DNA of 64,000 nt from Tribonema minus (Eukaryota > Sar > Xanthophyceae > Tribonematales > Tribonemataceae): the NCBI GenBank assembly GCA_017506865.1, contig JAFCMP010000016.1:310001-374000 (forward strand), read 5' to 3'. Made by a program: the position numbers and the translations under genes. The first letter of the stretch is position 1. Each line of letters starts with the position of its first letter. Below are positions 1 through 64,000 of the stretch, in pieces. Below the pieces are notes generated by a model, which did no database searches, had not been told where the DNA came from, and worked only from the letters and a program-made list of their open reading frames with translations.

Positions 1-553
1 GGCAGTGCCCATTACACTGCCTCTGCGCCGCTGACCGCATGACAACAGTGCCTGGTGACCATGGAAAATGGTATCAACAGTTTGCAGCGTATGAATGATT
101 GCAATACTGTTTGCTGCACCCGGAGGGAGTGCAGCGGCATGTGCCATGTACTGATGTTCAGCAATTGCCATCATGTCGTGATATCCAGCAACTGCCAAAT
201 TGGTGCTAATTGTGTACACTGCCGTATCACACATCAAGCGCACCCACAGTTTGCGTCCTGCCGGAAAGGGCAGCTGTGGCAGCGGGGGTGATTTGATGAA
301 ACCAGAACCTTGAAGTTACAGCAAGCCAATGTGAGGCAGAGTTGCACGCAAACTGACTCTGAGGTGAGCGTTTCTCATCTCATCACAGTGAAAACCGATT
401 GCCAGAAGCACACGCTGTGGGGATGGACACTGAACTTCTGTACCACTGTCGGCTCGCTGCAGCGCGCAAACCGAAAGTACATTAGCAACCATACCAGCTA
501 TACCGTCCCTCAGCGTTGCATGAGCCGCCATCTTTAGTCTCATGACAGCTCAC
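1..553. other. Left-edge non-coding stretch, probably intron
   Basis: No open reading frame here has recognisable protein character and no splice-bounded exon can be defended. If the exon at 554-716 is real, this is the 5' part of its first intron. Confidence 0.35.
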
Positions 554-716
554 CTGTCCTCTTCACATCCCTCTCCACATCGCTGCTCATGCGCAGTGTC
601 GACGCAGGCCTGCTGGTGGTGAGGCCTGCCCTGCTGCCAGCGATCACGAAGCCCGACGAAGCGCTGATCAGCGCGAGGGCGGCGGCGACGGTGGCGAGAG
701 TCCTTGTGTAGACCAT
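554..716 (-). CDS. First exon of a plastid-targeted LEA-like protein, cut by the left window edge
   Basis: On the minus strand an ATG at 716 opens 54 codons beginning MVYTRTLATVAAALALISAS. A hydrophobic signal peptide is followed by S-S-G-F-V, the A/S-x-F type cleavage context of bipartite plastid targeting in red-lineage secondary-plastid algae. The exon ends in phase 1 at a GT donor (G|GTGAG, exon end 554). It closely resembles the first exon of the gene at 9357-13518 in start (MV-TR), SGFV, the STLxR and RxSMSS-type segments, a D-V-K-R-T-G end and the same intron phase. I therefore infer a fourth member of this LEA-like family whose later exons lie beyond position 1. No LEA-type exon is visible at 1-553, so it could also be a lone orphan exon. 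Confidence 0.55.
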
Positions 717-1077
717 GGTGGCAGTTAATACGGATGACTGGTAGCCTACACGTAATCACTGTGTGTGCTCTTCATCGAGGTGCTTTACAGTTTCGCATGT
801 TCCGAGTTTCCAGAACGCGCTCACGCACACGCCGCTGTTGAAGTCGAGGTTGAACTTTTTAATCATTTGAGTGTCTCAGCCGGAATCGAACTCATGACTC
901 ATGACCTCCCGAAAGTGGAAAATATCAACATGTTAATAGGCTGCATCGATGGATGGTTTGTGTTTCAAGTATGTCATGCTCATGATGAAATTGAAAGCAA
1001 TAGCCTTCAATATATGGTATGCAGGCACGATACGCATAATCCATGGAATAGCGAACACTTGTCCCAGATGCCATGTT

Positions 1078-1222
1078 GGCGGCGGCGGCGTTTGAGTGGT
1101 TGTCGTTGAGACACTTTCAGAAGTCCCACGACATGTAGATTCCGTACAGCAGCATCAAGGTAGACCATCATCTGGGCTTTTTCGCGCCCTGAGCGAGAAT
1201 TTTTCAAGTAAAAAGTAGGTAT
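1078..1222 (+). repeat. Dispersed short element, family R1, copy 1
   Basis: The segment runs from GGCGGCGGCG through GAGACACTTTCAGAAGTC, ACATGTAGATTCCGTACAGCA and CATCATCTGGGC to a GC-rich hairpin (GGGCTTTTTCGCGCCC) and GAGCGAGAATT, ending near AAAAAGTA. Recognisable copies occur at 10531-10680 (+), 26902-27025 (+) and 40459-40610 (-). The shared end and small size suggest a SINE- or MITE-like element. No RNA polymerase III boxes or clear target duplications were identified. Confidence 0.6.
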
Positions 1223-1403
1223 GGAACTGTATTTATAAAGGCCCAAGGGAGGCCAGGTTGCTTATGCAATCGAAAAGCTTGCATCAATGCAACAGCCTAG
1301 TCTGCGTAAAAAGTACGTATGGACTTGTATTTATAAAGGCCCAAGGGAGGCCGGGTTGCCTATGCAATCGAAAAGCTTGCGTCAACGCAGCAGCCTAGTC
1401 TGC
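1208..1403 (-). repeat. Two tandem 98-bp units forming the 3' tail of the retroelement
   Basis: Units 1208-1305 and 1306-1403 are near-identical. Each begins GTAAAAAGTA, contains TTTATAAAGGCCCAAGGGAG and ATGCAATCGAAAAGCTTGC, and ends CAGCCTAGTCTGC. The stop codon of the retroelement ORF (1395-1397) falls inside the second unit, so on the minus strand the ORF stops in one unit and a further unit follows. A diverged copy of the same tail is seen at 39930-40018 and a partial one near 16410-16470. I infer this is the element's 3' terminal sequence, possibly recognised by its own reverse transcriptase. Confidence 0.6.
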
Positions 1404-4400
1404 GCTGTGCCCTAGGAGCTTGGATACCGGCGCCGCAACACAGCCCAGCATTCGCGCTCCACGTGTGTACGCCATGACGCGCTCCGCCAACTCCCGCGCC
1501 AGCGATATGCTCAGTTCAATGAGGATCTGACGCTTAGCTAACCCGGCCTTGCGTAACACATCTGCCTTCGCCCCCCCTGAGCACAGTGCTGAGTGCATTG
1601 CCAACTCCTTAACAAAAAGGCTTGTCTGCTTGCCCAGCCGTCCGTACGACTCCTGCACAAATGGCACAAAAGCCCAAGATGACGTCAAGGTGCCGGTGTG
1701 GTGCTTGACCTTCGCGTCCTCCCCCACCCCAGCAGCATAGCCGTCCGTGTTCGAGGCATTTGTTTTGCCTGTCAGGTACGAGCTCGCTGTGGGCGCGCGC
1801 ACACTTGTGTCTAGCACTATTTCCTTGTTACGGTATGCACTGCTAAAGTGCAGACACCCTGGGTCAATGACTGTGTCCGCCCGATACCCCGGTACCTTGA
1901 AGACGCTAGCGTCCTCATTGCGGACAATAGAGACATGGTGCTGTCTCAAGATGCGCTGCAGGCACCGCTTTTGGGCAGTGTGTGTCGCGTTGTGCCCCCG
2001 TATGTGCTGGCTGGGGCAGCTGATCGCATGCGTGGAGGTGGGGCTCACATCACTGCACCGCCATGGGCACACCTCGCCCTGTATGCCCCACCCGTCTATG
2101 AAGATCGCAATCAAAATCATCGTGGCTGCTGCCATACTGGACATGGGCGCCGCACCCGGGCGGTCATTGGCAGTGGGTGGCACGCTCATCCACGCCATTG
2201 CCCCGGACGCACGCTGGCTGCGCAGCTGCGCCAGGACCCGTGCGCTAGCCTGTTGGCGGCGGCGGCTGGTGTCGCGCGAGTCACCAATAGGTGCAGCCTG
2301 CGTCGGCTTGCCCACGGCACCAGCCGAGGCAGCCTCTAGGTCCTCCACCAGGCAATCCTCGTATTGACGTCGAAGAACATTTGAAAGGCCGGCTTGTAGT
2401 CCGTGCGTGAAGTGACCGCGCCGGCGGCGGGGCACTACCTTCCTGCAGATCTCATCAGCATAGGCCTCCCAGTCGTCGTCGTCGTCCTCCTGCCCGCCGC
2501 TGCAGCTGCTTTCTTCCGCGCTAGTTTGTGTTTTAGCGGGCGTGGAAGGGGCAGCCGCGGCAGCGGCTTGAGGGCCAGGTACGGTCGCCGCCGCAGCGGC
2601 CGCCTCGGCGCCAGGCACAATGCCGTGGGTGTGTGGGGCTGGCTCAGTGGTCACTGTCTCCGTGACGGCAGTTGCGGCGTAGATCGCTTGCACCGCAGTG
2701 GGGAGCGTCGACGCTGCGGCCGTCGTATCTGCTGCCCACCGTAGCAACGATGCTGGGAGCTGCTCGGCCACAGCTGTGCGTGATTTTTCGCCGCCATCAG
2801 CTGTCAGCGCTCGCGTAGAGCGTCGCACGGCCTCGATGATTGGCGGCAGTCCCTGGTCCTCGCGTATTGCGCATGAGTGCTGCGCGAACCAGGTGACTGC
2901 GCCGTGTTCGTCAGTGCCGAGCCTCAGGGCCCCTGCTGCCACAGTGGCATGAATTATTGCCGGCCTCAGTGTTGTGCATGCCTGGGCCGTGTATGCGGCT
3001 GGTGCCAGTAGCCCCAAAAGCGGCATGCCCAGACCGCCTCGTCGCTCCGGCAACCGTGACGCCCGCAGTGGCACTGCGATGTCCGTGAGTTCTGGCGGGC
3101 CCAAGCGCGGCAATACCAGCACGCTGCCACTGCTGGCTTCCTCATTGTCACCAGCAGTGCAGGCGGCCAGCAGGTGTGACTTCATGGCTGCCGCGGTAGA
3201 GCAGCCGTGCAGATGCAGCATGCGTTCGAGCGTCCATGCACAGAACCCGTCAAACGCGTGCAACCATGTCTCACTCAAAGCCGTGTCAACGACCCGAGCT
3301 AAGAAGCCCATGCGCTTCGTCAGTGACCTGCGTAGAATGAACTGTGCTGCCTGTAGGTGATGCCGCGCCATTCCAGCTAGCTGCCACGACAATCGCCATG
3401 TCCCTGCGTCGACCAGATGCTTGCTCATGGCAGCATGCACATAGGCTGGGTGCCCTACCGGTACCCCGACCGACGTAAAGCCCTGACTGGATTCTGGCAT
3501 GGTGGTGTCCACAAACGGTATGTCAAGGGCGCGCAGGCGTGCTCTGGCCGCTTCATCAAACACTGTGCCGCGCATGGCGATGGCCAGCGACTTGTCTGGT
3601 CGAACGCGTAGGCCCCCTGCCGCCAGCCGGCGGATCACCTCTGCCACCCCAGCGGCCGCTGCATCGTCGAAGTAGGCAGCTTGCAGCACGTTGAGGTCAT
3701 CCAGGAAAGCGCAGTGCGGGGCTGGCGGTTCCGCTGTGCTGTGGCCGTAGGCCGGCATACTGCCGGGCGTCGCATTCACTCCATCAGGGTAGAAGAGTAG
3801 GAAGGCCGCTGCCACTGCAAAGTACAGCGGCCCTAGAGGGTCCCCTTGCTGGCACCCTAGGTGGGAGCAGATAATGCGAGCTTCACCGTTCACCTCCACC
3901 CGCATCTCTGGGGCAGTGTCACCACAGTATACGGACTCAAAGTGCGGGAGCAGCTCCGGACAGAAGAGCATAAGCCCCCGCACAATGGCGGCGCGATCCA
4001 CACTGTTAAATGCGTTCTCACAGTCCAGTTGGATAGTGGTGCCATACAGCTCGTGCCACACGCGCGCGCGCGCTGCCACATGCTCGACGCCAGACCGGTA
4101 TCCTACGCCAAACTGCGACATGGAGGCCAGCAGCCCCGATATCTTGCCCTTGACACTCCGTGCCGCTGTGGACCCGAGGAGTCTGCGCCAGACACTGGAG
4201 CAGGCGATCGGACGCCGCTTCTGTCCTATGCCTGAGAGGGCCGCGGCGCGGAGAAGCCGTTGCGATTGCTCCGGCAGCAGTTCGGGCTCAACAAGCAGCG
4301 TCGTGAACACCTTGGCCAGGTGATGAGCGAATGCCGGTTCCATCACATCTGATTCTGAATCACCAGCTAGTCCTGGCGAGGCACTGCTCACGGGGCGGGT

Positions 4401-7400
4401 GGCTGCTTTCACTGGTGCACCAGGCCCAGCGGCCATCAAGAGGTGTTCATAGCGTAGGCCGTCCAGCCCTCCTGCCTTCCCCGCCCCTGCTGCGGACAAG
4501 GTCGACAGTATGTCTGCCGCCTCCACCTCGAGGCGCCGTCCGGCTGCGCTGGCAGCATCCTCAGGCCTATCGCTGTGATCATGTGCCTGACCCGATTCGA
4601 AGACAGGACTGCCGCTGCCAGCTGGCCCGGTGGTCGTTGCCACCCCTGCGCTGTGTAAGCAGTGCCGCCGGGCGTCGCGTACCAGGCCGCGCACTTGCTC
4701 CATTGGCGTATCGACTACCCCCGGCCGGGTGCCAGTTTCAGGGTGCTTTGCTGCCAGCACCTGTGCCGTGACCTCGTCTGCTGGGGCGCATGCTTCACGC
4801 GCCTCTAGTCGTGCGGCAGCCAAGCCTACCCCCCGTCGCTTGCCTGAGAGGGCAGCGCATGCTGTTTGCTGCCTGGAGTCAGCCTCCGTCCAGTCGGCAT
4901 CGAAGTTCGTTTGTGCCGACGCCATAGCTGCGTTGTTTGGTTTGGGGGCCCGCAGCGCCGCTGCTGCTGACAGCGTCTTTCTCAGTAGCTCCGCGAAGTC
5001 GCCAGACAGCAACGCTGCCAGCCGGGCCGCAGGCGGCATACCGGTTCCCTCCGGTTGCCTACCAAAGGCCATCGCTGCTAGCAGGTGCAGCAGCCTGTAG
5101 CCGCGCTGCACTAGAGTCTGAGAAACCTGATGAGCAAACGCCCCGGCACCATGGTGGAGGCGCACCCGTGCCGCCTCACGTGCACTGTCTGTGGCGTCCG
5201 CCAGTAGTCGTGTGGCGTGCTCCACTAGCCGTGCCCACTGGGTGCACTGCAGCTGAGTGCGGAAGGGGTTGGCAGTCGTGGTGAACCGCAGCAGCAGTAG
5301 ATCCGCCTCATTGGTCTGGTCAAGTGCGTGGACGACCGAGGGCGTCGAGAGGTCCCAAGCCAGGGATGCTCGTGCCTGGGGCTTTGAGGGCCTGCCACTG
5401 GTGGTGGTGGTCGGGGGGGGCGGTGACGCGGCATCGTCCGGCGGGTCCACGTCCATGTCCGCCCATCCCACGGCCGTCCCGTGGGGGGGGCTGCTGTCCT
5501 GCAGCCTCAGGCTGTCAGACTGAGTGCGGCTGCCGGCGCTGCTAGGCGGTGCCGCAGCAGCTGCCGTTCGGCGCCGGCGTTGCGCGCCGGTTGCCGTGGC
5601 CGCCGGGCGTTTCTTGCTAGACTTTGAGTTGGCAGCGCCACTAGCCGGCACCGCCGGTAGTTTTGGAGGTGTCGCTGCGGCAGCCCCCGCCGCCGCGGCC
5701 GCGCCGTCGCTACCCGCACCCCCGCCCTCGGACTGGCCCGGGGGTACTGCCGGGCGTGCGCGCGTGGGGGCGCTTCCATTCCGTCGACACGTGTGGCATG
5801 GCGAGGTCAGCGCGCATTGCCTCTGCCCCGCGCTGGCTGACATATGGACCAGGCCGCAGGCACCTGTGCATGCACTCAGCTTCCTTACCGCCCGTAGGAA
5901 GTCTTCTGCCGTGCAACCATACATGGTGCTCATCTCCTGCACATGCTTGGCATGGTGTGCCCCAGTGCTGCAGGTACTGCTGCCTGAAGGGGCACGGTCA
6001 CCGGATGGGTCGTGATCAACCTGCTGCCGGATGCCCTTGGCGTATGCTGCCGCCGGATTTTGCTGACAGTGTGATGTGCTCGCCTCAGGGTTCAGCATCG
6101 ACCTCGTGCAGCTACCACCGTTGAAGTGGGCCACTACCGGTGCCATGCGGCTCGCAGCTGACAGTTTGCCTCGCTGTTTGCTGTCCTCTTTCTGACCAAG
6201 CTGCCAAAATGCCAGTGTGCATAGTGGACACCTCAGTGGCTCAGGCTGCTGTGGCAACTGCAGCGCAGTACGGGGCTGTGTCCGACTCGGAGCCGTGATG
6301 TGGGTGCTGTCAGCTTGAGTGGTCGCCGACGCTGTCATAGTGGTTGGCAAGGGCGGAGCTGCCGCAGGGGCGACAAGCAGTTCAAAGTGTCCCACATTTG
6401 TATATAGCCCAGGCGGCGTCCACAGCACATCCAGATGGCAGTCAGGCTGAGCTGGAGTCGCCGGTGCGAATACCGCTGGCAGCCCCATCAGTTGTGCCAG
6501 CACCAGCCCTGTTGATTTTTGCGTGCTGCCAGTGGCCTGAGGCTTGGCCTGCCACACCGTCACCGAGACCGCGTAGACCGCTGCAACAATGGCCCACACA
6601 GACAAACCGAGGGGCCGTCCCCACACGCCCTCTTCCTGTAGGCGTTGCAGCAGGAGCGTGTGCCCGCTGTCCTTGCTATCCGTTTCATTTGTGCCGTACT
6701 CGATTGCGAGGCAGCGAGCGCGTGTCCCGTACGTGTCGAATTGTTCACGTGTACACGCAGGTTGGGCTGCGGCATGCGCGGTCAGTTGACGCATCGATGA
6801 CATGCTGGCCCCTTGTTTGCCCGCCCCCTGCGTGACGTATGCCACCATCCCGTCCAGCAGTGCCTCTCGCATGGCAATCACCAGCGCTGGGGCCGGCAGT
6901 CCGTGCTCAACTGCGACGCTGCCTATGCCGTGTAGAGCTGTATGAATCAGGCAGTTGCCGTTGCCCACGTTGCTCACGGGGCGAAGCTCCCCACCACGTG
7001 CTAGCGTCGCTGTGTTTTCCCCAAGCGCCTGTTTGTGGAGTGCCTGCAGGCCCGTGTGCCAAGTGGAAAAGCCATAGTTGGTGGCTTTTGCCAGCGCGTC
7101 TTGCTGCTCCTCCACGGTGACTGTATGGCACACGGTTGAGGGTATCCGGGTCGCCACCGTCACGGTGGTGACCTTCGCCGGCCCGGATATTGGTGCTGAG
7201 GGGGCAGAGGCACCGCCCCTTGGCGGTGTGGTGGCTGGTGCCAGCTGCCCTAGGGGTGCAGGAGAATTGTCGCACTGGGCCTGTCGCTCCTGCGTCCGCC
7301 GTCTGTGTTTACCTCTGCGTCGACTGCGCTTTCCACTGGCAACCATAGCCGTGACAGATGCTGTCTCGGTCATTGTTGCGTGGGTGCTGTTATCACCGGC

Positions 7401-8513
7401 CTGCGTTACGTCTGACTCGCCATGTTTCCCGGCTGGCTGGCGAGGCGACCTGGCAACGACCGGTTCCCTAAGGGAGAGTTGGTCAAACACCGCTGCCAGG
7501 TCGTTACCCTCTTCTCGGAGGGAGAGCAAGCTGAACGTGACCGTCAGGTCATGCATCTGATTCACCAGCGGTGCGCAGGGAGTCCGGCCCAGCAGGGTCT
7601 GTGTTGCTGGCGCGTGCAGTCGGCGTGACGTGCGGCCGGGTTCAAGCTTGGTACCCGTCGGCCAAGCGCAAAGCACCGTGACGCGTGCCCGATTGGGGGC
7701 AAGGGCCAGTGCACGTACCCTGCGCGCGAGTGCGCCAGCCGCCCCCAGCAAGCCTTGCCAGTGAGATCCCGTCGGGTCCCTGGGGCATTCGCTAGACTGA
7801 GCGCCCGCTGCGACAGCAGCTGCTGCACTGCCAGGTGTGCTGGGCACCCGATCGTTGCTTGACATCGTTGCGCCGCTATCGCTAGCACGACTTTCGCCAG
7901 GCAGCACACCCATTGTGCTGCTCCGGGTCAGTCTCGGCAGCGGCGCAACTGCCACACCGTCCAACGTAGATGCATGGGCTTGCCTGGGGTCCACCCCCAG
8001 GTGCTCGCATCCGAGGATTTTGCGTATGGGACCACATTTGCTAGCGGCGGCGAGCAGCGCGGCTGTTGGCTTCAGGCTATTCCCCCCACCAACAGCTGCA
8101 CCACCCGCTGCCGCCGCGCATGTCGTTGGTCGGGTGTGTATGTCAGCAATGTGATCATGGCCTGATGCACGGTCACAGCCTGACAGTGTGCATGCTGTCG
8201 CGGCGACCGGGCCTGCGAGGCAGTCGGCGCAGCGCCACACGTCGCACTGGTCCAGGGCCCCTAGATCACCAGATGGTGTCGTGGCGCTTGCTGCTGTGCG
8301 TCTGATGAAGAGGTTGCCGCACCCATCGCAGACCTGCTCCAGGCCGCCGCATATTGGTCGGTGGTCTAGGAAAAGCTGAACATGCAGTTCTGCAAATTGC
8401 TTCCCTTTCCCTGTGTGGCGCATACGCTGGTGTGCACATGCGTGTGCCGCTGGGCAATTCTTGTCCAGGGCGCGAGGATTTGCTCGTAAAAAGTACTTGT
8501 CACAATACTTCAT
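1395..8513 (-). CDS. Non-LTR retrotransposon polyprotein (OTU protease-like, reverse transcriptase, restriction-like endonuclease)
   Basis: A single 2372-residue uninterrupted frame. Approximate domains: an N-terminal Cys-rich segment (CDGCGNLF, then a CADC pair) at 60-110; an OTU-type cysteine protease fold at 510-715, with NGNCLIHTALHG holding the catalytic Cys and GHFELLVA holding the His; Ala/Pro-rich linkers; and a reverse transcriptase at 1340-1700, with QLDCENAFNSVDRA, GCQQGDPLGPLYF and FLDD at the catalytic aspartates (a variant of Y/FxDD). At 2145-2240 a Cys/His cluster (CPWRC, then HAISCPSQHIRGHNATH) precedes RADTVIDPG and EIVLDTSV, the layout of the restriction-like endonuclease of early-branching non-LTR elements. 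No apurinic endonuclease or RNase H was recognised. The intact long frame suggests a young copy. Start ATG is at 8513; AT-rich DNA lies just upstream. Clade is uncertain. Confidence 0.85.
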   Translation of the reverse strand: MKYCDKYFLRANPRALDKNCPAAHACAHQRMRHTGKGKQFAELHVQLFLDHRPICGGLEQVCDGCGNLFIRRTAASATTPSGDLGALDQCDVWRCADCLAGPVAATACTLSGCDRASGHDHIADIHTRPTTCAAAAGGAAVGGGNSLKPTAALLAAASKCGPIRKILGCEHLGVDPRQAHASTLDGVAVAPLPRLTRSSTMGVLPGESRASDSGATMSSNDRVPSTPGSAAAAVAAGAQSSECPRDPTGSHWQGLLGAAGALARRVRALALAPNRARVTVLCAWPTGTKLEPGRTSRRLHAPATQTLLGRTPCAPLVNQMHDLTVTFSLLSLREEGNDLAAVFDQLSLREPVVARSPRQPAGKHGESDVTQAGDNSTHATMTETASVTAMVASGKRSRRRGKHRRRTQERQAQCDNSPAPLGQLAPATTPPRGGASAPSAPISGPAKVTTVTVATRIPSTVCHTVTVEEQQDALAKATNYGFSTWHTGLQALHKQALGENTATLARGGELRPVSNVGNGNCLIHTALHGIGSVAVEHGLPAPALVIAMREALLDGMVAYVTQGAGKQGASMSSMRQLTAHAAAQPACTREQFDTYGTRARCLAIEYGTNETDSKDSGHTLLLQRLQEEGVWGRPLGLSVWAIVAAVYAVSVTVWQAKPQATGSTQKSTGLVLAQLMGLPAVFAPATPAQPDCHLDVLWTPPGLYTNVGHFELLVAPAAAPPLPTTMTASATTQADSTHITAPSRTQPRTALQLPQQPEPLRCPLCTLAFWQLGQKEDSKQRGKLSAASRMAPVVAHFNGGSCTRSMLNPEASTSHCQQNPAAAYAKGIRQQVDHDPSGDRAPSGSSTCSTGAHHAKHVQEMSTMYGCTAEDFLRAVRKLSACTGACGLVHMSASAGQRQCALTSPCHTCRRNGSAPTRARPAVPPGQSEGGGAGSDGAAAAAGAAAATPPKLPAVPASGAANSKSSKKRPAATATGAQRRRRTAAAAAPPSSAGSRTQSDSLRLQDSSPPHGTAVGWADMDVDPPDDAASPPPPTTTTSGRPSKPQARASLAWDLSTPSVVHALDQTNEADLLLLRFTTTANPFRTQLQCTQWARLVEHATRLLADATDSAREAARVRLHHGAGAFAHQVSQTLVQRGYRLLHLLAAMAFGRQPEGTGMPPAARLAALLSGDFAELLRKTLSAAAALRAPKPNNAAMASAQTNFDADWTEADSRQQTACAALSGKRRGVGLAAARLEAREACAPADEVTAQVLAAKHPETGTRPGVVDTPMEQVRGLVRDARRHCLHSAGVATTTGPAGSGSPVFESGQAHDHSDRPEDAASAAGRRLEVEAADILSTLSAAGAGKAGGLDGLRYEHLLMAAGPGAPVKAATRPVSSASPGLAGDSESDVMEPAFAHHLAKVFTTLLVEPELLPEQSQRLLRAAALSGIGQKRRPIACSSVWRRLLGSTAARSVKGKISGLLASMSQFGVGYRSGVEHVAARARVWHELYGTTIQLDCENAFNSVDRAAIVRGLMLFCPELLPHFESVYCGDTAPEMRVEVNGEARIICSHLGCQQGDPLGPLYFAVAAAFLLFYPDGVNATPGSMPAYGHSTAEPPAPHCAFLDDLNVLQAAYFDDAAAAGVAEVIRRLAAGGLRVRPDKSLAIAMRGTVFDEAARARLRALDIPFVDTTMPESSQGFTSVGVPVGHPAYVHAAMSKHLVDAGTWRLSWQLAGMARHHLQAAQFILRRSLTKRMGFLARVVDTALSETWLHAFDGFCAWTLERMLHLHGCSTAAAMKSHLLAACTAGDNEEASSGSVLVLPRLGPPELTDIAVPLRASRLPERRGGLGMPLLGLLAPAAYTAQACTTLRPAIIHATVAAGALRLGTDEHGAVTWFAQHSCAIREDQGLPPIIEAVRRSTRALTADGGEKSRTAVAEQLPASLLRWAADTTAAASTLPTAVQAIYAATAVTETVTTEPAPHTHGIVPGAEAAAAAATVPGPQAAAAAAPSTPAKTQTSAEESSCSGGQEDDDDDWEAYADEICRKVVPRRRRGHFTHGLQAGLSNVLRRQYEDCLVEDLEAASAGAVGKPTQAAPIGDSRDTSRRRQQASARVLAQLRSQRASGAMAWMSVPPTANDRPGAAPMSSMAAATMILIAIFIDGWGIQGEVCPWRCSDVSPTSTHAISCPSQHIRGHNATHTAQKRCLQRILRQHHVSIVRNEDASVFKVPGYRADTVIDPGCLHFSSAYRNKEIVLDTSVRAPTASSYLTGKTNASNTDGYAAGVGEDAKVKHHTGTLTSSWAFVPFVQESYGRLGKQTSLFVKELAMHSALCSGGAKADVLRKAGLAKRQILIELSISLARELAERVMAYTRGARMLGCVAAPVSKLLGHSAD

Positions 8514-9356
8514 TAAAATTTATTTATAAATAAATAAATTGCTTCTAATGATTTGTGTTTTTTGTGAGAAAAAGAAATTTGGAACAGGGACAAATCTTGC
8601 GGGACACCAGGTAGTAGTGCTGCGGCACTCTGACATGTACGAACTGTACAACAGATAGAGCATATATACGAGATGCTTGATGCTGGCAACACACATCTAT
8701 GGCAATGGTGTGCATTGCTCTCCAATGTGCTCCGCAGCTTTTGCAAGGCAGTGTAGGGCCGCTCACTTGTGCCTGCTAGTAGAATGCAAGCTTTCATTCA
8801 TGCACTGTAGTAATTGACACAATTTTGCTGACATGAGACAAGTGGGCACAGCAGACACAACTCAGCAGTTTGCATATTGCACATACAGCATATGCACTTT
8901 ATTGTCCTATGTCTGCATGGACACGTCGTGACTTTATAACTACAACACGCATGTCACATATACATTTGCCTGCTGTGTTCCGCACATGAGCACAACAGTG
9001 TGTATACACGCCACATTGCTGCATGGTGCTGCATGCTGACACCTGCTTCTCATCTCAGAGCCACACAGCAGCTATATCGCGACCAAAAGCAAGGGGGTCC
9101 CCTGCCTCAGCTTAAGTACCCGGCGCTTAGCCTGTCAACTCCAAAAGCGGGCGACAGGCCAGTAACCTGCTGCCCATTGCCAACCTCAACCGCAATCCTC
9201 AAGTTGAAGTTGACATACTCCATAACCCGATGCCTGCCGCCCGTGGGCCATCTAGTAGCATCTATGTATGGCCTCTGAAGGTGAATGGACATGGTGTGTG
9301 TGTAGGCTGCGATCTGATGCTTGTGCACGGAGCGATTACAGAATAACTGTCGGTGC
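8514..9356. other. Intergenic stretch upstream of the retroelement ORF
   Basis: The stretch starts with an AT-rich block (8514-8560, ATTTATTTATAAATAAATAAA), then shows no recognisable gene. The block may mark the 5' end of the retroelement or its insertion target. The rest, up to the stop of the LEA-like gene at 9357, would include that gene's 3' UTR. Confidence 0.4.
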
Positions 9357-12300
9357 TTAGTCCCTGAACACATCCTTGACTGCATCCTTGACATTGTTGG
9401 CAGCGTTGCCGACCGCCTGCTTGACGTCGCCCGCAGCGTGCTTGACCTGCGAGTACACAGCAACAGAAGGCAGTTGCGGTGAGGTTCACCAGAACATGAT
9501 GGTGCAAAAATAATATAAACTATCACTACCAAAGGTACGATTGGTCAGGCGCAAGGTTGCAGTGCTGTATTGTGGATGTGTGTGGGTCGTCGAAGCACCG
9601 TTTGTAAAAGCACGAGGTACACCGCCTGAACAATCCATCAAGCGAATCAACAATGAAGCATAGTTGAAACACCTTGCCTGGTTCAAACAGCGTTGTCAAG
9701 GAACTGCTTCAATGTGGCACAAATAGCTTCAAACAGCATACTCCAGAGTTCAGCACACAGCACACCACTCTTGCAGACACAACGCACACAACTGCAAACT
9801 TCCGCTCACAGTAGTGTCGCCTCGCGTGAACCACATCCACCTTCACCTTCCAAAGCACCACGTCAGCTTCAACTTCAGCTGCGCACCTTGCTGCCAAGCA
9901 CACCAATGCAAAACGCCACTCACATTAGTCTTGCCTCGCATGGCCTATACACAACTTCAACTGTACTACTTCAACTTCACCCACGCACCTTGCTGCCAAG
10001 CCCCTCCGCCTTGTGCTCCGCCTTCTCCGCGCCCTCGCGTGTGTACTGCTCATGATATGTGCACTAACTTCATCTTCAACTACACAACTTCAACTTCAAC
10101 CGCGCACCTTGCTGCCGAGCCCCTCCGCCTTGTGCTCCGCCTTCTCCGCGCCCTCGCGCGTGTTCTGCCCCAGCTCGTTGATCCTATCCCTCGCCTCACT
10201 ACCAATGTCCTCCGCCTGATCACGCGCTCTGTCGCCAACATCACGCGCTGAGTCCACGGACTTGCGCGCGTAGTCCTTAGCCGTTTCGCCGAAGTCCTCT
10301 GCCTTGTGCTGAGCGTTGTGCGCGGCGTTGCCAGTGCTGCGCCCCAGGTCATTGGTGCGGTCGGTTGCCTCGTCGGAGATCTCACTGGCCTTGTCCTGCG
10401 CCTTGCGGGTGAGGTCTTGCGCGGACTCCTTGGCCTTGGCGCCGTAGTCACGCGCCTCGTCCGCGCCGCGCGATACGGCGTCCTGAAAATAAAACACAAA
10501 CACACGCTTACACATCAGTACTCACGCGTTGGGGGCGGCGTTTAAGTGGTTGTCGTCGGTGAGACACTTTCAGACTGTCACCCAACATGTAGTTGCCGTA
10601 CAGCAAGCTTCAACTTGAAGTTAGATGCCAATCATCTGGGCTCACGCCCTGAGCGAGAATTAATAAAAAGTACTCATGCGTCAACATAATACTTGGGTAA
10701 GTGTATCGCAGCAAGAGGTACATGAATGAGAATTAATAAAAAGTACATGTGTGACATTGCATGGCCTTGGCACCGTAGTCACGCGCCTTGTGTGACACAT
10801 CACCCACAGCATCAACATCACGATTGAACTTTTGAGCACAGCCTAATACATACCTTCACGTTCTCGTTGGCATGCTGTACCTTGTGCAACAAAACTCGCC
10901 CACAGCACCAGCTTCAATATCAGACTTCAGTATCAAACTTCTTAAAAACAACTAAAAAAAAAATACCTTGACATTCTCCTTGGCATGCTGCGCCTTGTGC
11001 GAGACGTCGCCCACCACATCATCGACCTTCTCGCCAGCCCTGCCGAGCGTGTTGCTGGTGGAGCGCTTCGTGTCGCTCGCCGCGTCCTGAGCGCTGTCAC
11101 CGACCTCCTCCGCCTTCTCCGCGACATCGCTCGTCAGGCTGTCCAGGTAGCTCGTCGCCTGGCGCGTGGCGCTCTTGGCGGAGTGCTTGGCGTCGCCCGC
11201 GACGTCACGCGCCGCGTCGCGAGCGTCACCGCTTGCGCTTTGAAGTTTGTCGCCGGCGCGCTCCGCGGAGGCCTGCACGTCGCCCGAGAGGTCGCTGAGG
11301 TAGTTGCTGGCGCTGCCGAGGCCCTTGTTAGCGGACTTCTGAGCGCTGTTTGCGGCGTCCTTGGCCTGGTGGCCGACGTCGCTGGCGGCGTTGGAGGCAT
11401 CGCGCGCTGCGCACAAAGGGGGGGGGGGGGGGGGGAATCAGGGTTGATGTAGGCTAGGTAGTAGTCTGTCAAGGGTGTATGGCACAGGCAGTTGTTGGGG
11501 TTGAAAATGTAGGCTAGGTAGTAGTCTGTCAAGGGTGTATGGCACAGGCAGGTGTTGGGGTTGAAATGGGTGGATAGGTAGGTAGAAAGTGGTGTCCTTG
11601 GCCTGGTGGACGGCGTCGCTGGCGGCGTTGGAGGCTTCCCGCGTTGCACACGTGGGGGATGGGGGGGGGTAAGAGTAGGTATCAGGGTTGACGGAGGCTG
11701 CGGTGGAGCGTGTATGACATGCTTCAAAGTAGGTGATGGGGGGGGGGGAGGTGTGAGGAAGAGGGAGGAGGGTAGGCGTCAGGGTTGAGGGAGGCTAAGG
11801 AAGTCAGCCAGGGGTGTATCAATAGGTGTTGAGGCTAACATAAGGTGGGTAGGTAGGTAGAATGATATGAAAACGCGGAGACGGCGTCCGCAAGTTGGGA
11901 GAGGGAGGGGGGGTGCCACAGAAGCGGCAGTGTTCAGGTCTTGATATGCGTGTTCATCACATGTGATCATCACATGGCATGAGTATGACATAACAGGGGT
12001 GTGTGATCTGTATTGCCAGTGCTGCTGGCACGCGCTACTGCCCGGTAGGGGGGACGGCGTGCGCTGAAGAAGCGGCAAGTGCTCAGGAGCAGTGGGAGTT
12101 GAAGTTCAGAAGTTGAAGTGCATCAGCAACAGACGAGGACATGTGCATGTTCTGCCTGGGCTTGTCATGTTTCAGTAATGAAAATTCTGCACAGCCATGA
12201 CATGAGCATGTGCAACTACGTGCACCCGCAATGCCTTCATCGGCAAGTCACTGAACCCTCAGGTCACCAGTAAACAAACATCGGAGCGACACCAAATGTA

Positions 12301-13518
12301 CAATTGCACTACATTTAACAGCGTCTCAGCTTAAAAGAGGAGATGAACAGCAAACTGTTCCTGCGGACCAGAAGATTTTAGAAGCGCACTGCACAATGAA
12401 GCATGTGAGATGAACGTTGTTGTTGAGCATGCTTGATGCTTTCCTACCACCACACCAATCACGTTTGCTAGTAAACACCTTTTTGTCCTGCTCATTCATA
12501 TAGTTGCACCTTGTTGTCCTGCTCATTCATATATTTGCGGTGCTGGAGATGCTGAGAGCTCCAGGTCAACCAACAAAACCTCAACTTGATTGCATATGTA
12601 CAGGGATTCAGCTGGATATAGAGGTAACAGAATGGTGTACTTTTTGTAGAAGTCACATGAATCTCATTTGGGACCAAGTGGCACCAGACGCAACTGGCTG
12701 GAAAGCGGAGAAGTATTGAAATCCTTATTGTGAAGTGGTGCAACATCTGTATCAGTAAGCCAGAGCATACCAAGCTCTGAGCCACCGGGGTACTTTTATT
12801 AATTTCGCTTCGCAAGGGGCGCAAAAAGCCCTCTCTTTGGATGTGCACTCAATGCAACATTCTTTCTCCGAGGAGAGACTCAAACGCAAACAGGCTTCCC
12901 CCTCTTCACACTACCACCAACACCCCACAACCAAACCCTACTTAGGGTTGCCCAGCCGTGAGGCACACTTGTCCCGTCTTGGAAAAGATTTATGCAGGCC
13001 TGGGTCGCCTTTGACAGCGCCCAGAACCGAGGACCATGCTGACACGTCTGAATCACGCCTCTAGGCAAAATGATCACCACCGGTGTACTTCGACATGACG
13101 CCGCCAGGCCCACAGTGGAAAAATTCATGAGCAAAACAGCAGCAAGTCACATGTACACGCAGTATTGAATTTTGCAAAGCACACATCAGTAAAGCCTGTA
13201 AAGCCTGTAAAGCCTGTGTGTTCTTCAACAGAAACCGTAGTTTCGTTCCGTGTGCTGCACCCTATTCTTTCGCTAGTTTAATTCTTTCGCCTATTTAACC
13301 TGCCTCAACAAATCCTTGGAAAGACGTGACTTGATGAGCAGACTCTCTCCGTACTCACCAGTGTTCTTGGCGTCCCGATCTATGCCGCTGCTCATGGAAA
13401 GCCGCGCCGGCCGGCTGAGTGTTGAGGGCTGCCGGTGGCCAAGGCTCACGAATCCGGAGGCAGAGTTCGCCAGCGCCAGCGCAGCGATAAAAACGGCAAC
13501 ATTCCGTGTGCACACCAT
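9357..13518 (-). CDS. Plastid-targeted LEA-like amphipathic-helix protein, four exons
   Basis: Exons on the minus strand: 13359-13518, 10967-11406, 10108-10482 and 9357-9446. The total of 1065 nt gives 354 residues and a stop; intron phases are 1, 0 and 0 and all junctions are GT-AG. Residues 1-25 (MVCTRNVAVFIAALALANSA, then SGFV) form a signal peptide plus plastid-type cleavage motif; the next 20 are Ser/Arg-rich and transit-like. The rest is Ala/Asp/Lys/Arg repeats in a loose 11-residue rhythm (for example SAKSATRQATS, DARDAARDVAG), typical of LEA group 3 or apolipoprotein-like proteins that form amphipathic helices on membranes or during desiccation. The last exon begins VKHAAGDVKQAV and ends VKDVFRD, a module shared with the gene at 36979-39157. 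Partial copies of exon edges sit in its introns. Function beyond the family resemblance is inferred. Confidence 0.75.
9880..10135 (-). repeat. Donor-side copies of an LEA exon end
   Basis: The end of exon 3 with its donor (GCGCACCTTGCTGCCGAGCC on the plus strand at about 10102) is repeated at about 9884 and 9984, the latter extending over CCCTCCGCCTTGTGCTCCGC. Each copy keeps the GLGSK|GT junction and lies 3' of the true exon on the minus strand. Copies are separated by (ACTTCAACTTCAAC)-like tracts. Confidence 0.65.
10531..10800 (+). repeat. Family R1 dispersed element, copy 2, plus a copied fragment of LEA exon 3
   Basis: 10531-10680 matches the element at 1078-1222 (GAGACACTTTCAGA, CATCATCTGGGC-like, CGCCCTGAGCGAGAATTAAT), here carrying an internal CTTCAACTTGAAG palindrome. 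Just after it, 10758-10790 repeats the exon-3 start region (GGCACCGTAGTCACGCGCC), an acceptor-side exon fragment. Confidence 0.55.
10851..10905 (-). repeat. Donor-side copy of LEA exon 2 end
   Basis: ACCTTCACGTTCTCGTTGGC at 10853 mirrors the true exon-2 end at 10965 (ACCTTGACATTCTCCTTGGC), both with the donor GT on the minus strand. The copy continues for about 40 bp with decreasing similarity. A matching acceptor-side copy of this exon's start lies at 11598-11650. Confidence 0.6.
11407..13358. other. First intron of the LEA-like gene with repeats
   Basis: The intron holds a poly-G run (11418-11434), a 65-bp tandem duplication at about 11446-11575 (GTAGGCTAGGTAGTAGTCTG), a decayed copy of the exon-2 start (11598-11650), further GC-rich degenerate copies near 11880 and 12040, and the long dispersed repeat at 12788-13068. 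No additional exon is supported. Confidence 0.5.
12788..13068 (-). repeat. Dispersed repeat family R2, copy 1
   Basis: This copy is about 90 percent similar by eye to 30185-30445 in the opposite orientation. Shared landmarks include GAGACTCAAACGCAAACAGG, GCCCAGCCGTGAGGCACACT and the AGCATGGTCCTC block. The 12788 end (GTACTTTTATTAATTTCGCT followed by GGGGCGCAAAAAGCCC) is related to the end of family R1 elements, so R1 and R2 may share a 3' terminus. Confidence 0.65.
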
Positions 13519-14145
13519 GGTTTCCTGATGTGATGAGCGTCAAATGCGTTGCGTATGTGATGAATGAGACAGCTCGGGAGGGATTTGATGGAACATGTTC
13601 CGAGAGGCTAGAAGCGACGCGCCCACTTCAAGTTCAACTTTCTCTAACGCAAAAAAAAGTTCTTTTGTGGCACCACCATTGTGGGAAAGGAACACATTCA
13701 TTGGGCATGGCAGCAAGCGTAGCAGAGAGGGCTCATCAATGTCCACAAGGAATGTGCAGCTCCCGCTGTCGGACGCCCCGAACGACGTTTTGCTGGGGGC
13801 ATCCTGCGCCGCCTGCTCGTTGCCTGCCAGCACGTTCGCCGCGCCGTCTTTGCACGCTGCGTGTGCAATTGCCACTGCCATGTGCCACAACATTGCTGCT
13901 GGTGCGAGGCCCAGAGACAGCAGGTGCCATAGCAAGTGCTGCGCGTGCAGCATATGGGACAGTTTGCAGTATACGCATCATGATGGCTTCCTGTGCGGAG
14001 TCTCAATGACGCAAGAAAAGCGCGAGCACTCCCTCACCAGCGGCATGTCCATGTTTGCCCGTGCATTGCTAAAATTACTCTCATCAGCGGCCACCAGCAC
14101 AACTTCAAGAAGTTCTGCCAATTTGAAGTTGAACGGCAGGCCCAC

Positions 14146-14375
14146 CCTCGTGCAGCTGCCGGTAGCGGCCCCCAGTACTTGGGCGCCACTGCCATCGTGA
14201 TGCCCGCAACTCGCATTCCCACCATCAATGCATCGGCCGCAGTGCCATCGGGAAGAAGCGTGTTGGTCTCCAGCAAGTCAGAGGGAGTCACTGCATCGCG
14301 CGCGTCGCCCTGTGGTGCGCCATCTTTCGTGGCTTCGCTAGTGGACTCATTCGGCTTGCCGGCAGTGGCGAGCAT
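14146..14375 (-). CDS. Possible minus-strand exon of an unknown protein
   Basis: An ATG at 14375 opens about 76 codons with balanced composition (begins MLATAGKPNESTSEATKDGA) and a hydrophobic stretch near its end (ALMVGMRVAGITMAV), closing at a possible GT donor at 14145. Downstream on the same strand, 13600-13938 is open in one frame with a membrane-like segment and LVDIDEPSLLRLLP, but I could not join the two in phase. Unrecognised; it could be chance. Confidence 0.25.
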
Positions 14376-16740
14376 GCACAGGACACAGTCTCACATGTGT
14401 ACGGTGACCAGACTTGATTGGCCCACCCTGAATCTGTGCCAGGAAATTGAGTGCGCGCTGCAAGTGTCAGAACTGGCAGCCGCTGCTGCGGCGACTTGTC
14501 GGGCGCCGCACGCCACACTTTCTTCCGCCCCAGGGGTGACGCTCGCAAGGGGACATGGTTCTTGAGGCGTTTAAGACGTGAAAATTTGGTCTGCGGCCTC
14601 TCCCTCTGCGACACTTCAGAATTTGCCACAGTTACCCTTTTAAAGGCTTTATAGTAGTGTGATTCACGCAGGAGCAACAGCTAACAAGCCCCCATAATGC
14701 GTGGCGCGATTCAGCATGCTCAGATGCAAGCCTGCAGGCGCATGTACTGCAACGATACCAAGTGGGCACTTGGCTGGCTCTGCGCACCCAGACAGAGCGG
14801 CGATCGTGGGCCACTGCGCAATTGGCCGCCGCCGAATATGCATCATATGCATCAATAGAGCATCAGCGCGAGCCTGGACGGTTCTGCAGGTCAGCAACGC
14901 TCATGGCGCTAACTTGTGCATGCCACTTATAGTCTCTATCGATGGCACACAATAACGGCGCGCAAGACATCACGCCCTCTCTCATCCTCGTCCGCTCCAA
15001 AGCTCCCGTGCGCACAGGAGCAGAGGCGCGGAGCAGTAGTTCGGGGAGGAAGCGGGCGTGAAGAGCCGACACAATCCCGCCTCTCATCGTGCTTGTGATC
15101 ATATCACTACTGCCAGCTACGAACCTGCAACGCGGCGATTAGCGCGAGCACCAAACGCGGCAGCGCGTCACCAGGTCTGGCCACCACCAATCATCAGCAA
15201 GTGGGCATCAGCTAACCAAGCGCGGTAGTCTGGGAGAAGGCCCTGATCAACAGCAGCAAACCACTCCAGCTCTTGTAACAAAAAGTAAACTCGGCAGCAG
15301 CGACGCAGGCTGCAACAGGCTCGCTGACATCATCATCGCCACGTAAGTCGATCCACAAGTCGTTACAGCGTTTCGATGGACATCGTCCCCTTGTCCAATG
15401 TCAGCATCAATGATGTAAGAGGCACGAGCGCTGCAAGCCGTTCATACTGCATGTGCTGCAGACGGCATGGCACAACAGCAAGCAGTTCACCTCAAAGGCT
15501 TGGCGCTCGATTGACGCTTTCAGCATAGCCCCGCTGTCGCCCTTGCACTCGCTTCCAACCCCTTGATGCACTGCGTCCTGTGTGCGCAGCCTGGCAGATA
15601 CGCATTTGTTCAAGCGTGCAAACCTTGCAGCTCTCTTCAATGAAGTGAATCTTGCATGCAACTTTGATGACCTTCTGTTAACAAGAACCATGGGTGACAG
15701 GTCCTCCTTTATGTGCCCTGCGTCAGTCTCTGCACTGGGAGTAGGCTGACTCTTACAGACGTTGCGGCACCCCTATGAAGCTAGTCTGAACGGCACTCAA
15801 TGGCTGATTTTGCACTCTCAACAACTTTTGAAGCAAACGCACAAAGTAGTCTAGACTAGTGGTTGTCCAGCTTCGCCCACGCATTTTCAACCCCGACAAA
15901 CCAATTCTGCTGCAGTTCCGAGACGTAGTTGTGCAGACAAATACCACTGCACAAGGAAGATCGTTGCCAGACACCATTTCAATGTGGCTGATGAGATTGC
16001 CAACGATGACCTATCAATGATGACCTATCATATGGGCAGTTAGTGATGAGAGTTCTCCATACACTGCAACACCCTGCCACAGCTCTCTGGGCCTTATTTC
16101 GTGTGGTGGTATGGTGCACAGCGGACACATAGACATGATAACGAATCAAATTATCGTATATCATATTACGAATGTATGTTCTTGTTGCCTGGCGACAAGG
16201 GTATGGATTGCGCACTAAACCCTAACCGTGACCCTAACCTTAAGTCCCCCCTTGCCATCATGCTGACACGTTGACGGTATACTTCACAGTATGCAACATG
16301 TAGATAGGGGATCCACAGGGGCCCAGCTCCGCGTTATACTTGGAGTTATGATGTTTGCCAAAGATTAGGTGACAAGCTGCTTCAGGACACTTGCTATCGT
16401 GGCCTTGTAGTATTTGTGGACTTGTATTGTATTTACAGAGGCCCCAAGACAGGCCGGGTATCTCGTTTGTTCCTAAGTCGTTTGTTCCTAAGTAGGCTGT
16501 GAGTCCTGTGCAGCGACTTAGCTGGCACGTGTAGCACTACCATCTGCTGTGTTTCTGTATCCATCAGCTGGCCTTGCAGCCCACACCTGGACTTGCTCCA
16601 GAACTTCTAGGGCACTTCTTGAAGTACACGAAGTTCACCCCCTCCCCCCCCCCCCCCCCCGCACCCCACCTCCACGACTTACCGCTCTAGCAGCTCTCTT
16701 CCCACTTAAAAATTAACCTTAACCCTAACCAGAAACCCTT
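14376..16740. other. Long gene-poor stretch
   Basis: No gene is supported. It contains telomere-like tracts (AACCCTAACCGTGACCCTAA at 16218; similar at 16709-16733), a partial retroelement-tail copy near 16410-16470 and a C-rich run at 16640-16660. The latter belongs to the duplicated 5' flank of the DUF2306 gene. Confidence 0.45.
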
Positions 16741-16751
16741 TCTAACAGACC

Positions 16752-16853
16752 ATGACGTCCATTAAAGCCGACAGCACATGGCGCCGCCAGGTGGCCACGC
16801 TGCTGGAGATGGCAGGCACGTGGCTCCTCTTACTGCAAGTAGCGCCTTCTTGA
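16752..16853 (+). pseudogene. Tandem duplicate of the DUF2306 gene's first exon, truncated
   Basis: ATG at 16752 starts MTSIKADSTWRRQVATLLEM, nearly identical to exon 1 of the gene 190 bp downstream (MTSLKVDRTWRRQVARLLEM). After AGTWLL the copy diverges and stops at 16851. The 5' flank is duplicated too: a TTCTTGAAxTACAxGAAGTTCACCC block and a C-rich tract precede both. It is either an unused decayed copy or an alternative leader. Confidence 0.7.
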
Positions 16854-16941
16854 ACTACATGAAGTTCACCCCCCCACACCCCCCCACACACACTCCATGA
16901 CTTACCACTCTTGCCGCCCTCTCCCCACTTTCTAGCAGGCA

Positions 16942-19900
16942 ATGACATCACTCAAGGTCGACAGAACATGGCGTCGCCAAGTGGCAAGACTGCTGGAGAT
17001 GGCAGGCACATGGCTCCTCTGGCAATTCGCTGTGGTGATTGCCCTGCATACCGTCTTCCTGCAGAGCGCGTTCATTGGAACGATCCCCAGCGTGCTCCCA
17101 AGACTCAAGCAGATGTTTGCTTTCGCCATGAAGGTAATTGCTGCTCAGTGTATCAATCCCATGAATTGGTTTCAGGGTGCATGTTGCTACACCAGGTACT
17201 TCGAAGTAGTATGCACTGTTAAGGATTCAGTACATGTGTTCCTGACTTAGGGTTGGGGCTAAGTGCACAGTGTTGCAAGCTACACTTCGCCCTGAAGGTA
17301 ACTGCTGCTCAGTGCATCATGCCCATCAGTCAGGATATACATATACTTCTATGTGTTAGGGTTAGGGTTATGTGGTCAGTGCTCAGCGCGCATTTCTCCG
17401 CAACTTGTTGCGGGTCAAAGTTGTACTGCATGCCCTGCTTCAGAAACCTAGGCGCAACTCAGACAGCAACCTCGTGACCATTTCTTGAGCAGAGTGCACT
17501 CGCACTGCGACGTTTTGCCGTACTTGAAGCACAGATACTACATGCAGGTTTCAGTATGCCAGAAGTTGGCTTCTGTCATAGATATTCTCTCTGTGTGGAG
17601 TAGTCAGAGAGCAGAGGTTGAGTCGCTGCAGCGCATGAAAATGGGAGATGTGCACAAAGCAGGATGCCACAAAGCAATTTCGCCATGGTACATTATCGTT
17701 TTGTACCACTCTTGCTCAACACCAGGATCACAAGGATAACGCCCGATTCTTGCATTAACCACGAGGCGCGAACCTTCAAGTGCAACGTGCTGTGATGTGG
17801 AACGGACAGTTGTAGGCATTGTCCATTAGTTGTACGCTTAGCTCTTTGAGCAAGTGTCATCTAAACAGAGCGACACCAAGCACTGGAGAAGTGTCGGAAG
17901 TTGTCTTCGTGTACTACAACGCATGCACACACCACACTTTCTGTGGTATTCAGCAATGCGTGGCAAAGTGCTCACTATCCCTATGTACCACCATTTGCTC
18001 AATACGCATGTGCTTTCAGCACACGGCCTACATACATGCATACCCTACTGTGGTGACGATCGCTTAAGTGCCTCTGCTGAACTCGCCTGTGCTGTACAGC
18101 CTACATGCATACATCTTCTGCTTCGGCGTCAATTGCTCAGTGTTCCTCTGCTAAACTTGCTTCTGCTGCGCAGCCTACATACATACCCTTCTACTAGGTG
18201 ACATTGCTCAGTGTGCCTTTGCTGAACGCGCTTCTGCTGCGCAGCCTGCATACATGCATACCGTTATGGTGCGGCGCCAATTGCTCAGTGTGCCTCGTCT
18301 GAAATCGCATCTGCTGCGCAGCCTACATACATGCATACCCTACTGTGACACGGTCGCTCAAGTCCCTCTGCTGAGCTCGTTCCGCTGCGCAGCCTGCAGA
18401 CATACCCTCATATCATCAATTGCTCAGAGTGCCTCTGCTCAACTCGGTTCTGCTCTCAGAGGCTGCAGCCTACATGTATTCCTTTCTACCACGGCATCAA
18501 TTGCTTAATGTGCCTATCCTGAAACTTCTTCTGCCGTGCAGCCCACGGACATCCCCTTCTACGATGGTGGTGCCCCCTTCAACGTCAACTATGGCAAGGC
18601 CCCCGTGGCGCGTTTCGCACACGTTCTCGTGGCTCTTCCGTGGTCGTTTCTTGCGGCAATCCAGCTGAACGCTGGCTTTCGCAAGCGCTTCCCACGCACG
18701 CACAGACGCATGGGCTACGTCTTTGTTATGCTGGACGTGGTGATGATGGTGGGTGCCTTTGACTTCATGGCTAAGAAGGTGAGCGCTGCCTTGCGGGGGC
18801 GTCAACTTGATGTTGCAGTTGTTGGCCTCTGCCGCAGCCGCAAACTTGGAACGTGTACTTTGTACTAATTCTCGCATAGGACGCAAAAAAGCCCAGACGG
18901 TGGATGCCCAGCTTGCCACAGAAATCTTTATGCTTTTTGAAGTACACACATTGCGCGGTTGTAGGCATATCTATGTGAAGTACCGACACGGCCTCTTCAG
19001 CTGCAACTGGAAAGGTGCAATCGGCAGTAAGACAACCAACTACTTCGTATTCTGTGAAGCTCTGCATGAGCTTCTTCCCAGCACCAACGGCAACAGAAGC
19101 AGTGCTCTCGCAGTAACCACATTGTACCATTGAATAATTCAACTGTTTGAGGACGTAACGTCAGGGATTCGATGCATCGGGGAAGCAGCGCCCGGACCCT
19201 GTCTACATTGCTGCACTCGGAAACTTATTCGTGCTGCTATGTAGTCACTGTCTACGTGTAGCGCTACCCGCTGACTGCAGTCGCATACCCTTTTTCACGC
19301 TCCCATGAATCTGTCATCTTTTCAAGTGCAACATCAGCAAATCAGGCCAGTGCACTGCAGCCTACATACAACTACCTCACCACCAGTCACACTGTCTCAA
19401 CCCCTTCAGTAGGTCTTGCCAGTCCTACAGGCTGCCCATCGTCATATCACAGGCTATCTGCTTGCTCTCAGCTAGTGCCTGACCTGTGCCAAGTGTTGCA
19501 ACGTAGAGAGCAGAAGACTGGCGCCAGCCATGGGCTTCTAGAAGTGATCGTATTGTGGTCTGTGTACCAGCAAGTGTAACTGCTGCAACCGTCAAGCGTG
19601 CTAATGGCAATGAGCATGCAACTGCCATATGCTCCAGCAGTGTTACATATCCCCAAGTATAGTATTACTCTGTTGACAGTTTTCACATCAGTCACAGCAG
19701 CCCATATCGTGCAGTTCATCTACATCAAAGCCCATATGCACCCCCCTCACGCTTATATGCCTTCACGCTTGCTAAACCCTCACCCCCTGCATCATCAACT
19801 TGAACTTCGTGTCTCACCCCACCGCGATCACACTCTTCTCGAACCCTCACCCCCCCCGCATCACCAACTTCAACTTTCTGTTATCAGGCCGGTTTCGTCC

Positions 19901-20478
19901 ACGTCGAGCGCCACCAGCTCGCCGTCTACAGCCGCCTCGCCTTCGTCGCGCTGGCCTTCCTAGCGTCAGGCGCCGCTGCCGTCGCCTTTGCGCGCCGCCG
20001 CGACTTTTCCGCACACAAGCGCGCCGCCCTGCACCACGTCGCAATAGGCCACGCCGTAAGCACGCAGCGCCTGCTCCTCCAGTTACGCGGAATGGTCCTG
20101 GGCGCACGTTCCGCGGCGCGGTCCGTTCTCTGCACTGGCGCCGTTCTTACCGAGGGGCTGGGGGCGGGGGCCCTTCAGGGGGTTTTGGGGGGGTTCTGTG
20201 GGGCTACGGGGGAGGGGGTGCTTCCGCAGGAGCAGCGGCAGCTGCTGTTTGGCACGCTGGTGTTTGCGGGCATGTTCATCAACTGTGCGCTTGTGGAGCT
20301 GTACTACGCCGTTAGCCCTAGTACTAGCCCTAGATCTAAATCTGGGTCAGTGCTCAGCTCCAGCCTCGCGTCCGACTGCAAGTCCATTGCTGCTGGCAAT
20401 GCCGCCACTGCTGTGACGACTCCGAGTTTGAGCCCCACCATGAGCCCCAATCGAGCCGAGCCTCCGACTTCAACTTGA
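16942..20478 (+). CDS. DUF2306-family multi-pass membrane protein, three exons
   Basis: Exons 16942-17133, 18542-18778 and 19888-20478 join in phase 0 to give 339 residues. Exon 1 has a charged start then a membrane helix (WQFAVVIALHTVFLQSAFIG). Exon 2 holds the family hallmark: ARFAHVLVALPWSFLAAIQL, then RKRFPRTHRRMGYVFVMLDV, with the conserved H-R-x-x-G-Y. Exon 3 continues with a hydrophobic helix, HHVAIGHAVSTQRLLLQLRG, and a last helix near LLFGTLVFAGMFINCALVEL, then a Ser/Thr-rich tail. DUF2306 proteins are predicted membrane proteins of unknown function found in bacteria and eukaryotes. Start choice: ATG at 16942 is the only in-frame Met before the helix. The first intron carries seven tandem acceptor copies, described separately. 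Confidence 0.75.
18050..18541 (+). repeat. About 74-bp tandem array of 3' splice sites ending at the true acceptor of exon 2
   Basis: Seven units each end in a GCAG or ACAG acceptor: AG ends at 18099, 18173, 18244, 18321, 18392, 18468 and 18541, spaced 74, 71, 77, 71, 76 and 73 bp. Each unit holds GTGCCTCTGCTGAAC-like pyrimidine-rich DNA, the acceptor, and CCTACATACAT, a copy of the first codons of exon 2. The unit opening at 18174 reads P-T-Y-I-P-F-Y then stop, against P-T-D-I-P-F-Y-D in the real exon. The last unit is the functional one. Confidence 0.8.
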
Positions 20479-21945
20479 GTATATACATGAATAATTTCAT
20501 TCATTTTGTGCAGACTGAGTTGAGTGAAGCGCTGCCAGCTACCTGATTTATGCCTGTCAGGCTCAGTAACTTCAGTTTGCTGCTGCGGCTACGGGTCCAT
20601 GGACAATTTTGCAAGCTCAGTTGGCAGTGTGGGGTGGTGATCATCACAACATCAGCCCATATGTCAGTTGTTGGGGCATGTTGTGGAGAGATGACTGCGA
20701 GCATGCACCCAGCCTGTTTACCTTGGCTATGTAAATACAAGCTTGATTCGACCCTACATGCGTGGCGCGAGTGTCTTTCTCACAGCTGTTGTCTCACGTT
20801 CACCAGAAGTATGCAAGGGATGCTTTTTCTCCAAGTTCCAGCATGATGAGTGCCAACCTATGCTGCAGTGCCACTGTATGCAAGCATCGACAACGCAATC
20901 TCTGTCACTGTTGTGATGTTTCATTGTGACGTTGTTTGCAATACTCTGAATGCTGTCAGTGCTCTGTACGCTTCCTGATGGTCCTGGTGGTGTTGTAAAC
21001 GTCTGCTGGCTTCGATGATCTACTGCTTTTGCTTGTAATCTGACTGCATTACGTCATCATGGCAAAAACTTGAAGCGGTGGATTGCAGTAGTAGCTGTAG
21101 TTGGTTCTTAGCCTGAGGCAATGGAAGGATCTACGTTCCTGTTGGGTGCCTCAAGGATGAATGGCTGGGGGGCTGACGATGACTTTGCTGCATCAGTACG
21201 CATATATGGCAGCATGGAAGTACTTGCAGTTTCTGGGCACACCGAGAATGTTCTCCGGGCACGTGCCGGATAAAACGCTTGAAGTTCTATAGACGATGCT
21301 ATGGTCATGAGCGCAACACGTACGCCATGCAAAGACAGCAGCAGCGACGAGCACCAGAGCAGGAGCTCCGATGGCTTCGATGCGCTGGCGGCAGGATAAT
21401 GAGGTCCAGCTTTCCTGTGGCGCCCGGACCCGGAGACCGGCCCGTGGTGGTGGACGAGAGGTAGCCGCACACGCGATGTACTCGCACCATTGATCTGACG
21501 TGTGGGATATCACGGCCGGCAGCACACATTTTCGCCAGCATGCTGCTGCCTGCCTCGTTTTTGCGCTGTGTTGGCGCACCTCACGCCGCGCCGCCATAGT
21601 TCAACTCAACGAGGGGCATGAGAGCCTCTTTTTCGATGCCGTCTCTTTGTGGACCACTTCATGAGACGCTGCCTTTTGCGTGTTCATATCACAATCGTCA
21701 TTATAGAAGCATTATCAAATCTTGCACATCGGTAGCTCCTTTGTTGCAGACTGAAGCAACATTTCCTCCCTCGTCGATCATTGGAATTTGAAGGCTACCT
21801 CTATTGCTCAGAGCACCAGCTGTATACAGCCCTGCCAGTGTAACAAACACATCATTCTTAAGCCCAGCCACCTTCGTCATATCATAATGTGTTCCGCTGA
21901 GCTAATGATACTTTACACCAACCCCTGATTTGTGCCCGGTGACAG
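20479..21945. other. Intergenic stretch between the DUF2306 and IQ-motif genes
   Basis: It should contain the 3' UTR of the first gene and the unresolved 5' end of the second. A 50-codon frame starting at 21121 (MEGSTFLLGASRMNGWGADD) is a possible leader exon, but no donor in the needed phase was found. Nothing else is recognisable. Confidence 0.35.
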
Positions 21946-24900
21946 GGAGCTGAAGCAGCTACTCTACCACCAGAGCCAGATTGGCAGCACCAATTCATGC
22001 GGAACCGGCAGCAGCACAGGAAACCTCAACTGCGACGCAATCAACTGCGGAAGCATTGCTCAGCATCACAGCACACATCACAACAACCGCATAGACTACA
22101 TGCGGCTTCGACGGACTCCAGACCTGCCGTTCGAAGCGTTGCTGCAGCTGGCGCAACAGCAGCGGTTGCTGCAGCAGCAGCGGTCCTTGCGCGTTGCTAG
22201 CTGTACGTCTGAGGTGCGTACTTCAGGAGGACCGAAGTTCAACATAAGTTGCAGACCTGTGCCAACTGACGAGGCGTGTGCATGCAGCATACGACATGCA
22301 CTACACAAGTACTGGAGAGGTTTACATATGCCGTCAAAGCGGATCTGCTCCGCTTTCAACAGTTTGATCACAAACTTGAAGTCGTTGGCACCAGAGCTGG
22401 CGGAGCGCATATGGCATACACACAAAGAGCACAAATGCCGCTCTGTCCAGCAGCACCTGTGCCTCAGAACTTGCGGCGCAGGTTGCTGCATATTTCGCAG
22501 AAGATGTGGACTTTGCTGTAGGGATGGGAGTTTGGGGCCTCCCTTGAGGCTTAAATGAATTCAAGTGTATGATTACATGGCGCTGCCGCAATGCATTCAC
22601 ACTGTGCTGTGTCAATGTGCGTGCTTGCCGTAACACGCAGGTACACCATGACTGTCTTCAAGTTGTGCAAACAGGAATCAAGTAAATCAAGTAAAAGTAG
22701 GTGTACCTTAGTTTCGGAAGCCATCAGTTCACAACCTGCTACTCTCCCCGTCGGACGCTGTTGCCAGCATGGCTACATACTGCTTTGTCTTTCTTACGAC
22801 AGCTTTCATACGGTCATCTGTCCGAGCAACGCACAAGTATAGACAAGACCTTGCAGCTGAACATCACTATTGCCTGCTCTTTGCTTGTCAAAATTGCCCA
22901 GGAAACATGCCATGGCGAATCGGACGGGAATGCTCCAGGCAGCGGTGAAAAGCAACAGCAGCATCAGACACATCAGCAGTGGTGGCGACAGTTAGGCCTC
23001 TCAGAGCTGAGTCAAAGCATCGCAAGTAGGGACATCTACTCATCGCTGAAGCTGCAGCAGCGACAGCGGCAGCAACAACGGCGACAGCACAAACTCGAGC
23101 GCAGTGCTACTGCTGCCACCGCCGCCACCGCCGCTACTGCCAATCTTGCTATGCAGGAGCAGCTGCCAGAGTTTGTGATGCAGTCAGGAGCAGCCGCAGC
23201 TGCACGTCACAGCGAAGCCCTCGACCTCAGTGCTCTGAATGCGAAGCTGCAGAGGCAGCTGGAGCGCCAGAAACGCGCCATGCAACGCGAGCGAGCGCAG
23301 CTGCTGCAGGACACGGCTGGTGCACGTGAGTTCTGGGAAGCGGCGGCGGGCGCGGCGGTGCCTTTGATGAGTCGAGTCAGTGAGTCTGGGTACCCGGACG
23401 CAGCGCCTGCACTGGTGAAGGGGGTCAGTACAGGGAGCAGCGCTTCAAGTGATGGTGGGGATTGGAGTAGGGGCGAGGCGCGTAACGTATTCCAGTGCTG
23501 CCGAGAGGTAACGCTTGTAGAACCTAGCAAGGACAGGGACAGCTGGCGGCAGTGCCTGAGCAGCGAGCTAGCGATGGCGCAGGCAGCAGCGGGGCCACTT
23601 GCGGCTGCAGACGCTGGACCTGGTGCTCTACAACTTGAAGTTCCAGCAGAGGACGCAGCGTCAACAGAGCCAGAGATGGCAATGGCTGCAGACACACCAG
23701 CAGCAGCAGCAGTGATGGCGGCGGCGGCAGCAGCAGCGGCAGCAGCTGCGGCGGCGGCATTTGCACCAGCAACGGCAACTACGGTGCTGACCGGGCCTGA
23801 CTGGCTGACAACTCTGGCGATGGAGGCAGTGGCGGCGACGGCGGCAATACCCGCAACGTGCACAGCTACTAGTATTATGAGCTCGCCCTCTGTTACAGCA
23901 GAGGCTGCAGCCGAAGCATCAACGAGCGCTGCAGTGCTGAGCGCTGCTGTAAATGTGTACAGCGACAGCAATATGCGCCGACTTGAGGGCGGAGTTGAAG
24001 ATATGCAGCGGGTGTGGCGGGGGTTTGTGGGACGCGTGGCAACGCGCATGCTGCTGCGGCGTGCGCTAACAGATATTCTGGCTGACCTAGGCGGCGGGCG
24101 GCTGTGCCGGGTAAGCGGTTTCTGGTTGCACTTGCGTGCATACATGCACCTCAGCTGTGGTTTTCAGCTGGTGATGGGCTGTAGATAGCGCTGTTAGCCA
24201 TGTTGTAAATGCTCGCTAACAATTGGTGAAATGCACCTTAGCAGTTGTTTCAAGCTGGTGATGGGCCGTAGAAAGTGCTGTCAGCCATGTCGTGAGTGCT
24301 TCGAACTTTTGGGGTCAGCGAGGCCTGTGTGGGTGGCTCTTTGAAGGGCAGCTGCATTGAATCCTGTCATCAGCAGGAAAGGTCGAGACAGTTCAGCTGC
24401 TAGCACTCGTCAGGAGGCAGTGAAAATGAGATGTATGCGCGCGATTTCAACTATTCTCAGTCGGAATGCAGATGCTCAGGCTGGACCTGACCAGTCCAGG
24501 AAACATATGCATGGCAGCAGTGTTGTGCCATGCAGTTGTGTGCGCTTGCACCTGTCGGTATGCCGGTGCATCTCTTCTGCTCCGCCAGACTTCGGCTTCA
24601 ACACAGGGGCAGTACGCCCCCCACAGCTGCAAGTACTACGACCACCTCCGAGCAGACTTTCACAGTTGCGCCGTACTAACAGCAGTCATCTCGGTGCATT
24701 TCTATGCACGTGCTCATCACGCAGGTCCCCGAGCTGTCGCACGTAACGCAGCAAGAGCGCGAGGCGCTGCGCCAGGCAGTTGCTCTGGCGACGTGCAGCA
24801 CGCGCCCCCTGCGAGCACTGCCATCTGCAGCAGCGCTCAGAGCGGCAAGCGCGGAGGCAGCGGCAATAGGGCTGGCAAGGAGGCAGCGGGTCCTGCTCAG

Positions 24901-24976
24901 TAGGCAGCAGTGGGCACAGCAGCAGCAGGAGCGGCGGCCGTATTGGGCGGGCTTCGGGCGCTTGCAAAGAGCGTAA
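21946..24976 (+). CDS. Gln/Ala-rich protein with IQ motif and coiled coil (5' end unresolved)
   Basis: Three exons are supported: 21946-22213, 22902-24110 and 24725-24976, phase 0 at both internal junctions, giving about 575 residues plus an unknown N-terminus (the first acceptor implies an upstream phase-2 exon, or the protein starts at the in-frame Met of DYMRLRR). Exon 1 has a Gln-rich helix (LLQLAQQQRLLQQQRS). Exon 2 has QRQRQQQRRQHKLE, a charged coiled-coil-like ALNAKLQRQLERQKRAMQRE, poly-Ala stretches, and an IQ calmodulin-binding motif (MQRVWRGFVGRVATRMLLRR) near its end. Exon 3 contains VTQQEREALRQAV and a Gln/Arg-rich tail ending GFGRLQRA. Such composition suits a cytoskeletal, centrosomal or flagellar scaffold; that role is inference. 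No named family recognised. Confidence 0.6.
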
Positions 24977-26686
24977 TAGAGTTGCTTTTTGCTGCGTCAT
25001 GACGTGGGGACAGAGTCACGTATTTGCACGTTGGAGTGGATGCTGAGCCATGCTGTGCTGCTGCGGGCCAGCAGTGCAGCAGTGCCGAGTGAGCCTGTGA
25101 GCCTGGTGCGCACTTTGCAATCAATCTCTGTACAAGCATTCAAGGCGTGCAACCAGGTGTTGTTGATGCAACGCATCAGTGTCATACAGGTGCCAAAACT
25201 TTTTGTCAAGGAGTTGGCGGTTTCAGATGAAACCGTACAATTGAAGGGAAAACTTCAGGAATGTCGAGGTCAACAAACAAACAACAGCCTCACACACAGA
25301 CCAGGAGCAGCTTGCAACATGGCTGAAGCAGCTGTGGCGGCTACTGACGACGGCACTCAAGGGCAAAAAGCCGTCATTACGGCACAGCCTCTGCACTACG
25401 AGCCTGGCAAAGGGAGAATTCGACAAGACGCAGTCGGATCTGGAGACTGGCCTGTGCTGAGGCCCAAATCCAGGCCTGAGCGGCTGATATTGCCTCTTTA
25501 CCCTGCTAATTTCTGCAGTCCAGGCAAGTGAGATCTCGACAAGGCGACTGCATTCGGCCGTCGGCGTCATGGTCACACAACGATTGCGAGGTTGATGAAA
25601 CGTAGGTGCTCAGGTGCTCATTCAGTACCTGTCACGAGCGCAATCAAAAAGGGAAGGGAAGGAAGGCACGGCATTCAAAGCAGATCACTGCATGTCATGC
25701 TTATTGCTGACTACGTGTACCTGGCTTGAATGATACTTGCGATGAACAGGCTGCGCGCATGAAGCGAACTTTACATTTGGCCTCCTTGTCGCCGTCTTGG
25801 TCATCACCTTGACTGCGACTTGGTTGGGAAAGTCCCTTTTTTTGTGCAGATTTCTTCACAGTTTTGCCTGCAGTACCACAATGCCCGTAAACGGCACCAC
25901 CATACATGACAGCAGCAGAGAAAATACAACACTGTCAACACAGGGGCACTTCTGTACCAAAAGGTTTGCATGCTATCTGGTCAGACTTACTCAATCAGGA
26001 GACCAGTTGCCTCACATGTTACGCCTAGCTGGCGCATACCTTTTCATACAGTCGGTAGTGCCCCTGCCTTGACGATGGGAGGAGTCCGATGAAGCTGGCT
26101 ATGTGGTCGAGAAAGTCTGACCAGCCTGAGGTAGTGCAAGCAATGCCTTTTGGTACCGTTAGAAGTGCCCCTGTCTCAATGGCATCAAGATGCCGCAGCA
26201 TGACCACTGCGCTAGGAGCTCACCATCAGGCACTGCAGATCATTCTCGCCATGCATACAACTACAAATCCAAATTTACTGTTTTCGTTTGGCGATAAAAA
26301 CATGAAGATGGCAAAGGTTTCACGACACAGTTGCACATAGCGCGTCTTGTTGCTGCCCTAGGGTTAAGTCAAGGAATTTGGCATGAGGTCAGGGTTATGG
26401 CACCTCCCTTTGAAATTCTGTCAAGGCTATAGTTCACCCGTTTGTGTCCGTGCGCCGTGATAGATGGAGCAACTCTAGTCACAGTACACACGAAGCTTGC
26501 CTCGTGCGGCCGCACAGACATCTTGACTTCATGTCATTGCTGTTGTTACGTGCCTGCTGATGAGCATGGCCATCAATCGCCACTGCAGCCAGACATCCCC
26601 TCTGCAACACCTACTTCGAAGTACACCAACACTTACTTCGACCCCCTGCAAAAACGTTACCCTGCGTCACTCTGCTCATACCCCAG
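24977..26686. other. Intergenic stretch
   Basis: An open frame of 180 codons at 24989-25531 immediately follows the IQ-motif gene, but shows no domain, no splice support and ordinary non-coding composition, so it is probably 3' UTR and spacer. The first exon of the next gene must lie somewhere here and was not found. Confidence 0.35.
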
Positions 26687-29600
26687 GCCCAGGTGCGGAC
26701 GAAACGGTACGCAACAACGTTCCGCTAGAGCTCAAGAGCCGAGGCGTAACCGACTATGAATGGACCACGTGCATGCAGTCGCTGGAGTCATCAGTGCAGT
26801 CACAGCAGTGTCCCTGCGGTACGTTCGGCTCTTGGAGCTGTCTGGCATTCCTGCTGCCGGTGCCGTGTATTGCCTGGTATGCGCACAAGTACCAGGTGAG
26901 ACACTTGCAGACTGTCATATGACATGTAGATTCCGTAGTAGATTCTGTACAGCAAGCTTCAAGTTAGATGCCATTCATCTGGACTGTTTCGCGCCCTGAG
27001 CAAGAATCTTATAAAAATAGCATACTAAAACGTACCAGGTGAGTACACTTGGCATAGGGTCTCCGCCCCTCAAGCGGAAGTATGTAAAGTACACCTGGCG
27101 GGCGGTGACCGCCATATATGTGTAGCTAGCGCACGTGTTTGGCTGCGTTCACAAGTGTGTGTGAGCACACGCTTGAGGTGAGCACTCAGTAGGCTAGAAC
27201 TGCATATCTTGCCTTTTTCATAGGGTGTTCGCCCCTCAATAGCAGAAGTAAATGAGGTAGACTTGAAATTCATTTATAGTACACCACGTGCCCAACCCAA
27301 CGTACATGCACAATACCAGGTGAGTACACTCAGAGTTCATTGGACAGTACACCACATGTATCTACCCCAAGAATCTGATCGATGCCCCAGGAGTGCGCAA
27401 TGCGTGAGACTGAATGTTGGTCATTTGGTCGTTTCAAGGAAGCGCCACACTCAATGGGCTGATTTAGAGCTCACCCGTGTCTCCAGATCGCTGCAACCTG
27501 GCCAGCTTGCATGGCAATTCGTACAGACTCTGCAAACGCGTCAAACTTGAAGTCAGGGCTTTCACGCGGGCCTATATGTGGTTATGAAGTGAGCTTTGCG
27601 CCTCAGTGCGTTCTGACCGTGATCCGTCACCGCCAGTCGTGACGACAGACAGTATGAGTGCGGAAGTGTGATGCCCGTGGCATTATTATGCGTCAAAGTC
27701 ACGTATACAGAAGCTGCAAGCCTGTCACATGTCCCGATGTTCAGCGACTAAGGCCCCAAACCATAGCATGAGCAGTGTTGTTGTACTCTACCATACACCA
27801 AGAGTTATTGTATCATGCTTCACCTTTGTTAGGCTCTTGCAGTTGGGGTCGGTGCGACGAATGCAGCACCACTTCAATTTTCATTGTTGCATGCGCAATC
27901 AGCGCCATTGCATGCACTCATGCAAGCAAACTGTGGTTGATCAGCGCATACGTATATACCATGAGCTTGTCAGACGTTGCAGCGTCACGGAATCATATAC
28001 ACGTCAGATGCCAGTTTGCGTGTCCCCACTTACGACGGGTATAGATTGGCGGTGTTGCTCTCTCGGTGGCCGCTGCATAGCCTTGTTTCTGCTCGAGCTA
28101 CAAATGCTCCCAAGATGTATACCACAGCGTAGACGCTATGGTGCACACTTTTCATTGTACATGAGCAAAACACCTGTACAAAGCACCAATCACATACACT
28201 ATCCGGAATGCCGCACTGCAGTATGTGCGCTGCGGCTTTGCCGTCCGCTTTCAGACTCCTGCTGAGCATGCGCACATTGAATCCTATCACTGTTCACCAA
28301 AACTAGTGCTCTGTATCAGACGCGCTCTGTATTAGACGCAAGGACAAACCAAGCACCGAGTGGTTAAAGGGTGATGCCACTTACCTGGCACTTCTGTTGA
28401 AGTTGCAGCCTGCACCAGTTCAAGAAGCTGATTTGTGATTGTAGTTGGAAGTGTGCTGTTGAGACTTTGTCCCCCACGAAGCCCCCCTGCAAACATGTAC
28501 TTCGAAGTATGCACCAATGTACATGTCTAGTCACCGGTGCTGCATGCGCCCGCAGTAAAGTGCGTAAATGACATCACTTGTCAGGCAATGCACTTTGGCA
28601 TTTTGACGGGAATCCATAAACTTCATGGGTACGATCATTAAAGGAAAGTGCGATTGTAAATAAGTATTGAGACACTTACTACGTAGCAACTGGTACGGTG
28701 GCTACTGATAGCGAGCTTGACATCAATCATCTACGTTCCCTTGCACCCGAAGCAAGAATTCTATACAAGTGCAGCAATGATATGCTTTGATCAGGGTACC
28801 GAACACATGCTCCTACCGCCTGCCTACTTTAGGGTCCTGAAGAGTCCGGGAATAGTGCGAACATCATGAACTTGAAAGCACGGTTTTTGACATCTAAATA
28901 ATCTGTACCTATGCTTGCACTGCAGGGTGCTATGGAAAGCTGGTTGGCACGGCTCAACACAGAGGTACTGGAGCCCAAGGGTATGTATGCCTCTACGCAG
29001 ACGACCGTTTACACCCAAAACAAGCATCACGAAGAGGTACGTTGCAATGGCAATGTGCCAGTTTCTATAATGTCAATGCCAGACATTTTTGGGAGATTTG
29101 CGACAAGGCACGTCCTGTACAGCGCGGTCACAAACGCGTGTGAGCGTGTGCACATGCTCGATGATGTGAGCACAAGAATTGCATATCTTGCATTGTTCAC
29201 AGGGTGTCTGCCCCTCAACCAGAAGTAAATAAAGTACAGCTCTGGCAGTATACCTACTATGGTGTAAGTTTGAAGTCATGCAGCTGGGCTTCTTGCGCTT
29301 TAAGCAATAGCAATAATACTTCAAAACTGGCCAAAGTACAAGTACAGCTCATGACTACGCAAAAGCGCGCCAACCCCTTCAACTTGAAGTTTTGATGTGG
29401 CGTCATCCGACAAGGTAGCGCTCAACTGAGGCAGTGCTTATATCGTCTCTCACTTGGAGGCTCCCACTCGGTAGCCAGCATATTTCCAGATATCATTGCC
29501 GAGCAGCATCGAGGTTGACAAGTCTGACGCCATGCAACATCTATAGTGTCAATAGCGCGCTGCTGTTCTGCTGCACGTTCAGAATTGCTGTGAGCAAGGT

Positions 29601-30910
29601 ACCTACATGAGTGATGACAATGGACCTCACGATCGCATAGTTCAAGAGCATTCTTGGCTGAGGGGTAGACTCAAAAGCGATCTCGAGAAAACCCAGATTT
29701 AAACCCAGTTGAAAAAAACCGACGTGACTTGGGCACAGCTCGTTGAGTTTTGCTGAGCAGGCACCACATGTACTTTTATTAAACCTTTACATGTACTTTG
29801 TAGACTGCCGCTTGATGGCGGAAACCCCTGGGCTTTATCTACCACGTTGTGTACACTAATGCTCCTATGAGGCTTGTGTACTCTTTCCCCGCTGGATATC
29901 TCAAGCATACGCAAACACTCACAAAGCTATCTACAGATGAAATTCAGACATGTACTACATAGTACATGTCTGTTCACGGTTAGGACCATTTTGGCAGAGA
30001 CACGGGAGGCCTCAAAGTGGGTCTGGTCGTGTCGAGGCAGTAGCTAAGGCACTCTGGTGCAGCATGATAGCCGGGACCAATCAGGGTTTGGGTGGGGTTT
30101 GTCGGAGTTGGGTCGGACTCTTCGTAGCAAACAGCATTGATATCCTTAGCACCAGTGCCTGGTGCCCAGTGATCACCTACAGGCGTGATTCAGCATGGTC
30201 CTCAGTTTTGGGCGCTGTCAAAGGCGACCCAGGCCTGCATAAATCTTTTCCAAGACGGGACAAGTGTGCCTCGCGGCTGGGCAACCCTCAGTAGGGTTTG
30301 GTTGTCGGGTGGTGGTGGTAGTGTGAAGAGGAAGAAGCCTGTTTGCGTTTGAGTCTCTCTTCGGAGAAGGAGTCACTGTGTTGCATTGGGTGCACATCCA
30401 ATGACAGGGCTTTTCGCGCCCCTAGCGAAGCTAAATATATAAAAGGACATGAGTGCACTGATAGTAAATGAGGTGGTGAGTCATCACAGCATGGCAGGTG
30501 CCTTGGCTTGCAGGCTTGTGTCGCAACAGTCAGCAAAGCGCGCTTGCCAAGTATCAATGTAATGCAGCGCTTGCACACTTACAGTGTCAGTGTTGTCTGC
30601 ATGTCCCCACGCAAAATATATGAAATGCATGCATCCATTTATACTTGCACGTGGAAATGCTGGCCATCGCTGTACGCATTTGAGGTTCTGAAGCCTTCCG
30701 GCATGTGCTCTGGCGCAGGTGTCCTGGCTGGCAATCGGCATGACCAGCGAAGAAGTGCAGGCCCTGAAATGGGAGCCTCACATCTGGAGCTGGGACCCGG
30801 GGTACCCCTGGTGCAAAAGCTGCGGATGCCCTGAGACCAACGGCCACGTGCCCATGGGCTTGTGCTGCGCGCGCACGCTGGGCTGCGTGGGGCGTCACCG
30901 CATTGTTTGA
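26687..30910 (+). CDS. Golgin A7/ERF4-like protein, three exons found, first exon missing
   Basis: Exons 26687-26895, 28926-29036 and 30719-30910 join in phase 0; the first acceptor implies a phase-1 intron and an undetected leading exon. The core resembles the Golgin A7/ERF4 domain: NNVPLELKSRGVTDYEW with the P-x-EL-x-xR core, then a Cys-rich hydrophobic stretch (CPCGTFGSWSCLAFLLPVPC), AWYAHKYQ, and GAMESWLARLNTEVLEPKGM leading to STQ, in the order of the family. In fungi and animals this domain is the partner subunit of a DHHC palmitoyltransferase that acylates Ras-like proteins at ER/Golgi membranes. The C-terminal exon adds WLAIGMT, then WEPHIWSWDPGYPW and a Cys cluster (CKSCGC, CC, C) that could bind zinc; this extension is unusual. 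Donor copies of the first exon follow it. Confidence 0.55.
26902..27025 (+). repeat. Family R1 dispersed element, copy 3
   Basis: GAGACACTTGCAGACTGTCA, ACATGTAGATTCCGTA, CATCTGGACTGTTTCGCGCC and GAGCAAGAATCTTATAAAAA match the 1078 element in order. It begins within a few bases of the exon end at 26895, inside the intron. Confidence 0.55.
27028..27325 (+). repeat. Donor-side exon-end copies and part of a 150-bp dispersed repeat
   Basis: ACGTACCAG|GTGAGTACAC (27031) and CAATACCAG|GTGAGTACAC (27311) copy the true exon end AAGTACCAG|GTGAGACAC at 26895. Between them, 27110-27255 resembles 29090-29235: both carry a GTGTGTGAGCACAC-like block, GCATATCTTGC, an AGGGTGTxxGCCCCTCAA block and AGAAGTAAAT. 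Confidence 0.55.
29090..29235 (+). repeat. Second copy of the 150-bp repeat in the next intron
   Basis: It is related to 27110-27255 (ACAGGGTGTCTGCCCCTCAA, AGAAGTAAATAAAGTACA). The two copies lie in successive introns of the ERF4-like gene, each starting shortly after a donor. Confidence 0.5.
30185..30445 (+). repeat. Dispersed repeat family R2, copy 2
   Basis: This is the inverted relative of 12788-13068. It ends with GGGCTTTTCGCGCCCCTAGC and ATATAAAAGG, the same terminal hairpin plus A/T tail as family R1. It lies within the last intron of the ERF4-like gene. Confidence 0.65.
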
Positions 30911-32609
30911 ACTTCAAGTTGAAGTCAACATCACCGCCTTTGTGTGACTTCAAGTTGAAGTCATCGTCGTGATGAATCACCACATCTTGGTGAGGCCACC
31001 ATGAATTCAGTGTGGATTTCAGGCGCAGTTTAGTCGCAGAACTGAGTTGTTGTTGACTCAGGAAGGCATGCGTGCAGATTGATTTCACGTTGAGTGTTCT
31101 GTACTCACTGTTGGCAAGAGCGCTCTCACAGTACCTACCGTACAGCGCAGTTGTCAAGGCATGCAGCGCGCCGCGGCCATGACAGGCTTCAGAGCTGCAG
31201 CATCACGATGGTCGTCAGGAGTTCGATACTGATATCATATGCCACCAGCGTTTCTGGCAGCGTTGACAACACAAACCGGTGGTTGTTGTCATTAGGTTTG
31301 GTCGAGCACGATGGTTACAAGGGCGTCTGAGTGCTAGGGCAATACATCATAATGTTACTAAAATTTTCTCTCGACCCAGGTGTGTGTATGCTCAGGCTGC
31401 CTGCCTTGCATCAACATGCAATCCTGAGACACCATACAAAGTGTAGGCCAGCAGGTTTAGCCTAGGCCACTGATTGTTGCGCAGTTGCGAAGCATGTGCA
31501 TCAATACATTGTTGACATTAAAAACGATTTTCAATATCACGGGAGACCACACTGTTGGCTTCCGTCATTTGGTGTACACACTGTTTGAGATCTTTCAACA
31601 CGCACAGACCACGTCAACGTGCGCGAGCTTTGAGCGATCTCAGCGATGCCCTCACGGTGTCACTGGGCGGCCTAACATGTTGACCGCTATGTTTTCATAG
31701 GCATCCTGCTTTTAAATGCAGACCCTGTGGGCAGGGGCTGCGCTGTGGGTCGTAGATTTGCAATAGGTCACACGACGGGTAGGCTGTCTGCGGCTTTCTT
31801 GTACCGCATCGGCAAATGCGTGTAGTTGAAGACTCCACTCGCAAGCCTCAGTCCGCTATACGTCACGGTGTGCGAGTTGCCACCAACAAAGTGAGCGTAC
31901 CGTCAAGGCCTCGACACAACTGCCGTTGCGGTCATGGTCCAGCACTGTATTGATCCAATCGAGAAAACTGTCTACCAGGCAGCAGCAGTGAGGACCACGC
32001 ACAGCAAACAGCACCTTGCACGAGAAGCAACACCAAGGAGCAGAGTGCAGGTCTCACCTCCCTAGTGTCCTCGTCAGGCCCTGTGGGGGAGGTTTCGGAG
32101 TAGCTGACGCCGGCGGTGCAGGCGCGACGAAGACGAGCACGAGGGCTGTCATGATGTCAGCGTTGCCCTAAGTTCGCTTGTGTCAGCTCTGGGTGTTCGT
32201 GAAAACTTGTTTGGATCGGAACTTTTAGAAAAAGGCGCCAAGGAGATTTCAAAGATTCAACTTCTGTGAAGTTGGCGTGAGAAGAGTGTGGACGTGTGGC
32301 TGCAAAGTGACTGTGCATCAGTATATCAGAACACTCGCGAGCATGGCACTCGCCTTCTGGTTGATTGCATACCGGCCACCTTGCCTGGGCACTATCTTAG
32401 AAGCGGGGGTTCCGTCTACAGGTAGCGGAGGTCGCGGGTTCAATTCCCACCTAGACACCGAAATGTTTACAAAAGTTCAAGAACTCTACTTCAAACAACA
32501 GACAGAGAGCGTTCTTGGATCTCGGAACATTGGTGAAAACTGCACTGCTGGCTCACTCAAACACCACGCTACCCAGCACATTCAACACCAACACACAACA
32601 CCAGCAAAC
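30911..32609. other. Intergenic stretch with two perfect-type palindromes
   Basis: Immediately after the stop, ACTTCAAGTTGAAGT occurs twice, 35 bp apart (about 30912 and 30949). The rest has no supported gene. A short minus-strand frame at 32060-32153 (MTALVLVFVAPAPPASA) ends at a GTGAG donor but is too short to call. Confidence 0.4.
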
Positions 32610-34436
32610 ATGAAGTGCACCGCTGTAGCTTTCGCTGCGCTCCTGGCCGTCGCCTCCGCCAACAGCGGCGCAAACCTGAACAAGTGGGTTGCCATCAGGG
32701 GCGGAGGCTGGGGCAATGATGTGCAGCAAGGGGCGGACGAGGCATCTCGTGGCGTGAAGAACGCTGGCCGCGATGCCTCACGTAATGCCAAGGGCCTCGG
32801 CAGGGACATCAAGTCCAACGGTGAGTGTGGCTTCGCAGGTCTTGAGTGATCGCCGCGGGCACTACAAGCGCCTGCATTCGAATCTTCACCACGTACGTGC
32901 TGATGTTGCACTAGGGCACAGCACACTGTCTGGCCTTGGTGCCTTTCTGTTACCCGCTTGTGTACTTCTGCAACCGCCACCTGCTGCGTCGGTGCCAGCG
33001 GCTGGTCTAACATGCGCAAGCTTGAGCTGGGTGGAATCCTGCTGGGCTTGAAGTAGGTCCATGCAGCGATGATCTTGCCTTCCATAGCTTGCCATATCTC
33101 ACTGTGTATAGGACTGCTGACGTATAATAAGTACATCACGCTTACGCAGCATTCACATGTGGCTATGCACTCGCTGCACCACAGCGTCAGTTGGATGGTT
33201 TTTAGCCATGAGAGCTGTTCCGCAATCCTTCACTGCTGTTATATGGTTGCTGAAGTTGGTTGAAACCTCAAGAATGCCAGTGTCCAACGTACAGTGCTCT
33301 GGACCACGGCGCCTGTCATCCATGTTACACACCCCCTTCACATGAACGCCGCAGCACCACCATCCCCTCAATCGCATCCAGATTTCTATTTTCCCCTGAC
33401 CCCCCCCCCCCTTTCCTACACCCCACAGCCGACAACGCAGGGCAGACGCTCAAGCAGAAGTTCTTCGGCGCCGGCGACAAGGCGCGCGACGCAGGCCGCT
33501 CCACCCGCGACAGCGCGCGCGGCGCCTCCCGCGACGCGCAGCGCACCGCCGACAACGCTGGCCGCAACGCCCAGTCCTGGGCTGACGACGCGGGCAGCAG
33601 CACGCGCAACGCGGCGCGCAACGCCGGCGACTCCATCAAGGACGTGACGCGTGGCGCACGTGACAACCTGGGTGATGCGGGCCACGCCGTCGCGGAGAAT
33701 GCGCGCAGCGCGGGGCGCAACGTGCGCGACGGCGCGGGCAACATTGGCGACAAGGCGCGCGATGTGGGCCGCAGCGCAAAGGTGCGCTTCTCTCTCTGCC
33801 GCTCTGCGCGTGCTAGCTCCTCACCGCATGCTTCATTGAGGGTCGAGTGTGAGTGGCTGCAGTCTAGAAATTGGCCTCATTGCAAGGAGCTGTGTACCAG
33901 TTTCCGAGCCCTGGTGGCATCTGCTGTGTTTGCTCTCTGCGCCTGCACTGCATTGTGCCCTGTCCGCATCTCTTGCGAGCATGCACAACCGCTCAAAAAA
34001 TGGTCTGATTGCAGTTTGTACAGCCACCACCTACATCGTCGAATGCACCTCTGACCCCCATCGATCCCCTGCAAACATGCCCTGTGCCCACCTTCATTAA
34101 CCTCTTCTAAACACCTCCCCCCCCCCCCCCCTCCCTTGTGCCCCCCATTTGCAGGACACCATCACCGGCAACGCGAACGCCGCGGGCGACAAGGCGCGCG
34201 ACACGGGCCGCGACGCCAAGCACAACGCGCGCAACGCGGGTGACTCCGCCAAGCACCAGGCGCGCAACGTCGGCGACTCCGCTCGCGACGCCGGCCGCAA
34301 CATAAAGCACAGCGCCTCCAACACGGCGTCCAACGTGCAGGACGGCGTTGAGGACGTAGCACACAAGGGGCAGAACGCGTTCTCGCGCGCCGTGGGGGGG
34401 ATCCGCGACACCTTCAGGAACATCTTCAACGCCTAA
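32610..34436 (+). CDS. LEA-like amphipathic-helix protein with signal peptide, three exons
   Basis: Exons 32610-32820, 33429-33781 and 34155-34436 (phases 1, 0) give 281 residues. Residues 1-18 (MKCTAVAFAALLAVASAN) form a clean signal peptide; unlike the relatives, no Phe follows the predicted cleavage site, so secretion or another compartment is as likely as the plastid. The mature part is repeats of the type DKARDAGRSTRDSARGASRD and AKHNARNAGDSAKHQARNVG, with the 11-residue rhythm and high Ala/Asp/Arg content of LEA group 3 proteins. The C-terminus turns amphipathic (VGGIRDTFRNIFNA). C-rich pyrimidine tracts precede both acceptors. The family is associated with desiccation, cold or lipid-droplet surfaces; the specific role here is unknown. 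The gene lies 2.5 kb upstream of a paralogue on the same strand. Confidence 0.75.
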
Positions 34437-36978
34437 AGTGTAACTGCTTTGCAGTTGAAGTTGTCATTGGTAGGGGAGGGGGTCAGCACAGCGGTCTTGG
34501 CACGTTGCCGTGCTTCTCGGCATGTGCATGAGACCCAGGGTGTCTGGTTCAGGGGACGGGGTATGTATCAAGCTGCAGGTGGAGCAGCGCTGCTGTTTGC
34601 ATCAGCGCTCGGCAGCGCGCAGACAGTCGGCCATCCATCCCAGGTGGCGCAGCAGTAGACCACAGTACATATTGCCACCCTTGAGTGTGAGCAAGGGGTA
34701 GGTAGGTTGAGTTCCGAGCGCGCGCTCAGGAACCTTCCTGGCAGGCATGCACGCACGCACAGAGACACGGTCAGCAGAAGTAGACATAAGCTTTGTGGTG
34801 GTCCGTGAGAGTGTTGCGCAGGGCTTAACCCTCATCTTCAACTTTGCGCTTTACAGCGGTCATTTCACCCATAGCCCCCGCTACGTGTGCCCCACGCGCA
34901 TGTACATTCACATACAACGTCTGTGCCATGGCATGCTGCATTTAGACAATAGTCACATATGCATTTTTGAAACTGGACCCAATGGTATTAATTCTGTTGG
35001 TGTGCATTGTTGTGATTGTCACGCTCACATTGCGGCATGTGTGTAGAATACCTTTTGTGTTGATGCCATCCTATCATGCCATGTGTTGCTTATGATTGCC
35101 ATGTTATTGCAGCACATCTGTAATATGCCATGTGTTGCTTGTGAATGCCACGTTTGTATTGCAGCACATGTGTGACGCCAGCATGTTGTGCGCATTGCGC
35201 CATATGTCCGTCCGTATAGATGTGCTGCGGTGTTATATTGTATGTGTTACAACGCACGCTAGTTGATGTGACATGTTGTTAGGATTATGCAGGCGAGTGC
35301 AACATAGGTAATTCTTTTGGTGATTGTTAACTAATCTTAACTGTGGAATGTCATATGCCAGTTGTTAAACTGGTATTTTTTTTTTAAGTGTCAAGTGTCA
35401 TATGCCAATCATGCCTGTAAGTGGTGCAACATAATTGTTGAGGTGGTTGTTAGATAGTGTTTCTAGAAAAAGTGTTAGACTATTGCAAATACTTTATAAT
35501 GCTGGATACCAAGTATTTTAATCTGTGTCAATCAATGCAACACATAAGGAGGTTGTTGATGCTTATATGAGGGCCTGCTTACTCCTAATATTAGGGTCAT
35601 ACAATCAGTTGAGGTTGGGTGGCATCAGGCACAAGTTACAAATTTTGCAAGGCGCTGCAGGGGGAATGCTGAGAATATAGAAACTCGGTTTGGGAAGCAC
35701 GCTAAGCGCGGCGGCGGCATCTGTGCAGCCTAGTGAATGAAAGCTTTAAGTCTATGCACAGTGCAGCGATCTGTACAGTCCAGCGAGTGAAAGCTGTAAA
35801 ATCTGTATATGGGACATTGTCCGAAACATAACAAGCTGTGTGCACCATCGACAGTGCCTAGCATCGAATTCAAAACCAGCGCTACTGGTAACCCAATGCA
35901 GGTGTTGAGTGTATAACCATCCTGATTGGGTGTTCAATCAGAAATAAACCTAGTCCTGACTGGGCATGAATACAGGAAGCAAAGCCATACCTGGTATAGC
36001 TTGGGCCTTCTCTTTGTAGTCTGCACAGGTGAAACTGGATGGGCTAGACATGTGTGGGCTTCTTTAAGAAATAAACATTTCTTCAGTCCTCATTTTACTC
36101 GAGTAGAAACACCTCTGCTAATGTTGACCGTAATGCTCACCCTTCTTGCCTCGTTGTGCGAGATCAACACACACTGTAGGAGCTGGGTTGAGCAAAACTT
36201 CAATAACTTTAACGCGCTGTGCTGCACACACTGCACCGCCCCTTGTCGACATGTCATGTAACGATTTGCAGCGACAGTCATCGCTGGAAGCAGCTGCCTA
36301 ATTATTGCATGCCTACTCGTTTATACACTTCTACCCTATGCTCATCATGTGGCACCATCGTTTACCTACTCGTTTATACACTTCTACCCTATGCTCATCA
36401 TGTGGCACCATCGTTTACAAACTGCAAGAAAAGGGTGCTGTGGTTCGAGCAGAATTGCGCGCCAGAATCTGCAGAGCTCGCACTACTGCACCTGTTGGTG
36501 GGGCTTGCAGCTACAGCAATTTTATCATATATGAAACCGACACAGATTCATGAGCCAATCTGAGCTAATTATCATCTCATGATGGTGGACGGCTCATGCG
36601 TCATGAAATGTGATTCGCAATTCATTAATTTCATGCAATTCATTCACGATTCATCGTTTATTCCAAAGAATGTGACTGATCAACGACGATCGATCTACCA
36701 ACTGTGCGGCCAAGAGGATCCATGGCCATACCACGAACGGCGGGCGCCCGGAGTCTTGTGATGCACAGCACACCTCCTGCAATCATGAGCCAACAGCGGA
36801 GCGAGTGGTGATTGAAATCTTGTGAAGGAGCATTTCACTTCTCGGAATGGCGGTGCGTTTCACCTGAGCGAAGGCATTCCGTGGGCCCAGAAGCTGTGCC
36901 AGACAAGTGACATATCACACACTACATCCACTTCTACACTCTTCGAGCACTTTAGCACTCTACCCAACAACAGCAATC
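34437..36978. other. Intergenic stretch between two LEA-like genes
   Basis: No gene is supported. It holds a diverged approximately 65-bp tandem repeat at 35070-35175 (CATGCCATGTGTTGCTTxTG ... ATTGCAGCACAT) and a clean 52-bp tandem duplication at about 36314-36418 (CGTTTATACACTTCTACCCT). Just upstream of the next gene, ACATCCACTTCTACACTCTT and an AACAACAGCAATC leader precede the ATG. Confidence 0.5.
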
Positions 36979-39157
36979 ATGGTCTGCACAAAGATCGCAC
37001 TCGTGGCCGCCCTCGCCCTCGTGGCCTCCACCTCCGCCTTCGTCGCACCGGCGCCAAGGGGAGCACTCAGCCGGTCGCAGCTTTACGCGAAGGACGCACA
37101 GGATGTTGGGCGGGACCTGAAGAACAGCGGTGAGCCTCGTTGCTACAGAGTCCAAGTGATTGGCTGTCTAGTGTTCATCGATCCCCGCCGGCAGCCCTGC
37201 TGTTGCAGCTGCTGCTGTCGCTGCCAGCTGAAGCCAACTCGCTGTCATGTTATGTTCCAACTCGAGAATTTTTATTGCAACGCAGACGATCATCATAGAG
37301 CGACACGGCGACAGCCGTGTCCACGCAGCAATCTTAGACACACTCGCGTGCTTCACTACATCTCTGCGAGGTCCGCATCTCAAAGGTGGAGAATTGCTGT
37401 TAAATGTTCAGATTCCATACGTGGTGGCCATTAGCTACTACTAGTAACTGGTACCTGTTGGTCTTGTTATCACGTGCTACACCATGGGCTTGGCTTCGTT
37501 GGTGTCCTATCCGGCACCAATAATTTCAATCTTGATTGACCTGCACTTTGGTTGCTGCATCCCACCTGCCGCTTGTGTACATCTCACCTTAGCTCAAGCG
37601 CTTTTCACCGAGCAGAACTGTCTGTCCCTCTAGTGTGTCTGCCTCTAGTGTTGGCGTTTCCTATGTAACCTTGCCTGATCCCAATCATTTCTTCCTGATC
37701 CCAATCATTCCTGATCCCAATCATTCCTTCACGCTCACACAAATCTAACTTCACCTCCCCACCCTTTGCCTCCACCGCAGCGCGTGATGTGTCCAGCTCC
37801 GCCAAGGATGCCGGCCGCGACGCCTCCCGCGAGGCCTCGCGCACCGCAGACGATGCGTCCAGCAAGGCGCGGAATGCTGCCGACGACATCAGCGGCTCAG
37901 CAAAGGACCTGTCCCGCGATGCCTCCCGCAAGGCGAGCAACGCCGCCGATGAGGTCAAGGACCAGGCCGATGGCCTCGGCAGCAAGGTGAGGGCCGCCCA
38001 GAAGGTGCTTCTCTCTCACGACTGCTCTGTTGTGTTTTGTATCGTTGTGTTGCTAAGAGGACTTACTCACACTTCTGGCCTGCAGCGTGCATGTGCACGT
38101 GCGACATGACGTGTTGAGTATGTGGCATCACTGCACGACCTGTGCCACATGGCTTGTTGTTTGTTGGTGACCAGTACACGTGTGTTCCATGTGGGTAAAC
38201 AATTGGGTACATCAATGGTTGGTCACTTGTTTTCTCGTGTTCCCGCTGCACTTACATGTGGTCCATGATCAGCTGTGCTCCTCCAACCCCCCAACGCCCC
38301 CTATCACCCCCTACCCTTCCACTCACTCCAGGTGAAGCACGCCGCGGGTGACGTCAAGAACGCCGTCGGCAACGCTGCCAACAACGTCAAGGACACAGTC
38401 ACCGGCGGTGCCGATGAGGCCAAGGGCTCCGCAAAGGATGCCAGCCGCAGCGCGCAGAGCACTGCTGACGATGTCACTGGCTCAGCCAAGGACGCGGGCC
38501 GCGACGCCAAGCGCAGCGCGCAGAATGCCGCCGACGATGTCAAGGGCGAGGCTGATGGCCTCGGCAGCAAGGTGCGTCAATGTTTGATGTTGGGAAGTGC
38601 ACTTGTTGACGTTCTTTAAATGTATCTTTTCAGTATCACCCAGCATGTGCACATCTTGATGGTCCTCAGCAAGCATCATGCAGTGTGTTTTGTGCACCCC
38701 CGCATGCACTTCTGTGCAGGCACATCAGCGTGCGTTATGCAATGTGCTGTCTGTTTGTACCCAGCAAGGTACTAAAACTGCCCCACTCCCTCACACAAAC
38801 CACACACAAGTGCATGCGGGGGTGCACAAAACACACCCTAGAAGGTAGACAAACCATGATTAGATGGGGACACAAGGATATGTGGAGGTGTATACCCCGC
38901 ATGCACTTCTGTGCAGACACATCAGCGTGCATTATGCAATGTGCTGTCTTGTTTGTACCCAGCAAGGCACTAAAACTGCCCCACTCTCTCACACAAACCA
39001 CACACCTCTCCATATCCTTATGTCGCCATCTAATCATGGTTTGTCTACTTTCTTGCTGATTGTTCAGGTCAAGCATGCTGCCGGCGACGCCAAGAACGCA
39101 GTTGGCGACGCCGCCAACAGCGTTGCTGACGGTGTCAAGGACGTCTTCAGGGACTAA
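36979..39157 (+). CDS. Plastid-targeted LEA-like protein, four exons
   Basis: Exons 36979-37129, 37781-37986, 38332-38571 and 39068-39157 (phases 1, 0, 0) give 228 residues. The N-terminus MVCTKIALVAALALVASTSA followed by FVAPAP is a textbook bipartite plastid-targeting leader with cleavage before Phe. The mature part is DAGRDASREASRTADDASSK-type repeats. Exons 2 and 3 both end in ADGLGSK at the donor, and exons 3 and 4 both begin VKHAAGD, so exon 3 looks like an internal duplication of one module. The end VKDVFRD matches the minus-strand paralogue at 9357. Likely a stromal or membrane-surface protectant; inferred from family resemblance only. Intron 3 contains two fold-back elements. Confidence 0.8.
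38683..39048. mobile_element. Pair of fold-back elements sharing a core but with different arms
   Basis: Element A: a perfect 29-bp inverted repeat, 38683-38711 against 38808-38836 (starts GTGTGTTTTGTGCACCCCCG). Element B: an inverted repeat of about 48 bp, 38845-38892 against 39001-39048 (starts GTAGACAAACCATGATTAGA), with about 4 mismatches. The cores between the arms are near-identical (CAGCGTGCxTTATGCAATGT and ACTAAAACTGCCCCACTC). They may be non-autonomous DNA transposons or a fold-back duplication. No coding capacity. Confidence 0.7.
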
Positions 39158-41033
39158 GCGCCCGGCTGTTACACTTTGTAACAGTTGCGAGGCCAGGGGG
39201 CGTACCACCCACGCACTGGCCACCTATCCCCATGATAACCCTACGGGGGGGGCTTGGGGCTAGGGTAGCAGTACTCTGGTCGCGGTGCTTGCCTGGCATG
39301 TGTCTGTAGCGATGGTGCACTGCTGCGCGGCGATGCGATAGCAGTGCTCAACAGCAGCAGCAACGCTCACCACAGTATATACATATACAACACCACCACA
39401 GTCCAAAGTAGACCAGTAGAGGGACAGGCGGGACGGGGAGCAGGGGCTAGGGGGGTGTGCAGTTTACTTTTGTTTACGGGGGGGCTGCTTTGAGGAGTAC
39501 CCCTGCAAGACTGGTCAGAAGTCTGCTTACAAAGAAGCCCCTGAGCGCCTGGTCCTTGGCTGAGCACTGTGTGGCAGTTAGTGCCGCGCTGTCTCCAGCT
39601 GTGCATGTAAGAAAGGTGCATCTGCACTGCACTTGTGATGTATCCTTCCGTCGCGCATGGATCACATGGGACACGGCGTCAACCAATATCAGATGTGCAT
39701 TTGCAGCCTTCAGAATTTTTTGTTTTGCTCTCATGCACACCAATTGTGCTTGCAATGCTGTATTGTATACCTTTGCCTAGATGTGGTGAATTTGTCTTAT
39801 GAGTGGTGTCCTCTATTGTATGGCTCTCTTGTGTTTGCATGTGTTTCGCATGCAAATAACAAAGGCTGACACTAACCCCCTGTCTTAGACTATAGGGAAT
39901 AGCATTTATACGTACATATAGATTTGTATAGATAAAGGAAAAGGAAAAAGGGGGAGGGTGAATTGTGTATGCAATCAAAAATGTGCGTCGATGCAGCAGC
40001 CTAGTCTGCACTGTACTTTTTTTATACGTGTACGTCACCACTAACATCCAGTGTTTAGGTACCCAGTTCAGTTCTATGTGCACTCCAACCTGTACGCACA
40101 TGCAGATCACGTCACCAGTGACATTGCACCCAGGTGTCATCACATGGCATCTAGGTAAGGTTGAAAGACTGCAGAAGATGATTATATTCCGATATCTGTG
40201 CACACATCATCAACAACGCACTAGCTCAGATACCAATAGTCACTGGATATGTATTCTGAATTCTGTACTTCAAATGTAAAGTGTATGTCATCAACACATC
40301 ACTACACTTAAAAAAGTGGCTATCTTATGAGCACACCAGATTTAGAGAGGTAATGATGACAGCTGTTGCCCTGCACAGCACTACATGTGTCAATGATGAC
40401 AGGAAAACCATCACCCTGCTCGAGCATTGACACCAGTAGCAGCCACACTAATATGCATGTGTACTTTTCATTAATTCTCGCTCAGGGCGCGAAAAAGCCC
40501 AGATGATGGTCTAACTTGATGCTGCTGTACGGAATCTGCATGTTGTGTGACTTCTGAAAGTGTCTCAACGACAAATACCGCCGCCGCCAAATGGCATCTG
40601 CACGTGTACTTACTCTATTCACATTTATGCATGATGAGCAGATGAGTATGACTAAGCAGCACAGTGCGCACAGTGCATAAAAGAAACAGAGGGGCGAGCA
40701 TGTCCCCAACGAATGGTATGCGATCATTGCTGAAGGCGCAAGCGATGGACTGCTGCGCACTGCCACATTTGTGCGCTCCCTACCTCCCCCGCCTTCCTTC
40801 CTTGCATGCCAACTTCAACAGTGTTGGTACTTCAACAGGGGCTGCACTTCTCCAACCGGCTGCAATTGCACCACTATGGTAGCTGCAGTGGCTACTCTTA
40901 TGTGCTACAAATCGCATGCTGTGCCTGGGCCATTGCGCTTAAAACAGGGACTGTGTCAGCCACTGTTCTGCTCACAGCAAGCAGCACCAGTCGCGCTATA
41001 TCCAGTACAGCGGTTACTGGTTGTCAGTTACGT
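39158..41033. other. Intergenic stretch, convergent gene ends
   Basis: The LEA-like gene and the next minus-strand gene end toward each other here. It contains a diverged retroelement tail (39930-40018) and an R1 element (40459-40610). No gene is supported. Confidence 0.45.
40459..40610 (-). repeat. Family R1 dispersed element, copy 4, inverted
   Basis: Reading on the minus strand it shows GAGACACTTTCAGAAGTCAC, a CAGATTCCGTACAGCAGCAT block, CATCATCTGGGCTTTTTCGC and GAGCGAGAATTAATGAAAAG. It is the closest match to the copy at 1078. Confidence 0.65.
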
Positions 41034-44000
41034 TCAGCTGTTGCGGCGACCGCCCTTGCCCTTCTTCTTGAGCTTTGGTGGCTCAATCTGCGCATACGCA
41101 AGAGGGCAGCAGGCAACACACGCACAGCGCACACCTATCAGCAAATGCAGAGGCAACAGAGCATAGGCAGTGACAACGCACCACGTTTCTAGCTTGTGGG
41201 CCATACTTGCATGCTTGACTGGGTGTTTGCACCAGACTTGGCAACCTGCTCTGCAGAACCTTCTGACAATCCAAGACAAAATATCATAAGGTGATATGCG
41301 TAATCAGGCCCTGTGGCGCTTGCACCCTACTCTTGATTTCAAGTTGAGGAGGGCAAAAAATGAAAATAATGCGTTGTTGGACCGCTTGGCGTCTTGAGAG
41401 CGTTGATCGATGCACACTACTCTTTGTTTTTCTCTCGACAAGGCCAAAATGAGAGCAAACGTTGTTGACCCACTTGGAGCCCTGAGGGCGTCACACTGAG
41501 ATTGATGCTGCGCATACGTTATCACAGGCGCGGATAGCTCAGCGAGAACTTCACCTACTGCGCACGGTCAGCTGGAAACTTCAACTCTGACAGCGCAAGC
41601 ACGTGTCGATAGAACCTCATCAGTGCTCAACCTCAACCATTTATTTGGTGACATGCACCACCACCCCCCGCCCTGCCCCAGCACTCTTCTCATACTCTCA
41701 AAGAACTTCAGCTACGACTTCAATCGACACCGCACCTGTGCCAGCTCTTTGTACGCCAGCCCCCCCAGCACCAGCGTCTCAACAGCCCAGAAGACATGTA
41801 CGCTCAAAGCACTTCAACTATGACTTCAATCGATGACGCACCTGCACCAGCTCATTGTACGCCAGCCCCCCAAGCACCACCCTTTCTCACACGGTACAAA
41901 AACTTCAACTGTGACTTCAACAGATGCCGCACCTGTGCCAGCTCATTGTACGCCAGGCCCCCCAGCACCAGCGTTTTGACGGCCCAGAAAACCGGCGGTT
42001 GCCCCACTGACTTGGCCTTGCCAAAAGCCGCCGCTGCCATCGCAGCGTTGATGACGTATGTGATCTGCAGCGGCGCAGGCGTGCATGACTCGTGAGTACG
42101 ACTTGTGAGTGTGACTCCAAAGTGTGCCTTGAGAGTGTGACTTGAGGCTGCAGGGCCGCATTGACCACACATGGGATCTGCAGCGGCGCAATGCGTAACT
42201 TGTGAGTGTGACTCATGACTCGTGAGTGTGACTTCAGAGTGCAGGGCCGCATAGACCACACGTGGGATCTGCAGCGGCGCAATGCGTCACTTGTGAGTGT
42301 GACTCATGACTCGTGAGTGTGACTTGAGAGTGCAGGGCCGCGTAGACCACGCAGTGGCGCAGTGTGTCACTTGTGAACACAACTCGAAAGCGTGACTTGA
42401 GAGTCCGGCCACGGCCGGCGATCGGGCATGCTGCACTCACAAGCATACCAGTTTGATTGCTTGAAGTAATACCTGAAACAAGATGCTAACTCAAACATCA
42501 ATTGTGTCTGAAGTTATGTACTTCTTCTCCGCAGTGCAGCTGAAGGAAGCTACGGGTCTCAAGCAGCGTGCAACGGCGCAGACAATCACATGCACACGCA
42601 TTGACCCCGCTGCTTGTCTCAAAAATCATTGGGAGCAACATGCCGCCACTCATCCAAACACTGCAAATCTTCAACCTGAGTTCTTACCCAAGCACAGCAA
42701 AACTCACGGCAGTGCTCAACTTAATGAACTTGAACTCACCATCAAGCCCCTCTGCAGGAACGACCGCAGGTCGTACGGCAGCTCTGTCAGCGGGAACCCC
42801 GGATACACCACGAATCCGCACAGTACGCAGAGCACTGCCAGAACCGTGTGCCCCGACTGCAGGTACGAGTTGGGCAGGCCCACAAACGGCTGGCCCTCCC
42901 CCAGTGCCGCAGACATGTAGTCGTAGCCCTGGAGAAAAGGGGGAAGGAGGGGGAAGCGGGGGGGGGGGGGGTAAATTGCACTGCTTGCAAATGGCGGCAA
43001 GATTTGGTGGGAGGGGGGGGGGGGAGCACGGGAGGGGGGGGGGGGGGGGGGGCATTTCTCTGCCCGAAACAGCAGCAAGTAAACAGCCTCCTGAAGCCAC
43101 TACATGGCTGTTTTGGCCTCACAGGCAGACAGAGGTGCTGGCTTACTGCTGTGCTTGTGCACATGATAGTGGCAGCAGCGCCCAAGTTTAACGTGACTCG
43201 GTGCTCGTCAGCAGTGGTGTAGCTTGCTAAACGACAACCAACGAGAGTTCAAGCCTGCCATTGCACCGGCAACGCCATTGCAATCCCATTCGGCCAGCAT
43301 AGCACACCCACATACCCTTGAAATGCAGGCAGTATAGTGTCTGGAGCTTGCCCGCGTACGTATTACAGACCTGTCACCATGCAGTGTTGCCATTGGTTTT
43401 GCTGGAGGAAGCTGACGCTGCTGTGTGAGAGTCTCCGGGTGAACTGGCACACCCATGCAGGTGCATACATCATACAAACAAACTTCAAACATACGCCTGT
43501 TAACTGCGCCTGAAAGCCAAGGCCTCGAGGCACGTCGCTCGGCAATTGTCGCTGGGCAATTTGTGGCCTGAAAAAACCAACGCTACAGAGCTCAAATCCA
43601 ACTTCAATTGTATTCAACGTCAACACCACATTATAACAGTCTCAACAAACGCTGCTTCACCTGAGGACACCGGAAGAGTTCCCTCAGCGACAACATCTGC
43701 TAATGTCATCTTCAATATTCAAATTCAAGATCAGCAGCGCTCACCCCTGGTCGAACAGGGGTCATGTCACACCTACGGCATGACACCATCCTCCTGTTCA
43801 ACTTCAATATAAATATCTTCAACTTCAACATTTCAAATTCAATGTGAAGATCGGCAGCGCTCACCTCCTGGTTAAACAGGCTCATGTCACTGTCAGCTTC
43901 TGGATCCAACTCCAGCAGCTTGGTGAAGCTCTTGGTGTCGCCGCGGCCAATCTTGGACTTTGCGGGCTGTGCCGACACCTGGCATGATTTGATTGGGGGA

Positions 44001-47000
44001 GCGTTGATGAATGAATGAATGAATGAAATGATGAATGAAGGTTGGTGTCGCGGCGGCCAAACTTGGATTTGGCGGGCTGTGCCGACACCTGGCATAATTT
44101 AATTGGGGGCGCACTCCCCACAGTGTGCCCACATGTACTCATGATGTTCATGAAAGGTTCCCATCAGAGTCAAAAAGTAACAGAGCAGGGTTCTCATGCA
44201 AGTTCTTCAACTTGAAATTGGCATGCAAATGTTGGGCAGTAACCCTAACGCTTGCCCTAAATTGCGCACATGAGTCACATGGAACATCCTTGTCACCTAG
44301 AGCTCTGCAATCTTTTGATTCGTTTTCATTCGTCAACAGGTCACATCATCAAAGTCATGAGCTCAACATGGGGGTTTCGTTGTGTACACCAAGGGTGATG
44401 AGTGTGACGAGGGAGCTGCGCAAACAACACACGCATATGGATGCTGGGCCCATCAACAACCACCAAATAGCGCAGCTTTGCCTGCCCATTTTTGGGACAT
44501 GCGAACTTCAAGGCAGCCTAGAGCAAGCGGTCTCATCCTCTTGGCTGGCTCTTGTATGCCTGGCAGTGGCACAGTGCCATTCGGCTGTCAGTTGAAGGCA
44601 GCGAAAAGCGTCACCATTCACGCATACCCATACCAGCCTGCACCTATTAGTCCATGTGTTTGTGCTGCTGCCGCCTATGTAGCCGAGAGCAACAGCAGCT
44701 CGCCCCTGGCAGCTGAGCATCATCAAATACAGCAGAGGTTCCGACCGAAGTTTCGGTTCGATTGTCAAAACCGAAAAAAATATTTTGATTGATAATCGAT
44801 TATTTTCGGTAATTATCGATCATTATCGATAACCGAACGATATCGATAATCAATCGATAATCGCCCCTTCCACCTGCTCAGTGGTGCTGTTCTGTGTGGC
44901 ATGTCTCTTCGGTGTAATTATCGGACGACCGATGACGTTCTTCCTCGACAAAAAACCTAACCCTAGTGCTAACCCTACATCTGGGTCCGCTCGCAACCCT
45001 CGTCCTAGTTGCATTAAGTAGGATTAGGAGACCCTAGTTGCATTAAGTAGGGTTATGGCAAGTACGGTTAGGGTAAGTAGGGCTAGAAAAGGAAGGTTTT
45101 TGTGTTAGTTCTCGGAGTGCGGTTCAACGCGAGGTGGTGCTCGCGGAAACCAAGTGCTCAACGCACCCCGCTACCAATTGCTGCAGCATATGCTGCAGCA
45201 GCAGTGCGTCTGCAGCAGCGGCTGCAGCAGCAGTGCATCTGCAGCAGCAGAGCAGTGCACCTGCTGCAGCACCTACAGCTACACGGCTCTGATGCTGCTT
45301 CAGCACGGCAATATCACCATCGCCGCTCTTTTGAGCTGCAGCCTAGGCTAGCTCGTTGATGTAGCTTTGTGGTCTGGACACTGTCTAGACAACTTGTAGT
45401 GTGTTTCAGAGATGATATAGTAGCTTACACAAGCAGTTTGCAATCATTCGGGACTGGCCAGCTTACATATGCACCGAAAATGCAGCAATATCGAACGATA
45501 ATCGATATCGTTCGATAATCGATAACCGTTCGATATTATCGAATAACCGAACTGAGATTCGATCGATAATCGGTTTGGTTCGGTTTCGGCATTATCGAGC
45601 TCATTTCAGTTCGGTCGGAACCTCTGAAACACAGGCATGATTCCACGCACCTGTGCCTGCCACAAAGCAGCCAATACTATCTACATCTACAACACCCCCC
45701 TGCTTTGGCCATGCACCACCAATATACGCATGCGTGACACAAACCAACCACCGTTATGGTGCGCTCTCAATTGTGCCATCTACCTCTACAACACCCACCT
45801 CGGCCTGGCGCTTGGCAATCTTCTTGCCAAGCTCTTTGAGATCCGGCAACGGCATGACACCCTCGGTTGTCGGTTTCAGATCCGCCTTGAAGTCAATGCG
45901 TGGCGCCGCCGTTGCGCTGCTGTCCTTTGTGTCTTCACCGTCTTTGCTCTCCGACTCCACAGGCAGCTCGATGTCCTGCGCTTGCACAGCACAAGCAAGT
46001 CCGTCGGTGAATGCCTCATGTACACTGGCGTTGCAGACTGGTTTGGGTGACTCTGACTCTGACTCTGGCCGTCCTTGCTCTCCGACTCCACGGGCAGCTC
46101 AATGTCCTGAGTATACTGCATCAAAATGCCTTGTGTGAATTGGCATTGCAGAATGGTTTGAGTGACTCTGACTGCGACTCTGACCGTCCTTGCTCTCCGA
46201 TTCCACGGGCAGCTCAATGTCCTGAGTATGCAAAGCGCAAGCAACTGCATCAACATGCCTTATGTAAATTGGCATTGCAGAATGGTTTGAGTGACTCTGA
46301 CTGCGACTCTGACCGTCCTTGCTCTCCGACTCCATGGGCAGCTCAATGTCCTGGGCATGCAAAGCACCAGCAACTGCATCAATGAATGCGCATGTAAACT
46401 GTCGTTGCAGATTTTGAGTGACTGTGAATCTGACTCTAATTGTCCTTGCTCTCCGACTCACGAGCAGCTTCATGTCCTGGGCATGCACAGCACGAACAAG
46501 TCCGTCAGTGAATGTCACACAAAAAACTGGCAACAAGAGTGAGTCTGGCTCTGAGTCATGTCCGCAATGGCATGTGCAATGCGTCAGCGTGCCGCACATT
46601 GCCGTTGACTGGCGCCGCAGACTCATTTGGGTGAGTCTAACTCTGAGGCATATCCGTGATGCGTGCACACGCTACGCGAGCGCAGCGTGGGCAGGTAGGC
46701 ATGAACATCAACATGCCATGAGATCATATGCAGCACATCAATTTGCAACACTGGCACGCAAATGTTTTGGTGGCTATGAGCAAGTGTTTCGGCTCAATGA
46801 CAACCGAATGAGTACTTCTTCATCTCCACCTCCCCTGCACCCTCCCTGCATGTAGGCTTAGCCAAGTACTGGTGGTTTTAAATTCAAAGACTACTTCAAA
46901 GACTACTTTGAAGTTCAATAAATGTGTGTGCATGATGGGAAAAAACTCACCAGGTCAAATGAGTACTTCTTGCTCTTGACCTCCCCCGCACCCTCCCTGC

Positions 47001-49308
47001 CAACTGCTGACCCCATCTCAGAATCCAGCAGCGATCCCACAGGCGCCACCTTACCCTAAGAGTAGGGTTACAGCCAGCACAGCAGATTTAGCGTGGCAAT
47101 CAGTTACACCCATGAATGTGACGCCATTAGGTATTCCATGTATACATACATACTGTCCCCATGTCAGCGTCCAGCAGCGATCCCACAGGCGCCACCTTAC
47201 CCTAAGGTTAGGGTTGCAGTCAGCACAGCAGATTTAGTGTGGCATCAAGCATTGCAATGTCCTGTGATTGCCATGCTGGCTACACCCATGGATCGCCATT
47301 AGGTATTCTACACATACATACATACATACTGTCCCAGTCTCAGCAAACAACAGCGCTCCCACATGCGCCACCTTACCCTGAGGTTAGGGTTACAGCGCAT
47401 GGCATCAAGAATTGCGGGGATTCTGCGGTTGCAGTGCTGGCTACACCCATGGGGATGGCCATTAGGTACTGTACATATACATACATATATACTGTCCCCA
47501 TCTCAGCGTCCAGGCAGCAATCCCGCAGGCGCCGCCTAATCCATACGTGAGGGCTACAGCCAGCAGTGCCTCCAGGCCTTGATACATGCCCATGCTTGCT
47601 GTGGGATATATATCAAGGGCGTCACAGGACTGGTTTGCGATCATTCCCCACTGCCAGCTACTTCTTGTGCTTAGTCTGTTTTGCTGAAGTCTCTAGAGTC
47701 AGCCCGGGGTATCGTAAATTTGCGTGTAGGTACCTGCAAGAGGCCAACCAGGTCACTCAAATTTATGTTCGCCTCATTGTTTAGCACCACAGAGCATCGT
47801 GAGAGCGCCATCAGGCTCATGGCATGCTCTACGTGAAAGTACTGATTGAGTCTGTAGTGTCAACCCAAATATTGTTAGCTTGGGGTACCTGCAAAAGGTC
47901 AATCACGTTTGCGTTGACCTCACTTCCCAGCACTACCTGATTGAGACTGTAGGTTCAGCACGAGTATAGGCAGCTTGGATGTACCTGCAGGAGCTCGATG
48001 AGATTTGCGTTGGCCTCATTTTCGATCTCTGCCAGGCTCGCACTCCTGCTCAGCTCCGATGGCAGCGGCGGCAGCTTTATGTACTCCACACCATCTTCTG
48101 GTTCAAATGGCACCTGTTGGAGTTTCAACATCAGGGCAGATATTGGCGGCATTGCTTTGTGGGTGCCTTCAAACACCGTTGTGTAACGATGTGGTGATTT
48201 GCGACAAAAGTGATGTGATGGCGGCACAAGCTGCTCTGTGTGCGAACTGCATGGCACGGAGAATTGCAGCCAATATGTCATCCGTTATCTGCCTTGCAGC
48301 ACCGCCCCTGATGACCAAAGTTTGCACTGGGAAGTGCTCAGTGGGTAATGAGACGTGTGGTGATCAAGTGCCGTGAGGCAACTTCAAGTGTAAAGTTTTG
48401 AAATAGTTGCCTAATATGTGAAACCAGAGGCCATGGTAATTGGTTAACCAGCTATGTTTTGGACATAGTCAAAATTTTGAATTGTTGGCTGCCGCACCTA
48501 GGTATGTAATATCAGGTACTGTAATGTTGCAGGCTGTTGTACAACAGCTGAGGTTACGATGTAGGCAGCGGGTCGCGCGTGCGACAGCGTGTTGAAAAGC
48601 AGCCAGAGCCACATCGTCTTCCTGATGGTAGGAGTAAATTCATATGGCTTTCAGAGTCGTACGACAAGCAGTTTCAGTGCTTCAATCCAGCTGCCTCTTG
48701 GCGATGATTGAGCCAGCAATGCACCTGCGAGAAGTGACGTCTTGCTGTCTTCAAATCCTTGCACAAAAGGGCGCTTATCGCAAGCATGGCTGCACTGATG
48801 ATGATACACTTCATGAGGAACAGCAACTGAGTTCAGACATGTTGCACAAAGCTGACATGTAAAATTACGCCAGAGCTGCCATCTATTGCTCTCTGTGGGC
48901 ATGTGCATATGCACGACTCAAGAGTAGTAAAACCTGGCATGCTCGGCAATCACGGCGTCTATGAACTTGTCAGATCTCAATGAGCCTGCCTCAGGCGACG
49001 ACAGGTATGATCATGTTCGCGGTGCATGCACAGCTAGACTTCAACGAGTGTGTGTACCCGGTACACACAGTCGAACAAGGTCTCTAGACGAGAAAATTCA
49101 ATGCACTCACGTCCTCTTTTGTCGTCCTTTTCCGCACGCGCTTCTTGGCCGCCAGCGCCACGCCGTCAGCGCTGCGCCTGCATCCTCCGCTCACATTCCC
49201 CCATCGCCTGCCTTGTTTTGTCGCTGCTGCACCGCTGCTGGGAACCTGAAATGCCGTCGCGCATGATGCAACGCCACAGGCCAAAGCCAGCGCCCGCAAG
49301 GGCGTCAT
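41034..49308 (-). CDS. Plastid-targeted membrane protein of unknown function, eight exons
   Basis: Minus-strand exons 49111-49308, 47985-48113, 46951-47055, 45799-45975, 43865-43978, 42740-42928, 41933-42064 and 41034-41087 total 1098 nt: 365 residues and a stop. All seven introns are phase 0 and GT-AG. Residues 1-20 (MTPLRALALACGVASCATAF) are a signal peptide with cleavage before Phe, followed by a Ser/Arg-rich transit-like region. The middle is acidic and soluble (KDGEDTKDSS, LKELGKKIAKRQAE). Three hydrophobic segments lie near 268-286 (HTVLAVLCVLCGFVVYPGF), 304-318 (MITYVINAAMAAAAF) and 327-346 (PPVFWAVKTLVLGGLAYNEL); the C-terminus is very basic (KLKKKGKGGRR). I expect a thylakoid or inner-envelope protein; I do not recognise the family. 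The gene is transcribed divergently from the gene at 50487. Nearly every exon is flanked by decayed copies of its own edge. Confidence 0.8.
41730..41932 (-). repeat. Donor-side copies of exon 7 end of the plastid membrane protein gene
   Basis: The exon end with donor (CGCACCTGTGCCAGCTCATT on the plus strand at 41929) recurs at about 41733 and 41838, each continuing over GTACGCCAGCCCCCCAGCAC. The copies lie in the last intron and keep the donor GT. Confidence 0.7.
42147..42390 (-). repeat. Acceptor-side copies of exon 7 start, three tandem units
   Basis: The true acceptor at 42065 (minus: GCCGCTGCAG|ATCACATACG) is echoed by GCCGCTGCAG|ATCCCATGTG near 42178 and GCCGCTGCAG|ATCCCACGTG near 42268, plus a decayed third near 42350. 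Translated, the exon start I-T-Y-V-I-N-A-A is matched by I-P-C-V-V-N-A-A and I-P-R-V-V-Y-A-A. Period is about 85-90 bp, with GTGAGTGTGACTCATGACTC filler. Confidence 0.75.
42950..43056. repeat. Poly-G runs in the intron
   Basis: Runs of G at about 42959-42971, 43012-43023 and 43036-43053 form, on the minus strand, C-rich polypyrimidine DNA shortly upstream of the exon acceptor at 42929. Such runs recur before several acceptors in this window. Confidence 0.6.
43735..44100 (-). repeat. Copies of both edges of exon 5
   Basis: The acceptor-side copy at 44040-44100 repeats GCCAG|GTGTCGGCACAGCC and the following codons (V-S-A-Q-P-A-K-S-K-F-G-R-R-D-T-N against V-S-A-Q-P-A-K-S-K-I-G-R-G-D-T-K). The donor-side copy at 43733-43765 resembles the exon end with GGTGAGCGCTGC. 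Between real exon and acceptor copy lies a GAATGAATGAAT microsatellite (44008-44025). Confidence 0.7.
44733..45626. mobile_element. 894-bp hAT-type MITE in an intron
   Basis: Terminal inverted repeats are 17 bp and perfect: CAGAGGTTCCGACCGAA at 44733-44749 and its complement at 45610-45626. Flanking 8-bp sequences AAATACAG (44725-44732) and AAACACAG (45627-45634) match at 7 of 8, the hAT target-duplication length. Subterminal regions are dense in ATCGATAATCG-type palindromes on both sides. The centre holds CCCTAA/AGGGTT telomere-like tracts and a CTGCAG-rich stretch (45178-45270). No transposase, so non-autonomous. Insertion is in the intron between exons 4 and 5 of the plastid membrane protein gene. 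Confidence 0.85.
45950..46510 (-). repeat. Tandem array of acceptor plus start of exon 4, period about 123 bp
   Basis: The true exon begins at 45975 (minus: CAG|GACATCGAGCTGCC). Four upstream copies near 46106, 46223, 46350 and 46475 repeat CAG|GACATTGAGCTGCC and the codons D-I-E-L-P-V-E-S-E-S-K-D-G, then diverge into CAGAGTCxCAGTCAGAGTCA. Three keep an intact acceptor; the most distal has D-M-K-L-L. Confidence 0.8.
47020..47560 (-). repeat. Tandem array of acceptor plus start of exon 3, period about 165 bp
   Basis: The exon start at 47055 (CTTAG|GGTAAGGTGGCGCC on the minus strand) is repeated near 47210, 47385 and, decayed, 47540, each with CCTGTGGGATCGCTGCTGGA-like continuation. The DNA just before each acceptor is a telomere-like AACCCTAACCTTAG/TCAG. 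The donor edge of the same exon is copied at 46805-46850 (GAGTACTTCTTCATCTCCAC). Confidence 0.75.
47720..47984 (-). repeat. Donor-side copies of exon 2 end
   Basis: The true end N-A-N-L-I-E-L-L-Q|GTACAT at 47985 is echoed at about 47888 (N-A-N-V-I-D-L-L-Q|GTACCC) and 47731 (E-A-N-I-N-L-S-D, then G-L-L-Q|GTACCT). Both keep reading frame and donor. Confidence 0.75.
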
Positions 49309-50486
49309 GAGCGCGAGGTAAGCAAAGTCTTCAGATGGCACGATTTGAAAGCCGACTCGTGCGGGGACTTGCGAGTAAAACAGTTGAGCCAGCGAGTAAG
49401 CACCACTTTGTCTGCGTGCCGGATCTTGCAGCGCAGGAGGCATCCAGGGACGTCAGAACGCTCGAGGTGAGCTCCATACGGCAGTTTTCTGTTGCTGATC
49501 AACTGGCACCGCAGGGTGGCAAGCTGGGGGTGTCAGGTGGAGGAGGCAGTAGTTGAAGCTGCAGAAGACGACCGCTGACCTTAGCTATAGTGACGCCCTT
49601 GCAGGCTCTGGTGCAGCAGCTGTATTCTGTGCGTCCATGGCGTGCGGTTGCGTGCGGTTATGCCTTAACTCGGACACAAGATCAACATGTAGTTTGGGTT
49701 TTGCACCTGTGCTGTCAGGCAATTCTGTCAGGAGCCGCCCCAATCGAGAGCTTTCTAAGTTGATGCAAGCCGGCAAATCCTTGATTATCGCCGAGTCAGC
49801 GACGATCACAGCTTGTGAGCACCGGGCACCGGCAGAAAAAGTTTGCATCGGCAGCCACACTGGCTCCATGTCATACTTAAAGTATAAGGCTTACAAGAAC
49901 TTGGACAAGTTGCACGAGAGCTCGTGGGCGTTGAAGCACTATCTTATTATCATCGTGCTCGCTTCTGGTTGTAATCTGACAGCAAGCCTTGACCGGATAC
50001 GCGGCTTCGAAAAAGTAATGGGAACGGAGCAGGATTGTGAAAGCGAGACGCTATTTTCGCGCCTGCTCATTCCGCGTTAGCAGGTTCATTTTAACAGATG
50101 CTTGGCAACAGTCTTCCTTCCCGCTGCCTGGCTGCCGCTACCCTGGTTTGACGTGGGTCACTTCTATTCTCATTATTTTAAAATTTTTATTTTGCTATTA
50201 GATGGGTGCCAATTTGAAGCATGCTGACAGACACTAGCCCAGTGCAACATCTGCTTATACTCTGGCTATGGGGACTTTGTAGCACTTGTGTGTGGCACTG
50301 CTGACGGTGATTTGCAGTCAGTCATTCAAGTAGTCCATGAGTGCTCAACGCCAAGTCGACAATCCAACCTGCGCTGCGTTCTCACTCTGCAGGGAGTCTA
50401 CGTTAATCAGCGCCGCTCCACTAGCCCTACGTAAATCGACACACTGCTGTCTTGCTGTCATATGTAGGTTAACAAGCGCAGCGGCC
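49309..50486. promoter_or_regulatory. Divergent intergenic region between two multi-exon genes
   Basis: This 1.2 kb lies between the start codons of the minus-strand plastid membrane protein gene and the plus-strand Pro/Ala-rich gene, so it should contain both promoters. No TATA box or other defined element could be assigned. Open frames here (for example 49553-50080) have no protein-like features. Confidence 0.4.
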
Positions 50487-53400
50487 ATGTCGGAAGAGGG
50501 CAGGCCGCTCACCATCAAGGAGAGGATGGCGCTGCTGGAGCAGGAGAAGAAGAAGGCGGCGGCGGTGGTGGTGTCGGAGTCGCCGAGCGATGTGCCCACC
50601 ACTGTTAAGGGCATGGTGGCTGGAGCTAAGGTGCGTATGTATGTTGGGCTGGTGTGCGCGTTTTGAAAATCACCTGTGGCCTGAGCTGTGTAACATGTTG
50701 TGCACTATGTATGTGCCGAGTATGTATCAACAGTACACATACAGAACACGTGTATGCACGAAGTTGCGGCGGTGGTGTGTGTGATGAGATACACAGATAG
50801 TGTCTAACTGATGCGAGCACTGAAGGCCTGCACTACATGAAGTTACGAACTGGACTACACCTGTACTCTACTGTACCGAAGTGGACTACACCTGTACTCT
50901 ACTGTACCGGTGCATACAACACAGTGGGGCGCCATTTGTGCAGCAGCTCACGGCAGCGCTCTCGCAACCAGTAAATCGAACACACATACCTTTATGGCAT
51001 ATGTAGTACATCTCTACATGCTTGAGCAGATGCGTCAGTATATGATTGGGTCATTCAACCAGCCGCAACAAGGGCTGTGAGCGGCTTCTGTTGGCGTTGG
51101 TGATGCTCAGCGTTGACAAGATACCTACATTCCGCTACGATGCTGATGCTCAGTTAATAATTGTGTACCTGCTACATGGGCTTGCATTTACTCGCACGCA
51201 TACCATCGCACGAGCAAACAATTGCTGTTTGCCGCTGAGATGCGTATCGTCTCTGTGAAGCAGGGGTTGTCTGTATCAGTTGCTTGACTTGCAGTCGTCA
51301 GTCAACGTCAGCTGAGTGTGGTGAGTTGAGCTGAGAAGGATAGTGGGGGGGTCTACGCTCACGTGGATACTTTAAAAGTATGGTTTGGAGATGAACAGTT
51401 GCAGCGGTCACTTGGCAGTCATTTGCAGCAAAGGATTACTAACCAAGGTGTATTCCCAGCCTTGTTCGCTTTGAGGGCACAGCACAAGCCATGGTCGCCT
51501 GTGCAGCACCACATTGTGCACTCAGCTTTGCCTCCAGCCAACTGCATGTACTTGAAGTACTTTGAAGTATGTAGGGAACTGGTCATGAATGCTTCTGCGG
51601 ATTTGGCCTGAACATACTAGCAGCACTATCAATGAATACTTCAAGTTCTTTGAAGTATGTATGTATTTATGTATGTGTGTACGAATGTGCGCTCAGCTTT
51701 CATGAATGCTTTCATGCCGCTACTAGCTCAAGAATCTGCCATGCAGGTGTGTATGGCCTGATGTGCATCGCACAAAATTACATATATACACGCATACACA
51801 TATATGTATACATTCAAAAGTCTCTGTCGCTGTTACAGTACTGTTATGACACATGCGTCGCATGATGCACAGCCAAACTATGGCGTAGCTCATGAAGGTG
51901 TGCCTCACAAATTGTGAAGCCTTCAAAAACCACTCTCAACCGTTGATTTACATCACAGCTCACACCCAATGGTTGAGCATCTTCTGCCTGTGTGCATGTG
52001 CTGCCACAACCCCCTCGCTTAGGGTTCCGACTAATGTTCCAAAACTCACTCTGTGTACAAACTTCAACTGCTGCATGCACCCACCGCTGCTGCTGCGCAG
52101 AAAGTGGATTCTCCTGTGAGGAGCCCTACCCCCGGGCGCCCGTTCTGGCAAAAGGTATGTATGTATGCCCTATGACTTGTACTTCAAGAGCAGTACGCAA
52201 TTCGTGTCGATACTCTCGGCTTCACTTCGCAAACTTCAAGTTTTTTCTTGGATCGCACACAGGAACCTATTCCGGAGTACCTGCCAACAACTGAGTGAGG
52301 TCTTGAGCTTCCTGAGGCGTCCGCTGAGTGTCCTGAGGTGACAGCTGTGGGTGAACCAGGCATGATATCAGCACTCCAGAACACGTGCCTGTGAAGTCTA
52401 AATTATCATCCTCCTGTGGGACATGAGCGAAGAAGCCCATCCAGTCACAATCAGAGTCGTCCGCCGTACCTAGATCCGACTCAAGCCTTCAAGATCGCCT
52501 CGCAGAGGGTGCTACGGACTTCTGGGACGCAGGTTCAAAGTAGAGCTTTCAACTGTTGCTGACCACTTTGTGCTGCCTGCTTTGAACGATGCCCTTTCAA
52601 ACAAGAAATAATCGTTCCGCCTTTGGTATGACGCCTTTCCGGCTGCCTCTTTCGGTGCCAGAGCACGCGCATACTTCCATTCAAAGTGTACGCACTGATG
52701 CTGTTTGTGGCCCTGGGTGGGCATGATCATACTACTGTGCCCTTGTTGCACTTCAACTGTGCCCTTGCACTTCAAAGGTCGCGTTACAGCTCTCCCATAC
52801 CATTCATTCGTGGCCAATGACTGCAGCAGCGGCGACCGTGGTTACTGGCGGAAGGCACTTGCGGCTAACCGCTCCTTGTTACCTATGTAGACCTCTACAA
52901 TCTTTTGATTCATTTTCATTCATTATTTGGAGTGCCTCTGTTATTTTTTGCTTGCTGGCGTGCAGCCCGCTAAGAGCAAAGCGTCTGGTGACTCTCCATC
53001 ACCGGTCTCCAGTTCCGGCGCCAAGTCATGGGTCAAGCCCACGGCCTCTGCCGGCAGCAGCGACAGCCCCAAGCCAACGAGGTACGCTTCACTAGCTTAG
53101 CAAGACCCTAAACCTGACGCCAAGTAGCCCCAAGCCAATGAGGTACTTCAAGTTGAAGTATATGTCACCAGCCTTCCCCAACTTCAACCCCTCCAAAGCG
53201 TAAACCGCAATGCTGTTACGTACATGCCCACCCAAACTCCCGACAGAAACCTCGAACCACAGTGCGCTTGAAGTTGCGTTGTTGGTATGGTCGTTGTCGT
53301 ATGACTGGGGCACCATTGTTTAATTGCGCAGCTGGCCTGCTTGTGAGCATGTAGTCATGCAGATGGCCAGCACTGCGCTTTCTTGCTGTTGCTGCTGCTG

Positions 53401-56400
53401 CAACAAGTCGTGCGCTGTGTCTCTTGCAACTGCAGTTCTGTCTCCACACCAATAATGTATTATACTTCAGGTACAAACCTACCCAGTGCATTGCACGGTC
53501 GACTTGAACGTTGCCTCATCCCATTATACTGCCTACGTGTGCATTCATTTATGCCTAATCCGTGTACCACTACCATGCTCGTCACAAAACTGACCTCATT
53601 TTCTTCCGCTGGTGACTCTCCGCTGCTGCCACCACGCTCAACTACACCAAAACCGCAGCCCCGCCGTAATCGCCGAAACCGTCACCCCCGCAAAGCACAC
53701 GCCGGGCGGTGGCCTGGGTGCCATCTCAGTGGATGTCCCCCCGCCCCCCCCACCAACCCCCGCCACGTCCGAGGGGCCCATCCCCTACAACAGCCCCCCG
53801 GATGGGGTCGGGGGTCACGTGAAGACCAACAGCCTGGCTGCACGCATGGCCATGTTCAACAGCGAGCCATCTGCGAGCAGCGCCGCTAGCAGCGCAAGTG
53901 GATCGGCGCAAAGGTGATTTGCTTGCAATAACGCGCTTTCGCAAAACGATCACTCAATTTTGTAATTGAATAAAAGCATACAAATGAAATGGGCCATGAT
54001 CAACAGCGAGCCGTCTGCAAGCAGCGCCGCTAGCAGCGCGAGCGGATCGGCGCAAAGGTGATTTGCTTGCGATTGCGCGCTATCGCAAAATGATCGCTCA
54101 ATTTAGTAATTGAATACTTCTAACAGTGTACGAATGGGATGGGCCCATGTTCAACAGCATAATATGCAAGCAGCGCCGCTAGCAGCGTGAGCGGATCGGC
54201 ACAGAGGTGCTTTGGTTGCGTTTGTGTGCGCCGATGTGAATTTGTGATTCAATTCATGAATGAAACGGGCCATGTACAACAGCGAGCCATCTGCGAGCAG
54301 CCGCTAGCAGCGCGAGCAGATTGGCGCAGAGGTGATTTGCTTACGTTGACGCATGCCAGTGTGAATTTATTATTCACTTCAATTCATGAATGAAATGAGC
54401 TATGATCAATAACGAGCCCTCCGCAACCAGCGTTATGCAGAGGTGAATGCTCGCGTCCAGGCGCTTACGTGAATTGATTATTAAATTCAATAATGAGGGC
54501 TACCGCTAGGACTTACAAAGGCCATGCTCAAACCATCAGAGACATGCCCACACTGCTGCAAGGTGCATGTAAGCGCTTGCGCTTGGAGGTTTTTCGGCCC
54601 TAGCAAACTACACCCAAGTCCTGTGTTCTCAGTTGTGTCACAGGCCATTGCACGTATGCACTTATGGTGCAACACTTTGCGCGTTGAGTCTAGGAAGACT
54701 GCGGCGGGACCAGCTCTTGTCGGATTGCGATTGCCCTTCAGTTGTTGGTACGCGTTTTCACAACGCTCTGTTGGTGCATCTCGCTTCGATGCTGAGCATT
54801 GCTGATGACAGCCCATTGGTATTGTGCACCATATCACACTGCTGTACCGTTGCGCCTTGCTTTAGTGGTAAGGGTAGCTTACGGGTACATCATTTCGCAG
54901 CGCTTGTTTTTTTTTTCCACTTCAACTGCAATGACAGCTCACGGGTACACCCCTTCACACCCACAACAACGATCGCCGCATCCTCCTCGAACTGTGATCG
55001 GTTACATGGTATGCCGATCAGCCATTGGTACACCACTCCAAAGCACTCTGTTGCTGCATCGCACCACAATGGCGATGACAGCTCACAGTGAACCCCTTCA
55101 ACCCCTCAACAACTGTTGTTGCATCCTGCATAAATCGTGATTGCAGCCCGGTGGCGCCAAGCCTGGCGGCACGCATGGCCTCCTTCAACAGCGCAGAAGC
55201 GCCCCTGTCAGTGCCAGCGGCGCTGAGCAGTGCTGCACGCGCCAGTTCCGGTGGCAGCGCCGGTGCCAGCAGCCCTGAGGTCGGCATGACGCTGAAGCAG
55301 AGGTGAGCGGTGCCTTGTTGAAGTTTGTAAGCTGTAAGGAGAATTTATTGTGCCGGTGACAGCAGCGCTGAGCAGTGCTGCACGCGCCAGTTCTGGCGAC
55401 CGCCGGCGCTAGCAGTCCGGAGGTCGGCATGACGCTCAAGCAGAAGTGAGCGGAGTGCTTGTTGCAGTTTGCAAGCTGTGAAAAGTTTTGGCTGGTGACT
55501 GCAGTGCTGAGCAGTGCTGCATGTGCCAACTCTGGTGGCGCCAGCAGTCCTGAGGTGGATATGACGCTGAAGCAGAGGTGAGCGGAGCACTTGTTGAGCG
55601 GAGCACTTGTTGAAGTTTTTAAACTGTGAAAAGAAGTTGTTTTTGCCGGTGACAGCAGTGCTCAGCAGTGCTGCACGCAGCAGCTCCGGCGACAGCGCCG
55701 GCGCTAGCAGTCCGGAGGTGGGCATGACACTCAAGCAGAGGTGAGCGAAGCGCTTGTTGAGGTTGGCAAGCCCTTCAGCACTTGTGACCAGGCCCTGGCG
55801 GTTGTAGTTGTCAAGCCCTGGTGGGTGTGACCAGGTTAGTGGTGGGTTGGAAGCACTGCTGCCAGCCCAGCAGTTGCCCGAACAGTTGTCTTTCAGCCCT
55901 TGGCAAGAATTAGGGTTGGGGTTAGAAGTAGATTTGGTGTTAGGGTTAGGACTAGCTGATGCAAGTACAAAGCGCTGCTGCTACAACTGGTGTGGGCGTC
56001 ATGTCGTATTTATACGTCAATTATGTCGCACAGGCGCTGAGGAAAATGCAGCGATTTATGCCACCAAGCATGTCTGTCTGTCACCAGCTGGCACGCGTCA
56101 GTCTCCACACAAAGTTCAAGTTCAGCTTCATGAAGTTCAAGTCTGACATGCTCCCTTGCGTCGTGCAGGCAAGCACTGCTGAGCGCTGCTGAGCGCTCAA
56201 CGTTTTGCATGTGTTTTGTACCAAGCGTCACGTATAGCTTGCTGACGTCGTGGTGGCAGCGAGGTGGTGGGCGCATAATTTGTTCACACACGTTCATGAA
56301 CAAAACGTTGAGGTCAAGTTGCTTACTTCACGATGGCACCAGGGCGATGCGGGAGGCTCAGCAGTCTCACACATGTGCTACGTGAAACATAAATGTCAAG

Positions 56401-59400
56401 TTGAAGTGTTGACTGGAAGGTGAAGGCAAAGTGCTGCTAGAAGCTCGGCGTTTCACATCATGATGTTGCACTGAACTTCAAGTGTGACTTGCCTACTTCT
56501 GCGATGCAGGCGAGCGATGCTGGAGGCTCAGGCGTCGGCGTCATCGGAGGATCTCGACGCGGATGGGGAGAAGGAAAAGAACATCAGGAAACTCAAGATG
56601 ACGGGGGTGAGTGAGGGCTTTTGAACTTTAACATGAACTTCATATCAGCACACTCAACACGGCCGCAAAGTGTGAAACAGAAAGTGTGATGGAGGTCGGG
56701 TTTGTGCGTTTGCAGTAGTGTGCGTTTGCTGTGCGGCTCATCACTTGAACTTCGTTCGGGCCAACAACGTGTCCGTGGCCTAACCTAGTCTTCTCGCTGG
56801 TTTGCAACAAAACGGACGCTGAAGATGGTCACAGAAGTGGACACAGCACCTTAAAGCGCAAGTGCAACACAGGTCATGCATCTGCCATGGACTCGCGTTG
56901 GGGTTAGGTTGGGTCTAACTGCAGCGCACGTCATCACTTTAGCTTTGTGCGGGCAAACAAAACGTCCGGGCTGTGCTGTACCCTGGTGTATGACGAGCTG
57001 CACCGTAATCTGACGATATGTACGGTATGCATCGAATGTAGGGCATGTTTGCAGTTTTATTGCACTGTAGTCCGATCGTGTAAGCTGTGCTGCGCGCCGC
57101 ACCACAGTGTGATGGTGTGTAATTTAGGTGGGGTATTCACGCATTCGCCATTGACACACACACAGTGCCTGTTTGTCCAAGTTTAATGTAGCGGCCGTCA
57201 CCTAACCCTAACCCTAATCATTTCTGACTTCATAATATGAAGTTCATAATGTAACATATTATTGTAACACCGGACTCTGAGTCGACAGCAATGCTTAGAG
57301 ACGGCACACACCCCTGATCGTCACTGTTTGTTGCAGGTGCTCAGCATGGCTAGTTGGTGTTGAAGACAAAGTTGAAGTTAAAGAATCGTTTTTTATACAC
57401 TACGCTCACTGGACAAATGCACCACACTCACAGTTAGCAATCACCCGTTGCTCGTCGACGCACGCTCTCTGTGCAGATGCCCATGATTCCCATCGGCGTC
57501 ATGACCCCTGGCCAGCTCGCGGCCATCAAAGTGAGCATGAATTCATGAATTCATGCAACGTTGAATGAGTTTCATCAACACCGCTAGCGGAAGCATATAG
57601 TCATCACCACCTTTACCATGGTGGTGCCCACCACAACTCTCGTGTTGCTCGCACAATAGTGGGATGAGGATCATAATTGCACCAATTTGCTTCCTCAGCA
57701 TCAAGTGTAGAACACCGTACGCTTCTGTTCATGCCGTGACCTGAGTGTCTCTTGTACTTCAAAGTAGATCAAAATTGGTGGTCAGGCTGACTACTAGTAG
57801 CTGATTTGGCACCATCAGCAGAGCTGCAATACTGCCCCCAGGCAGCATTCAACAACGCCTGTGTACCCAGCAAACCAAGACTTGCTGTTAGCACACGCCG
57901 GGCGTGTCGTTCGTGTTGCATTGCTCAGCACATATCTGAGGCCAAAAGCGGGGATCAAATTACTACTACAGAGAAGACGCCAAGCCTGCAGTCGAGGCTC
58001 AGCCGCCTGCCTCCGATTATCAAGATCCGCTTGGCGCATTTGCATTAGAAAGTGACGGTGCGACGACACATGTACACTGCCACGCCTTGCGGCTGATAAA
58101 CATGAGACACCAATCACCTGTCGTCAAGCGAGGCCAAACGGGGGGTCCAAGTTACTGCAGGGGGGACGTTGAGCTGCGGTGGAGGCTCATCCGCCTCCCT
58201 CTGACTACTCACATTCACTTGGCGCATGTGCATTACAAAGTGACAGTGCGACGACACATGTTCATTGCCTCATCTCGCGGCTGAAACAATGTGAAAAACA
58301 AATCACCTGTGGTCAATGCGAGGCCGAAAGCGGGGGCAACTTACTACTGGGGTGGCGCCTGTGGTGGAGGCTCAGCAGCTTGAAGTTCTCTCCGACTGCA
58401 TCGAGCACATGCACTGTGTGGGGCACTCGTTTCAAGCAGCGATAACGCCGCGCCGCATGTGCGTCTTTTCACTTCGCGGCTGACACATGAATCATGATGC
58501 CAAAATGACAAAAAAAAAGTGATCAGCCTCTGTACGCCCCCCTGGTTGCCCCTCAATTGGAAACACTGGCTGGAACATGAGTTCAGGTCAGCTCAGACCC
58601 CTCCCCCCCCCCCCCCACAGGCCACCTTTCGATCACAAGCACTGACATTGCCACGCCACATCTCCCCCCCCCCCTTCTCCATCTCCCATCGCGCCATCCT
58701 CAGGCCAAGAAGCAGGAAGAGGAGCAGAGGGCCAACTCCCCCCCTCCCGCAGAGGACACCCCTGCCCCCGCCGCCCCCGAAGCTGAAGCGCCTGCGGCCG
58801 GCAGCATTGCGATTGCGCACGCCAACCTTGCGCGCCCAACGCAGGGGCGCAAGCGGCCACCGGCCATGGCCAAGCGCGCCTTCGCGTCGCCCGTTCCGCT
58901 GCCTAGTGCCGCAGTTGAGGCCAGGTACGTCAGTGCTTTCATGATACTGCGCGTAAGCGCCGTGTGCGTGGCATATTCACTGCAGCAAGGTCGCTGGCGT
59001 GGCAAGCGCGCCTTCGCGTCGCCCGTGCCGCTGCCCACTGCCGCAACCGAGGCCAGGTGCGTTGTTGCTCTTATGATGATGCTTGTACAGGTTACCCTAG
59101 CCCTCGGCAAACAGCCGTAATCCCCCCTGTATCTCGCACTTGAGCAGGGCAGCGCGCGTTCGCATCCCCCGTGCCGCTTCCCACCGCTGCAGTCGAGGCC
59201 AGGTACTTCAATTCTTTCATGATGGCGATTGTACAGGTTGCCCTAACCCTCAGCAAACAGCCGTAATGCCTATATCCGCTTGACCTGTGGCCAAGCGCGC
59301 CTTCGCGTAGCCCGTGCCGCTGCCCACTGCCGCAGCTGACGCCAGGTGCGCCAGTGCTCTCGTAGTCCTGCTGTAAGGGTTACTCGTGTTGACTCTAGAA

Positions 59401-60345
59401 TTCGCCAGGCCTATGGCCAAGCGCGCATTCGCATCGCCCGTGCCGCTGCCCGCTGGCGCAACCGACGGCAGGTGCGTCTGCGCTCTTATGATGATGCTTG
59501 TACAGGTTACTCTGATCCGCGGCAAACGGCCGTAATCCCTCCTGTATCTGGCACTTTAAGTTCCGAATTCGCCAGGCCTAGGGCCAGGCGCGCATTTGCG
59601 TCGCCTGAGCCATTCCCTGCCCACTGCCGAAGCCGACGCCAGGCACTTGAGCGCTTCTTCGGTATTTGCGGAAGGTCTAGGGTCAGGGTTAGGGTTAGGG
59701 CTGACACGATTTTGGGCAGGGCCCCCTTGCTGCGTTGGTGCAACGCTAACACTAACCCTAGCCCTGACTTTAGCCCTGTGAGTGCTCCCATAATTCTGCT
59801 CGCAATGCGCCAGGTACTACTGGCAGCTGGGGCCCACCCGCCGCACTTCTACGCTTCCTGTCCCTGGCACTTGCACTCAGAAACTGCATGGCATATACGT
59901 CCACATTTTATTTCTTGTGTGTTGCCGCCTGTGCCGCTGCCCGCTGCCGCAACCGCCACCCAACAATAGATAGACAGCGCTCTGCACATTGCAGCTCAAC
60001 TTAAAGTTGAAGCCTGCTGGCGGGCCGTGAAGGTTGCTGTGCCCCTCACTTTTTGCCGCAACATGGCGCCACTTTGTCTGTGCCTCTTACTCTTTGCCGC
60101 AACATGGCGCCACTTCCGCCACTTTTGCCTGTCACCGCAGCGTGCCGGCAGAAGCGACCGCCGCCGCCGACAGCGCCGCCGCGCCCGCCGCCGACAGCGA
60201 GCCGAGCGACGCTACCGCTGCTGCGGCTGCAGCTGCGGCCGTCATCAATGCAGCGGTGGACGCCGCCACCAACGAAGCCAGCACCAAGGCTGACGTGGAG
60301 GCTGTTGCAGGCGCTGAGAGTGGCGACGGTGGTGGCGATGCATAG
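50487..60345 (+). CDS. Pro/Ala/Ser-rich modular protein of unknown function, eight exons
   Basis: Exons 50487-50630, 52966-53081, 53659-53913, 55147-55302, 56510-56606, 57477-57530, 58704-58924 and 60141-60345 total 1248 nt: 415 residues and a stop, with phases consistent at every junction (0, 2, 2, 2, 0, 0, 2). The N-terminus MSEEGRPLTIKERMALLEQE is a charged helix. Short helical motifs recur: KERMALLEQ, SLAARMAMFNS (exon 3), SLAARMASFNS (exon 4) and RRAMLEAQ (exon 5), separated by Pro/Ser-rich linkers including DVPPPPPPTP. Then KLKMTG-MPMIPIGVMTPG, AKKQEEEQ, KRAFASPVPLP and an acidic Ala-rich tail ending SGDGGGDA. No enzyme domain or targeting peptide. The design suggests a cytoskeletal or SH3-type scaffold; this is inference. 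Four exons are followed by tandem copies of their donor edges. Confidence 0.7.
50631..52965. other. First intron of the Pro/Ala-rich gene
   Basis: 2.3 kb with no supported exon. It contains a 30-bp duplicated GGACTACACCTGTACTCTAC unit at 50852-50910, and an ACTTCAAGTTCTTTGAAGT inverted motif at 51640. Confidence 0.5.
53119..53160 (+). repeat. Donor-side copy of exon 2 end with a palindrome
   Basis: AGCCCCAAGCCAATGAG|GTACTT at about 53126 copies the exon-2 end AGCCCCAAGCCAACGAG|GTACGC (53081). ACTTCAAGTTGAAGT follows directly at 53144. Confidence 0.65.
53835..54445 (+). repeat. Tandem copies of exon 3 end plus donor, five units
   Basis: The true exon end (CAACAGCGAGCCATCTGCGA to GCGCAAAG|GTGATTTGCT) is followed by copies ending near 54058, 54208, 54332 and 54443, each retaining AACAGC or AATAACGAGCC, CGCTAGCAGCG-like DNA and an AG|GTG donor. 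Intervening DNA (ATTxAATTCATGAATGAAA) is also repeated. Similarity decays with distance. Confidence 0.8.
55220..55745 (+). repeat. Tandem copies of exon 4 end plus donor, four units
   Basis: The exon end GCTGAGCAGTGCTGCACGCG to ATGACGCTGAAGCAGAG|GTGAGC recurs with ends near 55447, 55578 and 55741. Each copy also has an upstream GACAGCAG or GACTGCAG that could act as an acceptor, but the resulting exon would be out of frame with the host gene. Confidence 0.8.
56320..56360 (+). repeat. Acceptor-side copy of exon 5 start
   Basis: GGGCGATGCGGGAGGCTCAG at 56342 copies the true start at 56510 (GCGAGCGATGCTGGAGGCTCAG), 170 bp upstream of it. Confidence 0.5.
57930..58500 (+). repeat. Three tandem units of about 185 bp
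   Basis: Units share GAGGCCxAAxxCGGGGG, a TTACTACTG-like block, GGAGGCTCAxCCGCCT, CTTGGCGCATxTGCATTA, AAAGTGACxGTGCGACGACA and CAATCACCTGTxGTCAA. The array lies immediately upstream of exon 7 in the intron. Its GAGGCCAAAA part may derive from the exon-7 start (AGGCCAAGAAGC), but this is not certain. Confidence 0.65.
58860..59645 (+). repeat. Tandem copies of exon 7 end plus donor, at least six units
   Basis: The exon end (CCAAGCGCGCCTTCGCGTCG, CCGTTCCGCTGCC, then GAGGCCAG|GTACGT at 58924) is followed by copies with donors near 59056, 59202, 59345, 59471 and 59643, and a fragment at 59928-59955. Most keep K-R-A-F-A-S-P-V-P-L-P and the xxCCAG|GT donor. Spacing is 125-175 bp. Confidence 0.85.
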
Positions 60346-61371
60346 CCTTGAGCGCCGAGTCGTGCATGCGTGCGCATCTGCGGCGGCGGCCACCTGTTTC
60401 GGCCGTGCCACAGTCAGGTGTTGTCGGCGGCGGCAGGCGTTGGCGGCACGAATGTCGAAGAACGTGTACGTGGCGACGACGCTCCGCTGTTGAAGTTATG
60501 GGATTCTGCGACGCGCATACTGCATGAGCGGGGGAAGAGGGTGTGGGGGGCAGCTGTTGCCTGCATGACTTCGAGATGCAACGGTCGCAGTGCAGGCATT
60601 ACCCTGACGCTAAGTTCAAAGCGCGCATCATGCACTATTTGCGGCCCAAGGGGGAAAAAGATTGGACAGGGCTGCAGGTTGGGGGAACAGTACTTGTGGG
60701 CGTACTGCAGCGGAAGCGCTCAGCACGAGAGTGGTGCCTCACGCCAGATGCTGCTGTTGCTGAGGGGGCAGCAGCCCATGTTTACATCTCTGTGGGTATT
60801 TGGGTGGTTGTTGCTGTTTGATGTTTCTGGTGTATGGCACAAGGGGTATGTATGACACAACAAGATGGCAGCAAGGAACGTGAAGAGGTCGGCTGTGAGT
60901 GTTGCAAATCGCTGTGTGCTGCTTTTCGCACAGGCACGATGGCAGCTGAACCAACAGGTGATTGCGGTGCGGTTTGAAGTAAGCCCCACTCACAGCTGCA
61001 ACAGACCTTGGCAAAATAGAGCCGCTATGAATAACTTGTAGTTGTTGGCGCAGTGCTGAGGTCTGGAACCTTTGTGCCACTGTTGCACTGCAGATGTTCA
61101 TGGCTTGCTTTTTGCACGGCAGTGCGTGCAGCACTTTTTCCGATGGCTTGTTGGCCATCATCCAGGAATGTCACAGCGAAATTCGTCTGCAGCCACATGC
61201 AGGTGCTGCTGCAGTGTGGCAGGCAAGTACAAAGTAGCACGTGTCAGCCTGGCCTGCATTGCAGGCACAGGGACACAAAAAACATCGCACCTTCCGATTG
61301 CATTAGCCCACCCAACCCCAACCTGGATGGCCCCCATACTACCATATACTGTGCCTTGCACATCGGTCCAC
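60346..61371. other. Intergenic stretch after the Pro/Ala-rich gene
   Basis: No gene is supported. The end of the preceding intron carries a 38-bp tandem duplication around TTTGCCGCAACATGGCGCCA (60050-60115), just before the last acceptor. Confidence 0.4.
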
Positions 61372-62130
61372 GAGCGCACAATGGCGGCGCGATCCACACT
61401 ATCGAACGCGTTCTCACAGTCCAGCTGGATTGTGGTGCCACAGAGCTCGTGCCCACACGTGCGCGCGCTGCCACATTTATCGAGGGCATCCTACGCCAAA
61501 CTGCGACTTGGAGGCCAGCCCCAACATCTTGCCCTTGACGCTCCGTGCCGCTGTGGATTCGAGGAGCCTGCGCCAGACACTGGAGCAGGCGATCGGACGT
61601 CCGCCCTCGCCAAGTCATCAGCCGCCAGCAGCAGCATGGAAGCCAGCAGGTACTTCAACTCGCGGCAGTCACTTCCACTCCGACTTCACCGGTCCCATCA
61701 CGCCTGCATTGCTTCAAGGCTACAGCTATGCGCAGGGCGCCAAGGACGACTGCACGCGCTACAGCTTCATCTACTGCTGCAAGCGCGAGAGCGACGCCCC
61801 CGACAACGTGCACAAGCTCGTCGTTCGCCATGGCCAAGCAGGGCATCCACATCCGTGGCATTCGCTTCGACAACGCTCGCGAATTCATCAGCGAGGACGT
61901 CATCCACTGCGACAGCGCGGGCATCAACCCAGACTACTCAGCGCCATACACGCCGCAGGAGAACGGCCTCTGTCCTGGCGCCTGAGCGGACGCGGCTCGG
62001 AGAAAGCCGTTGCGATTGCAGAGTTCAGGCTCAACAAGCAGCATCGTGAACACCTCGGCCAAGTGATGGGCGAATGCCAGTTCCATCATATCTGATGACA
62101 GCTGGCGGGGCACTGTCCACACCACGGGTG
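61372..62130 (-). pseudogene. Interrupted relic of the non-LTR retroelement reverse transcriptase
   Basis: 61372-61612 matches 3976-4220 of the intact element (for example CACAATGGCGGCGCGATCCA and TGGAGCAGGCGATCGGACG), and 61985-62130 matches 4247-4395 (AGAAAGCCGTTGCGATTGC; minus-strand peptide AFAHHLAEVFTMLLVEPEL against AFAHHLAKVFTTLLVEPEL). Between the two matching blocks lies an unrelated integrase fragment. The frame is broken by indels, so this is a dead partial copy. Confidence 0.75.
61613..61984 (+). mobile_element. Copia-type integrase core fragment, frameshifted
   Basis: One plus-strand frame reads HSDFTGPITPALLQGYSYAQ, then DDCTRYSFIYCCKRESDAPD; after a frameshift near 61830 another reads GIHIRGIRFDNAREF, then SAPYTPQENG. 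These are the DDE integrase signatures of Ty1/copia elements: first Asp in HSD, second in FDN, Glu in PQENG, with the SAPYTPQENG motif diagnostic. Only about 115 codons remain and no LTRs or flanking pol domains are seen, so it is a fragment. It sits antisense inside the retroelement relic. Confidence 0.8.
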
Positions 62131-64000
62131 GCTGAACTTCCCTTCTCGGAGGCTCCAGGCGCAGATCGGTCCAGGAAACCCCCCATACCTACCCCCGTGC
62201 GCTAGCTGAGAGGAAGCCGCAGGCCTAGCGAAGGAAGGGGACTGATAAATTACCACGCTGGGGTATCAGCAAGCAGCAGCTATGCATCGTGCCTGAGCCT
62301 CGTCGCTGTCTCCTAACGTCTGCTCGCGCGGGCGCAAGAAAGCAGCGCTGGAGGAAAACCCTGAGGGCCGGGGGAGGCACAACCACAGGCGCACTGGCGA
62401 AGGCACACCGTCAGACACCATTAGGCCGCCTTAGCGAGAGGCAGGGAGAGAGGTTCGGAGCCTCCGAGCCATACCTGGTGAGACTCGACACGTGCTGCTC
62501 TCATTTTCCGATCGCAGTGGCCGTGTCAATTTTGCCTTCGTTGGGGCAGAGGGGCTCATAGGAGTGTTCGGCCTGCGGCGGTGCCTCTGCGTAGCCGAGG
62601 CCCTGACTGCTTTCCTGTACCTTGGACATTGTTCCGGCTGCCCTGAAGGCCACTGTTATAGTGGTCGACAAGCTGTGTGGGAAGAGCAATTTCCTTTCGT
62701 AGGCAGGTCCGTTTGTGTGGGGTTCACCTTTAGCACCGCCTCCTGATAGAGGCGTTTCTGTCGTCTGTTAGTACGTTCATCATCGTAGGCGTGCTGCAAG
62801 ATGGTGTCAGGTAAGACATGGTTCGGGTCGATGGTTTTCAAGTGTGTGCCGATGTGGCGAGCAGAGGTCGTGATCGGAACTTTCGACCATTTGGTTTTTT
62901 TTTCAGCTGTCTTCCATCCGCATCTCAAGTACACTGCATTCAGCTCGTGTCAAGCAGCGCTTGAGGTACTCTGGGTGCCACGTTTCTCCACCGTGTGCCA
63001 CGCCACAGAGCAGAAGAACCCTTACTTCAAGTCTGCCTGGAGTGAAGTGGTAGACCTGAAACCGATGCACGTTGTTGTGCTGCTGCCCTTGGCAACAGGC
63101 CAAGTTCACTACATTGAACAACATGCCGTTGCCTCAGTTTTGACACAGCACGATGTGTTCCTCACCAAGCCCCCCCGGTTTTAGCTCGGCAACGGCCCGG
63201 CCCGGTTACAATGGTCGGGCCAGGCTGCTTTGTCCTCTACTGTGTCTCACTCCAGTAGAATAGTGTATTAAGAAAAAAAGAACACGCTTGAAGGCCTGTG
63301 TGCAAATATTTAGAGGGCATTTAATTGCAACTCCAGGTGCACAGCCGGTCTCACGAAGCTGTCGACACGTCCTCTGGTGGTGAGGTCACTCAACTTCGCT
63401 GCGTGGGTGCACTTTTTGCGACACGCAAATGATGGTCGTGAGCTGTACAGCAAGCAGTGTGTTACGTGCCAGCGATGAACGCTGATGCACTTGCTCTGTC
63501 AAAGCTCATTGTTTGAGTAGTACTGCTGAAACACCCTCTTGTTGGACCTGATTCTAGTGCGTTGCTATTTGGCAGTGACTTTCCCACAACACTGGACAGA
63601 GGGCACTCATTTCCCAATTTTTCTTGAGCCCAAATACCCCTGTATTTGTGCCTATGAGCGCTTCAGTCTCGATCCAGTGCCTTGGCCTTGTTTTTATACA
63701 CTGCGCACGCTAGGTGACAGCAGTACCCACTTGAGAGCCGCCACGCGCGTCTGCCGACGCATTATGGTAGCGGAGCGTCTTCTTCCCTGCGGCACGTCAC
63801 TTCAACAACATAGGAAGTCTCTACTGCGCCCCCTATGCCCGTCCTCCCGCTCACTCGTCCTCCCGCTCACTCGTCATGTACCTTTCATGACATGCAAGCA
63901 TTCAACCCGCGCAGTCATTCTTCACGCCCTCCCTGGCTGTGACGCCATGTACATATAGCCGCTGAAGTACGAGCGTGTTTTGCTCCTGTTGTGTGTGTGC
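62131..64000. other. Right-end stretch without supported genes
   Basis: Open frames of up to 139 codons exist (62801-63184 and 63539-63958 on plus, 62656-62934 on minus) but none shows a domain, targeting peptide or exon structure I can defend. The 62150-62480 part is GC-rich and may be further transposon debris adjoining the relic. Confidence 0.35.

What the first reader, a model, noticed from the sequence alone, without database searches (positions are those of the whole stretch)
9357..60345. Exon-edge tandem arrays: introns filled with decayed copies of the adjoining splice site and exon end
In at least five unrelated genes (LEA-like at 9357, DUF2306, ERF4-like, plastid membrane protein, Pro/Ala-rich) the intron next to an exon carries one to six tandem copies of that exon's own edge. 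Copies before the exon contain acceptor plus exon start; copies after it contain exon end plus donor. Only the edge is copied, never the full exon, and similarity usually falls with distance. I know of tandem-duplication models of intron gain and of introner elements, but a systematic edge-copying pattern of this kind is not something I can name. It may reflect a recurrent local duplication process centred on splice junctions, intron growth, or selection for decoy or alternative splice sites.
Basis: partly seen in the sequence, partly recalled or inferred. Interest (0 to 1): 0.88.

Follow-up and report, generated by a model that had tools for sequence, protein, structure and literature searches.

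The report
Ordinary tandem duplications straddling splice junctions
In this yellow-green alga the introns keep gaining short head-to-tail duplications, and when one happens to straddle the end of an exon it leaves a slowly decaying decoy copy of that exon's edge and splice site in the intron; the copies are real, but the duplication process does not appear to aim at splice junctions.

Summary
The core observation is real. In the window (Tribonema minus, a xanthophyte) and five other 50-kb stretches of the same genome, exon-edge 40-mers recur in the adjacent intron at 35 of 376 edges, against 2 of 220 exon-middle 40-mers, 0 of 376 in shuffled introns and 0 of 376 in introns of other genes. The missing control changes the meaning: intron-interior 40-mers recur in their own intron as often, 282 of 3,023 (ratio 1.0, 0.69-1.42). 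Most intron sequence covered by copies has no exonic partner. Decoy spacings are not in frame (22/23/33 modulo 3); tandem pairs inside exons are (182/7/21). Best reading: small tandem duplications arise throughout genes; selection removes them from exons unless in frame; those crossing a junction survive because the original splice site can still be used. 'Similarity falls with distance' is not supported (nearest copy best in 10 of 21). Against this reading: junction-spanning copies are about 1.5-2 times commoner than my uniform neutral simulations predict, and young pairs are split, 12 intron-only and 9 touching exons. Gene models are mostly my own; no RNA data.

The parts
41034..49308 (-).
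   Evidence: exact spliced mapping of P0001; P0001
41736..41777 (-). 42-nt exon of the deposited model that is a decayed copy of the end of exon 42064..41933 (TLVLGGLAYKELAQ after TLVLGGLAYNELAQ); the three homologues read (two brown-algal, one Chrysoparadoxa) have one copy
41679..41872 (-). two copies of exon end plus donor of exon 42064..41933, GT kept in both
42147..42332 (-). two copies of acceptor (plus short exon start) of exon 42064..41933
43706..43770 (-). copy of exon end plus donor of exon 43978..43865
44042..44112 (-). copy of acceptor side and start of exon 43978..43865, 90% identical
46183..46514 (-). three copies of acceptor plus start of exon 45975..45799; AG kept in all three when the junction of P0001 is used
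46807..46849 (-). copy of the end of exon 47055..46951 (donor not covered)
47153..47562 (-). three copies of acceptor plus start of exon 47055..46951; AG kept in all three when the junction of P0001 is used
47842..47922 (-). copy of exon end plus donor of exon 48113..47985
9864..10047 (-). two copies of exon end plus donor of the LEA-like exon 10482..10108
10735..10903 (-). two copies of exon end plus donor of the LEA-like exon 11406..10967 (the farther one weak, score 35)
11591..11699 (-). copy of acceptor plus start of the LEA-like exon 11406..10967; splice AG changed to AA
18023..18562 (+). tandem array reaching into the DUF2306 exon 18542-18778; three acceptor copies at 18116-18332 recognised, AG kept
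   Evidence: PF10067; only its own place in the genome
53848..54432 (+). array of exon end plus donor (predicted exon 53659-53913), unit about 144; three donor copies with GT kept
   Evidence: only its own place in the genome
55211..55771 (+). array at predicted exon 55147-55262, unit about 145; the predicted donor is doubtful
58862..59643 (+). array at the end of predicted exon 58704-59056, unit about 132-146; three donor copies with GT kept
   Evidence: only its own place in the genome
11447..11581 (.). young tandem duplication inside an intron, no exon involved (unit 60)
12476..12538 (.). young tandem duplication inside an intron, no exon involved (unit 31)
50846..50909 (.). young tandem duplication (unit 31, 96%) in a predicted intron
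   Evidence: gene model
60037..60115 (.). young tandem duplication inside a predicted intron (unit 41)
36312..36423 (.). young tandem duplication outside predicted genes (unit 53, 97%)

Best explanation
Small tandem duplications (units typically 90-200 bp) arise anywhere in these genes, most likely as by-products of break repair. Inside an intron they are neutral and lengthen it. Inside an exon they are removed unless in frame. When the duplicated tract straddles a junction, the original splice site next to the rest of the exon can still be used, so the protein is unchanged and the extra copy becomes a decoy of exon edge plus splice site in the intron. Decoys then decay neutrally. Because the exon-side original is constrained, only one of the two copies changes there, so these pairs stay recognisable longer. 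Shown: local tandem copies far above chance; equal frequency at exon edges and in intron interiors; a frame filter in exons only; no dispersal of the four arrays tested. Inferred: the break-repair origin, use of the exon-proximal site, neutrality of decoys.
For: Edges 35/376 and intron interiors 282/3,023 are repeated equally, exon middles 2/220. Copies with no exonic partner cover 0.09-0.16 of intron from 0 to 1,200 bp from an exon, exon-partner copies at most 0.07 in any bin. Unit modulo 3: intron pairs 98/100/105, exon-exon pairs 182/7/21, decoys 22/23/33. Exon parts of decoys are 0.86-0.88 identical, intron parts 0.80-0.84, and GT/AG is kept in 69 of 80; about 9% change in one copy predicts roughly 0.83 for the dinucleotide (my arithmetic). 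The fraction of arrays touching an edge (49 of 116 = 0.42) lies within the 95% range of three of the four neutral turnover variants and just below that of the fourth (0.43-0.74). Four arrays searched genome-wide match only their own place.
Against: Junction coverage relative to intron interior is 0.94 (0.76-1.14), 0.96-1.14 for other exon sets and 1.30 if copy-like exons are not removed, while neutral simulations give 0.35-0.70 pooled (one search used a slightly different interior measure), with 95% upper bounds of 0.50-0.72 for sets of about 190 introns; single small sets reached 0.90 and single 50-intron runs 0.96. So junction-spanning copies are about 1.5-2 times too common. In one search the edge fraction of 0.42 was reached by 0.0045 and 0.0225 of simulated sets. 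The BLAST-based count also showed excess, 42 of 65 arrays against 31 or 21 expected. Young near-complete pairs do not separate the readings: 12 intron-only, 9 touching a predicted exon, 4 intergenic, and with the P0001 exons one of the 12 (47007-47244) also touches an exon. Copies rise with local GC in introns (0.09 to 0.20) and exons are GC-richer (0.69 against 0.55); this may account for the excess but was not modelled. Start-codon edges have no copies (25 edges), so coding edges in general do not behave like junctions.
Confidence: 0.76

Rival explanations
1. A duplication process that prefers exon boundaries (for example through the GC step, chromatin or co-transcriptional structures at junctions) makes edge copies about twice as often as copies elsewhere in introns.
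For: Residual 1.5-2 fold excess over neutral simulation; the 8 BLAST clusters listed in the P0001 gene all overlap an exon (8 of 8; the finer scan adds one intron-only pair at 45004-45055); copy coverage is higher 100-200 bp from exons than beyond 400 bp; start edges lack copies; about half of the young genic pairs touch an exon.
Confidence: 0.15
2. Decoy splice sites are kept by selection as alternative splice sites or mini-exons.
For: GT/AG of decoys kept in 69 of 80 against 244 of 349 for the same dinucleotides elsewhere in the alignments, Fisher p 0.003; one decayed copy is an exon in the deposited model.
Against: The control dinucleotides may change in both copies, the junction in one only, which alone predicts about 0.83 (my arithmetic); spacing modulo 3 is 22/23/33, so use would mostly break the frame; the support of the deposited model is unknown.
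Confidence: 0.06
3. Introner-like mobile elements, or intron gain by duplication of an exonic AGGT segment.
For: Both put splice sites into repeated sequence (recalled).
Against: Four arrays searched genome-wide match only their own place; intron start against next exon start and intron end against previous exon end: 0 of 188 introns each.
Confidence: 0.02
4. Assembly or gene-model artefact.
For: Most gene models are my own ab initio ones; 34 of 295 strong exons were themselves mostly copies.
Against: The decoys are decayed, with many substitutions, which assembly errors would not give; P0001 maps exactly; 16 of 30 test exons from the other blocks match Pfam families, 14 of them over the cut-off.
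Confidence: 0.01

Closest known systems
Tandem duplication crossing an intron-exon boundary in the potato RdRp gene (PMC4974935; abstract and outline seen)
   Same: The duplicated tract crosses an intron-exon boundary and copies the 3' splice site.
   Different: There a new intron was gained; here the copy appears to be absorbed into an existing intron, and such copies are common.
Introns gained by tandem duplication in Drosophila (PMC2891723; passages seen)
   Same: Duplication of a stretch with splice signals changes gene structure.
   Different: That model duplicates exonic proto-splice sites (AG/GY); the matching signature was absent here in 188 introns.
Small tandem duplications from break repair (PMC8355091, passages seen; Vaughn and Bennetzen 2014 seen only as an entry in its reference list)
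   Same: Adjacent duplications that need no repeat or homology.
   Different: Introduced there as short insertions under 100 bp and studied when fresh; here many are longer and decayed. Breakpoint chemistry was not resolved here.
Introner elements (recalled; titles in the listing)
   Same: Fill introns with related sequence.
   Different: Dispersed family; here each of the four tested arrays is local.
Tandem exon duplication and mutually exclusive exons (recalled)
   Same: Tandem copies of coding sequence in introns.
   Different: Whole exons with both splice sites; the decoys counted here carry an edge with one.

Membership tests
Small tandem segmental duplication | copies head to tail at short spacing, above chance | tested here: met
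   740 segments against 1 in shuffles at threshold 18; coverage-weighted median unit of intron-only pairs 132, quartiles 87-198
Small tandem segmental duplication | local, not dispersed | tested here: met
   only own place, 4 of 4 arrays searched; the search skips very common words
Small tandem segmental duplication | position independent within tolerated sequence | tested here: inconclusive
   ratio 1.0; leave a 1.5-2 fold junction excess
Small tandem segmental duplication | repair-type breakpoints (short or no microhomology) | not tested
   one search lists 25 young pairs with match length minus unit, but breakpoints were not analysed
Introner elements | same sequence in introns of many unrelated genes | tested here: not met
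   for the four arrays searched
Intron gain by AGGT tandem duplication | intron start resembles next exon start and intron end resembles previous exon end | tested here: not met
   0 of 188 and 0 of 188
Tandem exon duplication | whole exon copied with both splice sites | tested here: inconclusive
   34 of 295 predicted strong exons are mostly copy sequence and were not resolved; the queries span 60 bases either side of a junction and cannot judge whole exons
Functional alternative splice sites | use in transcripts | not testable with these tools
   no RNA data; the frame test speaks against regular use

The most novel reading that the evidence does not exclude
Tandem duplication in this lineage is truly biased towards exon-intron boundaries by about twofold, so that junctions act as mild duplication hot spots; the genome would then hold a natural library of decoy splice sites of graded age, and the spliceosome must reject decoys that at birth were identical to the true site over about a hundred bases.
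Probability: 0.15. Interest if true: 0.72.

Novelty: new member of a known kind. Interest (0 to 1): 0.4.

Why it matters
About one junction in nine of those examined (43 of 376) has a nearby decoy that, on the duplication reading, was once an exact copy of the real splice site and its surroundings. That is a natural experiment on how splice sites are chosen when local sequence cannot decide, and a simple route by which introns grow. It also warns annotators: decayed edge copies look like exons to a gene finder, and one is an exon in a deposited model.

Tried and rejected
First pass with self-BLAST seemed to show a peak at exon edges (0.15-0.16 against 0.03-0.13 in the intron) and 42 of 65 arrays touching edges. 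I replaced it because it missed young duplications with short units that TRF lists (11447, 12476, 36312). A first junction-to-interior ratio of 1.48 (1.18-1.76, against intron-partner interior coverage) was inflated by decoys that my gene finder had called as exons. Against any-copy interior coverage the ratio is 1.30 (1.04-1.54) with all strong exons, 0.94 (0.76-1.14) after removing 34 of 295, and 0.83 (0.64-1.03) after removing 43 of 295. The first gene finder merged whole blocks into single genes and was replaced by a two-strand version.

A periodicity near nucleosome length was considered; the spacing spectrum is broad, so I do not claim it. Comparison with relatives was not possible: the genome has no relatives in this collection. 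A homologue search with the Pro/Ala-rich predicted protein found none. Paper searches (listings seen) listed no paper whose title or abstract start concerns tandem copies in Tribonema introns; the library lacks most subscription journals, and passages of one Ectocarpus paper (PMC12477816) mention Tribonema once, on another matter. Coverage by copies without exonic partner is about 1.7-15 fold higher in introns than between genes in five blocks, and zero between genes in the sixth; turnover between genes may explain it, untested.
Full report
What was examined. The window is C16:310001-374000 of a 158-Mb genome in 554 contigs. A homologue search with the predicted plastid membrane protein returned P0001, a hypothetical protein of Tribonema minus, and P0001 maps exactly, residue for residue, on nine exons of the window. 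I therefore take the genome as T. minus, a xanthophyte. Exons come from my own two-strand gene finder (44 genes, 469 introns), except for the P0001 gene. As a check, 16 of 30 longest-exon translations from the other blocks match Pfam families at E up to 0.001, 14 of them over the family's cut-off.

Local alignment finds copies of exon edges with splice sites in the adjacent introns of the LEA-like gene at 9372-13414, the DUF2306 gene (PF10067, E 1.1e-8), the P0001 gene and the Pro/Ala-rich region. An ungapped scan for repeats at spacing 20-400 finds 740 segments at threshold 18 across the six blocks and 1 in Markov-3 shuffles. For 376 junctions, 80 decoys were counted; 78 of them, at 43 junctions, could be placed to the base.

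The missing control. Intron-interior 40-mers match elsewhere in their own intron, within 600 bp, in 282 of 3,023 cases, 9.3%, the same as exon edges (ratio 1.0, 0.69-1.42 by gene bootstrap; in the window alone 12 of 58 edges against 88 of 637 interiors; low-complexity interior hits were left out). Coverage by copies without any exonic partner is 0.117 at 0-50 bp from an exon, 0.154-0.159 at 100-200 bp, 0.120 at 400-600 bp and 0.108 at 800-1,200 bp; a last bin of 2 kb reads 0.456. Coverage by exon-partner copies is 0.03-0.07 within 200 bp. So edges are repeated like any piece of intron, and exon interiors are the exception. Young, nearly complete pairs do not decide it: 12 intron-only, 4 intergenic and 9 touching a predicted exon, of 25; with the P0001 exons one of the 12, at 47007-47244, also touches an exon.

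Signs of selection and decay. Pairs inside exons have units that are multiples of three in 182 of 210, intron pairs are even (98/100/105), and decoy spacing is even too (22/23/33, p 0.24). Decoys are therefore not, as a rule, translated. In decoys the exon part is 0.859 (donor) and 0.876 (acceptor) identical, the intron part 0.842 and 0.804; GT is kept in 42 of 50 and AG in 27 of 30, including three donor losses at 55262 where my predicted site is doubtful. The same dinucleotides elsewhere in the alignments are kept in 244 of 349 (Fisher p 0.003). I read this as decay of one copy against decay of two: an intron identity of about 0.82 implies about 9% change per copy, so about 0.83 for a dinucleotide whose original cannot change. 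Similarity does not fall with distance (29 concordant, 24 discordant pairs; nearest best in 10 of 21).

What does not fit. Under uniform placement an intron-interior duplication covers interior sequence twice and a junction once, so a neutral simulation predicts a junction-to-interior ratio near one half, and the observed ratio near one is an excess. Junction coverage over any-copy interior coverage is 0.94 (0.76-1.14) after removal of 34 of 295 copy-like exons, 1.30 without removal and 0.83 with a stricter removal; 0.96-1.14 for other exon sets. Pooled simulated values are 0.47-0.63 (with a slightly different interior measure), 0.55-0.70, 0.43-0.48 and 0.35-0.45 with deletions, insertions or short starting introns. 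In short introns (120-400 bp) the real value, 0.42, fits; in longer ones it is 0.96 and 1.35. The array-level measure, 49 of 116 touching an edge, fits three of the four variants, lies just below the range of the fourth, and is rarely reached. Possible causes are the rise of copy density with GC in introns (0.09 at 0.40-0.50 to 0.20 at 0.70-0.80; the small bin below 0.40 reads 0.13; no clear trend between genes below 0.70), dilution of long introns by other insertions, wrong exons, or a real edge bias. Start edges showed no copies (25 edges) and stop edges 0.061 (19 edges), against 0.142 and 0.103 at 230 donors and 230 acceptors.

Mechanism. A tract duplicated across an acceptor gives intron end plus exon start twice; using the last acceptor restores the old message. 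Across a donor, using the first donor does so. The decoy is then free to decay. In the deposited model one such decoy has become a 42-nt exon, 41777..41736, adding 14 residues that the three homologues I read (two brown-algal, one Chrysoparadoxa) lack; whether RNA supports this is unknown. That such duplications come from break repair is inference from published work (PMC8355091, passages seen), not shown here.

Comparison and verdict. A duplication crossing an intron-exon boundary is known from potato (PMC4974935, abstract seen). Introner-like dispersal was tested and not met for four arrays, and the exonic AGGT signature was absent in 188 introns.

Noticed in passing
all six blocks: Tandem copies without exonic partner cover more of introns than of intergenic sequence in 6 of 6 blocks (for example 0.212 against 0.079 in the window).
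   Followed up: partly
window 41034-49308: All eight introns of the P0001 gene model lie between codons (all nine exon lengths are multiples of three).
   Followed up: no
window 1395-8375, minus: Long predicted coding stretch next to the LEA-like gene; a piece of it has a weak reverse-transcriptase match (PF00078, E 0.0024, under its cut-off). Probably a retroelement fused to the LEA-like gene by my gene finder.
   Followed up: partly
window 61519-61985: Predicted exons read like a retrotransposon integrase fragment to me (recalled); Pfam gave no match for the piece sent.
   Followed up: partly
window 32610-34436 and 36979-39157: Two further genes like the LEA-like one at 9372-13414, with many Lys/Asp/Ala repeats; Pfam gives only weak matches such as YtxH and apolipoprotein. 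One starts with a signal-like sequence followed by SAFVAP, which resembles a secondary-plastid targeting motif (motif recalled).
   Followed up: partly
C5:200001-250000 (L008-L012) and C10:200001-250000 (L013-L017): Strong regional variation: C5 is as rich in edge copies as the window (14 of 68 edges; interior 115 of 612), C10 has almost none (0 of 90; 8 of 508).
   Followed up: partly
introns, all blocks: Copy density in introns rises with local GC from about 0.09 to 0.20.
   Followed up: partly
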